DNA from: Candidatus Eremiobacterota bacterium
GTDB lineage: Bacteria > Vulcanimicrobiota > Vulcanimicrobiia > Vulcanimicrobiales > Vulcanimicrobiaceae
Direction: 5' to 3'
Assembly: GCA_019235885.1 (NCBI GenBank)
Contig: JAFAKB010000030.1
Span: 1 to 64,000 of the forward strand
Length of the DNA: 64,000 nt
Below are positions 1-64,000 of this stretch, piece by piece. Under the pieces are notes generated by a model, which saw only the letters and a program-made list of their open reading frames with translations, made no database searches and had not been told where the DNA came from. Position 1 is the first letter of the stretch. Each line of letters opens with the position of its first letter. Both the position numbers and the translations under genes were made by a program.

Positions 1-3000
1 CTCCAGCGCGGCAAGGTATGCGTCGAGCCGTTCGCGGCTCTCGAAGCGGTAGGTGCTGCGTCCGAGATACGGATCGCCCTCACCACCCAAGATGTGGTGG
101 AACAGAATGCCTTCCTGCAGCGGCGCGAGCGGGTAGATATCTTGCACGTTGGCGGCGCCGCCCGGCACCGCCGCGACGACGGCGGCGATCTCAGACGCGC
201 TGAGCTGCACGAGCGGCAGCATCTCGGGCGTGATATGAGTGCAGCCGTCGTCGATCGCATTCGGCGGGATCGCGACGTCCACGCTCTCGTCGCGCACCGC
301 GCTCGCCAGCTCGCGCAGGCTGTTCGAAGCAAAGAACGCCGCCGCATCGACGTGCAGGCCGACTTGGCGCAGGCGCTCCAGCGCTGCGACCACAAGCAGC
401 GAGTGCCCGCCCAGCTCGAAGAAGTTGTCGTTGCGGCCGACGCGCTCGACGTTCAGCAGCTCGCGCCACACCGCCGCCAGCGTCAGCTCGACATCGCCCG
501 CCGGCGCTTCGTACGCGCGCGAGGCGTACGCGCCGTCGTCGGGTGCCGGGAGCACGCGGCGGTCGAGCTTTCCGTGCGCGGTCAGCGGCAGCGCGTCAAG
601 CTGCACGTACGCGGCCGGAACCATGTAGTCGGGCAGGGTCGCGGCGAGGTAGTCGCGCAGCTCCTCCGCGCTCAACGGCGCCGGCGCGGCGTAGTAGGCC
701 ACCAGCCGCTTCTCGCCGTGCCGATCGTCGAGCGGCACGACTGCCGCTTCACGCACCGCCGGATGCGCGCCGAGCCGGGCCTCGATCTCGCCGAGCTCGA
801 TGCGGAATCCGCGGATCTTCACCTGGAAGTCGTTGCGGCCCAAGAACTCGATGTTGCCGTCCGGCAGGTATCGGGCGAGGTCGCCGGACTTGTACAGCCG
901 GTCGCCGTTCACGAACGGGTTCGCGATGAAGCGCTCCGCCGTGAGGTCGTCGCGGTTCAGATAACCCTGCGCGACCTGCGCGCCGCCGATGTACAGCTCG
1001 CCGCCGACGCCGATCGGGGCCGGCTCCATGCGCGCGTCCAAGATGTAGATGCGCGTATTCGCGAACGGCCGGCCGATGCAGTTCGCCACGCCGTTCAGCG
1101 CGATGCCGTCGACGCGGTAGCGCGTGCTGACGATCACCGCTTCGGTCGGCCCGTAGAGCTCGAACACCCGCGCTTTCGGGAAGCGCTCGCGCAGCTTGAT
1201 CAACAGCCGCTCGGGGACCGCCTCGCCGCCGACCAGCACGGTGTGGAGCGAGCGGTACTCGCCCGCGCCGAGCGCGTCGAGCCAAGCTTCCATCAGCGTC
1301 GGCACGGCGTGGAACACGGTCGCGTGCTGCGTGCGCGCGCGCAGCTGCTCCGGGTCTTTCACCTGCGCGTTCGTCAGCAACAGGCTGCAGCCGCCGTTGA
1401 TGAGCGGCATGAGCAGCTCGAAGAGCGCGATGTCGAACGCCGGCGAGGCGAGGTTCGTGACGACGTCGCCGTCGCCGAAGCCGAGATCGCGCTGCACGCC
1501 GAGCAGCCGCGAGCAGAGCTGTCCGTGGCTGACCATCACGCCCTTCGGCGCACCGGTCGAACCGGAGGTGTAGATGACGTAAGCGACATCCGAGGAGCCG
1601 GCGGCGCCGCGCAGGTTCGCGGTGGGCTCCGCCGCCCAGCCGGCGGCGTCGGCGACGACGTCGACGACGCGCGCCGGCGAGCGGTGCAGCAGCTCGGCGC
1701 GCTCGGCGGCGGCGCGCGCGTGCGTCAGCACGACGTGCGGCGCCGCGTCGGCCAGCATGTAGGAGAGGCGCTCGTGCGGATACGCCGGATCGAGCGGCAC
1801 GTACGTGCCGCCTGCCTTGAGCACCGCCAGCACCCCGGTGACGAGCTCCGGACTGCGCTCCATCAGCACGCCGACGCGTGTCTGCGCTTGCACGCCGACC
1901 TTTTGCAGGTACCGCGCCAAGCGATTTGCGCGCGCGTTGAGCTCGGCGTAGCTCACGCGCACGCCGTCGAACTCGACCGCCGGCGCTTCCGGCGCGCGCG
2001 CGGCCTGCTCTTCGAACAGCTGGTGCACGCGGCGGTCGGTGGGGTACGGACGTTCGGTCGCGTTCCACTCCACCAGCAGCTGCGCGCGCTCGCGCTCGGG
2101 GACGACTTCGATGCTCACCAGCGCTCGCGCCGGCTCGTTTTGCAGCGCGTCGGCGACGCCGGCCAGCGCCGCCTGCATGTATCCGCACAAGCGATCCGGG
2201 TCGACCGAGGCGTCCGACTTCACCGAGAGGCTCAGCTCGTCGCCGTGGTCGTTGACCGACATCCCGATCGGGTAGTTCGTCCGCTCCTCGCCGCCGCTCG
2301 CCGCGAAGCCCTTCCAGGCTTCGTCGTCGCCGCTCTTGCGCGGCTTGCCGTGGCGGTAGTTCAGCAGCGCGCTGAACAGCGGCGTCGACGCCGGAACGGC
2401 GCTGCACGCCTGCGCCAGTGTCAGCGGAGCGTGCTCGTGGCGCAGCAGCTGCGCAAGCAGCAACTGCGTCTCCTCGACGCTTTCGCGCACGCCGCGCGCG
2501 CCGATCTTGAGCCGCACCGGGAGCGTGTTCATGAACATGCCGAGCGCACGGCCCGAGCCTTCGCCCTGCATGCGCCCGAACAGCAGCGTGCCGAACACGA
2601 CGTCGTCGCGGCCGGAGACCCGTGCCAGCACGCGCGCCCACGCGACGTGGCAGATGCTGGCGGTGCTGACACCGGTCGAGCGCGCGACCGTGCGCAAGCG
2701 CTCCCCGAGCGCCGCATCGACGACTTGGTACGTCTGCCGCGTCGTCGAGCCGTCGCGGCGCACGTCGACTAGGCCGAAAGGCGCGGTCGGCTCGTCGACG
2801 TCGGCGAGCATCTCGCGGAAGAACTGCTCGTGCTCTTCGCGGCTGACGCCGAGCTTCGCTTGGGCGATGAAGTTCCGGAACGGCACCGGGACCGGCAGCT
2901 CGTGCGCTCGCCCGAGCAGATGCGCTTCGACTTCGTGCTCCATCACCTCCATCGCGGTGTGGTCGCCGAGCAGGTGGTGCTTGAGCAGCACCATCGCCCA

Positions 3001-6000
3001 CCCGTCACCGTCGCTACCGGCGTCGCGCGCGACGTATGCGCGCATGATCGGCGCCTGCCGCACGTCGAGCCGGAAGCGGCGCGGGTTGAAGCGCTCCGCC
3101 AGCTGCCCCGCGACGTCGCCCGCGGCCGGGTCGACGCTGACTTCTTCCACCGCCAGCGGCGCACGGCGCAGCACGACCTGTACCGGCTCGGGCAAGCCCT
3201 CCCACAGAACCGCGGTGCGCAGCACGTCGTGCCGCGCGATCACGGAGTCCAGCGCGGCGAGATATGCGTCGACCCGCTCCCGGCTCTCGAAGCGGTACGT
3301 GCTTCGTCCGAGATACGGATCGCCCTCGCCGCCGAGGATGTGGTGGAACAGAATCCCTTCCTGCAGCGGCGCGAGCGGGTAGATATCTTGCACGTTTGCA
3401 GCGCCGCCCGGCACCGCCGCGACGACGGCGGCGATCTCGGACGCGCTGAGCTGCACGAGCGGCAGCATCTCCGGCGTGATCCGTGTGCAGCCGTCCGCGA
3501 TCGCGTTCGGCGGGATGGCGACGTCCACACTTTCGTCGCGCACGGCGCTTGCCAGCTCGCGCAGCGTGTTTGAAGCAAAGAACGCCGCCGCATCGACGTG
3601 CAGCCCGACTTGGCGCAGGCGCTCGAGCGCCGCGACGACCAGCAGCGAGTGACCGCCCAGCTCGAAGAAGTTGTCGTTCCGGCCGACGCGCTCGACGCCC
3701 AGCAGCTCGCGCCATACCGCGGCGAGCGTGATCTCCGTTTCACCGGCGGGCGCTTCGTACGCGCGGGATGCGTAGGCGGCGTCATCGGGCGCCGGCAGCG
3801 CGCGGCGGTCGAGCTTGCCGTGCGCGGTCAGCGGCAGCGCGTCGAGCTGCACGTACGCGGCCGGAATCATGTACTCAGGCAACGCCGCGGCAACGTGACC
3901 GCGCAACTCGTCCGCTGCCAGCGGCTCGCGCGCGACATAGTACGCCACCAGCCGCCTCTCGCCGTCGCGGCCTTCGAGCGGCACGACTGCCGCTTCACGC
4001 ACCGCCGGATGCGCGGCGAGCCGGGCCTCGATCTCGCCGAGCTCGATCCGGAAGCCGCGAATCTTCACCTGGAAGTCGTTGCGGCCGAGGAACTCGATGT
4101 TGCCGTCCGGCAAGTACCGCGCGAGGTCGCCCGTCTTGTAGAGACGATCACCTTCCACGAACGGGCTCGCGATGAAGCGCTCCGCCGTCAGGTCGGCGCG
4201 ATTGAGGTAACATTGCGCGATCTGAGCGCCGCCGATGTACAGCTCACCGCCGACGCCGATCGGGGTTGGCTGCATGCACGCGTCGAGAACGTAGGCGCGC
4301 GTGTTCGCGAACGGCCGGCCGATGCAATGTGCAACGCCGTTCGGTGCAGCACCGTCCGCACGATACCGTGTGCTGATGATCACCGCTTCCGTCGGGCCGT
4401 AGAATTCGAACACGCGCGCTTTCGGGAAGCGCTCGCGCAGCTTGATCAACAGCCGCTCCGGGACCGCCTCGCCGCCGACGAGCAGCGTGTGCAGCGAGCC
4501 GTACTCGCTCGCGCCGAGCGAGTCGAGCCAGGCTTCCATGAGCGTCGGCACCGCGTGGAACACGGTCGCGTGCTGCGTCCGCGCGCGCAGCTGCTCCGGG
4601 TCTTTCACCTGCGCGTTCGTCAGCAACAGGCTGCAGCCGCCGGTCGTCAGCGGCATCAGCAACTCGAACAGCGCGATGTCGAACGCCGGCGATGCGAGGT
4701 TCGGCATCACGTCGGCGGGGCCGAAGCTCAGGTCGAGCTGCGCGCCGAGCAGCCGCGAGCAGAGCTGCTCGTGGGTGACGACGACGCCCTTCGGCGCGCC
4801 GGTCGAGCCGGAGGTGTAGATCACGTACGCCGGGTCTGAGGGCGCCGCGGCGCCCTGCAGATCCGACGCCTGCATCGCCGACCAGTCACTTGCGCCGGCA
4901 GAGACGTCGACAACGCGAACCGCCGACTGCCGGATCGGCTCCAGGCGGTCCGGCGCGACGCGGCCGTGCGTGAGCACGACCGGCGGCGCCGCATCGGCAA
5001 GCATGGAGGACAGGCGGTCATCCGGGTACGCCGGATCGAGCGGGACGTACGTGCCGCCCGCCTTCAGCACCGCGAGCACGCCGGTGACGAATTCAAAACT
5101 GCGCTCCATCAGCACGCCGACGAGCGTTTGCGCTTGCACGCCGAGCGATTGCAGGTGCCGCGCCAAGCGGTTCGCCTGGGCGTTGAGCTCAGCATAGCTG
5201 ATCCGCTCGCCGTCGAACTCCAGCGCGACCGATTCCGGCGCGCGCACAACCTGCTCTTCGAAGAGCTGATGCACGCAGCGTGCCGCATCGTAGGCGCGTT
5301 CGGTGGCGTTCCACTCGTAGACCACCTGCGCGCGCTCGCGCTCGGGAACTACCTCGACGCTCGCCAGCGCGCGCGCGGGTTCCCGCTCCAGCGCCTCGAC
5401 GACGCCGGCCAGCGCCGTCTGCATGTAGCCGCACAACCGGTCGGGGTCGACCGATTCGTCGGACTTCACCGACAGGCTCAGCTCGTCGCCGTGGTCGTTG
5501 ACCGACATCCCGACCGGGTAGTTGGTGCGCTCCTCGCCGCTCAGGACCGCGATGCCCTGCCATGCCCGATCGGCATCGGCGGAGGTCTCGCTCTTGCGCG
5601 CGCCGTGTCGATAGTTCAACAGCGAGCTGAACAGCGGCGTCGAGCCCGGCACCGCGCTGCAGCGCTGCGCGAGCGCCAGCGGCGCGTGCTCGTGCCGCAA
5701 GAGCTGCGCGAGCAACACGTGCGCGTCCTCGACGCTCTCGCGCACGCTCTTGCCGACCCGCAAGCGCACGGGCAGCGTGTTCATGAACATTCCGATCGCG
5801 CGGTCCGCGCCTTCGGCTTGCATGCGGCCGAACAGCAGCGTGCCGAACACGACGTCGTCGCGGCCGGAGACCCGCGCGAGGACGCGCGCCCACGCGACGT
5901 GGCAGACGCTCGCCGCGCTCACGCCGGCGGCGCGCGCGACGGCGCGCAGGCGCTCCGCGAGCGCCGCGTCGACGACTTGGTACGTCTGCCGCGTCGTCGA

Positions 6001-9000
6001 GCCGTCGCGGCGCACGTCGACCAACCCGAACGGCGCGGTCGGCTCGTCGACGTCCACGAGCATCTCGCGGAAGAACTGCTCGTGCTCTTCGCGGCTCACG
6101 CCCAAGCGCGCTTGCGCGATGAAGTTCCGGAACGGCACCGGCTCCGCCAGCTCGTCAGCGCGCCCGAGCAGATGCATCTGGACTTCGTGCTCCATCACCT
6201 CCATCGCGGTGTGGTCGCCGAGCAGGTGGTGCTTGAGCAAGACCATCGCCCACCCGTCGCCGGCGTCGCGCGCGACGTACGCGCGCATGATCGGCGCCTG
6301 CCGCACGTCGAGCCTGAAGTGGCGCGGGTTGAAGCGCTCCGCGAGCTGCTCCGCGACGTCGCCGGCGGCCGGATCGACGGTCACTTCTTCGACGGCGAGC
6401 GGCGCGCGGCGCAGCACCACTTGAACGGGCTCGGGGAGATTCTCCCACACCACCGCCGTGCACAGCACGTCGTGCCGCGCGATCACCGACTCCAGCGCGT
6501 TGAGATACGCGTCCAGACGCTCGCGGCTCTCGAAGCGATACGCCGTCCGCGAGAGGTACGGATCGCCCTCGCCGCCGAGCAGATGATGGAACAGCACGCC
6601 TTCCTGCAGCGGCGCGAGCGGGTAGACGTCTTGCACGTTCGCCGCGCCGCCCGGCACCGCCGTGACGATCCCGGCGATCTCCGTTACGGTGAGCTGCACC
6701 AGCGGCAGCATCTCCGGCGCGATGTGCGTGCAGCCCTCGGGGATCGCGTTCGGCGGGATTGCGACTTCCGAGCTCTCGTCCTTCACGGCAGCGGCCAGCT
6801 CTTTGAGCGTCCCTGACGCGAAGAACGCCGCCGCATCGACGTGCAGGCCGGCTTGCCGCAAGCGCTCGAGCGCCGCGACGACCAGCAGCGAGTGCCCGCC
6901 CAGCTCGAAGAAGTTGTCGTTGCGCCCGACGCGCTCCACGCCGAGCAGTTCGCGCCACACCGCCGCGAGCGTCAACTCGGTGTCACCGGCCGGCGCTTCG
7001 TACGCGTGCGAGACGTATGCGCCGTCGTCGGGTGCCGGGAGCGCGCGGCGATCCAGCTTGCCGTGCGCCGTCAGCGGCAGCGCGTCGAGCTGCACGTACG
7101 CCGCCGGAATCATGTAGTCCGGGAGCGTCGCCGCGACGTGGCCGCGCAGCTCCTCCGCGCTCAGCGCCGTCGGCGCGGTGTAGTACGCCGCCAGCCGCTT
7201 CTCGCCGGTGCGGTCTTCCAGCGCGACGACCGCCACGTCGCGCACGCCGGGATACGACCACAGCCGCGCCTCGATCTCGCCCAGCTCGATGCGGAAGCCG
7301 CGAATCTTCACCTGGAAGTCGTTCCGGCCCAAGAACTCGATGTTGCCGTCGGGCAAGTAGCGCGCGAGGTCGCCGGTCTTGTACAAACGGTCGCCGTCCA
7401 CGAACGGGCTGGCGATGAACCGCTCCGCCGTCAGGTCGGCGCGATTGAGGTACCCTTGCGCGACCTGCGCGCCGCCGATGTACAGCTCGGCCGCAACCCC
7501 GATCGGCGCCGGCTGCATGCGCGCGTCCAAAATGTACGTGCGCGTGTTCGCGAACGGCCGGCCGATGCAATTCGCCACGCCTTCGAGCGGCGACCCGTCC
7601 GCGCGGAACCGGGTGCTGATGATTACCGCTTCGGTCGGGCCGTAGAACTCGAACACCCGCGCCGCCGGGAAGCGCTGCGTCAGCTTGCGCAGCAGCCGCT
7701 CGGGAACCGCCTCGCCGCCGACCAGCAGCGTATGCAGCGAGCCGTACTCGCTCGCGCCGAGCGCGTCGAGCCACGCCTCCATTAGCGTCGGCACCGCGTG
7801 AAACACGGTCGCGTGCTGCGTGCGCGCGCGCAGCTGCTCCAGGTCTTTTACCTGCGCGCTGCTCAGCAAGAGGCTGCAGCCGCCCGTCGTCAGCGGCATC
7901 AGCAGCTCGAACAGCGCGATGTCGAACGCCGGCGAAGCCAGGTTCGTGACCACGTCGGCGGGCCTGAAACCGAGGTCGAGCTGTGCGCCGAGCAGTCGCG
8001 AGGAGAGCTGCTCGTGGCTCACCATGACGCCTTTCGGCGCGCCGGTCGAGCCGGACGTGTAGATGACGTACGCGAGATCGGAAGGCCCGGCCGCGCCAGG
8101 CAGGTTCGCATCGGACTCCGCGGACCAGTGACGATCATCGGCCACGACGTCGACCACGCGCGCCGACGTAAGGCTCAGCACGTCGGCGCGCTCGCGCGCG
8201 ACACGGCCGTGCGTCAGCACCACCGGCGGCGCCGCATCGCCGAGCATGAACGCCAGCCGCTCCGACGGATACGCCGGATCGAGCGGCACGTAGGCGCCGC
8301 CCGCTTTCAGCACGCCGAGCACGGCGACGACGAATTCCGGGCTGCGCTCCATCAGCACGCCCACCCGCGTCCGCGCCTGCACGCCGAGCGTTCGCAGGTG
8401 CCGCGCCAAGCGGTTCGCGCGGGCGTCGAGCTCGCCGTAGCTCAGCCGCTCGCCGTCCATCTCCAGCGCGACCGACTCCGGCGCGCGCGACGCTTGGTCT
8501 TCGAACAGCTCGTGCACGCAGCGTGCCGCCGCGTAGTCGCGCTCGGTCGCGTTCCACTCGACCAGCACGCGCGCGCGCTCGTCCTCCGGAACCACCTCGA
8601 CGCTCGTCAGCGGGCGCGCCGGATCGCGCTCGAGCGCTTCCACCACGCCGGCCAGCGCCGTCTGCATGTACGCGCTCAGGCGCGAGGGATCGACCGACGC
8701 GTCCGACTTCACCGACAGGCTCAGCGCGCCGCCGCCGTGATCGTTGACCGACATCCCGATCGGGTAGTTGGTCCGTTCCTCGGCCTCTTCGACCGTGATG
8801 CCTTCCCAGGCGTCGCCCGTCGTGTCGCTGTCGTCGTGGCGATAGTTCAGCAGCGCGGTGAAGAGCGGCAACGAGCCCGGCACCGCGCTGCAGCGCTGCG
8901 CCAGCGCCAGCGAGGCGTGCTCGTGGCGTAGGAGTTGCGCGAGCAGCAATTGCGCCTCGTCGACGCTCTCGCGCACGCCGCGCCCGCCGGTCTTCAGCCG

Positions 9001-12000
9001 CACCGGAAGCGTGTTCATGAACATCCCGAGCGCGCGGTCCGAGCCGGCGCCCTGCATGCGCCCGAACATGAGCGTCCCGAACACGACGTCGTCGCGCCCG
9101 GAGACGCGCGCCAGCACGCGCGCCCATGCGACGTGGCAGATGCTCGCCGTGCTGACCCCGATCGAGCGCGCGACGCTGCGCAGCCGGTGGGCGAGCGCGG
9201 CGTCGACCACCTCGAACGCTTGCCGCGTCGCCGAACCATCGCGCCGCACGTCGACCAACCCGTACGGCGCGGTCGGCTCGTCGACGTCTTCCAGCAGCTC
9301 GCGGAAGAACAGCTCGTGCTCTTCGCGGCTGACGCCCAGCCGCGCCTGCGCGATGAAGTTCCGGAACGGCACCGGCTCGGGGAGCGCGTCCGCGCGCCCG
9401 AGCAGGTGCGCTTCCACCTCGGCCTGCATCAGCTCCATCGCCGTGTGGTCGCCGAGCAAATGGTGCTTGAGCAGCACCATCGCCCACGCCTCGCCGGCGC
9501 CGCGCGCGACGTACGCGCGCATGATCGGCGCCTGCCGCACGTCGAGCCGGAAGCTGCGCGGGTCGAACCGCGCCGCAAGCTGTTCGCCCACGTCGCCGGC
9601 CGCCGGGTCGGCGCTCACTTCTTCCACCGTCAGCGGCGCGCGCCGCAGCACCACTTGCACGGGCTCGGACAAGCCTTCCCACACGACCGCCGTGCGCAGC
9701 ACGTCGTGCCGCGCGATCACCGCCTCCAGCGCTTGCAGATAGGCGTCGAGCCGCGCGCGGCTCTCGAACCGGTACACCGTCCGCGACAGGTACGGATCGC
9801 CCTCGCCGCCGAGCAGATGGTGAAAGAGCACGCCTTCCTGCAGCGGTGCGAGCGGGTAGACGTCTTGCACGTTCGCCGCGCCGCCCGGAACCGCGGAAAC
9901 CACGGCCGCGATCTCGGCAGCATTCAACGCCACCAGCGGCAGCATCTCCGGCGCGATCGCGGTGCAGCCGTCGGGGATCGCGTTCGGCGGGATCGCGACC
10001 TGCAAGCTTTCTTCGCGAACGGCGCTCGCCAATTCGCTCAGCGTGGTGGAAGCGAAGAACGCCGCCGCGTCGACGTGCAGGCCGACCTGCCGCAAGCGCT
10101 CGAGCGCCGCGACGACGAGCAGCGAGTGCCCGCCGAGCTCGAAGAAGTTGTCGTTGCGGCCGACCCGCTCGACGCCGAGCAATTCGCGCCACACCGCCGC
10201 GAGCGTCAGCTCGACGTCGCCGGCCGGCGCTTCGTACGCGCGCGAGACGTACGCGTCCTCGTCGGGCGCCGGCAGCGCGCGGCGGTCCAGCTTGCCGTGC
10301 GCGGTGAGCGGGAGCGCGGCGAGGTGCACGTACGCGGCGGGGATCATGTAGTCGGGGAGCGTCGCCGCGACGTGGCCGCGCAGATCCTCCGCGCTCGGCG
10401 CGTCCGGCGCACCGGCGGCTGCGCCGGCGGTGTAGTACGCCACCAGCCGCTTCTCGCCGGCGCGGTCTTCGAGCGCGATGACGGCGATGTCGCGCACGCC
10501 CGGGTACGACCACAGCCGCGCCTCGATCTCGCCCAGCTCGATGCGGAAGCCGCGAATCTTCACCTGGAAGTCGTTCCGGCCCAAGAACTCGATGTTGCTG
10601 TCGGGCAAGTAGCGCGCGAGATCGCCGGTCTTGTACAGCCGGTCACCGTCGACGAACGGGCTGGCGATGAAGCGCTCCGCCGTCAAATCGTCACGGTTCA
10701 GATAGCCGAGCGCGACCTGCGCGCCGCCGACGTAGAGCTCGCCGCCGACGCCGATCGGCGCCGGCTGCATGCGCGCATCGAGCACGTACGTGCGCGTGTT
10801 CGCGAACGGCCGGCCGATGCAGTTCGCCACCCCTTCGAGCGGCGTCCCGTCCGCACGATACCGCGTGCTCACGATGACCGCCTCGGTCGGGCCGTACAGC
10901 TCGAACACCCGCGCTTGCGGAAAGCGCTCCGTCAGCTTGCGCAGCAAACGCTGTGGGACCGCTTCGCCGCCGACGAGGAGCGTGTGCAGCGCGCCGTACT
11001 CGCTCGGCCCGATCGCGTCGAGCCATGCTTCCATCAGCGTCGGCACGGCGTGGAACACCGTCGCGCGCCGGGTGCGCGCGCGCAGCTGTGCCAGGTCTCT
11101 CACGTCGGCGGCGCCGAGCAGCAGGCTGCGCCCGCCGGTCACCAGCGGCATGAGCAGCTCGAACAGCGCGATGTCGAACGCCGGCGAGGCGAGGTTCGTC
11201 ACGACGTCGGCGCGGCCGAGACGAAGGTCCAGCTGCGCGCCGAGCAGCCGCGAGCAGAGCTGCTCGTGGCTCACCATCACGCCCTTCGGCGCACCGGTCG
11301 AGCCGGAGGTGTAGATGACGTACGCAGGATCCGAAGGCGCCGCGAGAGCAGGCGGATTGCATTCCGGCTCCCACGACCACGCATCGGCGTCGGCCACCAC
11401 GTCGACCACGCGAACCGCAGCCTGCCGCAGCAGCTCCGCGCGGTCGCGCGCGACGTGCGGGTGCGTCAGCACGACCGGCGGCGCGGCGTCGGCGAGCATG
11501 AACGCCAGCCGCTCTTCCGGATACGCCGGATCGAGCGGCACGTACACGGCGCCCGCCTTGAGGACGGCGAGCACGCCGACGACGAGCTCCAGGCTGCGCT
11601 CCATCAGCACGCCGACGCGCGTCTGCGCCTGCACGCCGAGCATTCGCAGGTGCCGCGCCAAGCGGTTCGCGCGCGCGTTGAGCTCGCCGTAGCTGAGCCG
11701 CGCGCCGTCGAATTCCAGCGCGACCGCCTTCGGCGCGCGCCAGGCCTGCTCTTCGAACAGCTCGTGCACGAAGCGGTCGTCCCCGAACGGATGCTCGGTG
11801 GCGTTCCATTCGTAGAGCACGCGCGCTCGTTCGGGCTCGGGAACGACTTCGACGCTCGCCAGCGTGCGCGCCGCATCGCGCTCGAGCGCCTCGACCACGC
11901 CGGCCAGCGCGGTCTGCACGTACCCGCATAGCCGCTCGGGGTCGACCGACGCGTCGGACTTTACCGACAGCTTCAGCTCGGCGCCCGTGTCGTTGACGGA

Positions 12001-13371
12001 GACGCCGATCGGGTAGTTCGTGCGCTCCTCGCCGCCCAACAGCGAAACGCCGTCCCAGGCACCGCCGGCCTGCGCGCTCGGCGCGGCCCCGTGCCGGTAG
12101 TTCAGCAGCGAGCTGAACAGCGGCGTCGACGCGGGCACCGCGCTGCACGCCTGCGCCAGCGTCAGCGGCGCGTGCTCGTGCCGCAGCAGCTGCGCGAGCA
12201 GCGTCTGCATCGCCTCGACGCTCGCGCCGACGCCGCCGTCGATGCGCGCGCGCACCGGCAGCGTGTTGGTGAACATCCCCAGCGCGCGCTCGACCCCTTC
12301 CCCCTCGCCGCGCCCGAACAGCACCGTCCCGAAGACGACGTCGTCGCGTCCGGAGACGCGCGCCAGCACGCGCGCCCACGCGACGTGCACGACGCTCGCG
12401 GTGCTGACGCCGTTCGCGCGCGCGGCGCTGCGCAGCCGCTCGGCGAGCGCGCCGTCGACGCTCGCCGACGCTTCGCGGATGCGCGACCCGTCGCGCTGCG
12501 CGTCGATCAGTCCGAACGGCGCCGTCGGCTCGTCGACGTCCGCCAGCAGCTCGCGGAAGAACAGCTCGTGCTCTTCGCGGCTGACGCCGCGCCGCGCTTG
12601 CGCGATGAAGTCTCCGAACGAGACCGGCGCCGGCAAGTCGTCCGTCCGTCCCAGCAGATGCGCCTCGATCTCGCGCCGCAGCAGCTGCACCGAGGTGTTG
12701 TCGCCCCAGACGTGGTGCTCGAGCAGCACCATCGCCCAGCACTCGCCGTGCGGCTCGCGCGCCACGAACGCGCGCAGCAGCGGCGCCTGCCGCAGATCGA
12801 GCCGGTAGTGCCGCGGGCTGAACCGCGCGGCAAGCTGCTCCGCCACGTCTCCGTCGCCGAAACCGCCGGTGATCTCTTCGACGACGAGCGGCGCGCTGCG
12901 CAGCACGACCTGAACCGGCTCGGCGAGTCCTTCCCACAGGATCGCGGTGCGCAGCGCGTCGTGCCGGGCGATCGCGCGCTGCAGCGCCGCCAGATACGCA
13001 TCGAGCCGCTCGCGGTTCTCGAACCAGTACGTCTCGCACGAGAGATACGGATCGCCCTCGCCGCTCAGCAGGTGGTGGAACAGGATCCCGTCCTGCAGCG
13101 GCGCCAGCGGGTAGACGTCCTGGACGTTCTCCGCGCCGCCCGGAACCGCGGCGATCACGCTCGCCATCTCCGCCGCGCTGAGCGTGACCAGCGGGCTGGC
13201 GGCCGCGCCGGCGCGCAGGAACTCCAGCAGCTCCGCCTTGTTCTGCCGCAGCAGGTCGATCAGCGCGGAGTCGAGGCGTTCTTGCTCACCGCGAACGACG
13301 AGCTCGTCGCCGTCCACCGCCAGGCTGACGTTCTGCTCCGAGAGCATCGCCACGATCTGATCGCTCTTCAT
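1..13371 (-). CDS. Giant NRPS, TubC docking + four C-A-T modules + partial C (3' end beyond window)
   Basis: Non-ribosomal peptide synthetase, open from its ATG at 13371 to base 1 (4,457 codons, no stop seen). Residues 1-54 look like a TubC-type N-terminal docking domain. Then come four modules of about 1,081 residues, each condensation-adenylation-carrier, and the start of a fifth C domain (about 150-1). The phosphopantetheine serines of GGHSLL fall at residues 1083, 2161, 3242 and 4324, all in one reading phase, which supports a single frame. Every C domain carries HH[I/L]LxGEGD near its start, the dual epimerization/condensation signature, and no separate E domain is present. The main C motif in modules 2-4 is HHLLGDH (module 1 HHVWGDN) in place of HHxxxDG. 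A-domain codes read DIFHLGLIVK (modules 1 and 4) and DIFHLGFIIK (modules 2 and 3), close to 4-hydroxyphenylglycine codes as I recall them. The start overlaps the upstream NRPS stop (ATGA). The number of modules could be wrong if near-identical repeats were collapsed in assembly. Substrate assignment is inference. Confidence 0.93.
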   Translation of the reverse strand, partial: MKSDQIVAMLSEQNVSLAVDGDELVVRGEQERLDSALIDLLRQNKAELLEFLRAGAAASPLVTLSAAEMASVIAAVPGGAENVQDVYPLAPLQDGILFHHLLSGEGDPYLSCETYWFENRERLDAYLAALQRAIARHDALRTAILWEGLAEPVQVVLRSAPLVVEEITGGFGDGDVAEQLAARFSPRHYRLDLRQAPLLRAFVAREPHGECWAMVLLEHHVWGDNTSVQLLRREIEAHLLGRTDDLPAPVSFGDFIAQARRGVSREEHELFFRELLADVDEPTAPFGLIDAQRDGSRIREASASVDGALAERLRSAARANGVSTASVVHVAWARVLARVSGRDDVVFGTVLFGRGEGEGVERALGMFTNTLPVRARIDGGVGASVEAMQTLLAQLLRHEHAPLTLAQACSAVPASTPLFSSLLNYRHGAAPSAQAGGAWDGVSLLGGEERTNYPIGVSVNDTGAELKLSVKSDASVDPERLCGYVQTALAGVVEALERDAARTLASVEVVPEPERARVLYEWNATEHPFGDDRFVHELFEEQAWRAPKAVALEFDGARLSYGELNARANRLARHLRMLGVQAQTRVGVLMERSLELVVGVLAVLKAGAVYVPLDPAYPEERLAFMLADAAPPVVLTHPHVARDRAELLRQAAVRVVDVVADADAWSWEPECNPPALAAPSDPAYVIYTSGSTGAPKGVMVSHEQLCSRLLGAQLDLRLGRADVVTNLASPAFDIALFELLMPLVTGGRSLLLGAADVRDLAQLRARTRRATVFHAVPTLMEAWLDAIGPSEYGALHTLLVGGEAVPQRLLRKLTERFPQARVFELYGPTEAVIVSTRYRADGTPLEGVANCIGRPFANTRTYVLDARMQPAPIGVGGELYVGGAQVALGYLNRDDLTAERFIASPFVDGDRLYKTGDLARYLPDSNIEFLGRNDFQVKIRGFRIELGEIEARLWSYPGVRDIAVIALEDRAGEKRLVAYYTAGAAAGAPDAPSAEDLRGHVAATLPDYMIPAAYVHLAALPLTAHGKLDRRALPAPDEDAYVSRAYEAPAGDVELTLAAVWRELLGVERVGRNDNFFELGGHSLLVVAALERLRQVGLHVDAAAFFASTTLSELASAVREESLQVAIPPNAIPDGCTAIAPEMLPLVALNAAEIAAVVSAVPGGAANVQDVYPLAPLQEGVLFHHLLGGEGDPYLSRTVYRFESRARLDAYLQALEAVIARHDVLRTAVVWEGLSEPVQVVLRRAPLTVEEVSADPAAGDVGEQLAARFDPRSFRLDVRQAPIMRAYVARGAGEAWAMVLLKHHLLGDHTAMELMQAEVEAHLLGRADALPEPVPFRNFIAQARLGVSREEHELFFRELLEDVDEPTAPYGLVDVRRDGSATRQAFEVVDAALAHRLRSVARSIGVSTASICHVAWARVLARVSGRDDVVFGTLMFGRMQGAGSDRALGMFMNTLPVRLKTGGRGVRESVDEAQLLLAQLLRHEHASLALAQRCSAVPGSLPLFTALLNYRHDDSDTTGDAWEGITVEEAEERTNYPIGMSVNDHGGGALSLSVKSDASVDPSRLSAYMQTALAGVVEALERDPARPLTSVEVVPEDERARVLVEWNATERDYAAARCVHELFEDQASRAPESVALEMDGERLSYGELDARANRLARHLRTLGVQARTRVGVLMERSPEFVVAVLGVLKAGGAYVPLDPAYPSERLAFMLGDAAPPVVLTHGRVARERADVLSLTSARVVDVVADDRHWSAESDANLPGAAGPSDLAYVIYTSGSTGAPKGVMVSHEQLSSRLLGAQLDLGFRPADVVTNLASPAFDIALFELLMPLTTGGCSLLLSSAQVKDLEQLRARTQHATVFHAVPTLMEAWLDALGASEYGSLHTLLVGGEAVPERLLRKLTQRFPAARVFEFYGPTEAVIISTRFRADGSPLEGVANCIGRPFANTRTYILDARMQPAPIGVAAELYIGGAQVAQGYLNRADLTAERFIASPFVDGDRLYKTGDLARYLPDGNIEFLGRNDFQVKIRGFRIELGEIEARLWSYPGVRDVAVVALEDRTGEKRLAAYYTAPTALSAEELRGHVAATLPDYMIPAAYVQLDALPLTAHGKLDRRALPAPDDGAYVSHAYEAPAGDTELTLAAVWRELLGVERVGRNDNFFELGGHSLLVVAALERLRQAGLHVDAAAFFASGTLKELAAAVKDESSEVAIPPNAIPEGCTHIAPEMLPLVQLTVTEIAGIVTAVPGGAANVQDVYPLAPLQEGVLFHHLLGGEGDPYLSRTAYRFESRERLDAYLNALESVIARHDVLCTAVVWENLPEPVQVVLRRAPLAVEEVTVDPAAGDVAEQLAERFNPRHFRLDVRQAPIMRAYVARDAGDGWAMVLLKHHLLGDHTAMEVMEHEVQMHLLGRADELAEPVPFRNFIAQARLGVSREEHEQFFREMLVDVDEPTAPFGLVDVRRDGSTTRQTYQVVDAALAERLRAVARAAGVSAASVCHVAWARVLARVSGRDDVVFGTLLFGRMQAEGADRAIGMFMNTLPVRLRVGKSVRESVEDAHVLLAQLLRHEHAPLALAQRCSAVPGSTPLFSSLLNYRHGARKSETSADADRAWQGIAVLSGEERTNYPVGMSVNDHGDELSLSVKSDESVDPDRLCGYMQTALAGVVEALEREPARALASVEVVPERERAQVVYEWNATERAYDAARCVHQLFEEQVVRAPESVALEFDGERISYAELNAQANRLARHLQSLGVQAQTLVGVLMERSFEFVTGVLAVLKAGGTYVPLDPAYPDDRLSSMLADAAPPVVLTHGRVAPDRLEPIRQSAVRVVDVSAGASDWSAMQASDLQGAAAPSDPAYVIYTSGSTGAPKGVVVTHEQLCSRLLGAQLDLSFGPADVMPNLASPAFDIALFELLMPLTTGGCSLLLTNAQVKDPEQLRARTQHATVFHAVPTLMEAWLDSLGASEYGSLHTLLVGGEAVPERLLIKLRERFPKARVFEFYGPTEAVIISTRYRADGAAPNGVAHCIGRPFANTRAYVLDACMQPTPIGVGGELYIGGAQIAQCYLNRADLTAERFIASPFVEGDRLYKTGDLARYLPDGNIEFLGRNDFQVKIRGFRIELGEIEARLAAHPAVREAAVVPLEGRDGERRLVAYYVAREPLAADELRGHVAAALPEYMIPAAYVQLDALPLTAHGKLDRRALPAPDDAAYASRAYEAPAGETEITLAAVWRELLGVERVGRNDNFFELGGHSLLVVAALERLRQVGLHVDAAAFFASNTLRELASAVRDESVDVAIPPNAIADGCTRITPEMLPLVQLSASEIAAVVAAVPGGAANVQDIYPLAPLQEGILFHHILGGEGDPYLGRSTYRFESRERVDAYLAALDSVIARHDVLRTAVLWEGLPEPVQVVLRRAPLAVEEVSVDPAAGDVAGQLAERFNPRRFRLDVRQAPIMRAYVARDAGSDGDGWAMVLLKHHLLGDHTAMEVMEHEVEAHLLGRAHELPVPVPFRNFIAQAKLGVSREEHEQFFREMLADVDEPTAPFGLVDVRRDGSTTRQTYQVVDAALGERLRTVARSTGVSTASICHVAWARVLARVSGRDDVVFGTLLFGRMQGEGSGRALGMFMNTLPVRLKIGARGVRESVEETQLLLAQLLRHEHAPLTLAQACSAVPASTPLFSALLNYRHGKPRKSGDDEAWKGFAASGGEERTNYPIGMSVNDHGDELSLSVKSDASVDPDRLCGYMQAALAGVADALQNEPARALVSIEVVPERERAQLLVEWNATERPYPTDRRVHQLFEEQAARAPEAPAVEFDGVRVSYAELNARANRLARYLQKVGVQAQTRVGVLMERSPELVTGVLAVLKAGGTYVPLDPAYPHERLSYMLADAAPHVVLTHARAAAERAELLHRSPARVVDVVADAAGWAAEPTANLRGAAGSSDVAYVIYTSGSTGAPKGVMVSHGQLCSRLLGVQRDLGFGDGDVVTNLASPAFDIALFELLMPLINGGCSLLLTNAQVKDPEQLRARTQHATVFHAVPTLMEAWLDALGAGEYRSLHTVLVGGEAVPERLLIKLRERFPKARVFELYGPTEAVIVSTRYRVDGIALNGVANCIGRPFANTRIYILDARMEPAPIGVGGELYIGGAQVAQGYLNRDDLTAERFIANPFVNGDRLYKSGDLARYLPDGNIEFLGRNDFQVKIRGFRIELGEIEARLGAHPAVREAAVVPLDDRHGEKRLVAYYAAPAPLSAEELRDYLAATLPDYMVPAAYVQLDALPLTAHGKLDRRVLPAPDDGAYASRAYEAPAGDVELTLAAVWRELLNVERVGRNDNFFELGGHSLLVVAALERLRQVGLHVDAAAFFASNSLRELASAVRDESVDVAIPPNAIDDGCTHITPEMLPLVQLSASEIAAVVAAVPGGAANVQDIYPLAPLQEGILFHHILGGEGDPYLGRSTYRFESRERLDAYLAALE

Positions 13372-16300
13372 ATCCGGACTTCTCCAAGTTGGGTCGTGAT
13401 GGTAGCCGCGTTGGCCAGCGTCCTCGAGACGAACAGATCGCTGATCTCGGCGTGCAAGCCGGCGCCGCGCATGCGCTGAATCGCGTGGATCATCAACAGC
13501 GAGTGGCCGCCGAGCTCGAAGAAATTGTCATGGCGCCCGACGCGCTCGAGCTTGAGCAGATCGCGCCAGATCGCTGCCAGCGCCGTCTCGACCGGGCCGA
13601 CCGGCTCCTCGAAGCGGCGCGTGCGCTGCGCGCCGCCGGGAGCGGGCAGCGCCGCGCGGTCGAGCTTGCCGTTCGGGGTGAGCGGAAAGGACTCCAACTG
13701 CACGTACGCCGAGGGCACCATGTGCTCGGGGAGCGCGGTCGACAACGCGTTGCGCAGCTCGTCGGCGCGAATCTCGTCCGGCGCCGTGAAGTACGCCGCT
13801 AGCCGTTTCTCGCCGCCGTCGTCGAGCGCGACGACGACCGCCTCGCGCACGCCGGGATGCGCGGCGAGCCGCGCTTCGATCTCGCCCAGTTCGACGCGAA
13901 ACCCGCGGATCTTCACCTGAAAGTCGTTGCGCCCGAGATACTCGAGCGTGCCGTCGGCGAGGTGGCGCGCCAGGTCGCCGGTCTTGTAGAGGCGATCGCC
14001 GGCGACGAACGGATTCGCGACGAAGCGCTCCGCCGTAAGCTCCGGACGGTTGAGATAGCCGCGCCCGACCTGCACGCCGCCGATGTAGAGCTCGCCGGTC
14101 ACGCCGGCGGGGACGAGCTCGCGGTGCGCGTCGAGCACGTAGGCGCGCGTGTTCGCGATCGGCCGGCCGATCGGGATGTTCGGCGGCAGCGCGCGCGCCG
14201 GACAGCGCCACGCGGTCACGTCGACCGCGGCCTCCGTCGGCCCGTACAAGTTCGAAAGCTGCGCGAACGGAAGCCGCTCGGAGAAGCGCTCCGCGAGCGC
14301 GCGCGGGAGCGCCTCGCCGCTGCAGATCACGTGCTCGAGCGTCGTGCACCGCTCGGCGTGCGCGGCGTCGACGAAGAACCCCAGCATCGAGGGGACGGCG
14401 TGCATCATCGTGACGCGCGCCTCGCGCACGACGCGCACCAGGTAGTCGGGGTCTCTGTGCCCGCCGGCGCGCGCCATCACCAGCCGCGCGCCGCTCAGCA
14501 GCGGCAGGAAAAACTCCCACACCGAGACGTCGAAGCTGAACGGGGTCTTCTGCAGCACCGCGTCGTCCGCGCCCAGCGTGTACTCGTCTTGCATCCAGAG
14601 CAGCCGGTTGACGACGCCGCGGTGCTCGTTCATCGCACCCTTCGGCTTGCCGGTCGAGCCGGAGGTGTAGATGACGTACGCCAGATGCGAGGACAGCAGT
14701 CCGGCGCGCGCGAGGTTCTCCTCGGATTCGTCGGCCCAACGCGGCGCGTCCGCGGCGACGTCGAGCGCCGGCACGCCGGTGCGCCGCAGCGCCGCACGCA
14801 CGCCGGCCGGAACCGCGTCGTGCGCGAGCAGCAGCGCCGGCGCGGCGTCTTCGACCAGATACGCGAGCCGCTCGAGCGGATAGCCGGGATCGAGCGGAAC
14901 GTACGCGCCGCCGGCTTTGAGCACGGCCAGCAGCGCGACGACCAGCTCCGTGCTGCGCTCCATGCAGACCGCGACGCGCACGCCGGGGCCGACGCCGCGC
15001 GCGCGCAGGTGCCGCGCCAGCCGGTTCGCCTGCGCGTTGAGCTCGGCGTAGCTGAGCCGCATGCCCTCGTGGTCGACCGCGACGGCGTGCGGCGAGCGCG
15101 CGACCTGCGCTTCGACCAGCTCGTGCACGCACAGCTCGGCCGGGTACGTCCGCGCGGTCGCGTTCCAGTCGACGAGCGCGCGCCGGCGTTCGCTCGCGGC
15201 GAGCAGCGGAAGCCGGCCGATCGCCTGCGCGTCGCCGGCGGTCATCGCGACGAGCAGCCGGCGGAAGTACTCACCGTAGCGCACCACCGTCTCGCGGTCG
15301 AACAGCGCGGTCGCGTAGACGATCACGCCGCGGATGCGATCGCCGTCCTCGCACAGCTCGGCGACCAGATCGGTCTTCGCGGCGTGCAGGTTCGAGGCCG
15401 GAAAGATTGCGTTCGCGTCCCAGCTCTGCCACACCAGCATCGTCTGAAACAGCGGCGTGTACGCGAGGCTGCGCGGCGGGTTCACCGCTTCGACGACTTG
15501 GCCGAACGGTGCGTCTTGGTGCTCGTGCGCCGCGCCGACCTGCGCTTTCACCCGCGCGAGCGCTTCGCCGACCGTGGGGCCGCCGCCGTACTCCAGCCGC
15601 AGTGCCAGCGTGTTGACGAAGAAGCCGAGCAGCGGCTCGAGCTCAGGTCGCGTGCGGTTCGCGACCGCGGTTCCGACCACGACGACGTCCTGCACGGCGA
15701 GCCGCGAGAGCAGCGCGCCCCACGCGGTGAGCAGCGTCATGAAGAGCGTCGCGCCGTGACGGCGGCTGAGCGACTTCAGCTTCGCGGTGAGCTCGGCGTC
15801 GATCTCGAACGGAACGTGCGCGCCGGCGTAGTCCTGGCGCGCGGGACGCGGGCGGTCCGCCGGCAGCTCGACGACGGCGGGAACCTCGCGCAGCGCGTCC
15901 CGCCAATAGGCGAGCTGCTCGCGCCCCGCGTTCGTGCGGCGCTGCCACGCCGCGTGATCGACGGGCTGAATCGCCGGCGGCGGCAGCTGATTCGGCTGCC
16001 CGGTTCGGAACGCGCCGTACAACGCAGCGAGCTCGCGCGAGAACAGCGCCGCCGACCAGCCGTCGAAGACGGCGTGGTGCGCGGTGACCAGCAGCACGTG
16101 ATCGTCGTCGGCGACGGTGATCAGGCGTGCGCGCACGAGCGGCCCGGTCGCGAGATCGAATGGGGCGTTCATCTCCTCGCCGGCGATGCGCGCCCGCAAC
16201 GAGAACGGGCCGTCGAGTCCGCGCAGGTCGTGCTCGATCAGCGGCATTCTGGTGTTCGGCGGACCGATGCGCTGCGCCGGCGCGCCGTCGAGGGCGACGA

Positions 16301-18305
16301 ACGTCGTGCGCAGCGCCTCGTGGCGCGCGACGATTGCGTCGAGCGCACGGCGCAGCGCGCGCACGTTGAGCGGACCGGACAGCGGCAGCGCGATCGGGAC
16401 GTGGTACGCGAGGCTCGCGCGCGGATCCAACTGGGTCAAGAACCACAACCGCTCTTGCTCGAACGAGAGCGGCAGCCGCTGCGCTCGATCGGCTGGCACG
16501 ATCGCCGGCCGCGCGGATCGTTCTTGCTCGAGCGCGTGCGCAAGATCGGCGAGCACGGGATGCGAGAACAGGCTCCCCGAGCGCAGCTCGAGGCCGAGCG
16601 CGTCGCGCACCTGTGAGAGCACGCGCATCGCGAGCAGCGAGTGGCCGCCCAGCGCGAAGAAGTTGTCGCGGCGGCCGACGCGCTCGACGCCGAGCAGCTC
16701 GCTCCAGATCGCCGCCAGCGCCGTCTCGACCGGGCCGACCGGCTCTTCATAGGCGGCCGACGCGTACGCGGCGTCGTCGGGCGCCGGGAGCGCGTTGCGG
16801 TCGAGCTTGCCGCTCGCGCCGAGCGGCATCGCTTCGAGGTGCACGAACGCCGAGGGGACCATGTAGTCCGGAAGCGCCGCCAGCAGATGGCGCCGCAGCG
16901 CGCCGGCGTGCACGTGTTCCGGCGCCGTGTAGTACGCGACCAGACGTTTCTCGCCGGCGCGGTCGTCGAGCGCGACGACGACGCTCTCGCGGACGCCGCG
17001 GTACGCCGCCAGCCGCGCTTCGATCTCGCCGAGCTCGATGCGGAAACCGCGGATCTTCACCTGAAAGTCGTTGCGCCCGACGTACTCGACCGTGCCGTCG
17101 GGAAGGAAGCGTGCGAGGTCGCCGGTCTTGTACACGCGCTCGCCCGGGACGAACGGGTTCAGGACGAACCGCTGCGCGGTGAGCTCCGGACGGCGCAGGT
17201 AGCCGCGCCCGACCGGCACGCCGCCGATGTGCAGCTCGCCGACGGTTCCGCGCGGCACCTGCTGCATCGTTTCGTCGAGCACGTAGATGCGCGCGCCGGC
17301 GATCGGCCGGCCGATCGGGATGCGCGCCGGCACGTTTTCGCGCGGGCAGCGCCACGCGGTGACCTCGATCGCGGTCTCGGTCGGACCGTACAAGTTCGAG
17401 AGCTGCACCTGCGGAAGGCGCTCGTACAAGCGCACCGCGAGGTGCCGCGGCAGCGCCTCGCCGCTGCAGAACACGTGCCGCAGCGTCGAACAGCGCGCCG
17501 AGCCGGGATGCTCGACGAAATACGTCAGCATCGAGGGCACGAAGTGGATCGCCGTGATGCGCCGCCGCTGCACGAGCTCGGCGAGGTATGCGGGGTCCTG
17601 GTGGCCGCCGGGACGCGCCATCACCAGCCGCGCGCCGCTCAGCAGCGGCCACCAGAACTCCCACACCGAGACGTCGAACGTGAACGGCGTCTTCTGCAGC
17701 ACCGCGTCGTCCGCGCCGATCGGGTACTCCGCGTCCATCCAGAGCAGCCGGTTGACGACGGCGCGGTGCTCGTTCATCGCGCCCTTCGGCTGGCCGGTCG
17801 AGCCCGAGGTGTAGATGACGTAGCACAGGTTCGCCGGCGACAGGTCGCCGCGCTCGAGGTCGGCGCCGGATTCGGCGGCCCAGCGCCGCGCGTCGCGCGC
17901 GACGTCGATCGCCGGCACGTTGCCGCGCGCGAGCGTCTCGCGCACCTCCGCGCTCACCGCGCCGTGCACGAGGACGAGCGCCGGGGCGCTGTCCTGCAGC
18001 ATGTACTCGAGCCGCGCGGGCGGATACCGCGGGTCGAGCGGCACGTACGCGCCGCCCGCTTTGAGCACGGCGAGCAGCGCGATCGTGAGCTCCGCGCTGC
18101 GCTCCATGCAGACCGCGACCAGCCGCTCCGGCCCGACGCCCTGCGCGCGCAGGTGCCGCGCCAAGCGGTTCGCGCGCGCGTTCAGCTCGGCGTACGTGAG
18201 CGCCTCGTCTTCGAACTCGAGCGCCGTCGCGTCCGGCGAGGCCGCCGCCTGCTTCTCGATCAGCTCGTGCAGACAGACGTCGCGCGAATAGGGCCGCTCC
18301 GTCAT
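13368..18305 (-). CDS. NRPS, A-T-C-A-T, two serine-type modules
   Basis: A 1,645-residue NRPS that probably starts the assembly line, since it opens directly with an A domain (residues about 10-520) and has no starter C domain. Carrier serines in GGHSLL are at residues 556 and 1602. Between them is a canonical LCL-like condensation domain with HHAVFDG near residue 744, followed by a second A domain from about residue 1050. Specificity residues read from the A4-A5 region are DVWHFSLIEK and DVWHISLVDK. These are near-identical to known serine codes (EntF type, DVWHFSLVDK), so Ser-Ser is predicted. There is no thioesterase. The C-terminus, after the second carrier, is the likely docking partner of the TubC-like domain of the next protein. 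The ATG at 18305 overlaps the aminotransferase stop (ATGA), and its own stop overlaps the giant NRPS start, so translation is probably coupled. Confidence 0.95.
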   Translation of the reverse strand: MTERPYSRDVCLHELIEKQAAASPDATALEFEDEALTYAELNARANRLARHLRAQGVGPERLVAVCMERSAELTIALLAVLKAGGAYVPLDPRYPPARLEYMLQDSAPALVLVHGAVSAEVRETLARGNVPAIDVARDARRWAAESGADLERGDLSPANLCYVIYTSGSTGQPKGAMNEHRAVVNRLLWMDAEYPIGADDAVLQKTPFTFDVSVWEFWWPLLSGARLVMARPGGHQDPAYLAELVQRRRITAIHFVPSMLTYFVEHPGSARCSTLRHVFCSGEALPRHLAVRLYERLPQVQLSNLYGPTETAIEVTAWRCPRENVPARIPIGRPIAGARIYVLDETMQQVPRGTVGELHIGGVPVGRGYLRRPELTAQRFVLNPFVPGERVYKTGDLARFLPDGTVEYVGRNDFQVKIRGFRIELGEIEARLAAYRGVRESVVVALDDRAGEKRLVAYYTAPEHVHAGALRRHLLAALPDYMVPSAFVHLEAMPLGASGKLDRNALPAPDDAAYASAAYEEPVGPVETALAAIWSELLGVERVGRRDNFFALGGHSLLAMRVLSQVRDALGLELRSGSLFSHPVLADLAHALEQERSARPAIVPADRAQRLPLSFEQERLWFLTQLDPRASLAYHVPIALPLSGPLNVRALRRALDAIVARHEALRTTFVALDGAPAQRIGPPNTRMPLIEHDLRGLDGPFSLRARIAGEEMNAPFDLATGPLVRARLITVADDDHVLLVTAHHAVFDGWSAALFSRELAALYGAFRTGQPNQLPPPAIQPVDHAAWQRRTNAGREQLAYWRDALREVPAVVELPADRPRPARQDYAGAHVPFEIDAELTAKLKSLSRRHGATLFMTLLTAWGALLSRLAVQDVVVVGTAVANRTRPELEPLLGFFVNTLALRLEYGGGPTVGEALARVKAQVGAAHEHQDAPFGQVVEAVNPPRSLAYTPLFQTMLVWQSWDANAIFPASNLHAAKTDLVAELCEDGDRIRGVIVYATALFDRETVVRYGEYFRRLLVAMTAGDAQAIGRLPLLAASERRRALVDWNATARTYPAELCVHELVEAQVARSPHAVAVDHEGMRLSYAELNAQANRLARHLRARGVGPGVRVAVCMERSTELVVALLAVLKAGGAYVPLDPGYPLERLAYLVEDAAPALLLAHDAVPAGVRAALRRTGVPALDVAADAPRWADESEENLARAGLLSSHLAYVIYTSGSTGKPKGAMNEHRGVVNRLLWMQDEYTLGADDAVLQKTPFSFDVSVWEFFLPLLSGARLVMARAGGHRDPDYLVRVVREARVTMMHAVPSMLGFFVDAAHAERCTTLEHVICSGEALPRALAERFSERLPFAQLSNLYGPTEAAVDVTAWRCPARALPPNIPIGRPIANTRAYVLDAHRELVPAGVTGELYIGGVQVGRGYLNRPELTAERFVANPFVAGDRLYKTGDLARHLADGTLEYLGRNDFQVKIRGFRVELGEIEARLAAHPGVREAVVVALDDGGEKRLAAYFTAPDEIRADELRNALSTALPEHMVPSAYVQLESFPLTPNGKLDRAALPAPGGAQRTRRFEEPVGPVETALAAIWRDLLKLERVGRHDNFFELGGHSLLMIHAIQRMRGAGLHAEISDLFVSRTLANAATITTQLGEVRI

Positions 18306-19570
18306 GGCTGCAAGCGCTGCCGCACGTAGGACGCGAACGCCGCGACGCCGCGGCCGATCTCGTCCTCGGACACGTTGCTGAACGAGAGCCGCACGCTCTC
18401 GTGCTGCGTCCCGTCGAGCGAGAAGAACGTCATCGGCATGGTGAGGACGCCGTACTCGCTCGCGCACGTCAGCATGTCGTCGCGCATGAACGCGAACGGC
18501 AGCCGCAGGCTCAGGAAGAACCCGCCCTCCGGCCGGTTCCACGTCACCCGGTCGCGCACCGGCCCGAGGTGCGTTTCGAGCGCGCTCAGCAGCGCGTCGC
18601 GGTTGCGGTGATAGAACGTACGGGACGGCTCGATGAAGCGCTGCAGCGAGCCGCCTTCGCGCAGCAGGATCCCGCCCACCATCGCCTGATTGATCTGGCT
18701 CGTGTTGACGGTGACGTAGCTCCTGCGCTCGCCGAGCTCCGTCTTGAGCGCGCGGCTCGCCGCCGCGCTGCCGAACAGTGTGTCGGGAACGACCGCGAAG
18801 CCGACGCGCACCGCCGGGCAGATCGTCTTCGAGTACGTGCCCAGGTGCAGCACCACGCCGTACTCGTCGAGCGCGGCGAGCGCCGGCGGCGCCTTGCCCT
18901 CGAAGCGGAACATCCCGTACGGGTTGTCCTCGAGGATCGCGATCCGGTACCGCTCGCACAGCGCGAGCGTGGCGAGCCGGTCGCTCTCGCTCAGGACGAC
19001 GCCCGTCGGGTTGTCGAACTCCGGGATCAGGTACAGCGCGCGCGGCTGCCGGCCTTGCGCGAGCTCGGAGCCGATCGTGCACGCGAGCGCGGCCGGGAAA
19101 TCGTCGCCGTCGTCTTCGCCGATCGGAACCAGCGGGATGCCGGCGCAATCAGCCGCGCCCGTCGCGCCGATGTAGGTGGGATTGCGCGCGAGCGCGACGT
19201 CGCCGGGCTGGGGGCACAGCGCCTGCAGGCAGAGCGCGAGCGCCTCCTGGCAGCCGTTCATCACGATGACCTGCTCGCCCGAGCACGGCACGCCGTGGTC
19301 GGCGCCGATCTGCTCCGCGACCAGCTCGTTCACGATCCCGGCCGCGCGCCCGTATTGCGCGAGCAGCCCGCCGACGGTGTCCGCGTTCGAGCGCTGCTGG
19401 CGCACGACGTGATCCCGGTAGCGCGGAATCTCGCCGAGCCATCCGTCCAAGTCGAAGAACTGCTGGGCAGGGCGTCCCGACGCGAACGAGATCGCGTGCG
19501 GGTAATCGAGCGCGGCCTCGGACAGAAAATTCATGACCGAGAGGCGCGATTGCGTCTCTTGCTGCACCAT
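18302..19570 (-). CDS. PLP aminotransferase, HpgT-like (arylglycine transaminase candidate)
   Basis: A 422-residue fold-type I aminotransferase. The N-terminal motif SVMNFLSEAALDYP followed by SFASGRP resembles the HpgT/PglE group that aminates arylglyoxylates to 4-hydroxyphenylglycine or phenylglycine. The PLP lysine is K248 in GTYSKT, and PEFDNPTG and EDNPYG are the expected cofactor-site segments. There is no N-terminal GntR domain, unlike MocR regulators. The gene lies 24 bp after the VOC gene and its stop overlaps the NRPS start, so it is co-transcribed with the peptide assembly line and most likely feeds it a non-proteinogenic amino acid. The general fold is certain. The HpgT assignment is inferred from motif memory and context, and a KAT/AadR-like 2-aminoadipate aminotransferase is the alternative. 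Confidence 0.82.
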   Translation of the reverse strand: MVQQETQSRLSVMNFLSEAALDYPHAISFASGRPAQQFFDLDGWLGEIPRYRDHVVRQQRSNADTVGGLLAQYGRAAGIVNELVAEQIGADHGVPCSGEQVIVMNGCQEALALCLQALCPQPGDVALARNPTYIGATGAADCAGIPLVPIGEDDGDDFPAALACTIGSELAQGRQPRALYLIPEFDNPTGVVLSESDRLATLALCERYRIAILEDNPYGMFRFEGKAPPALAALDEYGVVLHLGTYSKTICPAVRVGFAVVPDTLFGSAAASRALKTELGERRSYVTVNTSQINQAMVGGILLREGGSLQRFIEPSRTFYHRNRDALLSALETHLGPVRDRVTWNRPEGGFFLSLRLPFAFMRDDMLTCASEYGVLTMPMTFFSLDGTQHESVRLSFSNVSEDEIGRGVAAFASYVRQRLQP

Positions 19571-19594
19571 GGCGGGTTCCGAAAAACTACTGCT

Positions 19595-20131
19595 CTAGTA
19601 CGAGCCGGAGCTTTCGAGCTGGTCGAAAAGATCCTGAACGTTCTGCGAGAGGAAGCCTTCTTCGCCGCTGCGGTTGATGAACTCGAACGCGAGCCCGGAG
19701 TTGTGGTCGCGCGACGAGAACGCCTGTTTCAAGCCGGGACCGGTGATCACCGAGGTGTCGAACTTCAAGCCGCTCTCTTTGAGGTCGGCGACCGCTTCGT
19801 CGACGTCGTCGACGGCCAGCGCGACGTGCGCGACGCCCGGTCCGAAGTGCTCGATGAGCTTGGAGACTTGCGACTCGGGCTCCGTCCCTTGGCACAGCAC
19901 GAACTTGATGCCGTTGCACTCCATCTCCGCGGAGATCATGCCGGTGCGCTTTCCGCGCGTCTCGAGCCGCCGGATCAGCTCGAAGCCGACGACGTTGCCG
20001 AAGAACTCGATCGCCGCTTCGAGGTCGTGTACGGCGAACGCAATGTGGTCGATGCGCTGATAGCGCGGTGCCGCAGTTGTCTCTGGGACTGATTGCTCGA
20101 CAAGGGAACTCACAGAAAACCGCCTTTCCAC
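19595..20131 (-). CDS. Single-domain VOC metalloenzyme (HPPD/hydroxymandelate synthase-like candidate)
   Basis: A 178-residue vicinal-oxygen-chelate (glyoxalase/dioxygenase superfamily) protein. A complete 2-His-1-carboxylate set is visible: H29 in IDHIAF, H102 in GVAHVAL and E150 in AFEFIN. The segment GPGLKQAFSSRD is reminiscent of the dioxygenase branch. True 4-hydroxymandelate synthase and HPPD are about twice this length with two VOC units, so this would have to work as a dimer or be something else; methylmalonyl-CoA epimerase-like enzymes are the main alternative. It is the first gene of the NRPS operon, directly ahead of the HpgT-like gene, so a role in making the arylglycine precursor is a reasonable inference. 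The start is a GTG at 20131 with no strong Shine-Dalgarno, so the first 20 residues are uncertain. Confidence 0.75.
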   Translation of the reverse strand: MERRFSVSSLVEQSVPETTAAPRYQRIDHIAFAVHDLEAAIEFFGNVVGFELIRRLETRGKRTGMISAEMECNGIKFVLCQGTEPESQVSKLIEHFGPGVAHVALAVDDVDEAVADLKESGLKFDTSVITGPGLKQAFSSRDHNSGLAFEFINRSGEEGFLSQNVQDLFDQLESSGSY

Positions 20132-20548
20132 CCGCAGGTGGCAGTGTTGTGGTCAGTGATAGCCGTGCCGGAAGCTACCGAATGGGACGAGAGCGTCCTT
20201 ATCTTGTCGTTGCGATCAGGACGGACGAATCTCGGAAAGGTACGGCGACGACGCCGTGCTCGGGAAACAGATTATGCTGTTCCGTTTATCGCTCGATGCG
20301 GTCGATCTCCAGGTTCGAAAGCTCCACCCCGTTGCGCTCCGTGTCGGAGAGACGCAGCCATGTGAGCGTCAAGCTCGGGCACATAATAACACGCACCAAG
20401 CGGTCGCGCAAGAGGCCGTTTGCAACAGTGTTGCGTGTCGTCGTGACTGCCTAACAAATGCCGCGTGCCGCGCGCGCACGTTGGTCGTTTGTCGAAAAAT
20501 TCAGCGTGCTCGTGCTGCACGTGCACCGCAGGTTCGCATTGTTACGGA

Positions 20549-20592
20549 CTTACGGCGCACTTACAGCTTACTTACGACGCGCTTACGCGCAG
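20549..20592. promoter_or_regulatory. Four 11-bp direct repeats CTTAC(N6), candidate response-regulator operator
   Basis: CTTAC begins at 20549, 20560, 20571 and 20582, an exact 11-bp period. A further TTAC at 20542 is out of phase. Direct repeats with one-helical-turn spacing are the usual binding pattern of OmpR/PhoB-family regulators. The site sits between the divergent NRPS operon and TonB receptor, so it could control either one. Confidence 0.45.
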
Positions 20593-20858
20593 CGTCGCAC
20601 CGCAGTCACGGTGAGACACCGCCCTGGTTGCCGTTCCGCTCGCATCTTCCTTATATGCGCGTGGACCACTCGGGCCTCATCCTCGCCGCAGCTGCTGCGG
20701 CATTCGTGACACCTGTACCGGTATGCCCGCACCGCGATCACGAGAAGTATCCACGAAAGCAACGCCGCAGCTAATGTGACCTTAATGACACGAAGGCCGC
20801 GCGGCTACGGCGCGGTCGCGGTTGCGGCGCGTGCCTCGGAGATGGAGCAAGGACAATC

Positions 20859-20877
20859 CGGCCGCCGTCGGCGGCCG
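20859..20877 (+). promoter_or_regulatory. GC-rich hairpin ahead of TonB receptor
   Basis: CGGCCGCC and GGCGGCCG form an 8-bp stem with a GTC loop, followed by TCTTA. It lies about 50 nt before the preferred TTG start at 20930 and could act as a leader structure or attenuator. If translation instead began at 20822 it would be within the coding sequence. Confidence 0.3.
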
Positions 20878-20929
20878 TCTTACCGGAGAGAGTCGCCACC
20901 CGACGCGCTTCGGCTCCTGGAGGTCTTCG

Positions 20930-23044
20930 TTGTCCGTTTTGCTGCCCGCGGTCGCCGCGCTGGCATTTGCGACGAGCCCGCTCGCAGCGCCGGCGACGCC
21001 GACGCCGTCACCGATGCCCTCGCCGGCGCCGAGCGCCAGCGCCGCGCCGGCGCTCAAGCCGATCGGCGCCGTGAGATCGCGCGGCCGCATCGACAACTTG
21101 ATCGGGAGCGCGACCTCCGCGGCCGAAGGATTCGTCGGCCACGCGGAGCTCGAAGAGCGGCCGATCCTGCGGCCGGGCGAGCTGATGGAGACCGTCCCCG
21201 GCGTGGTCATCTCGCAGCATTCCGGCGAAGGAAAGGCCAACCAGTACTACCTGCGCGGCTTCAACCTCGATCACGGCACCGACATCGCCGTGACCGTCGG
21301 CGGCGTGCCGGCGAACATGCCGACGCACGCGCACGGCCAAGGCTACGCCGACGTCAACTGGGTCATCCCGGAAACGATCAACTTCATCAACTACCGCAAG
21401 GGAACGTACGACGCCGACCAAGGCGACTTCTCGGCGGCGGGTGCGGTGAGCATGACGTACTTCAACGTCTTGCCGCACGACGTCGCGAGCGTGAGCGGCG
21501 GCCCGTACGGCCAAGCGCGCGTGCTGCTCGCCGCCTCGCCGCCGGTCGGCCCGTCGGGCCACCTGCTCTACGCGCTGGAGTACGCACACACCGACAACAC
21601 CGCGGAAAAGCCCGATAATTACCGCAAGTACAACGGTCTGGTTCGGCTCAGCTATCAGCACGACGACGTGCTTTGGGGAATCACGGCGCAGGCCTATCAG
21701 GCAACATGGAGCTCGTCTGACCAGATTCCGCTGCGCGCCGTCGAGCGCGGCGAGATCGGCCGGTTCGGCCAGATCGACCCGACGGACGGCGGGCGCACGC
21801 ACCGCTACGTGCTCTCGGCCGACTACACGCGCGGGAGCGCGCGCTCGGCGACGCAGCTCAGCGCGTACGCGATGGACTACGGCCTGGACCTCTTCTCCGA
21901 TTTCACGTACTTCCTGAACGATCCGGTCAACGGGGATCAGTTCGAACAGGCCGAGCGGCGCTTCGTCCTCGGCGTGAACGCGAGCCGGACGTGGAAGACG
22001 CCGGCCGCCGAGAACACCGTCGGCTATCAGCTGCGCACCGACAACATTGCACCGGTGGCGCTCTATCTCACGCGAGCCCAGGCTCGCATCGGCACGACGC
22101 GCATCGACCGCGTGCTCGAGACGAGCAACGCCGCGTACGTTCAGACGACGCAGCACATCTCGCGGCGGCTGCGCGTGACCGCCGGGCTGCGAGCGGACGT
22201 CTTTCACTTCCATGTCGACGATCTGCGGCCCGAGAACTCCGGCGACGTCTCGGCAGCGATCGTCAGCCCCAAGCTCTCGCTCGCGTACGCCGCGGGGCGG
22301 CGAACGGAGCTCTATGCGGACTTCGGCACGGGGTTCCACAGCAACGACGCGCGCGGCATCGTGGAACGCGTCGACCCGGCGACGCCGCTCGTGCGCGCGC
22401 AGGGCGCGGAGATCGGCGCGCGCTTCGCCGTCAACCAAAAGCTGCGCACGACGGTCTCGCTGTGGCGCTTGAACCTCGCCTCTGAGCTGGTCTTTCAAGG
22501 CGACGCGGGGACGACCTCACCGGGCCGGCCGAGTCACCGCGCCGGATTCGAGGTGTCCAACTTCTGGGCGCCGGCGCGCGGCTGGACGTACGACCTCGAC
22601 TTCGCGCGCTCGGCGGCGAAGTTCACGAACGTCGACCCGGTCGGTCAGTTGATTCCCGGCTCGATCAAGGACGTGCTGACGTTCGGCGTCGCCGCCGACC
22701 GGCCGCACGCGTTCGGAAGCGTGCGGCTGCGGTACTTCGGCCCCCGCCCGCTCGTCGAAGACGGCAGCGTCGCCTCGCATCCAACCACGACCGTCAGCCT
22801 GCAAGCCGGCGTCAAGCCGTCCGCGCACATGCGCCTCGGCATCGACGCGTTCAACCTGCTGGGCGCGAAGGCCAGCGACGTCGACTACTACTACAACTCC
22901 TCGCTTCCGAGCGACCCGGCGTACACGAAGCCCGGCTACACCGGACCGTGTCCGATCGCGCAGTGCGCCGCGGGCGTCCCCGACGTTCACTTCCACCCGA
23001 TCGAACGCCGCTTGGTGCGGCTGACGCTCACCAAGGAGCTCTGA
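20930..23044 (+). CDS. TonB-dependent outer-membrane receptor
   Basis: About 704 residues from a TTG at 20930, chosen because GGAGG (20919-20923) sits 6 nt upstream. The frame stays open to a TTG at 20822, which would add 36 arginine-rich residues. The N-terminus has a hydrophobic export signal (SVLLPAVAALAFATS, then Ala/Pro linker). The plug domain follows with RPGELMETVPGVVISQHSG and the repeat-type KGTYDADQGDFSAAGA segment. The remainder is beta-barrel with alternating aromatic residues. It imports an unknown ligand with TonB energy. It stands next to the NRPS operon but is transcribed away from it, so a link to the peptide product is possible but unsupported. A strong terminator follows the gene. 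Confidence 0.9.
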   Translation: MSVLLPAVAALAFATSPLAAPATPTPSPMPSPAPSASAAPALKPIGAVRSRGRIDNLIGSATSAAEGFVGHAELEERPILRPGELMETVPGVVISQHSGEGKANQYYLRGFNLDHGTDIAVTVGGVPANMPTHAHGQGYADVNWVIPETINFINYRKGTYDADQGDFSAAGAVSMTYFNVLPHDVASVSGGPYGQARVLLAASPPVGPSGHLLYALEYAHTDNTAEKPDNYRKYNGLVRLSYQHDDVLWGITAQAYQATWSSSDQIPLRAVERGEIGRFGQIDPTDGGRTHRYVLSADYTRGSARSATQLSAYAMDYGLDLFSDFTYFLNDPVNGDQFEQAERRFVLGVNASRTWKTPAAENTVGYQLRTDNIAPVALYLTRAQARIGTTRIDRVLETSNAAYVQTTQHISRRLRVTAGLRADVFHFHVDDLRPENSGDVSAAIVSPKLSLAYAAGRRTELYADFGTGFHSNDARGIVERVDPATPLVRAQGAEIGARFAVNQKLRTTVSLWRLNLASELVFQGDAGTTSPGRPSHRAGFEVSNFWAPARGWTYDLDFARSAAKFTNVDPVGQLIPGSIKDVLTFGVAADRPHAFGSVRLRYFGPRPLVEDGSVASHPTTTVSLQAGVKPSAHMRLGIDAFNLLGAKASDVDYYYNSSLPSDPAYTKPGYTGPCPIAQCAAGVPDVHFHPIERRLVRLTLTKEL

Positions 23045-23062
23045 CCGGCGGGCGGCACGAAA

Positions 23063-23088
23063 ACGACCCCCGCCGCAGCGGGGGTCGT
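23063..23088. terminator. Bidirectional hairpin terminator between convergent TonB receptors
   Basis: A perfect 11-bp stem (ACGACCCCCGC / GCGGGGGTCGT) with loop CGCA lies between the ends of two convergent genes. A-rich and T-rich flanks on the two sides suit termination from both directions. Confidence 0.85.
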
Positions 23089-23114
23089 CTCTGTGCGTTC
23101 AGGGAGCCGGTTCG

Positions 23115-29173
<6,059 letters not shown>

Positions 29174-29212
29174 TTCGCGACACAAGGCGCGCGCGGACGC
29201 CGGCGCGACAGA

Positions 29213-29238
29213 GATGGCCCAGCTTCGGCTGGGCCATC
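29213..29238. terminator. Hairpin terminator after katG
   Basis: A perfect 11-bp stem (GATGGCCCAGC / GCTGGGCCATC) with a stable TTCG tetraloop, followed by TTG. It sits between convergent katG and the DUF4188 gene and may serve both. Confidence 0.85.
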
Positions 29239-29258
29239 TTGCGTTGCCCGATCAGCGC

Positions 29259-29789
29259 TCAGCGCGGCGTCTCGGCAAGATCCGCTTCGGGAATGACCGC
29301 GGTTGGTTCGTTTCCGGCGGCCGGCTCGCGCGCACCGGCGGCGAGGAGTCGTCTGCGCGCGGAGAACATTCCGCCGCGCGCATCGAGCGCCGGCGCGAAC
29401 TTCAGCATCCCGATGGGAGCGCGGACGTCGTCGTAGATCGCTTCGATTCCGCCCGCCGCGCGATAGGTCTCGTGCCAAAAGCCCGTTCCGCCCGAATCGC
29501 GCAAGAACTGCTTCCACCACTCGCGGTGCGGTTCGGAGCGAGTCCACGCTTCGAGCGGCGCGAAGTCGCGCCAGTACTGGCGCATCCCGGCGTGCGGCGG
29601 GATCAGCGAGAACAGGTAGTTCTCGTGCAGCAGGAGGCCGTCGGGCATTGCCTTGTGCGCGCGCTCGATCTTCGGCCCGAAGCCGAACAGCGTCTTGAGC
29701 CCGATGAATGTGTTGACGCGCATTCCGAGGTACACGACCACCAAATCGGGATACGCGCTCAGGTCGACCGTCCGGCGCGTTACTGCCAT
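29259..29789 (-). CDS. DUF4188-family protein
   Basis: A 176-residue protein. The motifs VVVYLGMRVN near the start, FSLIPPHAGMRQYWRDF in the middle and FWHETYRAAGGIEAIYDD are those of the DUF4188 family, which has a ferredoxin-like alpha/beta-barrel fold and is related to heme- or monooxygenase-type small enzymes. No reaction can be assigned from the sequence. AGGAGAGACTTGC precedes the ATG, giving a confident start. The gene converges on katG and shares its terminator; there is no evident operon partner. Confidence 0.8.
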   Translation of the reverse strand: MAVTRRTVDLSAYPDLVVVYLGMRVNTFIGLKTLFGFGPKIERAHKAMPDGLLLHENYLFSLIPPHAGMRQYWRDFAPLEAWTRSEPHREWWKQFLRDSGGTGFWHETYRAAGGIEAIYDDVRAPIGMLKFAPALDARGGMFSARRRLLAAGAREPAAGNEPTAVIPEADLAETPR

Positions 29790-29901
29790 GCAAGTCTCTC
29801 CTCTTGCGCGTCGGTTTCGCCGCCCAGAGGAGCGAGCCTAGCGAGCCTTATAGGGCTTGGGGCAAATAAGGGACTGGGCGAAGGCTTGTCGCATCTAGCT
29901 A

Positions 29902-29914
29902 AGTCTGATAGACT
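29902..29914. promoter_or_regulatory. Inverted repeat ahead of vapB, candidate operator
   Basis: AGTCT-GAT-AGACT lies 8 bp before the antitoxin start. Type II antitoxins usually repress their own operon by binding such repeats near the promoter. The arms are short, so this remains tentative. Confidence 0.45.
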
Positions 29915-29921
29915 AAGGCCA

Positions 29922-30158
29922 ATGAAGACGGTCAACATGCACGATGCCAAGAGCAACCTGTCCAGTTTGGTCCGCGACGTACGTGAGGGCCGGGAGCGTG
30001 AGGTCATCATCTGCCTGTCGGGGCAGCCAGTGGCACGGCTCGTTCCGGTTGCCGAAACTCCGCGCCGGCAGCTTGGCGTCGATCATGGCCTGATTGCAAT
30101 CGCACCTGATTTCGATGCGATCAATCCGGAGATCACCGCCCTCTTCGAAGGGGCATAG
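29922..30158 (+). CDS. VapB/Phd-type antitoxin
   Basis: A 78-residue protein beginning MKTVNMHDAKSNLSSLV, the hallmark N-terminus of Phd/YefM-type antitoxins that pair with PIN toxins. VICLSGQPVARLVP completes the DNA-binding fold, and the acidic C-terminus (AIAPDFDAINPEITALFEG) would wrap the toxin. The PIN toxin gene starts 3 bp later. Expected roles are neutralising the toxin and repressing the operon through the inverted repeat just upstream. Confidence 0.9.
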   Translation: MKTVNMHDAKSNLSSLVRDVREGREREVIICLSGQPVARLVPVAETPRRQLGVDHGLIAIAPDFDAINPEITALFEGA

Positions 30159-30161
30159 CAG

Positions 30162-30551
30162 GTGCGGCTGCTGCTCGATACGCACGCATTTTTGTGGGCC
30201 GCGGCTGATCCAAAGCAATTGAGGCCAAAGGCACGTACGGCCATCGAGGACAGCACGAACGAGATTCTGGTCTCCGCAGCCGTTGCGTGGGAAATCACCC
30301 TCAAAGTTGCGCTCGGCAAGCTCACGGTGCCGGGAGACCCTGCAGTGTGGTTTCCGGCGCGCGTACATTCGTTGGGGTTTCAAGAACTCGTCATCACTGC
30401 GACGCATGCCCTTGGCGTCGGCGGACTACCCAATGTTCACCGAGATCCGTTCGATCGCATCATGATTGCGCAGGCACAGATCGAGGGGTTGACGTTCGTG
30501 ACGCGCGATGCCGACAATCAAAAGTATCCCGTGCGCGTGCTACCAGCATAG
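30162..30551 (+). CDS. vapC: VapC-type PIN-domain toxin
   Basis: A 129-residue PIN-domain ribonuclease, full length. The acidic metal-binding set is visible: D in LLLDTHAFLW, E in AVAWEITLK, D in HRDPFDRIM and D in VTRDA near the end. The start is a GTG 3 bp after the antitoxin stop, as in many vapBC operons. The likely target is RNA, cut in a Mg-dependent way when antitoxin is degraded; the exact target cannot be read from the sequence. Confidence 0.9.
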   Translation: MRLLLDTHAFLWAAADPKQLRPKARTAIEDSTNEILVSAAVAWEITLKVALGKLTVPGDPAVWFPARVHSLGFQELVITATHALGVGGLPNVHRDPFDRIMIAQAQIEGLTFVTRDADNQKYPVRVLPA

Positions 30552-30568
30552 CCGACGTGATGGCTTGA

Positions 30569-31306
30569 ATGACAAAAACGATGTACGGCCGGTTCGTCTT
30601 CGGGGCATTCGCGGTGATGTTCGGCGTCGTCTCGCTGATGTGGCGCGGCTCCGATATGTGGGCTTACCTGCATCCGATCCCGGGAGGCCTCGGCACGATC
30701 GTCGCTTGGATACTCGCAATCGCCCAAATTGCCGGTGGCGCCGCGTTGCTGCTTCCCCGAACTGCGCGCTTCGGGGCGATCGTTCTCGGGTTCATCTTCG
30801 TGCTGTTCGCATTGGCGGCCATTTTCGGTATCATCGGCTCGCCGACTGCCTACTTCCAGTACGGGAACTTCTTCGAAAAGCTCAGCGTCGTGTGTGGGGC
30901 ACTCGCGGTGTACGCTGTCACAGAGCCGAATCTGGCCCGGTCCTCGGCGTTGGGTCGGGTGGCGCGCTTGGGACTCGGACTGTGCGCCGTTTCATTTGCT
31001 CTGTCACAAATCTTCTATCTGCAATTCACGGCCAGTCTGGTGCCGAAGTGGATCCCTCCTAATCAGGTGTTCTGGGCAAATGCCACCACAGCCGCGTTCC
31101 TGCTTGCGGCGCTCGCGATTCTCATCAACCGGGACGCGCGGCTTGCGCTGCGCCTGATGGCCGCGATGCTGGCGCTCTTCGGCGTGCTGGTCTGGTTTCC
31201 GCAGCTCATCGCTCATCCGGCGGCACTCGGCAACTGGAGCGAATTTGCAGACACGTTCCTCATCGCCGGGGCGACCTGGGTCGTCGCGGAGGTGGCGCCG
31301 GTTTGA
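30569..31306 (+). CDS. DoxX-like integral membrane protein
   Basis: A 245-residue protein with about seven hydrophobic helices and short loops. GRFVFGAFAVMFGVVSL, then LAIAQIAGGAALLLPRTARFGA, fits the DoxX/DoxD-like family, whose members associate with redox or sulfur metabolism. It starts 17 bp after vapC, which may be chance rather than a functional operon. It converges with the tetR gene, leaving only 9 bp between them. Specific function unknown. Confidence 0.75.
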   Translation: MTKTMYGRFVFGAFAVMFGVVSLMWRGSDMWAYLHPIPGGLGTIVAWILAIAQIAGGAALLLPRTARFGAIVLGFIFVLFALAAIFGIIGSPTAYFQYGNFFEKLSVVCGALAVYAVTEPNLARSSALGRVARLGLGLCAVSFALSQIFYLQFTASLVPKWIPPNQVFWANATTAAFLLAALAILINRDARLALRLMAAMLALFGVLVWFPQLIAHPAALGNWSEFADTFLIAGATWVVAEVAPV

Positions 31307-31315
31307 TTCAGCCGC

Positions 31316-31954
31316 TCAGGCGCGCAAGGACTCGACCATCGAGCGGATGTTGCGGCTGCCGGAGCGCAGCATCTCCGGGCTGCGCGAGGTTTTCGCCAAG
31401 CTGAGGATCCCTTCGACCAGCGTCACCAGCAGGATCGCGGCGTCGCGCGAGACGACGTCCTCGCGCACGATGCCGGCTTTCTTGCCGCGCTCGAGCGCGG
31501 CGGCCGTCGCCTCGATCCACTCGGCGAAGACACGCTCGACGCGAACCTTGAACCCCTCGTCGAGCGCGGACATCTCCTGCGCGACGTTGTTGAGCGGGCA
31601 GCCGTGGTGGGCCGGCATCTTCTCCAGCTCGGCCGCGCCGGCGTCGAACGCGCGCGAGATCGTCTCGAGCGGATCGGGTGCGTCACGCAGCGGGACGACC
31701 CATTGCTGCCGGATCATCGCCGCGACGACGTCGTCGACCACGGCGTATCCGAGCTCGTACTTCGTCGGAAAGATGTGGAAGAGCGCGCCCTTCGTCAGCC
31801 CGGTCCGAGCGACGATCTTGTCGATCGACGTGCCCTGAAAGCCGTGAACGTAGATCTCCTCGAACGCGGCGCTCAGAATCGTCGCGCGGGTCGCCGCGAG
31901 ATCGCGGGTCCGAGGCGGGCGCCGCTTGCGCCGCAGGGGTTGACGGGTCGACAT
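31316..31954 (-). CDS. TetR-family transcriptional repressor
   Basis: A 212-residue regulator with a standard TetR N-terminal helix-turn-helix (ILSAAFEEIYVHGFQGTSI, TGLTKGALFHIFPTKYELG) and an all-helical ligand-binding part containing HGCPLNN, typical of the TetR_C group that includes AcuR/NemR-like proteins. The ATG at 31954 lies inside a palindrome shared with the divergent SRPBCC gene, so autoregulation and control of that neighbour are likely. The inducer is unknown. Confidence 0.92.
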   Translation of the reverse strand: MSTRQPLRRKRRPPRTRDLAATRATILSAAFEEIYVHGFQGTSIDKIVARTGLTKGALFHIFPTKYELGYAVVDDVVAAMIRQQWVVPLRDAPDPLETISRAFDAGAAELEKMPAHHGCPLNNVAQEMSALDEGFKVRVERVFAEWIEATAAALERGKKAGIVREDVVSRDAAILLVTLVEGILSLAKTSRSPEMLRSGSRNIRSMVESLRA

Positions 31955-31968
31955 ACCATCTAGTATGT
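31951..31968. promoter_or_regulatory. TetR operator palindrome overlapping the tetR start codon
   Basis: ACATAC-CATCTA-GTATGT, a perfect 6-bp inverted repeat with 6-bp spacer, covers the tetR ATG (31952-31954) and lies 47 bp before the SRPBCC gene. Its position would let the repressor block both divergent genes. Confidence 0.7.
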
Positions 31969-32014
31969 TAGACGTCGGAAGCGGCGATCCTTGGCAACCG
32001 ACGGTGGAGAGTCA

Positions 32015-32443
32015 ATGAAAACCTACGGGAAGTCACGCGCGACGAACGCGTCGCCCGAACGCGTCTGGAGCGTTTGGTCCGACCCAAACAACTGGAGCCG
32101 CTGGAACAGCGGCATCGCCTCGGCGACGCTCGCCGGACCGCTCGTCTCCGGCGCGACCGGAACGACGGAAACGTCGCGCGGCGGCAAGCACGCGGTCACG
32201 TTCACCGACGTCGTCCCGCAGCGCGGATTCAAACTGACCACGGGAGGGCCGCCCGGCACGACGATGACGTTCATCTGCGAGATCGAGCCGCACGGCGTCG
32301 GCAGCATGGTCTCGCAAAGCGTCGCGCTGAACGGGCCGCTCGCGTTCCTGTGGGGGCCGTTGATGGGCGCGCAGATGGCGAACCACTTCGTCCCCGTGCT
32401 GGACGACCTCGCGAAGGCCGCCGAAACCGCGCCGAACAGCTAG
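32015..32443 (+). CDS. SRPBCC-family (START-like) protein
   Basis: A 142-residue polyketide-cyclase/START-like protein. TNASPERVWSVWSDPNNWSRWN is the typical SRPBCC beginning, and the later MSQSVALNGPLAFLWG and long C-terminal helix complete the helix-grip fold that binds hydrophobic ligands. The ATG at 32015 follows GGTGGAGAG; an in-frame extension to 31991 is less likely. It is divergent from tetR with a shared operator, so it is probably induced by the ligand sensed there. Confidence 0.85.
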   Translation: MKTYGKSRATNASPERVWSVWSDPNNWSRWNSGIASATLAGPLVSGATGTTETSRGGKHAVTFTDVVPQRGFKLTTGGPPGTTMTFICEIEPHGVGSMVSQSVALNGPLAFLWGPLMGAQMANHFVPVLDDLAKAAETAPNS

Positions 32444-32514
32444 CGTCCGCGGCGCGCCAGGCATCGCTCCGCCGCGGAAGAACGGTTCCGCGTCATGCGG
32501 CGGAGAGCATCGGC

Positions 32515-33834
32515 GTGACCTCCCACGAGAGCGACGTTCCGCGGGTCGTCCCCGTGTGGCGCGTCCGTGAGTTTCACGACGAGGATCTCGACCGGGCGAT
32601 TCGGCTGCTGGAGGAGTCGCACGACACCGAGGCCGAGCCCGTGGTCTCGCTGGCCGAAGTCGTCGCCGCGGTGCGCGGCAGCCAACCGGCGCTGGTCGCC
32701 GAAGTCGGCGCCGAAATCGTCGCCGCGATCGTCAGCACGATCAGCGGCGAACGCGCGTGGATCTTGCGGTTGGCGATCGCCGCCGAATGGCGCCACCGCG
32801 GCATCGGCAGCGCGCTGCTCATGCATCTCGAACGTCGTCTCATCGGTCACGGCGTGCGCCGGTTTTCCGCGCTGCTGCCGGCCGGTGAAGTGGGGACGGC
32901 GGCGTTCACGAACAGCGGTTTCGTCGCGCGCCAGGGCGTCGTGTTGTTCGAGCGCCTCGCGCCGCTCGAACCGGCGGAGATGTCGCTGCTCGAGCGCCTC
33001 GGCGGCCAGGTGCTCAATCCCGGGCGCTGGTTGGCCGTCGCCGGCATGGACGGCGAGAAACACCTCATCGAGAGCCGCGTCGTGCTGCCGCTCGAACGCT
33101 CCGACGAAGCCGCGCGCTTCGGCGTGCTGCCGCCGCGCGCGATCGTCTTGTTCGGACCGCCAGGGACCGGCAAGACGACGTTCGCCAAGGCCGTCGCTTC
33201 GCGGCTCGGCTGGCCTTTCGTCGAGATATTTCCGTCGCGGCTGGCGGCCGACTCTCCGGGCGGGCTTGCTGCAGCGCTTCGCGAGACGTTCGCGCAGCTC
33301 GAGAGCCTGGAGCGCCTCGTGCTCTTCATCGACGAAGTCGAAGAAATCGCGCCGGCGCGCCACGGGCAGGCGTTCTCGCCGGTACACGCGGTTACCAACG
33401 AGCTGCTAAAGCTGCTGCCGATCTTTCGCGAAGGCGATCAGCGATTGCTGGTCTGCGCGACGAACTCCGTGCGCTCGCTCGACGCCGCGTTTCTGCGGCC
33501 GGGGCGGTTCGACTACATCATCCCGATCGGCCCGCCGGACGCCAAGGCGCGCGAGGCGATGTGGACGCGGTTCCTCCCGCCCGCGGCCGCGCGCATCGAC
33601 GTAGCCGCGCTGGTGATGGCAAGCGAGTCATTCACGCCCGCGGACATCGAGTTCGCCGGCCGCAAAGCGGCGCAAGCGGCGTTCGAGCGCTTCGTGGGCA
33701 CGCATCGCGACGGCGCGGACGTCACCGTCACCACTGAGGATTACCTCGAAGCGATCGCCAAGACGCGCCCGACGCTGACCTCCGCGATGGTCGACGCGTT
33801 CAACGCCGACATCGAGAGCTTCGCGCGCCTCTAA
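32515..33834 (+). CDS. GNAT acetyltransferase fused to AAA+ ATPase
   Basis: A 439-residue two-domain protein. Residues about 15-150 are a GNAT N-acetyltransferase (LRLAIAAEWRHRGIGSALL is the acetyl-CoA loop; FTNSGFVARQGVVLFER follows). Residues about 190-430 are an FtsH/CDC48-like AAA+ ATPase with Walker A GPPGTGKT at 214-221, Walker B LFIDEVEE with D273, sensor CATNS and the FLRPGRFD arginine-finger segment. The pairing in one chain is unusual and suggests ATP-driven handling of proteins combined with acetylation. The start is a GTG at 32515 after GGAGAG. The SLAC1-like channel gene starts 3 bp after the stop, so the two are likely co-expressed. Confidence 0.88.
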   Translation: MTSHESDVPRVVPVWRVREFHDEDLDRAIRLLEESHDTEAEPVVSLAEVVAAVRGSQPALVAEVGAEIVAAIVSTISGERAWILRLAIAAEWRHRGIGSALLMHLERRLIGHGVRRFSALLPAGEVGTAAFTNSGFVARQGVVLFERLAPLEPAEMSLLERLGGQVLNPGRWLAVAGMDGEKHLIESRVVLPLERSDEAARFGVLPPRAIVLFGPPGTGKTTFAKAVASRLGWPFVEIFPSRLAADSPGGLAAALRETFAQLESLERLVLFIDEVEEIAPARHGQAFSPVHAVTNELLKLLPIFREGDQRLLVCATNSVRSLDAAFLRPGRFDYIIPIGPPDAKAREAMWTRFLPPAAARIDVAALVMASESFTPADIEFAGRKAAQAAFERFVGTHRDGADVTVTTEDYLEAIAKTRPTLTSAMVDAFNADIESFARL

Positions 33835-33837
33835 AGC

Positions 33838-34857
33838 ATGAAGAAACTTTCGCCCGCGTATTTCGGCTTGGTGATGGCGACCGGGATCGTCTCCATCGCG
33901 GCCCTGGACTTTCATCTCCCGGCGCTGGCCGTCGCGCTCTTCGCGCTCAACGGCGTTGCCTACGCGGTTCTGCTCGTGCTGAGCGTGTTGCGAGCGGCGC
34001 GCCACTGGCCCGAGTTCCTTGCCGATCTCACCGACCACGGGCGCGCTCCCGGATTCTTCACGACCGTGGCGGCCTCGTGCATTCTCGGCGTTCAGTTTCG
34101 GTTGATCGCGAACAACGTGCCGGTGGCGATCGCGTTCTTGGCGATCGGCCTCGTCCTTTGGTTCACCGTCACGTACAGCGTGTTCACGGCGCTGATCCTG
34201 AAGCCCGAAAAGCCGCCCCTTCAGGGCGGAATCACCGGCTCGTGGCTGCTGGCGGTCGTCGCGACCCAGTCGGTCGCCGTCCTGGCGGCGCTCATCGCCC
34301 GCGAGTGGCCGCAGCCGTACCGGCTGGAGCTGAATTTTTCCGCGCTCTCGATGTGGCTGTGGGGCGGGATGCTTTATATTTGGATCATCTCGCTGATCTT
34401 CTATCGTTACATCTTTTTCAGTTTCGTGCCCAGCGACCTCACGCCGCCGTCCTGGATAACGATGGGGGCGATGGCGATCTCGACGCTGGCGGGTTCACTG
34501 CTCGTGCAGAACACGCCGGACGCACCGTTCTTGGCGTCGCTGCTGCCTTTTCTCAAAGGGTTCACGGTATTTTACTGGGCGACCGGTATGTGGTGGATCC
34601 CGATGTTGATCACGCTCGGCACCTGGCGATACGTCATTCAGCGGTTTCCGCTGCGCTATGACCCGCTGTACTGGGGCGCCGTCTTCCCGCTCGGCATGTA
34701 CAGCGTCGCCACGCGGCACATGGCCTCCGCCCTCGAGTTGCCGTTCCTGGGCTTCCTCCCCGAAATCATGTTCGCTGCAGCGCTGGTCGCATGGACGGTC
34801 GCCTTCGCCGGATTGCTGTTGGACTTGCGCAAGCTCGTCACACAGAGGACTCGCTGA
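33838..34857 (+). CDS. SLAC1/TehA-type TDT-family membrane channel or transporter
   Basis: A 339-residue integral membrane protein with about ten hydrophobic helices. SPAYFGLVMATGIVSIAAL at the N-terminus, and GMWWIPMLITLGTWRYV with WGAVFPLGMYSVAT near the end, are features of the TDT family (tellurite-resistance/dicarboxylate transporters; plant SLAC1 anion channels). It probably conducts anions or C4-dicarboxylates. The start follows the GNAT-AAA+ stop by 3 bp, so translational coupling is likely. Confidence 0.87.
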   Translation: MKKLSPAYFGLVMATGIVSIAALDFHLPALAVALFALNGVAYAVLLVLSVLRAARHWPEFLADLTDHGRAPGFFTTVAASCILGVQFRLIANNVPVAIAFLAIGLVLWFTVTYSVFTALILKPEKPPLQGGITGSWLLAVVATQSVAVLAALIAREWPQPYRLELNFSALSMWLWGGMLYIWIISLIFYRYIFFSFVPSDLTPPSWITMGAMAISTLAGSLLVQNTPDAPFLASLLPFLKGFTVFYWATGMWWIPMLITLGTWRYVIQRFPLRYDPLYWGAVFPLGMYSVATRHMASALELPFLGFLPEIMFAAALVAWTVAFAGLLLDLRKLVTQRTR

Positions 34858-34960
34858 CGAGTACGGCTTCTTTGATCCGCCAGCCCGCGGCCAACAGTCC
34901 GATCTGTTGCCGTCTATTGCCAATCCCAGCTAAAATTGCCATATGTCGATGCGAAAGGAG

Positions 34961-35470
34961 CTATTTTCGCACGATGTCAAGGATTTTGCGTACCACTTCA
35001 TCCAAGCTCGCGCTGGTATCAATTTCATGATGGGCGAGCGTCCTTAACCGCGGCTCAATAACTTCGCGCTGAGCGAGCACGCGTGCTAACTCCTCAGGTC
35101 GTTTGCCGTATTGGTTGTTGTCCCGCGTCAGCAGCCGCTCTACGGTCACGGTGGCGGGCGCCGTGAGAAGAACGATGTGATCAAATTGAAGACGGAATTC
35201 CGCCATATTTGATGCGCAGCCGGCCGCGAATAGTATTCCGGTCTCTTGCAGCGATAAGAGCGCCTGCACGCGCTCCTCACGCCAGACCCAGTCTCGGTTT
35301 CGCTCGACCGGAGAGTCGCCTGCCGTCGGTTCGCCGTCAAAATGGACCTCAACCCATTCAGACCATTCGTCGGAATCGAGGTCCACGGCTTTGTACCCGA
35401 GTGCGGCAAATTGCTCGATGAGCGTCGATTTGCCCGTCCCAGATAAGCCCGTAAGCAGCACGCGACTCAT
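34961..35470 (-). CDS. Small P-loop kinase-like ATPase
   Basis: A 169-residue nucleoside-kinase-fold protein. Walker A is GLSGTGKST at residues 8-16, close to the N-terminus as in shikimate- or adenylate-kinase-like proteins. LDSDEW may coordinate metal, ILFAAGCASNM and FDHIVLLTAP follow the core strands, and the arginine-rich RLLTRDNNQYGKRPEEL would be the lid. The substrate is not identifiable. Base composition is somewhat less GC-rich than neighbours. Its partner, if any, is unclear; the ankyrin gene lies 44 bp upstream on the same strand. Confidence 0.8.
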   Translation of the reverse strand: MSRVLLTGLSGTGKSTLIEQFAALGYKAVDLDSDEWSEWVEVHFDGEPTAGDSPVERNRDWVWREERVQALLSLQETGILFAAGCASNMAEFRLQFDHIVLLTAPATVTVERLLTRDNNQYGKRPEELARVLAQREVIEPRLRTLAHHEIDTSASLDEVVRKILDIVRK

Positions 35471-35514
35471 AACGGCACGGTATCAAAAAAAACCGTTCAT
35501 TGAGCTTGATCGCT

Positions 35515-36207
35515 CTATTTGCCCAATTCGCGATAACGAGGATCGCGTGCGCGCGACAGCGCGGTGTGTACCGTCATCCCGTCGCGGTCTTCGAGATAAG
35601 GGTTCGCACCGTGCTCTAGGAACATGCGGATATGTTTCGCATCGCTGCGCTTCTTGACCATGTAGTGCAGCGCCGTCTTCCCGCTGCGGTCCTGAACATT
35701 CGCGTTCGCGCCGCATTCGAGCAACGCTTTGGCAGCGGCAAAGCGGCTCCATTTGACCGCGAACATCAGCGGTGTGTCGCCTCGAGCGGGATCGATCTCC
35801 GCGGCGGCCGCAACCAGCAGCCGAATCGCCGCTGGACTGTCGTTAAACGCGGCCGCCCACATACAGTATTCCGGGTTCGCCCCGCGTTTGAGCAAATATT
35901 TGGCCAGGAGCAGATTCTTGCCGCGGCCGACGGCATACCAGAGCGGGGTCGCCTTCCAAGTCCCCTCGCGGAACGCTTCTCGATCGATATCGAGGCCGGC
36001 ATCGAGCAGAACCTGCGCGGTCTTGATGCTATCCGCCGGCCGCAGACCGCGCTTCGCGATGTCAATGCCGCAGCAGACGTGCAACAGATTTTCGCCTCTC
36101 TTGCCGCAATACTTCAGCAACTCCGGCCGGCCCGCCAAAGCCGCTTTGACCGCCGTCCAGTCAAGACTCCGAACGAAGGCGAGCAACGCGGTTTTGGTAA
36201 CCGGCAT
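35515..36207 (-). CDS. Ankyrin-repeat protein
   Basis: A 230-residue protein from the ATG at 36207; the frame opens 20 residues earlier without family sequence. At least five ankyrin-type helical repeats are visible, for example ATPLWYAVGRGKNLLLAKYL, GDTPLMFAVKWSRFAAAKAL, GKTALHYMVKK, and the ends GANPEY, GANANVQDRSG and GANPYLEDRDG. No signal peptide is seen, so a cytoplasmic protein-binding role is likely. The partner is unknown. Confidence 0.85.
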   Translation of the reverse strand: MPVTKTALLAFVRSLDWTAVKAALAGRPELLKYCGKRGENLLHVCCGIDIAKRGLRPADSIKTAQVLLDAGLDIDREAFREGTWKATPLWYAVGRGKNLLLAKYLLKRGANPEYCMWAAAFNDSPAAIRLLVAAAAEIDPARGDTPLMFAVKWSRFAAAKALLECGANANVQDRSGKTALHYMVKKRSDAKHIRMFLEHGANPYLEDRDGMTVHTALSRARDPRYRELGK

Positions 36208-36336
36208 CTTCGTACCCCGCAGGCTCACGAACGCCGGCCACCTTCTCCAGCCGGCGCCGGATTTCAAGGAAAACAGGAGTCATAAGATTGCCGTGTACTT
36301 GCAAATATGAAGTAATCCTGCTACGATCCGGACGCA

Positions 36337-37026
36337 ATGGTTCGCGCTTACGTTCTGGCGGCAGCGTTCTTGTATTCTGTGGCAGTCGGCGAAGCCGCCG
36401 CGCAGCCGCCGCTTTCGCAATATTTGATGAACGCGCAGTCAGAAATTACGCTCGCGCGCACCGCGGCGCCCAGCTCCATTTCGGCACACGCGACGGTCCT
36501 CGTGCTCGGCGTGCACGGCTATACCGTAGCCGTCAAAGGCAAGAACGGGTTCACCTGTCTCGTCGAGCGAGCGTGGATGCAACCGTTCAATAAAACGCCG
36601 TTCTGGAACCTGAAATTCCGTGCCCCGGTTTGCTATAACGCTTCCGCCGCCCGAAGCGTGTTGCAGTATACGGCGAAGCGAACCGCCTTGGCGCTCCGCG
36701 GGGCGACGGAAGCGCAGATCGAGCAAACGATGCTCGCTGCGATTGCCGCAAAGACACTGCCGATACCGCAGCCCGACGCGATCGGGTACATGATGTCGAA
36801 ACAACAGTATCTGGACGACCAGCAGAAGTCGTGGTACCCGCACGTAATGTTCTACATGCCGCGCGCGGACATGGCGAAATCCGGCGAAGTGTGGGGCGCC
36901 AATCGCCTTCGTTCCCCCGTCGTGTTCGATAGCGTCGATATGATGCCGGAACCGTGGGCGCAGTTTTTCATCCCAGTCTCGCACTGGTCTGACGGATCGC
37001 CGGCTCCACCCTACACCGGAACGTAA
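36337..37026 (+). CDS. Exported protein of unknown function
   Basis: A 229-residue protein with a signal peptide (VRAYVLAAAFLYSVAVGEAAAQ). The mature part contains TVLVLGVHGYTVAVKGKNGF, two cysteines (FTCLVE and PVCYN), and MFYMPRADMAKSGEVWGANR. I do not recognise a named domain; similar secreted hypothetical proteins occur in soil bacteria. It stands alone, with a 9-bp-stem hairpin after it. Confidence 0.75.
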   Translation: MVRAYVLAAAFLYSVAVGEAAAQPPLSQYLMNAQSEITLARTAAPSSISAHATVLVLGVHGYTVAVKGKNGFTCLVERAWMQPFNKTPFWNLKFRAPVCYNASAARSVLQYTAKRTALALRGATEAQIEQTMLAAIAAKTLPIPQPDAIGYMMSKQQYLDDQQKSWYPHVMFYMPRADMAKSGEVWGANRLRSPVVFDSVDMMPEPWAQFFIPVSHWSDGSPAPPYTGT

Positions 37027-37052
37027 CGCGCGCGGAAGAGGACGCGAGCTGA

Positions 37053-37080
37053 TCGCGACAGGCGAGTCTTTCTGTCGCGA
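37053..37080 (+). terminator. Hairpin after the exported-protein gene
   Basis: TCGCGACAG and CTGTCGCGA form a perfect 9-bp stem with a 10-nt loop, 27 bp after the stop codon. There is no T tract, so intrinsic termination is uncertain. Confidence 0.5.
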
Positions 37081-37107
37081 GACTGCCGCATACTCTTGAA
37101 TTTATAG

Positions 37108-37506
37108 TTGTTTACGTGGTATCGTAAGGAGGGCTGGGATGGCGGCAAGGGTCCGAAACGCGTCATCGCCGAGCCCGCGAATCATGCGCTGGCCGGCGTA
37201 CCGCTCGAGTACCTCGCCCGCACCGACACCGCCGCGGCGCCGACGCAATCGGCCGCGCTCGGCGTACGCCGGCTTCCCGCCGGGGATCACGCCGACGTCG
37301 GGCGCGTCGCGAAGAACCCGGTCGAAGTGATGTGCGTCGATTCGCAGAACCTGTCCGTGACGCTCGCGCTGTCGCTCAGCGCGCGGCTCTCCGGGTGGTC
37401 GATGAGCGAAGCGGAGCTGAAACATGAGGCCGCTCGCGCCGCCCGGCAAGCTGCGAACGAGTGCGCTACCACGGCGCGAGAAGCCGTGCGTGCCGCAGGC
37501 CGCTGA
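37108..37506 (+). CDS. Small hypothetical protein, start uncertain
   Basis: An open frame of up to 132 codons directly after an in-frame TAG, with a first possible start at TTG 37108. GC at third codon positions is high over most of its length, as in real genes here, and it ends in an alanine-rich helix (HEAARAARQAANECATTARE). A strong AAGGAGG at about 37127 instead points to the ATG at 37139, which is in another frame and encodes arginine-rich low-complexity sequence. This may be a 5'-truncated gene or a real short one. No family recognised. Confidence 0.4.
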   Translation: MFTWYRKEGWDGGKGPKRVIAEPANHALAGVPLEYLARTDTAAAPTQSAALGVRRLPAGDHADVGRVAKNPVEVMCVDSQNLSVTLALSLSARLSGWSMSEAELKHEAARAARQAANECATTAREAVRAAGR

Positions 37507-37583
37507 TCAATATACTCCGGCCGCGCTCGCAGTGCGTCCATAGTTCATGTTACGCTGAAGTGTGGCCGTGGTAGGATGCATGC

Positions 37584-38315
37584 ATGACGCGTCGCCTGCC
37601 CGGCCGCCATGCGGCGGACCCGAACGTTGCCGAGATCGCGGCGTTGATCGGAGACTCCGCGCGCGCCGCGATCCTCCTGGCGCTGCTCGACGGCCGCGAG
37701 CTGCCCGCGTCGGAGCTTGCGTTTCGCGCCGGCGCCTCGCCCCAAGCGGCGAGCGCGCAGCTCGCCAAGCTCGCCGCCGGCGGTCTGCTGGTCGGCCGCC
37801 GGGCGGGGCGGCACCGCTTCTTTCGCCTCGCTTCGGCCGACGTCGCGCACGCGCTCGAAGGGCTTGCGGCCGTCGCGCGGCCGAGGCCGATCGTCGCACT
37901 GAGCCAGACGACGACGCTTCAACGGCTGCGCGAGGCGCGCTCGTGCTACGACCATCTTGCGGGACGGCTCGGCGTGGCGGTGACGGACCATCTCGTCGAG
38001 CGCCGCGCGATCAGACCGGCCGGCCAAGACTTCACATTGACGCGCCGAGGTGAGACGTTCTTGCGCCACGTCGGAGTCGCAGTCGAGCGCGCACGCGAGG
38101 GACGGCGCGCATTTGCGCGCTCGTGCATGGACTGGACGGAGCGGCGTCCACATCTCGCGGGCAGCCTTGGCGCGGAGGTGCTCGAGCGCTTTCTAACCGC
38201 CGGCTGGCTGACCCGCAATCGCCACGACCGCGCCTTGCGCATCACGGCGGAAGGCCGGGCCGAGCTCACCCGCTGCTTCTTCGTCGAGGACCGTTCGTTT
38301 CTGAGACGCGAATAG
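37584..38315 (+). CDS. ArsR-type winged-helix regulator
   Basis: A 243-residue regulator. The N-terminal half is an ArsR/SmtB-like winged helix (AALIGDSARAAILLALLDGRELPASELA, then GASPQAASAQLAKLAAGGLL and GRHRFFRLA). The C-terminal half has two conserved-looking blocks (CYDHLAGRLGVAVTDHL and HLAGSLGAEVLERFL), as in the longer ArsR group. No cysteine-based metal site is obvious, so it may sense a small organic ligand or stress instead. It converges with the DUF4386 gene. Confidence 0.88.
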   Translation: MTRRLPGRHAADPNVAEIAALIGDSARAAILLALLDGRELPASELAFRAGASPQAASAQLAKLAAGGLLVGRRAGRHRFFRLASADVAHALEGLAAVARPRPIVALSQTTTLQRLREARSCYDHLAGRLGVAVTDHLVERRAIRPAGQDFTLTRRGETFLRHVGVAVERAREGRRAFARSCMDWTERRPHLAGSLGAEVLERFLTAGWLTRNRHDRALRITAEGRAELTRCFFVEDRSFLRRE

Positions 38316-38343
38316 GCACGGGATCAGTCGAGAGGGTCTATCG

Positions 38344-39096
38344 TTACGATGTCGTCCCCATAACGGTGTCCGCAGCCGGGGACTCAAGCGGCGACGGAAC
38401 GGGGGCCTTGAGCCGCCAACCCACGATCAATAGCCACAGCGGTAAGAGCAGCTCACCGAACGACAGGATGAAGAACCATCCGAAATTCGCGCTGGGGAAA
38501 AGAAACGGCCGCAGCGGAGTGATCACCCATCCGGTTCCGACGACGAAGATGACGATCCCGAGCCACTTCGGAAAGTACCCCGATCGGAAAATGAGATAGC
38601 CGACGAGCACGAGATGGATCCCGAAAAGGATAAGAATAAAGCTCCAGTCGTAGCGATGCGATCGCAACAGCAAATCGACCTGGGCTTGAAGTTGCGTCGT
38701 CCCGAACGTCTTCACATAGCTTCCGGCCCGGACCACACGAAAAACATCGACGAGCTGGAGGACGCCCTGAAAACCGAGCACGGCGTAAACCCACTGGAAC
38801 ACCGCTGCCAATAGCGAGAGCGCCCGGTTGACCGGCGCAAGTAACAGGTATAGTGCCCACGCGATGATGATATCCCCGACGTAATTCGAGAGATAGCACA
38901 CGATCTGCCGCGCGAACACGTCACCGTGCGTTTGGATGTTCTGCACCGTTTGCGCGGTGTTATTCGCCACGATCTGCGGGTCGAGTACGAACTCAGCATA
39001 AATGACGGGTTGAAGCAGAACGTACCCAACGACCGCGGCGAACGCGGCCTGGCGCAACGAGATTCCCTCGGTTTGACGAACGGTGACTGCGGTCAT
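38344..39096 (-). CDS. DUF4386-family membrane protein
   Basis: A 250-residue protein with about six transmembrane helices. AAVVGYVLLQPVIYAEFVL at the N-terminus, YLSNYVGDIIIAWALYLLL, and FLILFG-type helices such as FILILFGIHLVLVGYLIF fit DUF4386. GGAGGGAG lies 5-6 nt before the ATG at 39096, which fixes the start. Role unknown. Confidence 0.8.
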   Translation of the reverse strand: MTAVTVRQTEGISLRQAAFAAVVGYVLLQPVIYAEFVLDPQIVANNTAQTVQNIQTHGDVFARQIVCYLSNYVGDIIIAWALYLLLAPVNRALSLLAAVFQWVYAVLGFQGVLQLVDVFRVVRAGSYVKTFGTTQLQAQVDLLLRSHRYDWSFILILFGIHLVLVGYLIFRSGYFPKWLGIVIFVVGTGWVITPLRPFLFPSANFGWFFILSFGELLLPLWLLIVGWRLKAPVPSPLESPAADTVMGTTS

Positions 39097-39414
39097 CGAA
39101 CTCCCTCCACGCGAAAGCCTGCGGACTCCGCCATTCAGGCGATCCGAAACGCGGTCCTCCTCGGCGGTCAAGGGGCAGTTTCGACCCACCGCGACGGCAA
39201 ACAAGGACTATCGAAATCGACCACAGCGTCGACGCGCTGACATACTCGGCGTTCGCATCGTGGTTTGCGAAGATTCGTCATGGGCGGTGCTTGAAAGGCC
39301 TGACTTGGCGGATCAACGCTTGACAATCCGACCAAAATCTGGCCAAAATGTGCTCTAGGATGGGACGGAGATATCCGTCCATGCGAGAGCACCCTCGGGA
39401 GCGGCGTGGTTCAA

Positions 39415-39639
39415 ATGTATAATGTCGTCTCGTATAAAGCCAGCATTGCACATACTGGCTCGGGTGAGGATGTAGCAGCCGCTCTTCAACAGATCATCGA
39501 GCGCGAAACCGCGAATGGTTGGGAATTCGTTCAAGTTCAAGAACTTACAACTCATGTCGCAGGTAATATGGGCTGCTTCGGACTCGGTGCCACGCCGAGC
39601 TTTGATACGTCGCTGGCTATATTGATTTTCAAGAAATGA
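39415..39639 (+). CDS. Small conserved-type hypothetical protein (DUF4177-like)
   Basis: A 74-residue protein (YNVVSYKASIAHTGSGEDVA ... ANGWEFVQVQEL ... LAILIFKK). An alternating strand-helix-strand pattern with a WEFVQV core resembles DUF4177-type small proteins. GGGAGCGG precedes the ATG at 39415; a GTG 9 bp earlier is possible. Its TGA overlaps the YidD-like start, so the two are translationally coupled. Confidence 0.65.
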   Translation: MYNVVSYKASIAHTGSGEDVAAALQQIIERETANGWEFVQVQELTTHVAGNMGCFGLGATPSFDTSLAILIFKK

Positions 39640-39965
39640 AGTGGCTCGTTCAGAAGCCGATCGAACTCTATTGGCGCGTCATCGAACCTTCACGTCGTCG
39701 ACGATGCCTGTATCGCGAGAGCTGTTCGCATCACGTACACAGGATCACCGGTGAACATGGAGCGCTGAAAGGGCTACTTGCTCTGTTCCATCGAGCGCGA
39801 CGGTGTCGGAAGGGGTACCACGTTACTTTCGATGCGTATTTGAAACCACATCTGACCCTCGCGGACGGGACAATGATCGGAGTTGAGGAAGCCTCTCCTT
39901 CAGCCGTCACGATGCTGAATGACGCCGATGACGTGATTCGGCTACACCTCTCGCCGTCAAAATAG
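39636..39965 (+). CDS. YidD-like membrane protein insertion factor
   Basis: A 109-residue protein with the YidD signature in altered form: CLYRESCSHHVHR followed by GALKGLLALFHRARRCRKGY, matching the cysteine-spaced CRYxPSCSxY and RCxPxxxGG pattern. YidD helps YidC insert inner-membrane proteins, and usually sits in the rnpA-yidC region. Here it is isolated and coupled (ATGA) to a 74-residue gene, so it may be a divergent paralogue. Confidence 0.65.
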   Translation: MKWLVQKPIELYWRVIEPSRRRRCLYRESCSHHVHRITGEHGALKGLLALFHRARRCRKGYHVTFDAYLKPHLTLADGTMIGVEEASPSAVTMLNDADDVIRLHLSPSK

Positions 39966-40105
39966 CCGGGTCGTCCCCCACCGCTGACACTACGACGCAT
40001 TGTCGCTGGAGATCATCGACACGACCTCCGCCGACCCGTCAACCTCGGCGCACGCCCTTGCCGCAAGCATCACCGGCTTCGCGGCATCGCTGCGCTGAAG
40101 TATGG

Positions 40106-41059
40106 TTAGAGCTTGAGTGCGGACGTTATGAATGCTGCCCGCGCTCGAACGGCGTATTCCGCTGTTAGATCCGGGCGCCGGTCGATTGACCACCGTACGA
40201 GATCGAACGCGGCGAGGAGCGCGAACGTCTCCACCTCGGCACGCATCAGCGAGAACTCCGCGGGCGTGAGCCCGTAGCCTTCGACGAACGCGTCTCGCGG
40301 CTCGCCGGCCACGAGCTCACGCATGTCGTAATGCGGAACGACGTGCGCACACGCTGAGCCCCAATCGAGCAGTGCGACCTCGCCCGAGTCCAGGACGATC
40401 GTGTTGTCGGCTTTGAGATCGCCGTGACACAGGCCGATCGGCAATGCGCGTTCCGACAGCCGCTCGAATCGTTCGCGGACGACTGAACGCCGATCCGCGG
40501 GATAGACCTCAAGCCCGATCAAGGGGTCGTCCGCAGTCAGGCTCTCGATGTTGTAGCGGATGAAAGCTGGCCAGTCCGGCGCGTGCGCGTCATTGAATAT
40601 TGCGCCGTTTACCGGCTCGCTGAGATCGCGACCGAATCCGGAGACCGGGATCGCGTGGATTCGTTTCGCGTATCGGCCCAGCTGCCGCCACAGGTCGACT
40701 GAGTCGCGAAGTTCATCACCCGGAGTGCCGTCGATATGCGACTCGATCATGTACGGGATGCCGTCGGTCGTGCCGATCTGCAGCACGGTCGGCCCAAGGA
40801 TCCCGGTCACCCGCGCCCGATCGAGGCACCAACGCTCTTTGCGGTACTCCATGAGCGCGTCGCCTTCGTCGCGCATGCGCACGATGAACGCTCGCGCGGC
40901 CGTCGTCACCCGCACGATTGCATTCATTGCTCCGCGTCCCAGGATCGAGGCGGCGCTTTCGGCGCGCGTGCCGGCGTAGCCGAAGACGACTGCCGCCGCG
41001 AGCTGCTCCGCCCGTGCGGGAGCGATCGAGTTGGCCGCTCCGGCGTGCTGTGACTCCAA
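40106..41059 (-). CDS. APH-family phosphotransferase
   Basis: About 317 residues from a TTG at 41059 that follows GAGGGA; the frame is open upstream to 41230 and the start is not certain. The kinase core is clear: IVRVTTAARAFIVRMRDEGD (ATP-lysine region replaced by an arginine-rich strand), YMIESHIDGTPG hinge, LCHGDLKADN catalytic loop and LLDWGSACAH metal-binding DxG-like aspartate. Such proteins phosphorylate aminoglycosides, homoserine, choline or macrolides; the substrate cannot be named. Confidence 0.8.
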   Translation of the reverse strand: MESQHAGAANSIAPARAEQLAAAVVFGYAGTRAESAASILGRGAMNAIVRVTTAARAFIVRMRDEGDALMEYRKERWCLDRARVTGILGPTVLQIGTTDGIPYMIESHIDGTPGDELRDSVDLWRQLGRYAKRIHAIPVSGFGRDLSEPVNGAIFNDAHAPDWPAFIRYNIESLTADDPLIGLEVYPADRRSVVRERFERLSERALPIGLCHGDLKADNTIVLDSGEVALLDWGSACAHVVPHYDMRELVAGEPRDAFVEGYGLTPAEFSLMRAEVETFALLAAFDLVRWSIDRRPDLTAEYAVRARAAFITSALKL

Positions 41060-41435
41060 ACGGTGTTCCCTCGCATCCACATACGAAACGAGCGCCGGGC
41101 GAGTTTCAGGAGAGACGCGCGGCTCGGGGTACGAAACGTGTGCTTTCGTATGGCGAAGTTGATCTACCCCGGCCGCCTTGCGACGGAATCTCGAACTCCT
41201 CGAGACGCGCCGTGTCGTGACCGGACTCATCCACCTGCACTATCGCGTAAGAGGCGGTAACCGCTTCACGGGATCAGCCGAATCGCCCGAGTTAGGTATG
41301 TTCAGCGCGCAAGCACTTTGCTAAAATATCGGTGGGCCGACGCGCGTTGTAGACCCGCGCTCGTCACCAACAACAAGCGGCCCGATCGGTGCTGGAACAC
41401 CGACCGAGCCCGTCACCCGATGAGGTAAACATCGA

Positions 41436-41708
41436 ATGACAACCCGCATATTCGGCGCACCGCCCACGATCCCGCCCGCAGCTTCCGCGGAGGAAGCGTC
41501 GAATCGCCGCATCGCGCGAGGCGCATGGCTCGTCGCACGACTCGTCCGCCAAGAGCCGGTCCGGTACAAGGAATTCGAAGAGCGCTTCGGCCGCCCGGGC
41601 CGTTCGTTCTGCTGCGAAGTCGCCGCACTACGCGTCGCCGGCATCTACCGCGCGAGTGAGCTCCTCAGCTCGCCAAACGCGAAGCGGAATCGGAAGAGCG
41701 CGAAGTGA
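41436..41708 (+). CDS. Small hypothetical DNA-binding-like protein
   Basis: A 90-residue basic protein. RRIARGAWLVARLVRQEPVRYKEFEERFGRPGRSFCCEVAALR would be compatible with a winged or helix-turn-helix first strand, but no family is recognised. GAGGT lies 9-10 nt before the ATG. The stop overlaps the next ATG (ATGA), so the pair is probably one transcription unit, perhaps of mobile origin. Confidence 0.6.
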   Translation: MTTRIFGAPPTIPPAASAEEASNRRIARGAWLVARLVRQEPVRYKEFEERFGRPGRSFCCEVAALRVAGIYRASELLSSPNAKRNRKSAK

Positions 41709-42028
41709 TAAAGAACGTCGTGCCGTTCAAGGCACCGGAACCCTTCGCCCGCCTCGGCATCGACTGGACGAGAGCCGCCACAACCGAACGCGAGCGCTGC
41801 GTGCGCGAGGCCTTCCTCACGCACGAAACCTCATGCGGCATGAGCGGCCTCGTGTCGCTCCTCCTGCTGGCCACGGTATCTCGCCGCCAAGGCACCATCG
41901 CCGAAGATCTCAAAGCCGCCGCAGACTTCGCCGAAATCATCTTGGCGATGGAACTCCGAAAGCACCAAGACGACACGCTAGCTGCGGCGCAGTCGTACTT
42001 CGAGACAAACGGGCCGATTTGGTCATAG
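41705..42028 (+). CDS. Small hypothetical protein
   Basis: A 107-residue mostly helical protein (FARLGIDWTRAATTERERCV, then SGLVSLLLLATVSRRQGTIAEDLKAAADFAEIIL). No domain recognised and no signal peptide. It overlaps the preceding gene by 4 bp and probably works with it. Confidence 0.6.
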   Translation: MIKNVVPFKAPEPFARLGIDWTRAATTERERCVREAFLTHETSCGMSGLVSLLLLATVSRRQGTIAEDLKAAADFAEIILAMELRKHQDDTLAAAQSYFETNGPIWS

Positions 42029-42115
42029 TGGGCGAAGCTGGAAACCCTGCGTAACTTACTCCGCTTCGCTCACTTTGGTGAGAACTGTATCGCGTTTTGA
42101 CGGATAGCCTCGCCG

Positions 42116-42361
42116 TCACCCTTCGATGTCGTCATGCGCTTCCAGCGCTGCGCAGATATTAACGAAACTAGCGTCATCCGGGAAGTCCTCTCGGAGTTGG
42201 TTCACCAATTCCGAAATGCTGTCGGCTTCGATGCCACCGGCGGAGACGGTCCAGTTGTCGCAGAGGGGGCCGTCGTCGGAGTTATAGTTCTCGACCTCAA
42301 CGTCCGGGTACGCTACTTCGTGGAGAAGCCGTGCCGCAAGCTCCGCTTGTTTTTTCGTCAT
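42116..42361 (-). CDS. Small acidic hypothetical protein
   Basis: An 81-residue acidic protein (MTKKQAELAARLLHEVAYPD ... NWTVSAGGIEADSISELVNQL ... EAHDDIEG). It looks like a small soluble alpha/beta protein, possibly an antitoxin or immunity-type protein, but nothing identifies a partner. It is followed convergently by the 41705 gene. Confidence 0.6.
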   Translation of the reverse strand: MTKKQAELAARLLHEVAYPDVEVENYNSDDGPLCDNWTVSAGGIEADSISELVNQLREDFPDDASFVNICAALEAHDDIEG

Positions 42362-42442
42362 GTGCTACATACCGTCCATCCGATTTTTTCCGCGCGGCGC
42401 ATCACCAGGATACAATTCGCGCGGCTTCGCGCATCCCGTCCC

Positions 42443-43297
42443 TCACGACTCGTCTCGGATGAGACCGTTGACCGCAGCCGACATCTCGGCCAGCTCCTCC
42501 ACCGCCTTCTCGAACTTAAACAGGACCGCGCCGTCTGGAAAGACACTGAGGATTTCGTTCACGAGGCGGGCACTATTGTTCGCCGCCCTGGCCACGATGG
42601 CGATCAACATGCAAGGGTCCATCTTCGTCGTGGCGGTCACCGAGCTGTCCGGATTGACGGCGCGGAAGAACGTCTTCGCATGGAGCACGGATGTGTGCGG
42701 CGTGAAACTGTGGAAGTCGAAGTCGACCAGATAGTCGTCCTGGTCCAGGCCAATGGCCGCCGCCAATCTGATGAACGACGGCATCCGCAGCGCCTTGGCG
42801 ATAGCCTTGTAGTCCGGCTGACCCGTATTCGGATCGACAGCCTTCTTCAGGTTGAGGAGGTCCGGGCACTGTTTGACGGCGGTATCGCAGTCCCGTAGGA
42901 TCTCGTTCCAGCGGTTCGATGCCCGGACTGCCGGTGTGGCGTGGGCGAATCGCTCGAATGGCTCCGACTCAAGGTAGTCCCGCGCGCGCTGTCGATCTTG
43001 CCGCATCCAGGCAATCTTGACGAACGCCTCCACGATTGTACGGGCGTGCGGAGCCAATGCGTTTCCGTGGTCCTCGTCGGCGAGGACGAGGATTGCGCGG
43101 GCGGCATCCAGACCGCTCAGGGCGTGGACCGCCGCCGCGAGACAAAGGTCGTTCTCCAGGTCGTCGCGCACGCGGTGGAACCGCCGTGTGGGCTCGAGCG
43201 CGTCGTCCAGTACGTTGGTGATGCTCTGGAGCACCGCCCTAGCGCGAGGCAGTTGGGCCGTGGGCGGCAGGATGATGCGCAACTCAGACATCGTCAT
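42443..43297 (-). CDS. DUF5677-like protein
   Basis: A 284-residue largely helical protein from ATG 43297 (a second ATG lies 6 bp downstream). HARTIVEAFVKIAWMRQDRQRARDYLES and the later FHSFTPHTSVLHA fit the DUF5677 pattern of an internal arginine/histidine core found in HEPN-like proteins. Its start overlaps the stop of the membrane-protein gene by 14 bp, so the two are coupled. Function unknown; HEPN-like proteins coupled to membrane proteins are often defence modules. Confidence 0.65.
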   Translation of the reverse strand: MTMSELRIILPPTAQLPRARAVLQSITNVLDDALEPTRRFHRVRDDLENDLCLAAAVHALSGLDAARAILVLADEDHGNALAPHARTIVEAFVKIAWMRQDRQRARDYLESEPFERFAHATPAVRASNRWNEILRDCDTAVKQCPDLLNLKKAVDPNTGQPDYKAIAKALRMPSFIRLAAAIGLDQDDYLVDFDFHSFTPHTSVLHAKTFFRAVNPDSSVTATTKMDPCMLIAIVARAANNSARLVNEILSVFPDGAVLFKFEKAVEELAEMSAAVNGLIRDES

Positions 43298-43844
43298 CCT
43301 TTCTATCGGGGGTCCTGCGCCGCAGGATGTTCGCTTCCGCGGGGTGCTCCTCCGCGAACTTCGCATCTTCGACAGCTGGATCTCCAGAGTAGACCCATTT
43401 GCGATCCGTCGCCCAATTCAGACGCACGAACCATGCCTTCGTGTATGCCTCGCTGGCCTTGGCGATCCGCCAACGCCGGATCCCGAGTACCGCAGCGAAC
43501 GCGACACCAAAGCTGGCGGCGAGGATCGTGACGATGCCGTGCTGCGAGGCTGCAGCAGCCTCTACGGCGGCCGCAGCAGCGAAGTAGGTCGAGAGCGACT
43601 GTACCGCACCGGCCCGGACGCCGAAGACATTCCGAACTGACCGGTCGTTGACTTCTTCTTTCTGGTCGAAGTCCGTGTGGAAGACATCCTCACCACGCCA
43701 GCGCTCCGGCGGCTGGGCTGATATGGAGAGTCGGAATGCGGCTTCGGCGTACCCCGCAGCACCGATAGCCAGCGCGGCGGAGATGAAGGGCGCCGCGTTC
43801 GCGACAAACTCGGTAAACTGGTTGACTGTCATCACGCTACCCAT
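43284..43844 (-). CDS. Small membrane protein, partner of the DUF5677-like gene
   Basis: A 186-residue protein with three probable transmembrane helices (AAPFISAALAIGAAGYAEA; QSLSTYFAAAAAVEAAAAS; GIVTILAASFGVAFAAVLGI) and a hydrophilic C-terminal tail. An ATG at 43832 is an alternative start. It overlaps the DUF5677-like gene by 14 bp. No family recognised. Confidence 0.65.
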   Translation of the reverse strand: MGSVMTVNQFTEFVANAAPFISAALAIGAAGYAEAAFRLSISAQPPERWRGEDVFHTDFDQKEEVNDRSVRNVFGVRAGAVQSLSTYFAAAAAVEAAAASQHGIVTILAASFGVAFAAVLGIRRWRIAKASEAYTKAWFVRLNWATDRKWVYSGDPAVEDAKFAEEHPAEANILRRRTPDRKDDDV

Positions 43845-43905
43845 AGTATTTCCGGCGCCTAAATGATGCCGCCGTCAGGTGCCAACAGGGTGTCACTGCA
43901 CCACT

Positions 43906-44097
43906 ATGATGCCAAATCTTTGCAAAATGTTTATCAGCCCAACATGCAGGCGCGACTTTGTCGAGTCCGCGGCGGTCCTCAGCCTCAAGATGAGCGAACA
44001 AACACAGTCCGGCTCCGAAGTGACGTTCGTTCGCAGCGAGGTTGTGCAGATCGGCGAAGAGAGCGTCAGTCTTCTGGAGGGCCTACGGAGCTTGTAA
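43906..44097 (+). CDS. Possible small protein
   Basis: A 63-codon frame (MMPNLCKMFISPTCRRDFVE ... SLLEGLRSL). The sequence reads like real protein, with an amphipathic helix and an acidic middle, but there is no Shine-Dalgarno and no recognised family. It could be a fragment of a longer gene. It lies in the 320-bp gap between two leftward units. Confidence 0.35.
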   Translation: MMPNLCKMFISPTCRRDFVESAAVLSLKMSEQTQSGSEVTFVRSEVVQIGEESVSLLEGLRSL

Positions 44098-44165
44098 TCG
44101 GGGTCGGCTGCGCAGTCGTACGTCCAGTCAAACGGACCTATTTGGTCTTAGTATGCCGGGAGGTC

Positions 44166-44438
44166 TTACCCGGCTACGGGAATCGGCATGATCGTTATCG
44201 TGACGCCGAACTGCTCCTGAACCGTGCATGCGAGGTCCACAATGCGCTGATCCATCTCGTGCAAACGGTCGGCGGGTACGCGGATGAAGTAATCGTATTC
44301 ATCGTCGCCTTCGCTCAGCTCCGTAACGTCGACGATACTGGCGAGATTCCGCATGAAGAAAGCCGTTGCCGGCACCAAGATGCGGACCGCCCGCGCGACT
44401 TCCTTCGACATTTCGTAGTCATCAGTAAATATTGTCAT
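44166..44438 (-). CDS. Small hypothetical protein downstream of a HEPN-like gene
   Basis: A 90-residue protein (MTIFTDDYEMSKEVARAVRI ... EYDYFIRVPADRLHEMDQRIVD). Its ATG at 44438 overlaps the stop of the HEPN-like gene (ATGA). An acidic, compact partner of a HEPN protein is a common antitoxin layout, although HEPN antitoxins are usually nucleotidyltransferases, which this is not. Confidence 0.6.
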   Translation of the reverse strand: MTIFTDDYEMSKEVARAVRILVPATAFFMRNLASIVDVTELSEGDDEYDYFIRVPADRLHEMDQRIVDLACTVQEQFGVTITIMPIPVAG

Positions 44439-44891
44439 AGAAGTGTTTTCAGATCGACGACGAGGTGTTTCGCCCAAGCGATCCGCTCGTCCGTGATGGT
44501 CACAGGGTACGGCTCCGGGGTCGTTCCGTAGCCATAATCGGCGCGCTTGCGATCGATTTGGAGGACGTTAGCATATCGAACGGCTTCGCCGTCTGTCAAT
44601 CGCCCAGTCCGAGTAACGCCTAGGCCCCCCTCCGACCACTGCACCCACGTTCTGTCCGGTGTACAATGCACGCACAATATCCGGCAATACTTGATGCGTG
44701 AGCTGACGCGCATCGTCGATATCGGCACCGCGGCGAAAGCGAAGGCCGTGTCTCTCCGCGGCTTGCGCCGCGTACGTGTACACAAGGTAGTAGCGCCGAG
44801 CGATGGCCTGAAGCAGCGACCCTCCATTTCGCAGAAGATCCGCGGCGCGCTCCAGCCGCTCTACGAGCGCGATAAATTCATCCTGTCGCAT
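44435..44891 (-). pseudogene. HEPN-like protein with a one-base frameshift
   Basis: The reading frame from ATG 44891 (MRQDEFIALVERLERAADLL ... ARRYYLVYTYAAQAAERHGL) looks like a HEPN-domain protein. It leaves frame near a run of six C bases at about 44625-44630 and continues in another frame to the stop at 44435 (YANVLQIDRKRADYG ... WAKHLVVDLKTLL). Total length is 457 bases, one more than a multiple of three, so a single extra base would explain it. It may be a real mutation, slippage at the homopolymer, or a sequencing error. Coupled by ATGA to the 44166-44438 gene. Confidence 0.6.
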
Positions 44892-45398
44892 GGTCCCAGG
44901 GTATGCGACGACTATGCCACATGCATGTCACGATGACTTCAGCGTCTCGTCTCGCTCGAGCACTTGTAGATCGGAGGCGTCGGCGAACTGTTTGAACGTC
45001 ACCACGCCGGCAGCCTACTATGCTCGGCGACGTCCCTTTGGTCCGTGTGGATTAATGCGCGCGAAGTATGGCATCGCAGCACCCTACTGCGCGATGATCG
45101 GGACGCGCCTGACGACACGGCGTGCCGCGTCCACGGATCTTCCGGGGGTGTGCGGCACGCAGCCAAGCAGGCGTACTCCGTCACGTCGGCCATCCTGCGA
45201 ACCCGCGCCGGTCCCGGTGCCACACCCGGGACCCGAGCAGCGGTGTTCGTCTACACCCCGGGATGGTCGGCGTGGCGGGGTCTTTCCCCATGCGCCGGGC
45301 ACCTTCCCGGCGTGTTTTTGCCATGCTCGGCAGGTGGAGGCCATAGGGTCCGTGCTAGTGCGACCGCACTTCACCATCCTACAGGAGCCTCGTACACC
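44892..45398. other. Intergenic region with a GC hairpin, no convincing gene
   Basis: Some 500 bp with no supported gene. Near 44,936-45,005 on the minus strand a short frame (VVTFKQFADASDLQVLERDE) ends just before the HEPN-like gene and may be the tail of a lost upstream gene. GGTCCCGG (45210-45217) and CCGGGACC (45226-45233) form a perfect hairpin that could be part of a structured leader of the following peptide gene. Confidence 0.4.
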
Positions 45399-45590
45399 AT
45401 GCTGTCAGCATTCCTCGTTGCGGCCGCGATCGTGCTCGCGTCCGTCAGCCCCGGCGGCCCCCTAGCCTCGACGAAGAGCGTCTCGGGAGGTGGGCCACTA
45501 ACCGCATCGGCGAGCGTGAGCGGAGGCGGACCGGCCGCCCCGGCCAACTCGTCGTCCACCGACAGCGTTACCCCGAGCGGTCCGCTCTAG
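45399..45590 (+). CDS. Small exported repeat peptide
   Basis: A 63-residue protein. A hydrophobic N-terminus (MLSAFLVAAAIVLASVS) is followed by repeated S-V-[ST]-x-x-GP segments: SVSPGGPL, SVSGGGPL, SVSGGGPAAP and SVTPSGPL. It is rich in Ser, Gly and Pro with no cysteine. AGGAG lies 11-15 nt before the ATG. It could be a secreted structural or signalling peptide or a RiPP-like precursor; no processing enzyme is seen. The TPR-LuxR regulator starts 57 bp later on the same strand. Confidence 0.6.
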   Translation: MLSAFLVAAAIVLASVSPGGPLASTKSVSGGGPLTASASVSGGGPAAPANSSSTDSVTPSGPL

Positions 45591-45647
45591 GCCTCTGAGC
45601 GAGCGGGGAGGACGTTCGTAGTCTGCTGCGGCATTCCGCAGGCCAGG

Positions 45648-47300
45648 GTGACTCAAACACGCCATGCCGGCCGCCTGAACTCCGGCGCCTCCCCGTTCCA
45701 GCTCAACGCCGCCCGTGAAGCCTATTTCCGGAGCGACTATGCCGCCGTGTTGGACCACCTGGCCGCGGTCCGTATCGGCGAGCCGGCTCCCGTCGAAGCG
45801 TGGCTGCTGCGCGGCCGCGCGCTCTTGCGCCTGCACCGCCCGGACGACGCCGTCGCCGAGCTGACGCCGCTCCTCCCGACGATCCGCGACGTCGACGAAC
45901 GCGCAACCGCCGCGATGCTCCACGGCACCGCGCTGGCCCGCCTCGTTCCCGCGCGCGGCATCGCGGTGCTGGCCGCGATTGCCGACACCGCGCAGCGCGA
46001 ACGCGCACATGCCGCGGTGCGCGCCGAGATCGCGTACTACCGCGCCGTCGCCCACTGGAGCGCCGACGAACTGGACCGCGCCGAAGATCTGGCGCGCGAC
46101 GCGCAGCGCAACGGCCGCGACGTGTTGGCCGTTCGCGCGATGCAGCTGCGCGCGTGGATCGCCGCGGCTCGGCCGACACCGACGCGCTTCTCCGACGCGC
46201 TGACCATCTGGCGCAACGCCGCGCGGGCGTACGCGCGGTGCCGCGAGCGCGACGCGGACCTCGCCGCCATGATCGTGCACAAAACCGCGTCGCTGGAGCA
46301 AACGCTGCGCTCCTCGGAAGTCCCCGGCACGCACCGCTCAGCCCGCGGCTCGCGCACCGCACCCGGGAGCGCGTTCCCTGCTCGTACGCCGTCCGCCCTG
46401 TACGCGCTCCTGTGTTACGACGACGCGTGGCTCTTTGCACTCGATGGCGACGTCGCCGCAGCGCTCGCGAAGATGTGCGAAGCAGAGGACGCATCACCGT
46501 CGCCGGCATGGCGCGTATGGGCTCGAGCGGGGTCGGCGGTGATCGCCGCTTTCTTCGGCGAAAACGGTTCCGCTCGCGCGTCGGCCGACCAGGCGGCAGC
46601 ACTGGCGCAGGCGATAGACTGGAACACGGCGCCCGACGCGCGTGTCGCCTTTCTTGATCTTGCCGAGACGTATGCGTACCTCGGGAACGCGCATGCGGCC
46701 ACCGCTGCGCTCCGTCGATTCGACGAGCTCGCGCCCCCGACGGACGCAACGCGCATGCTCCACCGAGCGGATCGCGATCCGCGCTTCGTCGGCTGGTACG
46801 CACACGTGCGCGCCCTGGTTCGGCGTGGCGAGGGAGACATCGCGAGCGCCGCGGCGTCGTTTACGGCAGCGGTGCAAGCGTTCCGGTCGTGCGGCTATCT
46901 CTGGCGCGAAGCCGTGTCGCTCATCGAGCTGGACGCGCTGCCCGGCCCGAGCGATTCGGGCGCGCATCTCGACCGCGCGGTCTCGCTCGTCCGCGAACAC
47001 TTCCCCCACTCGTTCGTCGCGCTGCGGCTGGGACCGTGGGCTCGCGCCGCGGCCGACCCGGTCATCGGCGCGCTGACGCCGGCGGAACGAGAAGTGCTGC
47101 GCCACGTCCTGGAAGCGCGCACGCAGCAGGAGATCGCCGACCTCACCGGGCGCGCGTACAACACCGTGCGCACGCAAGTGCAGGCGCTTCACCGCAAGCT
47201 CGGCACCAGCAGCAACGCGCAAATCATTGTCGCTTGCGCGCGCCGCGGCATCGGCGCACCGTCCTGGCGGTTCGACGAGACGAACGTAGGATCAGGCTAA
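45648..47300 (+). CDS. LuxR-family regulator with TPR-like helical repeats
   Basis: A 550-residue regulator from a GTG at 45648. Residues about 20-450 form TPR-like helix pairs (AREAYFRSDYAAVLDHL, AIAYYRAVAHWSADELDRAE, AFLDLAETYAYLGNAHAATA). The C-terminal 65 residues are a LuxR/GerE helix-turn-helix (LTPAEREVLRHVLEARTQQE, then AYNTVRTQVQALHRKLGTSS). There is no MalT-type NTPase domain. It could sense a ligand through the TPR part; the small exported peptide just upstream is a candidate. The end overlaps the convergent LuxR gene by 4 bp. Confidence 0.85.
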   Translation: MTQTRHAGRLNSGASPFQLNAAREAYFRSDYAAVLDHLAAVRIGEPAPVEAWLLRGRALLRLHRPDDAVAELTPLLPTIRDVDERATAAMLHGTALARLVPARGIAVLAAIADTAQRERAHAAVRAEIAYYRAVAHWSADELDRAEDLARDAQRNGRDVLAVRAMQLRAWIAAARPTPTRFSDALTIWRNAARAYARCRERDADLAAMIVHKTASLEQTLRSSEVPGTHRSARGSRTAPGSAFPARTPSALYALLCYDDAWLFALDGDVAAALAKMCEAEDASPSPAWRVWARAGSAVIAAFFGENGSARASADQAAALAQAIDWNTAPDARVAFLDLAETYAYLGNAHAATAALRRFDELAPPTDATRMLHRADRDPRFVGWYAHVRALVRRGEGDIASAAASFTAAVQAFRSCGYLWREAVSLIELDALPGPSDSGAHLDRAVSLVREHFPHSFVALRLGPWARAAADPVIGALTPAEREVLRHVLEARTQQEIADLTGRAYNTVRTQVQALHRKLGTSSNAQIIVACARRGIGAPSWRFDETNVGSG

Positions 47301-47557
47301 GCGGATTCGGCGATCTCCTCGTCCAGAGCGCCGGTTTGCAGCAGGCGTCGCAGCTCCCCCGTGCCGCGGATCTCCAACTTCGCGCGGGCGTTGCGGATGT
47401 GCGTTCGGACGGTCAGCTCGGAGCGCTTCAGCCCCGCCGCGATCTGCGAGAGGCTCAGGCCGTCGCGCATCGCGCGCAGCACCGCGCGCTCGGTGGGCGT
47501 CAACTTCTTCGCGCCGTCGCCCGCAAACGAAGGCAATCTGGGTTCCCGACCGGGCAC
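47297..47557 (-). CDS. Stand-alone LuxR-type HTH protein
   Basis: An 86-residue protein that is essentially one GerE helix-turn-helix (LTPTERAVLRAMRDGLSLSQ, then IAAGLKRSELTVRTHIRNAR). The start (GTG at 47557) is the longest choice and not certain. It overlaps the convergent TPR-LuxR gene by 4 bp. It may be a natural small competitor of that regulator or the tail of a truncated regulator. Confidence 0.65.
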   Translation of the reverse strand: MPGREPRLPSFAGDGAKKLTPTERAVLRAMRDGLSLSQIAAGLKRSELTVRTHIRNARAKLEIRGTGELRRLLQTGALDEEIAESA

Positions 47558-47766
47558 GCCGGCAGCTACGCGGTCGGTCTACGGGTCGTCCCGCATCGGC
47601 CCGCCTCGCGACGGGCCGCCGGGTGACCGCAGCATTCGATTCCGTTCGTCTCCACGTTGCGCCGGATCGTAGCCGCCCGCCCCCGTCGTTGGCTATACTT
47701 CGCGCAGACTAATCATCGCACCGGGTCCCAGGTTCGGCACCGCCCTGCGCACAAACACACTGTGCG

Positions 47767-48110
47767 ATGAACGTCCAAGTGGTTTCACCACGGATTCTCG
47801 CAGCGGTGAGGCGGAAAGTCGCGATCGGCGATGTCGGCACCGTTTGGCGTCCGGCGCTCGACCAGGTTTGGTCGTTCCTGCGCACGCAGCCGGACCTTCG
47901 GACCGATGGACACAACATTTTCCTCTATCACCATCCGTCCCGGCGCGGCGATCCGATGGATGTTGATTTCGGGGTCGAGGTCGTACGCGAGTTTGCGCCT
48001 TCGGGCGACGTCCGGCCAGTGAAGACGCCGGCAAATCGTGGGAGATTTACGGCGACTGGAGCGACGACCCCGCAAAGCTCGAAACGACCGTCATGTATTT
48101 ACTGCGTTGA
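47767..48110 (+). pseudogene. GyrI-like effector-binding domain gene with internal deletion
   Basis: The first half (VSPRILAAVRRKVAIGDVGT, then WSFLRTQPDLRTDGHNIFLY and DVDFGVEVVREF) is a GyrI/AraC effector-binding-type domain. After VKTPAN at about 48035 the frame changes, and the true C-terminus (WEIYGDWSDDPAKLETTVMY) is found out of frame, ending at TGA 48108-48110. The middle, about 40 residues in such proteins, is missing. This is most simply a deletion that removed the core and shifted the frame. Confidence 0.7.
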
Positions 48111-48167
48111 GCGGTATGACGCCTCGGCGCGCTCAGCGCCAACAAACCACTCGTGAACGACGGGCTC

Positions 48168-48377
48168 TTACTTACTGCGCCACTTCGCAGCGTACGGCAG
48201 GACGAACATGTATAGGCCGGTGACCGCGAGCAAGGCGAGCGGGAGCAGCGGCGAGAGGTACACCCACATGGGAGGCTTTCCTCCGATGCCCTGGGCGATG
48301 AAGATGGCTACGACGACTGCCACGAACGTGATCGACACCCAGCGGTGTATTTGCCGGATCCAAGCGTTCAAATTCAT
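48168..48377 (-). CDS. Small membrane protein
   Basis: A 69-residue protein with two transmembrane helices (ITFVAVVVAIFIAQGIGG and LSPLLPLALLAVTGLYMFVL) and a basic C-terminus. GGAGG lies 5 nt before the ATG, so it is a real gene. The MNLNAWIRQIHRWVS start recalls PepSY-type heme/iron membrane proteins, but the match is too short to name. Confidence 0.75.
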   Translation of the reverse strand: MNLNAWIRQIHRWVSITFVAVVVAIFIAQGIGGKPPMWVYLSPLLPLALLAVTGLYMFVLPYAAKWRSK

Positions 48378-48487
48378 GCAAACCTCCGTTTAGCTCGTTT
48401 CCGGTCCGGGAGCAGTCCCGCCTCGTATGCGGTAGTGCAGGTGGATTACTCCGGTGGCGACACGGCGCGGGGCTCGAAATCCTGCGG

Positions 48488-49342
48488 TTACCGCTGGAGC
48501 AGCGGCTTGAGGTCGCTGGCGATTTGGTGTGCGACGGAGCGTTGCGCGGCCAGGGTCGATACGTCGTCGACCGTGTAGCTCTTCACCCGGCGCTTCCGTC
48601 CCGACGTCGCGTCCATCAGAAAGGCGCTCACCTGTTTTCCGCGGTCGGCGTCGCGCACCGCGATCACGACGAGCGTCGACGCGCCGACCTCGGCGGCGAT
48701 CGACTGGGACGAGCGGTGCGCGGTTTGATATCTGAGCATGACGGGCCAGGCGATGACCGGCGCGACATCGCCGTTCGCCAGCTCACCGTCGACGGCTTCG
48801 GCGATGCCGGCATCCGACGAGTCCAAGCCGTACCCGTTCGAGATCCATCGCACGGGAAGCACGGCGACCGTTTGGGGTCGTAGCGCCGGCCCGAAACGGT
48901 ACGCCGCGAAAAGGACGGCGGCGAGGACGATCGCACCGGGGATTGCGAGCCATCGCAGACTCCGCGGACGCGACGGCAGCGGGTCGGCGACGACCGGACG
49001 GGGCCGCGTGACGATCGGAACGTAGCTTCCGCGCGGGTACTCGAGCCGCAGCGGCTCCGTGCGCCCCGGTCCCGCGTAGTATTCCGCCAGCTTCGCGCGC
49101 AGCCGCCTCGCCTCGACGCGGACGATCGGATCGAGCCGCGGATCGTAGCCGTCCTTGCGGTCGAAGACCTCACGGCCGATTACGAATTCCTTGACCTCGT
49201 CCTCGCGGCCGCCGATCTTCGATTCCACCGTAAAGCGCAGAAAGCGGCAAAGGCGCGCGGCACCGGAGAACAGGTCGTCGGCAACGATCCGCTCGAGATG
49301 ATCGCGTACCGCCTGCACGGGGACGCCGTCCATCTCGTTCAC
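48488..49342 (-). CDS. Winged-helix-type membrane regulator/TolB-like protein
   Basis: About 284 residues from a GTG at 49342, with AAAGGAG upstream; a TTG at 49369 is also in frame. The N-terminal part (VRDHLERIVADDLFSGAARL, RFLRFTVESKIGGREDEVKE, YDPRLDPIVRVEARRLRAKL) is a domain very common in Acidobacteriota and relatives. One transmembrane helix follows (LAIPGAIVLAAVLFAAYRF). The C-terminal part is FlgO/TolB-like (VAVLPVRWIS ... IAEAVDGELAN). Probably a membrane-anchored regulator of unknown signal. Confidence 0.82.
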   Translation of the reverse strand: MNEMDGVPVQAVRDHLERIVADDLFSGAARLCRFLRFTVESKIGGREDEVKEFVIGREVFDRKDGYDPRLDPIVRVEARRLRAKLAEYYAGPGRTEPLRLEYPRGSYVPIVTRPRPVVADPLPSRPRSLRWLAIPGAIVLAAVLFAAYRFGPALRPQTVAVLPVRWISNGYGLDSSDAGIAEAVDGELANGDVAPVIAWPVMLRYQTAHRSSQSIAAEVGASTLVVIAVRDADRGKQVSAFLMDATSGRKRRVKSYTVDDVSTLAAQRSVAHQIASDLKPLLQR

Positions 49343-49493
49343 ACTGCCACGGCGCTCCTTTGACTTCAAGAATTCAGGCGAACCTTACGGTAAGGTTACC
49401 GCTGCGCGCCGGTCATTACTCCGCCGGCGCGGCCGCCCCGTGCGATCCTCGCCCTGAGCGGACGATCTGGTCCGCCGTTCCCGAGGAACCACC

Positions 49494-50054
49494 ATGTTGA
49501 AAAAGCTACTCCTGCCCCTCGCCTTCGCGCTGGTCGTCACCGCGGCCCCGGCGCTCGCCGGTCCTCCGCTCATCTGCCACCCCATCGACATCGGCACGGC
49601 GCAGTCGCTCCCGTGGTCGAGCGCGCCGGGCTGGAACGGCGCGCTGACTTCATACGACCTCGCACATCTGGGCGACGAGACGGTGTCGCTGCTGACGCCG
49701 CAGACGCCGGTCAACGTCCGCCGCGAGACGGTGCGGCGCGCCGCCATCTACGCTACCAGACAAGCTGGCCTCGCAGAATCGTTGGCGACCAGGCTCATCG
49801 CCCGAGCGAACGCGGCCGGCGATGCCGAACCGGCGGCGTGGTTCGACGCCGGCTATTTCGTCGAGACGATCCGTCAAGCCGCGTGGTTAGGACAAGTGCT
49901 GCGCCCGGACCAGCGCGTCGGCTGGAAGCTCACAGCGGATCCGACGCACGTGGACGGGCTCGCGCTCATCGAGAAGGCGATTCGAATGGGCGGCCGCGAC
50001 ATGCAACCGGCGGCCGCTTTCGTCGCGGCCGCCAGAACGCCGATCGATCGATAG
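49494..50054 (+). CDS. Exported protein of unknown function
   Basis: A 186-residue protein with a clean signal peptide (MLKKLLLPLAFALVVTAAPALA). The mature protein begins GPPLICHPIDIGTAQSLPW and has a helical remainder (VRRETVRRAAIYATRQAGL). Similar unnamed secreted proteins exist in soil bacteria. It follows divergently after the winged-helix regulator (150 bp), which may control it. Confidence 0.78.
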   Translation: MLKKLLLPLAFALVVTAAPALAGPPLICHPIDIGTAQSLPWSSAPGWNGALTSYDLAHLGDETVSLLTPQTPVNVRRETVRRAAIYATRQAGLAESLATRLIARANAAGDAEPAAWFDAGYFVETIRQAAWLGQVLRPDQRVGWKLTADPTHVDGLALIEKAIRMGGRDMQPAAAFVAAARTPIDR

Positions 50055-50098
50055 CGAGTGACGCGTCCCGCGCGTGGAGGCGGTATCACGGCGAGTCA

Positions 50099-51567
50099 TC
50101 ACGGTGATGTAGGTGGTCCGAACCAAGTGGTGAGCGCGTCGGTGAGTCCCGTCTGCGTTTCATCTCCGACCCAGGCGACATAACCGTCGGGCCGAATCAA
50201 CACGGCCGTGGGAGCGCTGACCGCGCCGAGCGCCGGAAGCTCCCACGCACCGTCGTATTCGGCGTCGATCGACTTCACCCGATCCGACCATTGCGCGATG
50301 TCGAAGCCGCCGGGCTCACCGAGGTTGAGCAGCACCGGCCGGGCCTCGTGCAGCAGGGTGAAGACTCGCAACGGGCCGTTGGCGGAGATCACGTCGAGAT
50401 CGGGCATGCGGCGTCCGAGCAGCGGGTGTCCCTCGCCCAGGTCGTAATGAACGTCCAGGCCGGACATCATCGCGGCGAAGCGCCGCCGCGGTTCGTCCAT
50501 GCTGAGCAACTCGGAAAGGGCGTCGCCCAAGGCCTTGATGCGATCGTCCGCGGCGCGGCGAAACGGAATTTGCGCCAGCGTGTTGCGCAGCACGCGCGCA
50601 CCGACCGGATGGCGCTCGGCATGGTAGGTATCGAGGAGGCTTTCCGGCGAGGTCTGCTTGACGACTTGGGCCAGCTTCCAGCCCAGATTCACCGCATCTT
50701 GGACGCCGATGTTGAGTCCCTGACCACCGACCGGGTTGTGCACGTGCGCCGCATCTCCGGCCAGCAGCACCCGCCGGTCGCGATAGGCTGCGGCTTGTCG
50801 AGCCATGTCGGTGAAACGGGAAATCCACGCGAGACGGTGGACTCCGTAATCGGTCCCACGAACGGCGACGAGCGCTTCGCTCAGATCACGCAAAGTGGGT
50901 TCGTCGTCCGTTCTGAGGTCTTGTTCGGTCACGACAAGCCGCACCGGTCCCTTGCCGTCCAGCCCGTTGATGGCGAGAAAGCCGCGCGCGTCGTGGTGCA
51001 TGCCCAATTCCGGTTCGTCGGCCATCTCGACTTCGGCGATCAACCAACTCGTCGTCGGATCCCATCCGGGGAATTCAATGCCGGCTGCTTTGCGGATCAG
51101 ACTGCGTCCGCCGTCGCATCCGACGAGATACTGCGCGCGAAGCGACCGGCCGTCGGACAGCTCGACGTCGACGCCGGTGTCATCTTGCGCGAAGCTCGTC
51201 ACTTCACATTGGCGATAGAACGGCACCGCCAGCTCCTCGACCCAGCCCGCCAGAATGCGCTCGATGCCGTTTTGCCAGAGCGCGAGACCGTAGTTATGCC
51301 GGGTCGGAAAGTCGCTGATGTCCAACGAAACGCGGCGAACCCGGCGACCTGAGCGATCTGTCCCTGCGAAAGGAACCGCTCGGCGATTCCGCGCTGATCG
51401 AGCACCTCGATCGTGCGCGCGTGCAGACCGCCTGCGCGCGAGCCGACGAGATCCTGGCCGGCGCGCCGCTCGACGACGGCAACGTCGATGCCCGCCAGCG
51501 CCAACTCGCCCGCCAGCATCAGCCCCGTCGGACCTCCTCCGCAAATCACCACGGCATGCGCGGTCAT
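50099..51567 (-). pseudogene. FAD-dependent aromatic monooxygenase with a one-base frameshift
   Basis: A flavoprotein hydroxylase of the PheA/TfdB type. The N-terminal FAD fingerprint (VVICGGGPTGLMLAGELALA) is in one frame from ATG 51567. Near 51,315-51,345 the sequence moves to another frame (LDISDFPTRHNYGLALWQ), which continues through DG motif YLVGCDGGRSLIRKAAG and the GD motif VLLAGDAAHVHNPVGGQGLN to the stop at 50099. Total length is 1,469 bases, one short of a multiple of three, so one lost base explains it. All domains are otherwise present, so this is a recent mutation or a sequencing error. Confidence 0.75.
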
Positions 51568-51618
51568 CCCCCACCCTCCAAACGCTTCGAGGGGCGATTA
51601 TACGGCACGACCCGGGAC

Positions 51619-51649
51619 TTGCCACAAGCCCGGGGTCCTACGGTATAAT
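51619..51649 (+). promoter_or_regulatory. Sigma70-like promoter TTGCCA-N19-TATAAT
   Basis: TTGCCA at 51619-51624 and a perfect TATAAT at 51644-51649 stand out in this GC-rich DNA. The spacer of 19 bp is slightly long. It reads rightward into a short inverted repeat (TTCTCAA-ACTG-TTGAGAG, about 51676-51693) and then a 230-bp stretch before a small acidic gene. A small RNA is possible. Confidence 0.4.
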
Positions 51650-51917
51650 GGAAGTGGGAAGAGGGCTCGCGATTCTCAAACTGTTGAGAGCGCCCTTGCC
51701 GCCACATCGCGGCGGCAATTGCGAGCTTGTGATCTTTGTTCCACGGCGGCCCGACTGCGCGGTCCCACCGGTGCAGCGCGAAGGCGGGCGCTTCGAGCGA
51801 GGACGTCTCGGCGATATCCGGCCGCAAAATGCCGATCGGTGAAGCGCACGCAGGTTAAGACGACCTTACGGTGCGATGTCGCGCATGGCCCGCATGGGTC
51901 GCGGGAACACCGACGGC

Positions 51918-52106
51918 ATGAGCGATACTCCCATTCCTCGACTCGATCCCGATGCGCTGAAGCACGAGCGGCACGACCCCGATCTGGGCTCCGAAGCGGA
52001 CAACGCGGAGTTCGATCGCGTCGCGCGGGGCGACGACGCGATGTCTGTGCCGCAGACGAACAATCCGCCGGAGCCGACGGCGGGGGCCACTCCCCCGGCA
52101 CGCTGA
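51918..52106 (+). CDS. Small acidic hypothetical protein
   Basis: About 62 residues (MSDTPIPRLDPDALKHERHD ... EFDRVARGDDAMSVPQTNNP), acidic and probably disordered. The frame opens to 51876, and the start is not fixed by a strong ribosome-binding site. No family recognised. Confidence 0.5.
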   Translation: MSDTPIPRLDPDALKHERHDPDLGSEADNAEFDRVARGDDAMSVPQTNNPPEPTAGATPPAR

Positions 52107-52171
52107 CGGCGTCTCGGCAACCGCTACGCGGCGACGGCGTCGAAGGGCCGGACGCGTGATCGGAGGCTGCC

Positions 52172-53629
52172 TCAGTAGTCCGACGGGCCGGAGTCGACGC
52201 CGAGCTGGAAGAAGAAGCTGATGCCCACGTGCAGCGTCGCGATCGGCTGGTATGCCGGCGGGGTTTGCGTGAAGTCGAAGCAGTCCGCGAGATCGTCGGC
52301 GCGCACGTCGGTGGTGCCGAGCGACGGAATTCCGAGCGCGCGCTCCGTGAACTTCAATACCGACCCGAACTCGTGCTGCACGTGCGAGACGTAGCCGTGC
52401 CGCGCCCACTTCGAGATGACCATCAGCGGTACGCGCATGCCGAGGCCGTCCCCGTCGAGCTGCGGCGGGTTGACGTGGTCGTACCACCCGCCGTGGTCGT
52501 CCCACGTGACGAGGATCGCGGTGTCGTCCCAGTAGCGCGAGCTTGCGAGCTGATTGGCGAGCATCGCGACGTAGTCGGGTCCGAGGTTTGTCGTGTTCTG
52601 CGGGTGGTCGGTCGCGACGATCGGCGGGTTCACCCACGACACGTCCGGCAGCGTACCCTGCTGCATGTCGGTGAACACGCGCCAGCCGGGTCCGACGATG
52701 CGCGAGTTCCAGTCGGGGCCGTTGCGGATATGGTTGATCGCGTCGTACGGAAGCGTCGCGGCGGCCGATTTCTTGCCGGTTGCGCGGTAATCCAGCAGAA
52801 ACGTGTAGTACAGCCACTGCTTGCCGACGCGTTCGACCGCATCGCCGAGGGTCGTCGTGTCGAAGCACGGAAATTCCGCGCCCGTAATGTTCGATGGCAT
52901 CGCGCTATCGTGCGTGGGAACCGTCGTGCCGGCCGGTGCGTCGCAGCCCCAGATCAGCGGATCGGTCGGGTCGTCGGTTTCGTTGTGCGACGTTCCCGCG
53001 ATCAGGAAGAGATGGCCGGGATAGCTCGGGCCCGTTTGTGACGCGAACATGCGATCAGCGAGCGTGAAGCGCGACGCAACGTCCCAGTACGGCTGCGTTT
53101 CGGCCCGCGGCACGTATCCGTAGGGGTAGAGCGGATCGGGCGGAGCGCCGAAACAATTCGCGGGTGTCGTGTCGAAACCGTCCATCTTGCCGCCGTCCCA
53201 GTCCTTGACCCAAGCGGCGTGCGAGTGGTCGGGATCGCAGGGCGCTTCGAACGGCGTGGGCCGCAGCGGCACCGTCACGCCGAGGTGCGTCTTCGCCGAA
53301 GCGACGCTGTCCGCGCCGGGATAGCCGTTGAAGAGATTGTCGAAGGTGCGGTTCTCCATGATCACCACGATCACGTGGCGGATCTTTCCACTGCCGAGCA
53401 GCGCGGGATTCGGTGTCGGCGCCGGCGCCGGCGTCGCACCGGGCGGCGGCGTCGGAACACCTGGCGGCGGGCTCGGCGGGGCGCCGGGGATGGGCGTCGA
53501 CGTCGCGCCCGGCCCCGGCGTACTCACGCCGATCGCACCGGCCGAACTCCCCGGCGGTACCGAGTACGACGAGCCGCCGCCGCACGCGGCAAGCAGCATC
53601 GACGCGAGCAAGACGGCGAGCAGACGCAC
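52172..53629 (-). CDS. Lipoprotein phosphoesterase (phospholipase C/acid phosphatase family)
   Basis: A 485-residue exported lipoprotein: GGAGG precedes a GTG start and the signal ends in the lipobox LAAC. A Pro/Ala-rich linker follows, then a phosphoesterase of the alkaline-phosphatase superfamily (PF04185 type). [20 protein letters not shown] is the metal-binding N-motif and [15 protein letters not shown] the C-terminal metal motif. It probably hydrolyses phosphomonoesters or phospholipids at the cell surface. It lies 72 bp after the porin gene on the same strand and may form a nutrient-acquisition unit with it. Confidence 0.88.
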
Positions 53630-53701
53630 GACAACCTCCAGCGAAGCGCTGGCGCTGCCGTACCCAGCGCCGGTGAACGAAACATTAAGACCTGCTTGAG
53701 C

Positions 53702-55285
53702 TCAGAAGTCGTACTCCAATTGTGCCCGGTTGTACTTGAAGTACGGCGCGCCGCCGTATTGCGCCGTGTTCGCCTGCTCGCGGTCCGCGTAGCGGTACCG
53801 GAACAAGAGCCCCTTGTACGCGCCGGGACGCGGCTTGTTCGCGAAATACTGCAGGTCCGCGTCGAACTCGGAGGTCTGCTGCTGTCCCAGCCGGTTGCCG
53901 TAGTCGTAGTAGGCGCGGCTCGTCACGAACACCAGCCGCTTGTCGGGCGACGTATAGCCGGCGCTCAGCTTGACGCCGTTGCCGGCGGCGCGCCGGTCGG
54001 CCATCCCCTGTGAGATGCTCGTCGTGAACAGCGGGTCGGTCGCGTAAGAATCGGTGTACGGGCTGGCAAACCCGCCATACAGATAGGTCGTCGTGCCGTT
54101 CGCGTTGGCGATGCATGACGGCGCGTTCGAGCCGATGAAATACGGCAGGCTGAATCCCGCTTTCGCGCCGGCGACGTGCGCCGCCGAGCACGTCGTGCCT
54201 GCGGGGGGCGTGACCGTCGCGCTGTGCTGCGGAATTTGGTCGTAGCCGAGCGCGAGGGTGATCGTCTTGGTAACGTTCGCGCCGACCTGTGCGCCGAATG
54301 CGAAGGCATCGATCTGCCCGAGCAGAGCCGAGCCCGTGCTGGTTTCGCGCCCCGCTTGCAGCGCCAGGTACGGTTTGCTCTTCTGGCCCTGGTCGGTGTA
54401 GCGTGCGTCGAGCCACGTCAGGCTCGCGATGTCATCGAAATGGTACAGGTGCAGGTTCGTCGTGAGACCGTGCTGGCCGGCGAAGCCGACGCGGCCGTAC
54501 TGGAACCCACCGTTCGAGACGCCGTGTCCGCCCGGGAAGTAGCGATAGGCGGGCAGGCCGGGATTGCTCCCGAGGTTGTTGACCGCCGTCAGCAGCGTCT
54601 TGTCGTCGAACGCGGAGTTCGTGCGGCTCTCGAACCGCGTCATGTCCATCAGTTCGAGCGAAACGCCGCCGCCCGCCGTGTACGCGACGTCCGCCCCCTG
54701 GAACGCGACCGGTTTGAGCCGAGAGTCGGACGCGTTCGCCCACGGCGTGTTGATCACTTGGTCGCCGACCTTCGCGTACAGGTGCGGGTCCTTGTACTGC
54801 ACGTACGCCTCATACAGCGTGTTGAGAGCGTAGCCAGGCAGCGTGTCGTCGGGGTTGAGCGATGTCGTCGGAGGCTTGTAGCCGCCGCACGGCGGCTGCA
54901 GGTGCGTCGCGGGATTGGGGCAGCCGTTGAACGGCGTCGCGTAGAGATACGACGCACCGGCTGAGAACGGAGAGCTACCGAAACGGTAATCGGCGTGCAA
55001 GCTGAGCCCCGGTTCGATCGATTGCTGATTGACGGCCTTGACGCCCTTGATCGCATTGAGCCGCGTGAAGTCGTACACGCGCAGATACCCGCGCACGCTC
55101 AGCGCGCTCGGATAAGGCGAGGGCGCAGGCGTTGCGGCAGCAGCGGCCGGCGAGGGTGGCGCTGGAATAGACGGCGACGTCTGCGCATGCGCGGCAGAAG
55201 GAAGGATACTCGCGACACACGTGAAGGCAAGCGCTGCTGCGGAAGTGCGCAGCGTTGATGATGAGATCGGCACGGCGAGCAGCAT
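53702..55285 (-). CDS. Outer-membrane porin-like protein
   Basis: A 527-residue protein with a signal peptide (ALAFTCVASILPSAAHA), a Pro/Ala linker and a 400-residue beta-barrel with alternating hydrophobic strands, ending in a C-terminal Phe (AQLEYDF) as outer-membrane barrels do. YLRVYDFTRLN and KVGDQVINTPWAN recall OprD/alginate-type porins. No Shine-Dalgarno is evident before the ATG at 55285. It is followed by the phosphoesterase, so uptake of phosphate-related solutes is one possibility. Confidence 0.8.
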   Translation of the reverse strand: MLLAVPISSSTLRTSAAALAFTCVASILPSAAHAQTSPSIPAPPSPAAAAATPAPSPYPSALSVRGYLRVYDFTRLNAIKGVKAVNQQSIEPGLSLHADYRFGSSPFSAGASYLYATPFNGCPNPATHLQPPCGGYKPPTTSLNPDDTLPGYALNTLYEAYVQYKDPHLYAKVGDQVINTPWANASDSRLKPVAFQGADVAYTAGGGVSLELMDMTRFESRTNSAFDDKTLLTAVNNLGSNPGLPAYRYFPGGHGVSNGGFQYGRVGFAGQHGLTTNLHLYHFDDIASLTWLDARYTDQGQKSKPYLALQAGRETSTGSALLGQIDAFAFGAQVGANVTKTITLALGYDQIPQHSATVTPPAGTTCSAAHVAGAKAGFSLPYFIGSNAPSCIANANGTTTYLYGGFASPYTDSYATDPLFTTSISQGMADRRAAGNGVKLSAGYTSPDKRLVFVTSRAYYDYGNRLGQQQTSEFDADLQYFANKPRPGAYKGLLFRYRYADREQANTAQYGGAPYFKYNRAQLEYDF

Positions 55286-55408
55286 ATGCGCGCGTCGTTA
55301 ACGGATGGTTATTTATGTGCGCATAACGTGAATCAGCCGGCCTTGGCCGCCGCCCTAACATTCGATTAAGGCCACCCTGGTGGCATCGTCGTGTGTGCTT
55401 CTGAAGGC

Positions 55409-56206
55409 ATGCTGATCGCGCAGATATCGGACATGCACATCCGCCGTAAGGGCGATCTCCTCCACCACATGATCCACACTGGCCGCGAGCTGCGGCGTGC
55501 CGTCGCGGCGATCAACGATTTCGTGCCCAGGCCGAATTTCGTGGTCGCGACCGGCGATCTCGTCGACCGCGGAAAGAGCAAGGAGTACCGGCGCCTCCGC
55601 GCCATCCTCGACCAGCTCGCGATGCCATACTACCTCGTGGCCGGCAACCACGACGATCACGCCGGGCTGCGCGACGAGTTCGCGGATCATGGTCACCTCC
55701 CGCGTTCGGGATCGCTCTCCTATGTCGTCGAGACGCGTCCCGTCCGTCTGGTGGTGCTCGACACGACGCGTGGCCGTAGCCACGGCGGCGGGCTCGACGC
55801 AGCGCGGCTGCGCTGGCTCGACGAGAAGCTGAGCCGCGCACCAGCGACCGCGACGCTCGTCGCGATGCATCACCCGCCGTTCGACACCGGCATCGCACCG
55901 CTCGACTCGCATCCGCTGCGCGGTCGCGAGGAACTTGCAGCGATTGTTGCGACTCATCCGCAGGTGGTGCGCATGATCGGCGGTCATATCCACCGCGCGT
56001 GCGAGGCCGCGTTCGGCGGAACCGTCGCGTCGACGGCGCCGAGCACGGCGCACCAGCTCATTCTCGATCGCCAACCGTCGGGGGGCTACATGCTGCGTCT
56101 AGAGCGTCCGGCGTTCGTCATGCACCGCTGGACCGGTCGAGCCCTGACTTCCGAAATCCACCCGACGACCGGCCGCGCCGCACCGCACTTGCGCGCCGTC
56201 TGCTGA
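55409..56206 (+). CDS. CpdA-like metallophosphoesterase
   Basis: A 265-residue class III cyclic-nucleotide phosphodiesterase-type enzyme. All metal motifs are present: ISDMHIRRKG, VVATGDLVDRG, LVAGNHDDH, MHHPPFDTG and GGHIHRA. The ATG at 55409 is the preferred start; an ATG 18 bp earlier is in frame. It is divergent from the porin gene across about 120 bp and may hydrolyse cAMP or related phosphodiesters. Confidence 0.9.
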   Translation: MLIAQISDMHIRRKGDLLHHMIHTGRELRRAVAAINDFVPRPNFVVATGDLVDRGKSKEYRRLRAILDQLAMPYYLVAGNHDDHAGLRDEFADHGHLPRSGSLSYVVETRPVRLVVLDTTRGRSHGGGLDAARLRWLDEKLSRAPATATLVAMHHPPFDTGIAPLDSHPLRGREELAAIVATHPQVVRMIGGHIHRACEAAFGGTVASTAPSTAHQLILDRQPSGGYMLRLERPAFVMHRWTGRALTSEIHPTTGRAAPHLRAVC

Positions 56207-56279
56207 CGCGGACCGTTCGTGGACGTGGCCGAGCAGAGATCGTGTCCCGCGGAGTGTGGTATGAACGACTCTCGACGGT

Positions 56280-56750
56280 CTACGACAGCTCGACCCACGT
56301 CGGCGCATGATCGCTCGTCTTCTGTCGCGCTCGCACGTCGCGATCGACGCTGGCGGCAACGAGGCGCGCCGCGACGGCGGGACTCAGCATGGTATGGTCG
56401 ATGCGCAGGCCCGCATCGCGGCCGAATGCGTTCCGGAAGTAATCCCAAAACGTATAGATCCGCTCGCCCGGGTGCAGCGCCCGTAGGGCGTCGGTCCACC
56501 CCTGCGCCGCAAGCCGCTGAAACGCGGCCCGTACTTCGGGGCGGAAGAGCGCGTCGTCGACCCAGCGCTCCGGCTTGTACACGTCCAGCTCGGCCGGCAT
56601 GACGTTATAATCGCCCCCCAGAACCGCCGGAACGCCGCGCGCGAGCAGGCTGCCTGCGTAGTCGATGAGCGCATCGAACCAGGCGAGCTTGTAGTCGAAC
56701 TTTGGGCCAGGCGCGGGGTTGCCGTTCGGCAGATACAGGCACCCGACCAG
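56280..56750 (-). pseudogene. xthA: xthA (exonuclease III) C-terminal remnant
   Basis: About 155 residues matching the C-terminal half of exonuclease III: LYLPNGNPAPGPKFDYKLAW, GGDYNVMPAELDVYKPERW, and FWDYFRNAFGRDAGLRIDHT with SDHAPTWVEL at the end. An in-frame TAA at 56751-56753 closes it upstream, and the sequence beyond does not look like the N-terminal half (MKIATWNVNGIR-type). It lies beside the S12 hydrolase gene and is most likely a truncated leftover. Confidence 0.8.
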
Positions 56751-56897
56751 TTAGGCGTCGGTCGGGCCTTGCCCGAGCCGGCCCGGCGACGCCCGGCCGT
56801 TGCGGCGGCTCGGCTGCCGATCGCGTTAACCGTGAGGGGCGCCCGGTACCTGGGAATAGATCGAACCCCCAGTAGGAAAGCGAAGGATCGCCGCCCA

Positions 56898-58547
56898 GTG
56901 AGACTTGTAAATCAGAACGAGATTGCCGAGCGCCTCGAGGCCTATGCCGAGCGCATCGGGCCATTCGGGTTCTCCGGCGCCTTTCTGGTGGGCCGCGGGG
57001 CCGATATCGTCTACGAGCGCGGCGTGGGCTATGCCGACCGCCGGACGGAGTCGCCGATCACCCCGGAGACGATCTTCGATACCGGCTCGATCACCAAGCA
57101 GTTCACCGCGGCGACGATCCTTGCACTCCAAGAGGCCGGACGACTGCGCGTCACCGACACGCTGGCGACGTTCTTCCCGGAGGCTCCGGAGGACAAGCGC
57201 GCGATCACCGTTCACCACCTGCTCTCGCACTCGGCCGGCCTGCACTTCACCTTTGGCCACGACTACGATCCGCTGACCCGCGACGGGCTCATCGCAGCGA
57301 TCATGGCATCCAAGCTGGGAAGCGTTCCGGGCACGGCGTTCAATTACTCGAACGTCGGATACACGCTGCTCGCGGCGATCATCGAGCTCGTCGAAGGCTG
57401 CAGTTACGAGCAGGTGCTGCGCGAACGAATACTCCGGCCTGCCGGCTTGAACGAAACCGGATACGTGCTCCCCGATTGGGATCGCGCGCGCATCGCACAC
57501 GGATACGACGGAAGCGCCGATTGGGGAACCTCGCTCGACCATTTGTGGGCGAGCGACGGCCCCTACTGGAACCTGCGCGGCAGCGGTGGACTGCTCTCGT
57601 CGTTGCGCGATCTGCACCGGTGGCACCGTGCGCTGCGCGACGGATCGGTTCTCTCCGAGGAGAGCCGCGCCGCCTTGTTCCGCCCGAACATCCCGATGAC
57701 GAACGAGGTCTCATACGCGTACGGGTGGTCGATCTCGAAAACGCCGCGCGACACGACCGTGGCTTCGCACCATGGCACCAACGGCGTCTTCCTCGCCGAC
57801 TTCCGGCGCTACCTTGACGAAGACGTCGTGGTGCTGATGTTCACGAATCAAGCGACGCCGGGGTCGGCGATCGTTCACCCGCTGCAGCAATTCGTTTTCG
57901 GTCCGGTCCCCGAGCTGCCGCCATCGGTCGATGACCACTCCGATCACCTCGAGCGCTTCGCGGGTGACTACGGTAGCAGCATCATCGTCCGGGTCGCTGC
58001 CGAGCGCACCGGACTGCTCGTTCAGCCACGCGATCAGCCGGCGTTTTCGGTTATCAGCGCCATACCGCCGAAGTACGCCGCAACCGCCGCGCAGCGGAAT
58101 GCCAAGCAGCAACAGGCGCTCGCGGATGCAGTCGTGGGCGATTACCGCCGGTGGATGGCGCTGCAGCTCGAGGACACGCCCGACGTCCGAGCTCGCCAGC
58201 ACGTCTTTTGGGACGGGGTTCGCGACACCGTCGGAACGATCACCGCAGTCAACGCGCTCGGAGAGGTCGCCGGCGGAAACGGTGTCGACTCGTATGCCTG
58301 CATCACCGGCAGCGAAGGCGCGTTGCTCGTGCGTATTGCCTGGTCGCATGACGAGTGCATCCAAGACGTCGATGCGGCGCCGCAGCTCCCGGAGTTTCGC
58401 TTCGCCCGGGCCCTCGACGGAACGTTCATAAACTACGACCTCCGCAACCAGACCGTGGTGCGTCTCCGCTTCGGCGGCGACCTCACGATCGAAGGTCCGG
58501 CCGGAACGTTCCGCGTCGTGCGCGCAATGCAGCGGCGCCCGATGTGA
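56898..58547 (+). CDS. Serine hydrolase, beta-lactamase/PBP-like (S12)
   Basis: A 549-residue protein from GTG 56898, preceded by AAGGAT. The penicillin-binding set is complete: S64-I-T-K67 (nucleophile and lysine), Y-S-N in FNYSNVGYT, and HHGTNGVF as third motif. The C-terminal 180 residues form an extra domain that resembles DUF3471-like tails. No signal peptide is evident, so it may be cytoplasmic or use another export route. Likely an esterase, D-aminopeptidase or peptidase; a beta-lactamase role is not established. Confidence 0.88.
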   Translation: MRLVNQNEIAERLEAYAERIGPFGFSGAFLVGRGADIVYERGVGYADRRTESPITPETIFDTGSITKQFTAATILALQEAGRLRVTDTLATFFPEAPEDKRAITVHHLLSHSAGLHFTFGHDYDPLTRDGLIAAIMASKLGSVPGTAFNYSNVGYTLLAAIIELVEGCSYEQVLRERILRPAGLNETGYVLPDWDRARIAHGYDGSADWGTSLDHLWASDGPYWNLRGSGGLLSSLRDLHRWHRALRDGSVLSEESRAALFRPNIPMTNEVSYAYGWSISKTPRDTTVASHHGTNGVFLADFRRYLDEDVVVLMFTNQATPGSAIVHPLQQFVFGPVPELPPSVDDHSDHLERFAGDYGSSIIVRVAAERTGLLVQPRDQPAFSVISAIPPKYAATAAQRNAKQQQALADAVVGDYRRWMALQLEDTPDVRARQHVFWDGVRDTVGTITAVNALGEVAGGNGVDSYACITGSEGALLVRIAWSHDECIQDVDAAPQLPEFRFARALDGTFINYDLRNQTVVRLRFGGDLTIEGPAGTFRVVRAMQRRPM

Positions 58548-58580
58548 CCGCCGAGTCCGTAAGGACCCCAAGGCGTGATT

Positions 58581-59534
58581 TTACATTCTCATATCCATTT
58601 GGGCGCCCGATTGCATCATCTGAAGGTGCCCGAGCGCTGCGCTCCAGTCGGCTGACGAGATACCGATGCTGCTGCGAAACGGATATTGCAGTTCGAAGAG
58701 CAACACGAGCGTTGAAACGGTGACGACCGTTACGGCTGACGTCATTAGCAGATGAATACGCTTATTCGAAAGCCCGAAGAGCCAGCAAAATCCGATGACG
58801 CAGAATGCACCGATCGCCAAGACAAGCCACTCGAACGAGGATAGCCCGCACGAATTATCGGACAGCCTGCGTTGCCGGACGTCGTGCAGGATCACGAGCT
58901 GTCCGACGGTCGTGCTTTGGGCATTTGCTTGTTCCCAATTCGACGGTGCAAAGGCCTCGGCAGCGCTCAGCGCATCCATAACGATGACGTCGCCGTGCCG
59001 ATCGAATGTACCGCTGCGCATGCGCTCCCACTCACTACCGACCATTAGTTTCGAATATTCAAGAACATCTTCGCGAATCCGCGCTCTCCGCGTCGGCGGC
59101 AGGCCCACAGCGGTATGCCAGATATCTGCAGCAGCCGAGGCTTCTTGAGAAACCAACTGGCGTGCATCAGAGAAATGTTGCCACGTCACGACCGTGAGAA
59201 ACCCGAGCACAACGGCATAAAGCGTGCCCACGACGGCAACGATGAAGCCTCCAACTTCGTTGTGTTTGACAAAGTCCTGTTCGCTAAAACGGCGATGAAG
59301 ATATCGCTGCACGCCTCCTACCAGGACGAGGCACGACCACACAGCAAGAGCAAGTAGGCTCGGCGCCGGAAGGCTGATAAGACGGTCCACGAAGGCCGGA
59401 GCCTTAAACTGTTCTACCGCCGCCGCGATGGTGCAGAGAACGATGAGGCCGGCGAACGATTTCAAGAGGGCGAAGCGATCAACTCGCGCGTTTCCCGTTG
59501 CTGGAGAATCATTGCAAGCGCGGCCCCCATCCAT
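58581..59534 (-). CDS. DUF4239 membrane protein (bestrophin-like)
   Basis: About 317 residues from ATG 59534; the frame extends upstream to 59738 through two copies of a repeated peptide. Two transmembrane helices near the N-terminus (LKSFAGLIVLCTIAAAV, SLLALAVWSCLVLVGGV), a motif with HNEVGGFIVAVVGTLYAVVL, then two near the C-terminus (WLVLAIGAFCVIGFCWLF, LLMTSAVTVVTVSTLVLL) fit DUF4239. Function unknown; possibly a channel. Confidence 0.8.
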   Translation of the reverse strand: MDGGRACNDSPATGNARVDRFALLKSFAGLIVLCTIAAAVEQFKAPAFVDRLISLPAPSLLALAVWSCLVLVGGVQRYLHRRFSEQDFVKHNEVGGFIVAVVGTLYAVVLGFLTVVTWQHFSDARQLVSQEASAAADIWHTAVGLPPTRRARIREDVLEYSKLMVGSEWERMRSGTFDRHGDVIVMDALSAAEAFAPSNWEQANAQSTTVGQLVILHDVRQRRLSDNSCGLSSFEWLVLAIGAFCVIGFCWLFGLSNKRIHLLMTSAVTVVTVSTLVLLFELQYPFRSSIGISSADWSAALGHLQMMQSGAQMDMRM

Positions 59535-59610
59535 GGAAGAGCGAACCGCCGCGCCAAATGCGAGGGAAGCGGCGCTCGTTGAGAGCGGTGTGGCCCTGCG
59601 GCGCATTAGC

Positions 59611-59691
59611 TGAAAGTGGTTGTCTATTCCGCCCCGTCTTTTCGGGCTCATCGGATGAAAGCGGTTCTCTCTTCCGCTCCGTCTTTTCGGA
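59611..59691. repeat. Two-copy tandem repeat, 45-bp period
   Basis: TGAAAG(T/C)GGTT.TCT begins at 59611 and again at 59656, and both copies run into CCGTCTTTTCGG. About 36 of each 45 bp align by eye. It lies upstream of the DUF4239 start. If translated in that gene's frame, it gives two PKRR-type peptides; it may simply be noncoding. Confidence 0.55.
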
Positions 59692-59816
59692 CACGTTTGC
59701 CTTTCTGTTGGTTGCACGAGCAGCGGCGGGCGCCGCAACGGCGAAGATACTGTCAGAAGCGGACGGGGGAGACCACCGATATCTGTATAAACTAGCCGTA
59801 TAATCGAGGTGACAGC

Positions 59817-62230
59817 ATGTCATTCGGTCCGCTTTTACGGCAATTCCGGGTTGCGGCGGGGCTTACTCAAGAAGCCCTTGCGGAGCGCGCGGGGGTAAGC
59901 GCTGACGGAATCGGCGCACTCGAGCGCGGCACGAATCAGGCGCCGCAGCGAGACACGCTGAAGCTCTTGATCAAAGCACTAAACCTCAACATCGAAGAAG
60001 AGCGCGCACTCGCATCGCTTGCGATCCGATCGTCGCGCCCTCGCGACTATTCGCGAAGGCGGCGGGCAACTCACGATCTTCCGCGAGCATTGACGCCGCT
60101 TCTCGGACGCGAGCGTGAAATCGAAGAGGTCGCGCGGCTGCTGTCCGCGTCACCGCTGGTAACATTGATCGGAACGGGCGGCGTCGGCAAGACGCGACTC
60201 GCGATCGGCGTCGGGGAACAGCTCGCACAGTCGTTTCGCGACGGCGTTTCGTTCATCGACCTTGCTCCGCTGCAGGATTCCGACCGCGTCGCAAGCGTGG
60301 TCGCGTCGAAACTTGGCATCCGGGAATCCCTAGACCGTCCGGTCCTTGAAACCCTGACGGAGGCACTAAGGGAAACACAACTGTTGCTGATACTCGACAA
60401 TTGCGAGCACCTTTTCAGTGCGTGCGCCGCGCTAGCCGATGCGCTCGTTCGTGGGTGCGACGGAATTGTCATGTTGGCGACGAGCCGTCAACCCCTGGAC
60501 GTACCAGGTGAACAGACATATCGCGTAGCGTCGCTCGCCGTTCCGGACGACTGCGAGAGCATCACGGCAACGGAAGCGTTGCGGCACGCGTCGGTGGCGC
60601 TCTTCGAAGGGCGAGCAAGACGCGCGGTTAAATCGTTTTGCATCACGGACGCAAATGCCGCACCGATTTCGAAGATCTGCCGCCGGCTCGACGGCATTCC
60701 GTTTGCAATCGAACTTGCGGCGGCGCGTATGAAGCTTATGACGCCGCAACAATTAGAAGAGCGTCTGTTCGAGCGATTCGACCTCTTAGTGGGAGGCAGC
60801 CACCTGGAGCTGCCGCGGCATCAGACGATGCGCGCACTGATCGACTGGAGCTACAATCTCCTCACACCTGAGGAGCAAGAATTCTTCACGAGGCTCGCCG
60901 TCTTCACGTCGGATTTCTCGTTCGAGGCAGTTGCGCTCGTCTGCGCGGATGCGGCAGAGCCGCGGACGGTGGAACTTCTCGCTTCGCTCGTCGACAAGTC
61001 GCTGGTTACAAGCGAGCCGCGGGGCGCATTCCAACGATACCGGCTGCTCGAAACGCTGCGCGTATACGCATCGGAACACTTTTCCGGCGACCGCTTCGAG
61101 CTCGATCATCGGCACGCGCAGTACTACGCGGCGCTCGCGAGAGACGTACGGCCAGCCGACGTCGCGCGTTTGGATCCTGATGGCGAAAATTTGCATGCTG
61201 CGCTCGATTGGGCACTCGAGCGCCGTGGAAACGTGGGTTTGGGCATTACGCTTCTGGTTTCGATGCGGGATTTCTGGCTTCGGAGCGGACTCGTCGCTGA
61301 ACCGGCGCATCGCGCGGAGCGCGCGCGGAGCTAAGGAATCTTACACCGGAACTCGAGGCTGCATTGTGGGGCATTTTGGCTTCGATGCGAGGCGAGCTCA
61401 TGCTTCCGGCATCTGCGTTGGAGGCTGCGACGAAAGCACGTGACCTCTTCGAACGAACCGGCGACCGAAAGGGTCAGGCTCGCGCACTTCGCGATGCCGG
61501 CATCGCGCGAATGCGCCTTGCTGATTTGGCCGTCGCCGAGAGCGATCTCACTCGCGCATTTGAGATCGACGAATCCATCGGCGACGCTGACGAGACAGCG
61601 CGTGCACTCGGCGCGATCGCGTTGGTCTGTCAATTTGCCAATCGGCTTGAAGAATCACGATCGTTGCTGCTGCGCGTGCTCGAGATGAATCGGAGCGAGA
61701 GGGACGATCGAGCAACGCTCGTGACCCTGGTCAACCTTGCAGAAACGGAATTTGCTCTGGGGGAGACGGCGAACGCCGTCGCACACGCTCGCGAGAGTTT
61801 AGACAGCCCAATGTTGCGGCTGAACATGAGGATGCGAGCGAATCAGGAGGCTAATCTCGCGGCGTATCTTCTCGCTCTCGGTGAAGAGAAGGAAGCACGA
61901 AATGTCGCGTCGCGTGCGCTACGCCATGCCCTCGAGTTCGCCGACCATAGCGTAGCGACGAACACGTTGCAACATCTAGCAGCGATAATTGCGCGGCGCG
62001 ATGCGCATCGTGCGGCCCGGCTTCTGGGCTACGTCGAAGCGCAGCTCGCTCGGACCGGTTACACGCGTGAATACAGCGAGCAATTTACATATGACCTCAT
62101 GATAAGTCGGATGCACGAGGGGTTGAGCATCGACGAGATCATTGCGCTTCGGCGCGAGGGCGCATCAATGTCCGAAGCACAGGCAGTGCAACTTGCGCGC
62201 CAGCCACGGATACCGCAGAGCGTCGGCTAG
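59817..62230 (+). pseudogene. XRE-NB-ARC-TPR regulator with a one-base frameshift
   Basis: A large signalling ATPase regulator. XRE HTH (MSFGPLLRQFRVAAGLTQEA; GALERGTNQAPQRDTL) at residues 1-70, then NB-ARC/AP-ATPase with P-loop GTGGVGKTRL and LLLILDNCEHL, then DRFDLLVGG and a winged helix. The first frame ends at TAA 61332-61334 and the second continues from about 61,325 (RNLTPELEAALWGILASMRG) with TPR repeats to 62230. Total length is 2,414 bases, one short of a multiple of three. The junction lies in a GCGCGCGCGG tract. A TATAAT at about 59,799 and ATG at 59817 give a good start. Confidence 0.75.
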
Positions 62231-62304
62231 AGGTTGTAGCACGGCTTCACGGGTCCCAAGTCGGTCGGTACGTTCGACGCCGCCGATCGTTCACTCACCG
62301 AGCT

Positions 62305-62595
62305 TCACCGTCTGCGGGAGTTGACTACAGCCGAATAAAGAGCCACACCACCGCCACATGTAAGAACTCTGACAAGCGCAAGGATGAGCACGGTGAGGTC
62401 CGGCGCATACGCGAAGCCGACGCTGGGAGACCATCCCCACTGCGGCAACACGTACCACGCTATCGCCGCGACCCAACGAGGTTGGCCGCAGCGATAAGGG
62501 TGTTGTGTAGGCGCGTCGGCAGGCGGCTCCGTAACCGGAGGCAACGCTCGGGGCAGTATATCGTGTACGACCGGGTACTCGTGAGCGCGCGACAA
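62305..62595 (-). CDS. Possible small membrane protein, doubtful
   Basis: A 96-codon frame with a proline-rich N-terminus and a hydrophobic stretch near the C-terminus (APDLTVLILALVRVLTCGGG). Codon third positions are less GC-rich than in clear genes here and there is no recognised family. It fills the otherwise empty 380-bp gap between the NB-ARC gene and the membrane protein. May be spurious. Confidence 0.25.
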   Translation of the reverse strand: MSRAHEYPVVHDILPRALPPVTEPPADAPTQHPYRCGQPRWVAAIAWYVLPQWGWSPSVGFAYAPDLTVLILALVRVLTCGGGVALYSAVVNSRRR

Positions 62596-62608
62596 CCAGC
62601 GTGTTTTG

Positions 62609-63256
62609 TTACGCTTGGGACGGGGTGGGGAACTCCGCGCTGGCGATCTGCTCGATCTGTTTCCACTGCAGCGTCTGATGTCGAAGCTGAAGAACGAGCG
62701 TTACCAAAGCAGCCGCGATGCCGCAGCCCACATCAAGAAGGAGCCCAGCCTTCACAGTGACGGCGACGAGCAGTGACATGAACGCGCCGACAAGCACCGC
62801 GTTGACGACGTTAATCATCCCTGACGCGGTAAAGAGCGGCTGCATTCGCATCCCGCGAATCGCCTCGTTCTGGGAAGTTCCCGCGAGATCGTCATGGACT
62901 GATAAGACGAAGTAGCGTTGAATGTCCGGGACAGTTTCGACGAAAAAGTGACGGATCCGATTCATCCCGCGCTCGTACATGGCCTCCGCCACAGCCGTTT
63001 GCTGAACGCGAACGTAGGTCGCCAGACCGATAAATGCCAGCGTAGCAAGGACGACGAGGCTGAACGCGAAGAACGGCTCGCCAAATCGGGACGTTTGTCC
63101 CACGAAGGCGATCGCGACAACGCCGCTCGAGACCGCAACAAGGAAGAGATTGATACGTCCGGTCGACTCGCTTACAAACGCACTTCGCGCAGTCTGAAGC
63201 GTGAAGTGCTCGGTCGTCAGGATCTGGAGCGCTAGGCTCTGCTCCTTCTCGGTCAT
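62609..63256 (-). CDS. Membrane protein of unknown function
   Basis: A 215-residue protein from ATG 63256. Four hydrophobic segments are visible (INLFLVAVSSGVVAIAFVG, FFAFSLVVLATLAFIGLATY, MINVVNAVLVGAFMSLLVAV, GLLLDVGCGIAAALVTLVL). A charged N-terminal helix (MTEKEQSLALQILTTEHFTL) and a charged middle suit a cytoplasmic sensing face. No family name can be given with confidence. Confidence 0.75.
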   Translation of the reverse strand: MTEKEQSLALQILTTEHFTLQTARSAFVSESTGRINLFLVAVSSGVVAIAFVGQTSRFGEPFFAFSLVVLATLAFIGLATYVRVQQTAVAEAMYERGMNRIRHFFVETVPDIQRYFVLSVHDDLAGTSQNEAIRGMRMQPLFTASGMINVVNAVLVGAFMSLLVAVTVKAGLLLDVGCGIAAALVTLVLQLRHQTLQWKQIEQIASAEFPTPSQA

Positions 63257-63388
63257 GGAACGTTTCCGCCTCCGCAGCCGACCGTCAAACAAGCGTTCGG
63301 CGTAGCGAAAAAGCGCAAAGGATAGGTTGCCGCAATACACGCAGTCATGGCACGGTTGCTGTTTCCAAAATAAGTCCTCCGGCCGATT

Positions 63389-63540
63389 CTAACGCACGGT
63401 CCCAGACCGAGGATCTGCCGTCCAAGGGGCCAGAGCCGTAGCTTCTTGAGCCTGTGCGAACTCCCTCGGCGTCAGGTATCCAAGCGCCGAGTGAGGCCGT
63501 TCTCGTTGTAATCCCGGCGCTGCTGTGCGCGCTGGGCGAC
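63389..63540 (-). mobile_element. IS3-family transposase C-terminal remnant
   Basis: On the minus strand, DYNEN is followed one frame away by PHSALGYLTPREFAQAQEA and a TAG at 63389-63391. The W/DYNxxRPHSALGYLTPxEFA motif is the hallmark end of IS3-family OrfB integrases. Only the last 40-50 residues remain and they are frameshifted, with no terminal repeats seen. It marks an old insertion or recombination point near the pirin gene. Confidence 0.75.
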
Positions 63541-63649
63541 CAGCGCGAAACGCTCTACCACCTGCCGCTCGGCCGCTTGGCGGCCCCGGGGCGAGGGCGA
63601 TGTGCTGGCCAATGCCACCACCCGCGACCGGCTTCGGGTCTTCAGGAGC

Positions 63650-64000
63650 ATGGACAGTAACACGGGGGTGTTAGCCCCAGACCCCGGTGGGGCGGTGGCG
63701 ACGGTGCAGCGCGCGAGCGAGCGCGCTTTTTTCGACTTCGGCTGGCTACAGACGCACCACAGCTTCAGCTTTGCCGACTACTACGACCCCGAGAACCTCA
63801 ACTGGGGCGCGCTGCGTGTCTTCAATGACGACACGGTGCAGCCGGGAAAGGGCTTCGGCACGCACCCGCACCGCGACATGGAGATCGTCACCTACGTGCT
63901 GCGCGGGGCGCTCGAACACAAAGACTCGATGGGTCACCACGGCATCGTGCCGCCCGGCGGCGTGCAGTACATGAGCGCCGGCACCGGGATCACCCACAGC
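63650..64000 (+). CDS. Pirin-family protein, 3' end beyond window
   Basis: An open frame of 117 codons to the right edge. FFDFGWLQTHHSFSFADYYD, HPHRDMEIVTYVLRGALEHK and GGVQYMSAGTGITHS are the pirin cupin core, including the iron-binding histidines in HPHRDME. Pirins are quercetinase-like or redox-sensing cupin proteins. The ATG at 63650 has AGGAG too close, so translation may begin at a GTG nearer the RASERAFFDFG segment. Confidence 0.88.
   Translation, partial: MDSNTGVLAPDPGGAVATVQRASERAFFDFGWLQTHHSFSFADYYDPENLNWGALRVFNDDTVQPGKGFGTHPHRDMEIVTYVLRGALEHKDSMGHHGIVPPGGVQYMSAGTGITHS

Follow-up and report, generated by a model that had tools for sequence, protein, structure and literature searches.

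The operon at the left end of the window probably produces 4-hydroxyphenylglycine (Hpg) or a closely similar arylglycine by way of a one-domain VOC-family enzyme, and polymerises it. The window is the whole stretch of DNA analysed, C30:1-64000 (64,000 bp of a 64,360-bp contig), from a genome of 4.50 Mb in 105 contigs that is 95% complete. As the preliminary description had proposed, the VOC enzyme, an aminotransferase (AT) and two NRPS genes (NRPS1 and NRPS2, in that order on the minus strand) form one tightly coupled operon, in which neighbouring genes are separated by 24 bp or overlap at their stop and start codons. The VOC gene (19595..20131, −) encodes 178 aa and lies 24 bp upstream of the AT gene (18302..19570, −), which encodes a 422-aa PLP aminotransferase of the HpgT/PglE type (Pfam Aminotran_1_2). 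The ATG of NRPS1 overlaps the AT stop, and the start of NRPS2 overlaps the NRPS1 stop.

By Pfam domains and A-domain codes, NRPS1 (13368..18305, −) is an A-T-C-A-T protein with two Ser-type modules and without a starter C domain; its single C domain (15183-16481, −) reads by motif as the ordinary, L-donor type. NRPS2 (1..13371, −) has a TubC_N docking domain followed by (C-A-T)x4; its frame is still open at the contig end, where a fifth C domain has just begun. Four near-identical modules in a single open 13-kb frame are beyond chance. Two TonB-dependent receptor genes adjoin the operon (20822-23044, +, and 23115-26708, −), followed by a catalase-peroxidase-like haem peroxidase with two peroxidase domains (26753-29173, +). 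An FAD-dependent aromatic-ring hydroxylase (50102-51625, −) is unlinked to the operon.

The leftward extension proposed in the preliminary description was possible through exact overlaps, and it carries the operon onto two further contigs. The first 137 bp of the window (1..137, −) are identical to C63:330-466. C63 is a 3,414-bp contig holding one aryl module with the code DIFHLGFIIK; its two ends are the same 147 bp, which are also identical to C14:99064-99210 at the right end of that contig. In a whole-genome domain search, condensation domains were confined to C30, C63, C14 and C20, and open NRPS ends occurred only on C30, C63 and C14. From the exact 137- and 147-bp overlaps, the sole consistent order is C30, C63 (one or more times) and C14. 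On C14 the line continues with a module of the Ser type (code DVWHVSLVDK) and a C domain of the ordinary kind; a separate A-T-TE gene and a halogenase gene follow. The NRPS on C20 (L019:4475-8749) is a separate, self-contained single module, C-A-T-TE, with the code DIEDIGGIAK.

A broken or chimeric cluster, whether from a mis-binned contig or as a decayed locus without product, is a very unlikely explanation. It would account for the higher GC content of the operon (71%, flank 65%), for the lack of a VOC gene in any of the 148 further genomes of the phylum that were searched, and for the failure to find a 4-hydroxymandelate oxidase (Hmo). Against it, no reading frame is interrupted across the 20 kb, stops and starts overlap, and a regulator family encoded in the flank is shared by 9 of 10 further genomes from the genus. 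The high GC and sporadic occurrence are also consistent with horizontal gain, to which the sparse distribution of the VOC gene points (1 of 149 genomes of the window's phylum and 5 of 398 in Burkholderiaceae).

The A-domain codes were read by alignment. Both NRPS1 codes, DVWHFSLIEK and DVWHISLVDK, are of the Ser type. In NRPS2 the codes of modules 3 to 6 are DIFHLGLIVK, DIFHLGFIIK, DIFHLGFIIK and DIFHLGLIVK; the respective A-domain core starts lie at 11062..11322, 7810..8070, 4567..4827 and 1321..1581 (−), with the A3 motifs at 11322, 8070, 4827 and 1581. A parallel reading of a Nonomuraea gerenzanensis locus, which from its position we take to be the dbv (A40926) cluster as the record is without annotation, gave DIFHLGLLCK, DALHLGLLCK and DAFHLGLLCK. 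The NRPS2 codes differ from DIFHLGLLCK at 2 to 3 positions (6 or 7 of the 9 variable positions are identical), and on sequence grounds they are Hpg-like. The Ser-Ser start, the four tandem Hpg-like domains and the four or more arylglycines that had been described all stand, the last now raised to at least five by the C63 module; this aryl count is a lower bound because the copy number of that module is not fixed by the assembly. The A-T-TE gene on C14 has the code DVGHFSLVEK, and its residue is written here as X. The predicted peptide is Ser-D-Ser-(D-aryl)5 or more-Ser-X, probably chlorinated.

The D configurations are read from the C domains. The motif HH[I/L]xxxxGD near the N terminus is the mark of dual E/C domains (PMC1894796). 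All four complete C domains of NRPS2 have the dual E/C motif (11845-13125, 8569-9870, 5323-6636 and 2074-3393, −), and the matching sequence FHH[LI]LxGEGD was found in every NRPS2 and C63 C domain with a visible N terminus; it is absent from the NRPS1 C domain and from the last C domain on C14. The prediction is L-Ser followed by D-Ser, a wholly D aryl block, and L-Ser and L-X at the end. Dual E/C domains may be silent (PMC10531924), so the stereochemistry stays a prediction. Of the D-peptide first proposed, the D residues are probable, but the chain would not be all-D, with L residues predicted at the N-terminal Ser and at the last two positions. We also considered beta-lactam formation of the nocardicin type, which uses a C domain with an extra His; it was rejected, since the C domain after Ser2 has the motif EHHVWGDN without that residue.

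The supply of the arylglycine would begin with the VOC protein. Pfam finds in it a single VOC/glyoxalase domain, whereas canonical hydroxymandelate synthase (HmaS) has two VOC domains and about 350-370 aa (359 aa in the Streptomyces copy that we examined). The protein is therefore not a canonical two-domain HmaS, and against the NCBIfam 4HPPD model it scored 77.6 bits, under the cut-off of 277. An AlphaFold2 model (pLDDT 84.9) aligned over residues 13-177 with residues 166-367 of S. coelicolor HMS (3zgj; Z 19.4, rmsd 3.4, 164 residues) and over residues 22-177 with A. orientalis HmaS (2r5v; Z 18.9, rmsd 2.6, 156 residues). His29, His102 and Glu150 are invariant across 30 members of the family, align with the H, H and E of canonical Streptomyces HmaS, and are the presumed iron ligands. 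Judged from the model, the protein has the catalytic-domain fold and the 2-His-1-Glu site of HmaS.

A methylmalonyl-CoA epimerase or glyoxalase-like protein, unrelated to arylglycine supply and next to Hpg-like codes by coincidence, would have the same one-domain length. In a single-sequence search epimerases and HPPDs scored about equally, with methylmalonyl-CoA epimerase slightly ahead. With a profile of 30 relatives the order was reversed: the best HPPD/HmaS chains gave 1e-19 to 1e-23 and methylmalonyl-CoA epimerase about 1e-13. As the profile and the full-length fold, C-terminal tail included, both favour HPPD/HmaS, and as an HpgT-type AT is linked in 34 of 34 related loci and an Hmo-family oxidase in 14, we rejected the epimerase assignment and consider this explanation very improbable. 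A role as HPPD was likewise set aside, a separate full-length HPPD being already present in the genome on C7. Phe169, an HPPD-like residue, aligns with HMS Tyr359 (numbering from PMC3720870), so that it is the gene neighbourhood, not the sequence, that decides between mandelate and homogentisate chemistry. We infer that the VOC protein is a one-domain relative of the catalytic half of HmaS, and predict from the profile and fold matches that it is a compact hydroxymandelate synthase. The fit of the co-located VOC and HpgT pair to the HmaS route holds in the preliminary description as regards the HpgT-type AT, but the VOC protein is not the canonical two-domain enzyme. In the open-access literature searched, we found no description of a one-domain hydroxymandelate synthase.

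A scan of GTDB genomes gave 34 VOC-family loci at 49-69% identity, all proteobacterial. Hosts of the family include Xanthomonas, Lysobacter, Trinickia, relatives of Duganella, Vibrio and nodule rhizobia. An HpgT-like AT lies within 6 kb of the VOC gene in all 34 loci and is directly adjacent in 28; FMN_dh (the Hmo family) is adjacent in 14 and Ldh_2 in 2. A plasmid search recovered the VOC-AT-NRPS cassette from Rhizobium, Sinorhizobium, Bradyrhizobium and Vibrio; in Paraburkholderia it found a VOC gene with an NRPS. Most VOC-linked clusters hold an A domain with an Hpg-like code. The H-x-G code (His at 278, Gly at 301) was read in 17 of 19 such clusters, both exceptions being only partly read; the background set is small and its one positive lies inside a VOC locus, so this count serves as support only. 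Codes in the family include DAMHLGCTFK (Trinickia) and DILHLGCTFK (Bradyrhizobium, Rhizobium and Sinorhizobium). Both codes appear under Hpg in PMC12283262, a survey from 2025 that covers published assembly lines, and the assignment depends on it.

In Rhizobium sp. T136 (L034:2507-29300), isolated from a nodule, the cassette includes an NRPS of 8,001 aa and lies on a plasmid, roughly 13 kb away from nifHDK; other nodule rhizobia and Paraburkholderia sabiae have copies like it. The AT of Bradyrhizobium sp. 187 (L029:14562-15886) is split over two reading frames, and that copy is probably a pseudogene. Genome G506 has two VOC genes, one beside an NRPS with DAMHLGCTFK and without an AT, the other with an AT and FMN_dh and without a nearby NRPS (L206-L208 and L203-L205), which suggests supply in trans. 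A distinct group of one-domain VOC proteins (L076-L101; roughly 27-35% identity), mostly from Nitrospira and relatives or nitrite oxidisers, has no AT nearby.

The same logic could serve another aryl residue, with phenylglycine, 4-aminophenylglycine or a ring-substituted Hpg formed from the matching arylpyruvate. On plasmid accessoryA of S. meliloti T073 (L032:9680-10462) a VOC relative is fused to chorismate mutase and sits between pabB and prephenate dehydrogenase, beside an NRPS and a class IV aminotransferase. This context suggests that some members may use 4-aminophenylpyruvate, and the locus is possibly a 4-aminophenylglycine route. The pab genes near the Bradyrhizobium 187 VOC copy point the same way, and the NRPS2 codes are close, not identical, to known Hpg codes. 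However, the genes seen next to the window cluster include no pab genes, a phenol ring would suit the CndH-like halogenase described below, and Hpg-assigned codes are found in VOC-AT clusters. We consider a different aryl residue unlikely here, and Hpg the probable product.

In a maximum-likelihood tree the AT falls in a clade supported at 99/99 with all VOC-linked ATs and the HpgT/PglE references, a clade that also takes in one long-branch outgroup row of unsure place. The five references were dbv HpgT and enzymes beside HmaS, Dpg and Pgl genes. The AT is thus inside the HpgT/PglE clade, and its earlier description as HpgT-like is supported. Within the clade, the VOC-linked ATs, that of the window included, are sister to the actinobacterial enzymes with weaker support (85/63).

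The 4-hydroxymandelate oxidase had been noted as absent from the window, and the genome search proposed for it agreed: no full PF01070 match was found in the 95% complete genome by profile search. The best match to that profile looks like an isopentenyl diphosphate isomerase of type 2 (IDI-2) and was rejected as an Hmo candidate. The genome has three Ldh_2 genes, of a set shared across the genus; since Ldh_2 occurs in 11 of 11 genomes of the genus and the VOC gene in only this one, Ldh_2 was rejected as a dedicated oxidase here. The rhizobial VOC members are likewise without a linked oxidase. The oxidation may fall to an unlinked enzyme, to one encoded in the 5% of the genome that the assembly lacks, or to the VOC enzyme. 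Taken furthest, the one-domain enzyme would be a minimal hydroxymandelate synthase that also oxidises its product to 4-hydroxyphenylglyoxylate and feeds a peptide in which at least five D-Hpg form a chlorinated block, a proposal that we regard as speculative and rather improbable. If it were true, VOC and AT alone would make a complete two-enzyme Hpg pathway where no oxidase is linked, as here and in the rhizobia.

A flavin halogenase gene lies directly behind the TE gene on C14. It has the motifs GAGPAG (GxGxxG) and WFWYIP (WxWxIP) that mark flavin-dependent halogenases. Its closest PDB match is 3e1t (5.5e-156), labelled 'Halogenase' in the search output and presumably the chondrochloren halogenase CndH. 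CndH, here the closest solved relative and with the same motifs, has a tyrosine-derived substrate within a PKS-NRPS assembly line. No counterpart of the C14 halogenase was found in the VOC-relative loci examined. A PPTase and an MsbA-like ABC exporter are encoded a few kb beyond it on the opposite strand.

In the pathway that we propose, the VOC protein would act as a non-heme Fe(II) enzyme, corresponding to the catalytic C-terminal half of HmaS, and convert 4-hydroxyphenylpyruvate to 4-hydroxymandelate, and an oxidase, here perhaps encoded outside the operon, would convert this to 4-hydroxyphenylglyoxylate. The AT, judged from its clade, would then form L-Hpg. NRPS1 would load Ser and add a second Ser; NRPS2, C63 and C14 would add at least five Hpg, with the dual C/E domains epimerising Ser2 and every Hpg. 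A further Ser and residue X would follow before the TE releases the chain. Phenol rings bound to the carrier protein are probably chlorinated by the CndH-like halogenase; the nearby PPTase and exporter may serve the assembly line.

Like the HmaS-Hmo-HpgT route of glycopeptides such as A40926, the operon would have an arylpyruvate dioxygenase and an HpgT-type AT feeding modules of the DxFHLGLxxK type. That route uses a two-domain dioxygenase of about 360 aa in place of one VOC domain of 178 aa, and its Hmo-family oxidase occurs in many VOC relatives but not beside the window cluster. Streptomyces ISL-87 (L113) has the canonical two-domain HmaS, the FMN oxidase and HpgT together. The Hp-TA-DH trio of Xanthomonas META-B clusters and the Dd703_3065/3064 pair of Dickeya were described in 2013 (PMC3849588), where the amino acid made by the trio was left unidentified and no tie to hydroxymandelate synthase was drawn. 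Our Xanthomonas VOC loci match Hp-TA-DH, with VOC, an HpgT-type AT and an FMN_dh 'lactate dehydrogenase' beside an NRPS, and this same arrangement names the likely product of the trio; the organisms and peptides of the META-B and Dickeya systems differ from those of the window.

The comparison with feglymycin in the preliminary description is loose. Feglymycin is linear and rich in hydroxyphenylglycines, as the window peptide would be. The residues of feglymycin, an actinomycete product, alternate, whereas the window peptide would have one unbroken aryl block with Ser on both sides, and a CndH-like halogenase is present. It is a 13-mer with Dpg among its residues (PMC5133696), and no Dpg biosynthesis genes were seen among the ORFs scanned beside the NRPS genes. 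The window line has no starter C domain and would make a homo-block. Ramoplanin and enduracidin, by comparison, are actinomycete lipodepsipeptides of mixed sequence with several Hpg, some chlorinated, and canonical HmaS.

Antibiotics of the glycopeptide (vancomycin) and ramoplanin types, and feglymycin, have Hpg as a key residue. The two-domain HmaS is the usual marker for the supply of Hpg, so that genome-mining rules built on that enzyme would miss the one-domain VOC family. The Hpg pathway itself is known; the predicted novelty lies in a variant supply with a half-size synthase and in the unusually long aryl block. If the one-domain enzyme is active, half of HmaS suffices. The host lies outside the usual actinomycetes, as first described, and is not closely related to any of the usual antibiotic producers; its predicted D-arylglycine homo-block, unusually long and probably chlorinated, would be a lead for a new peptide class.
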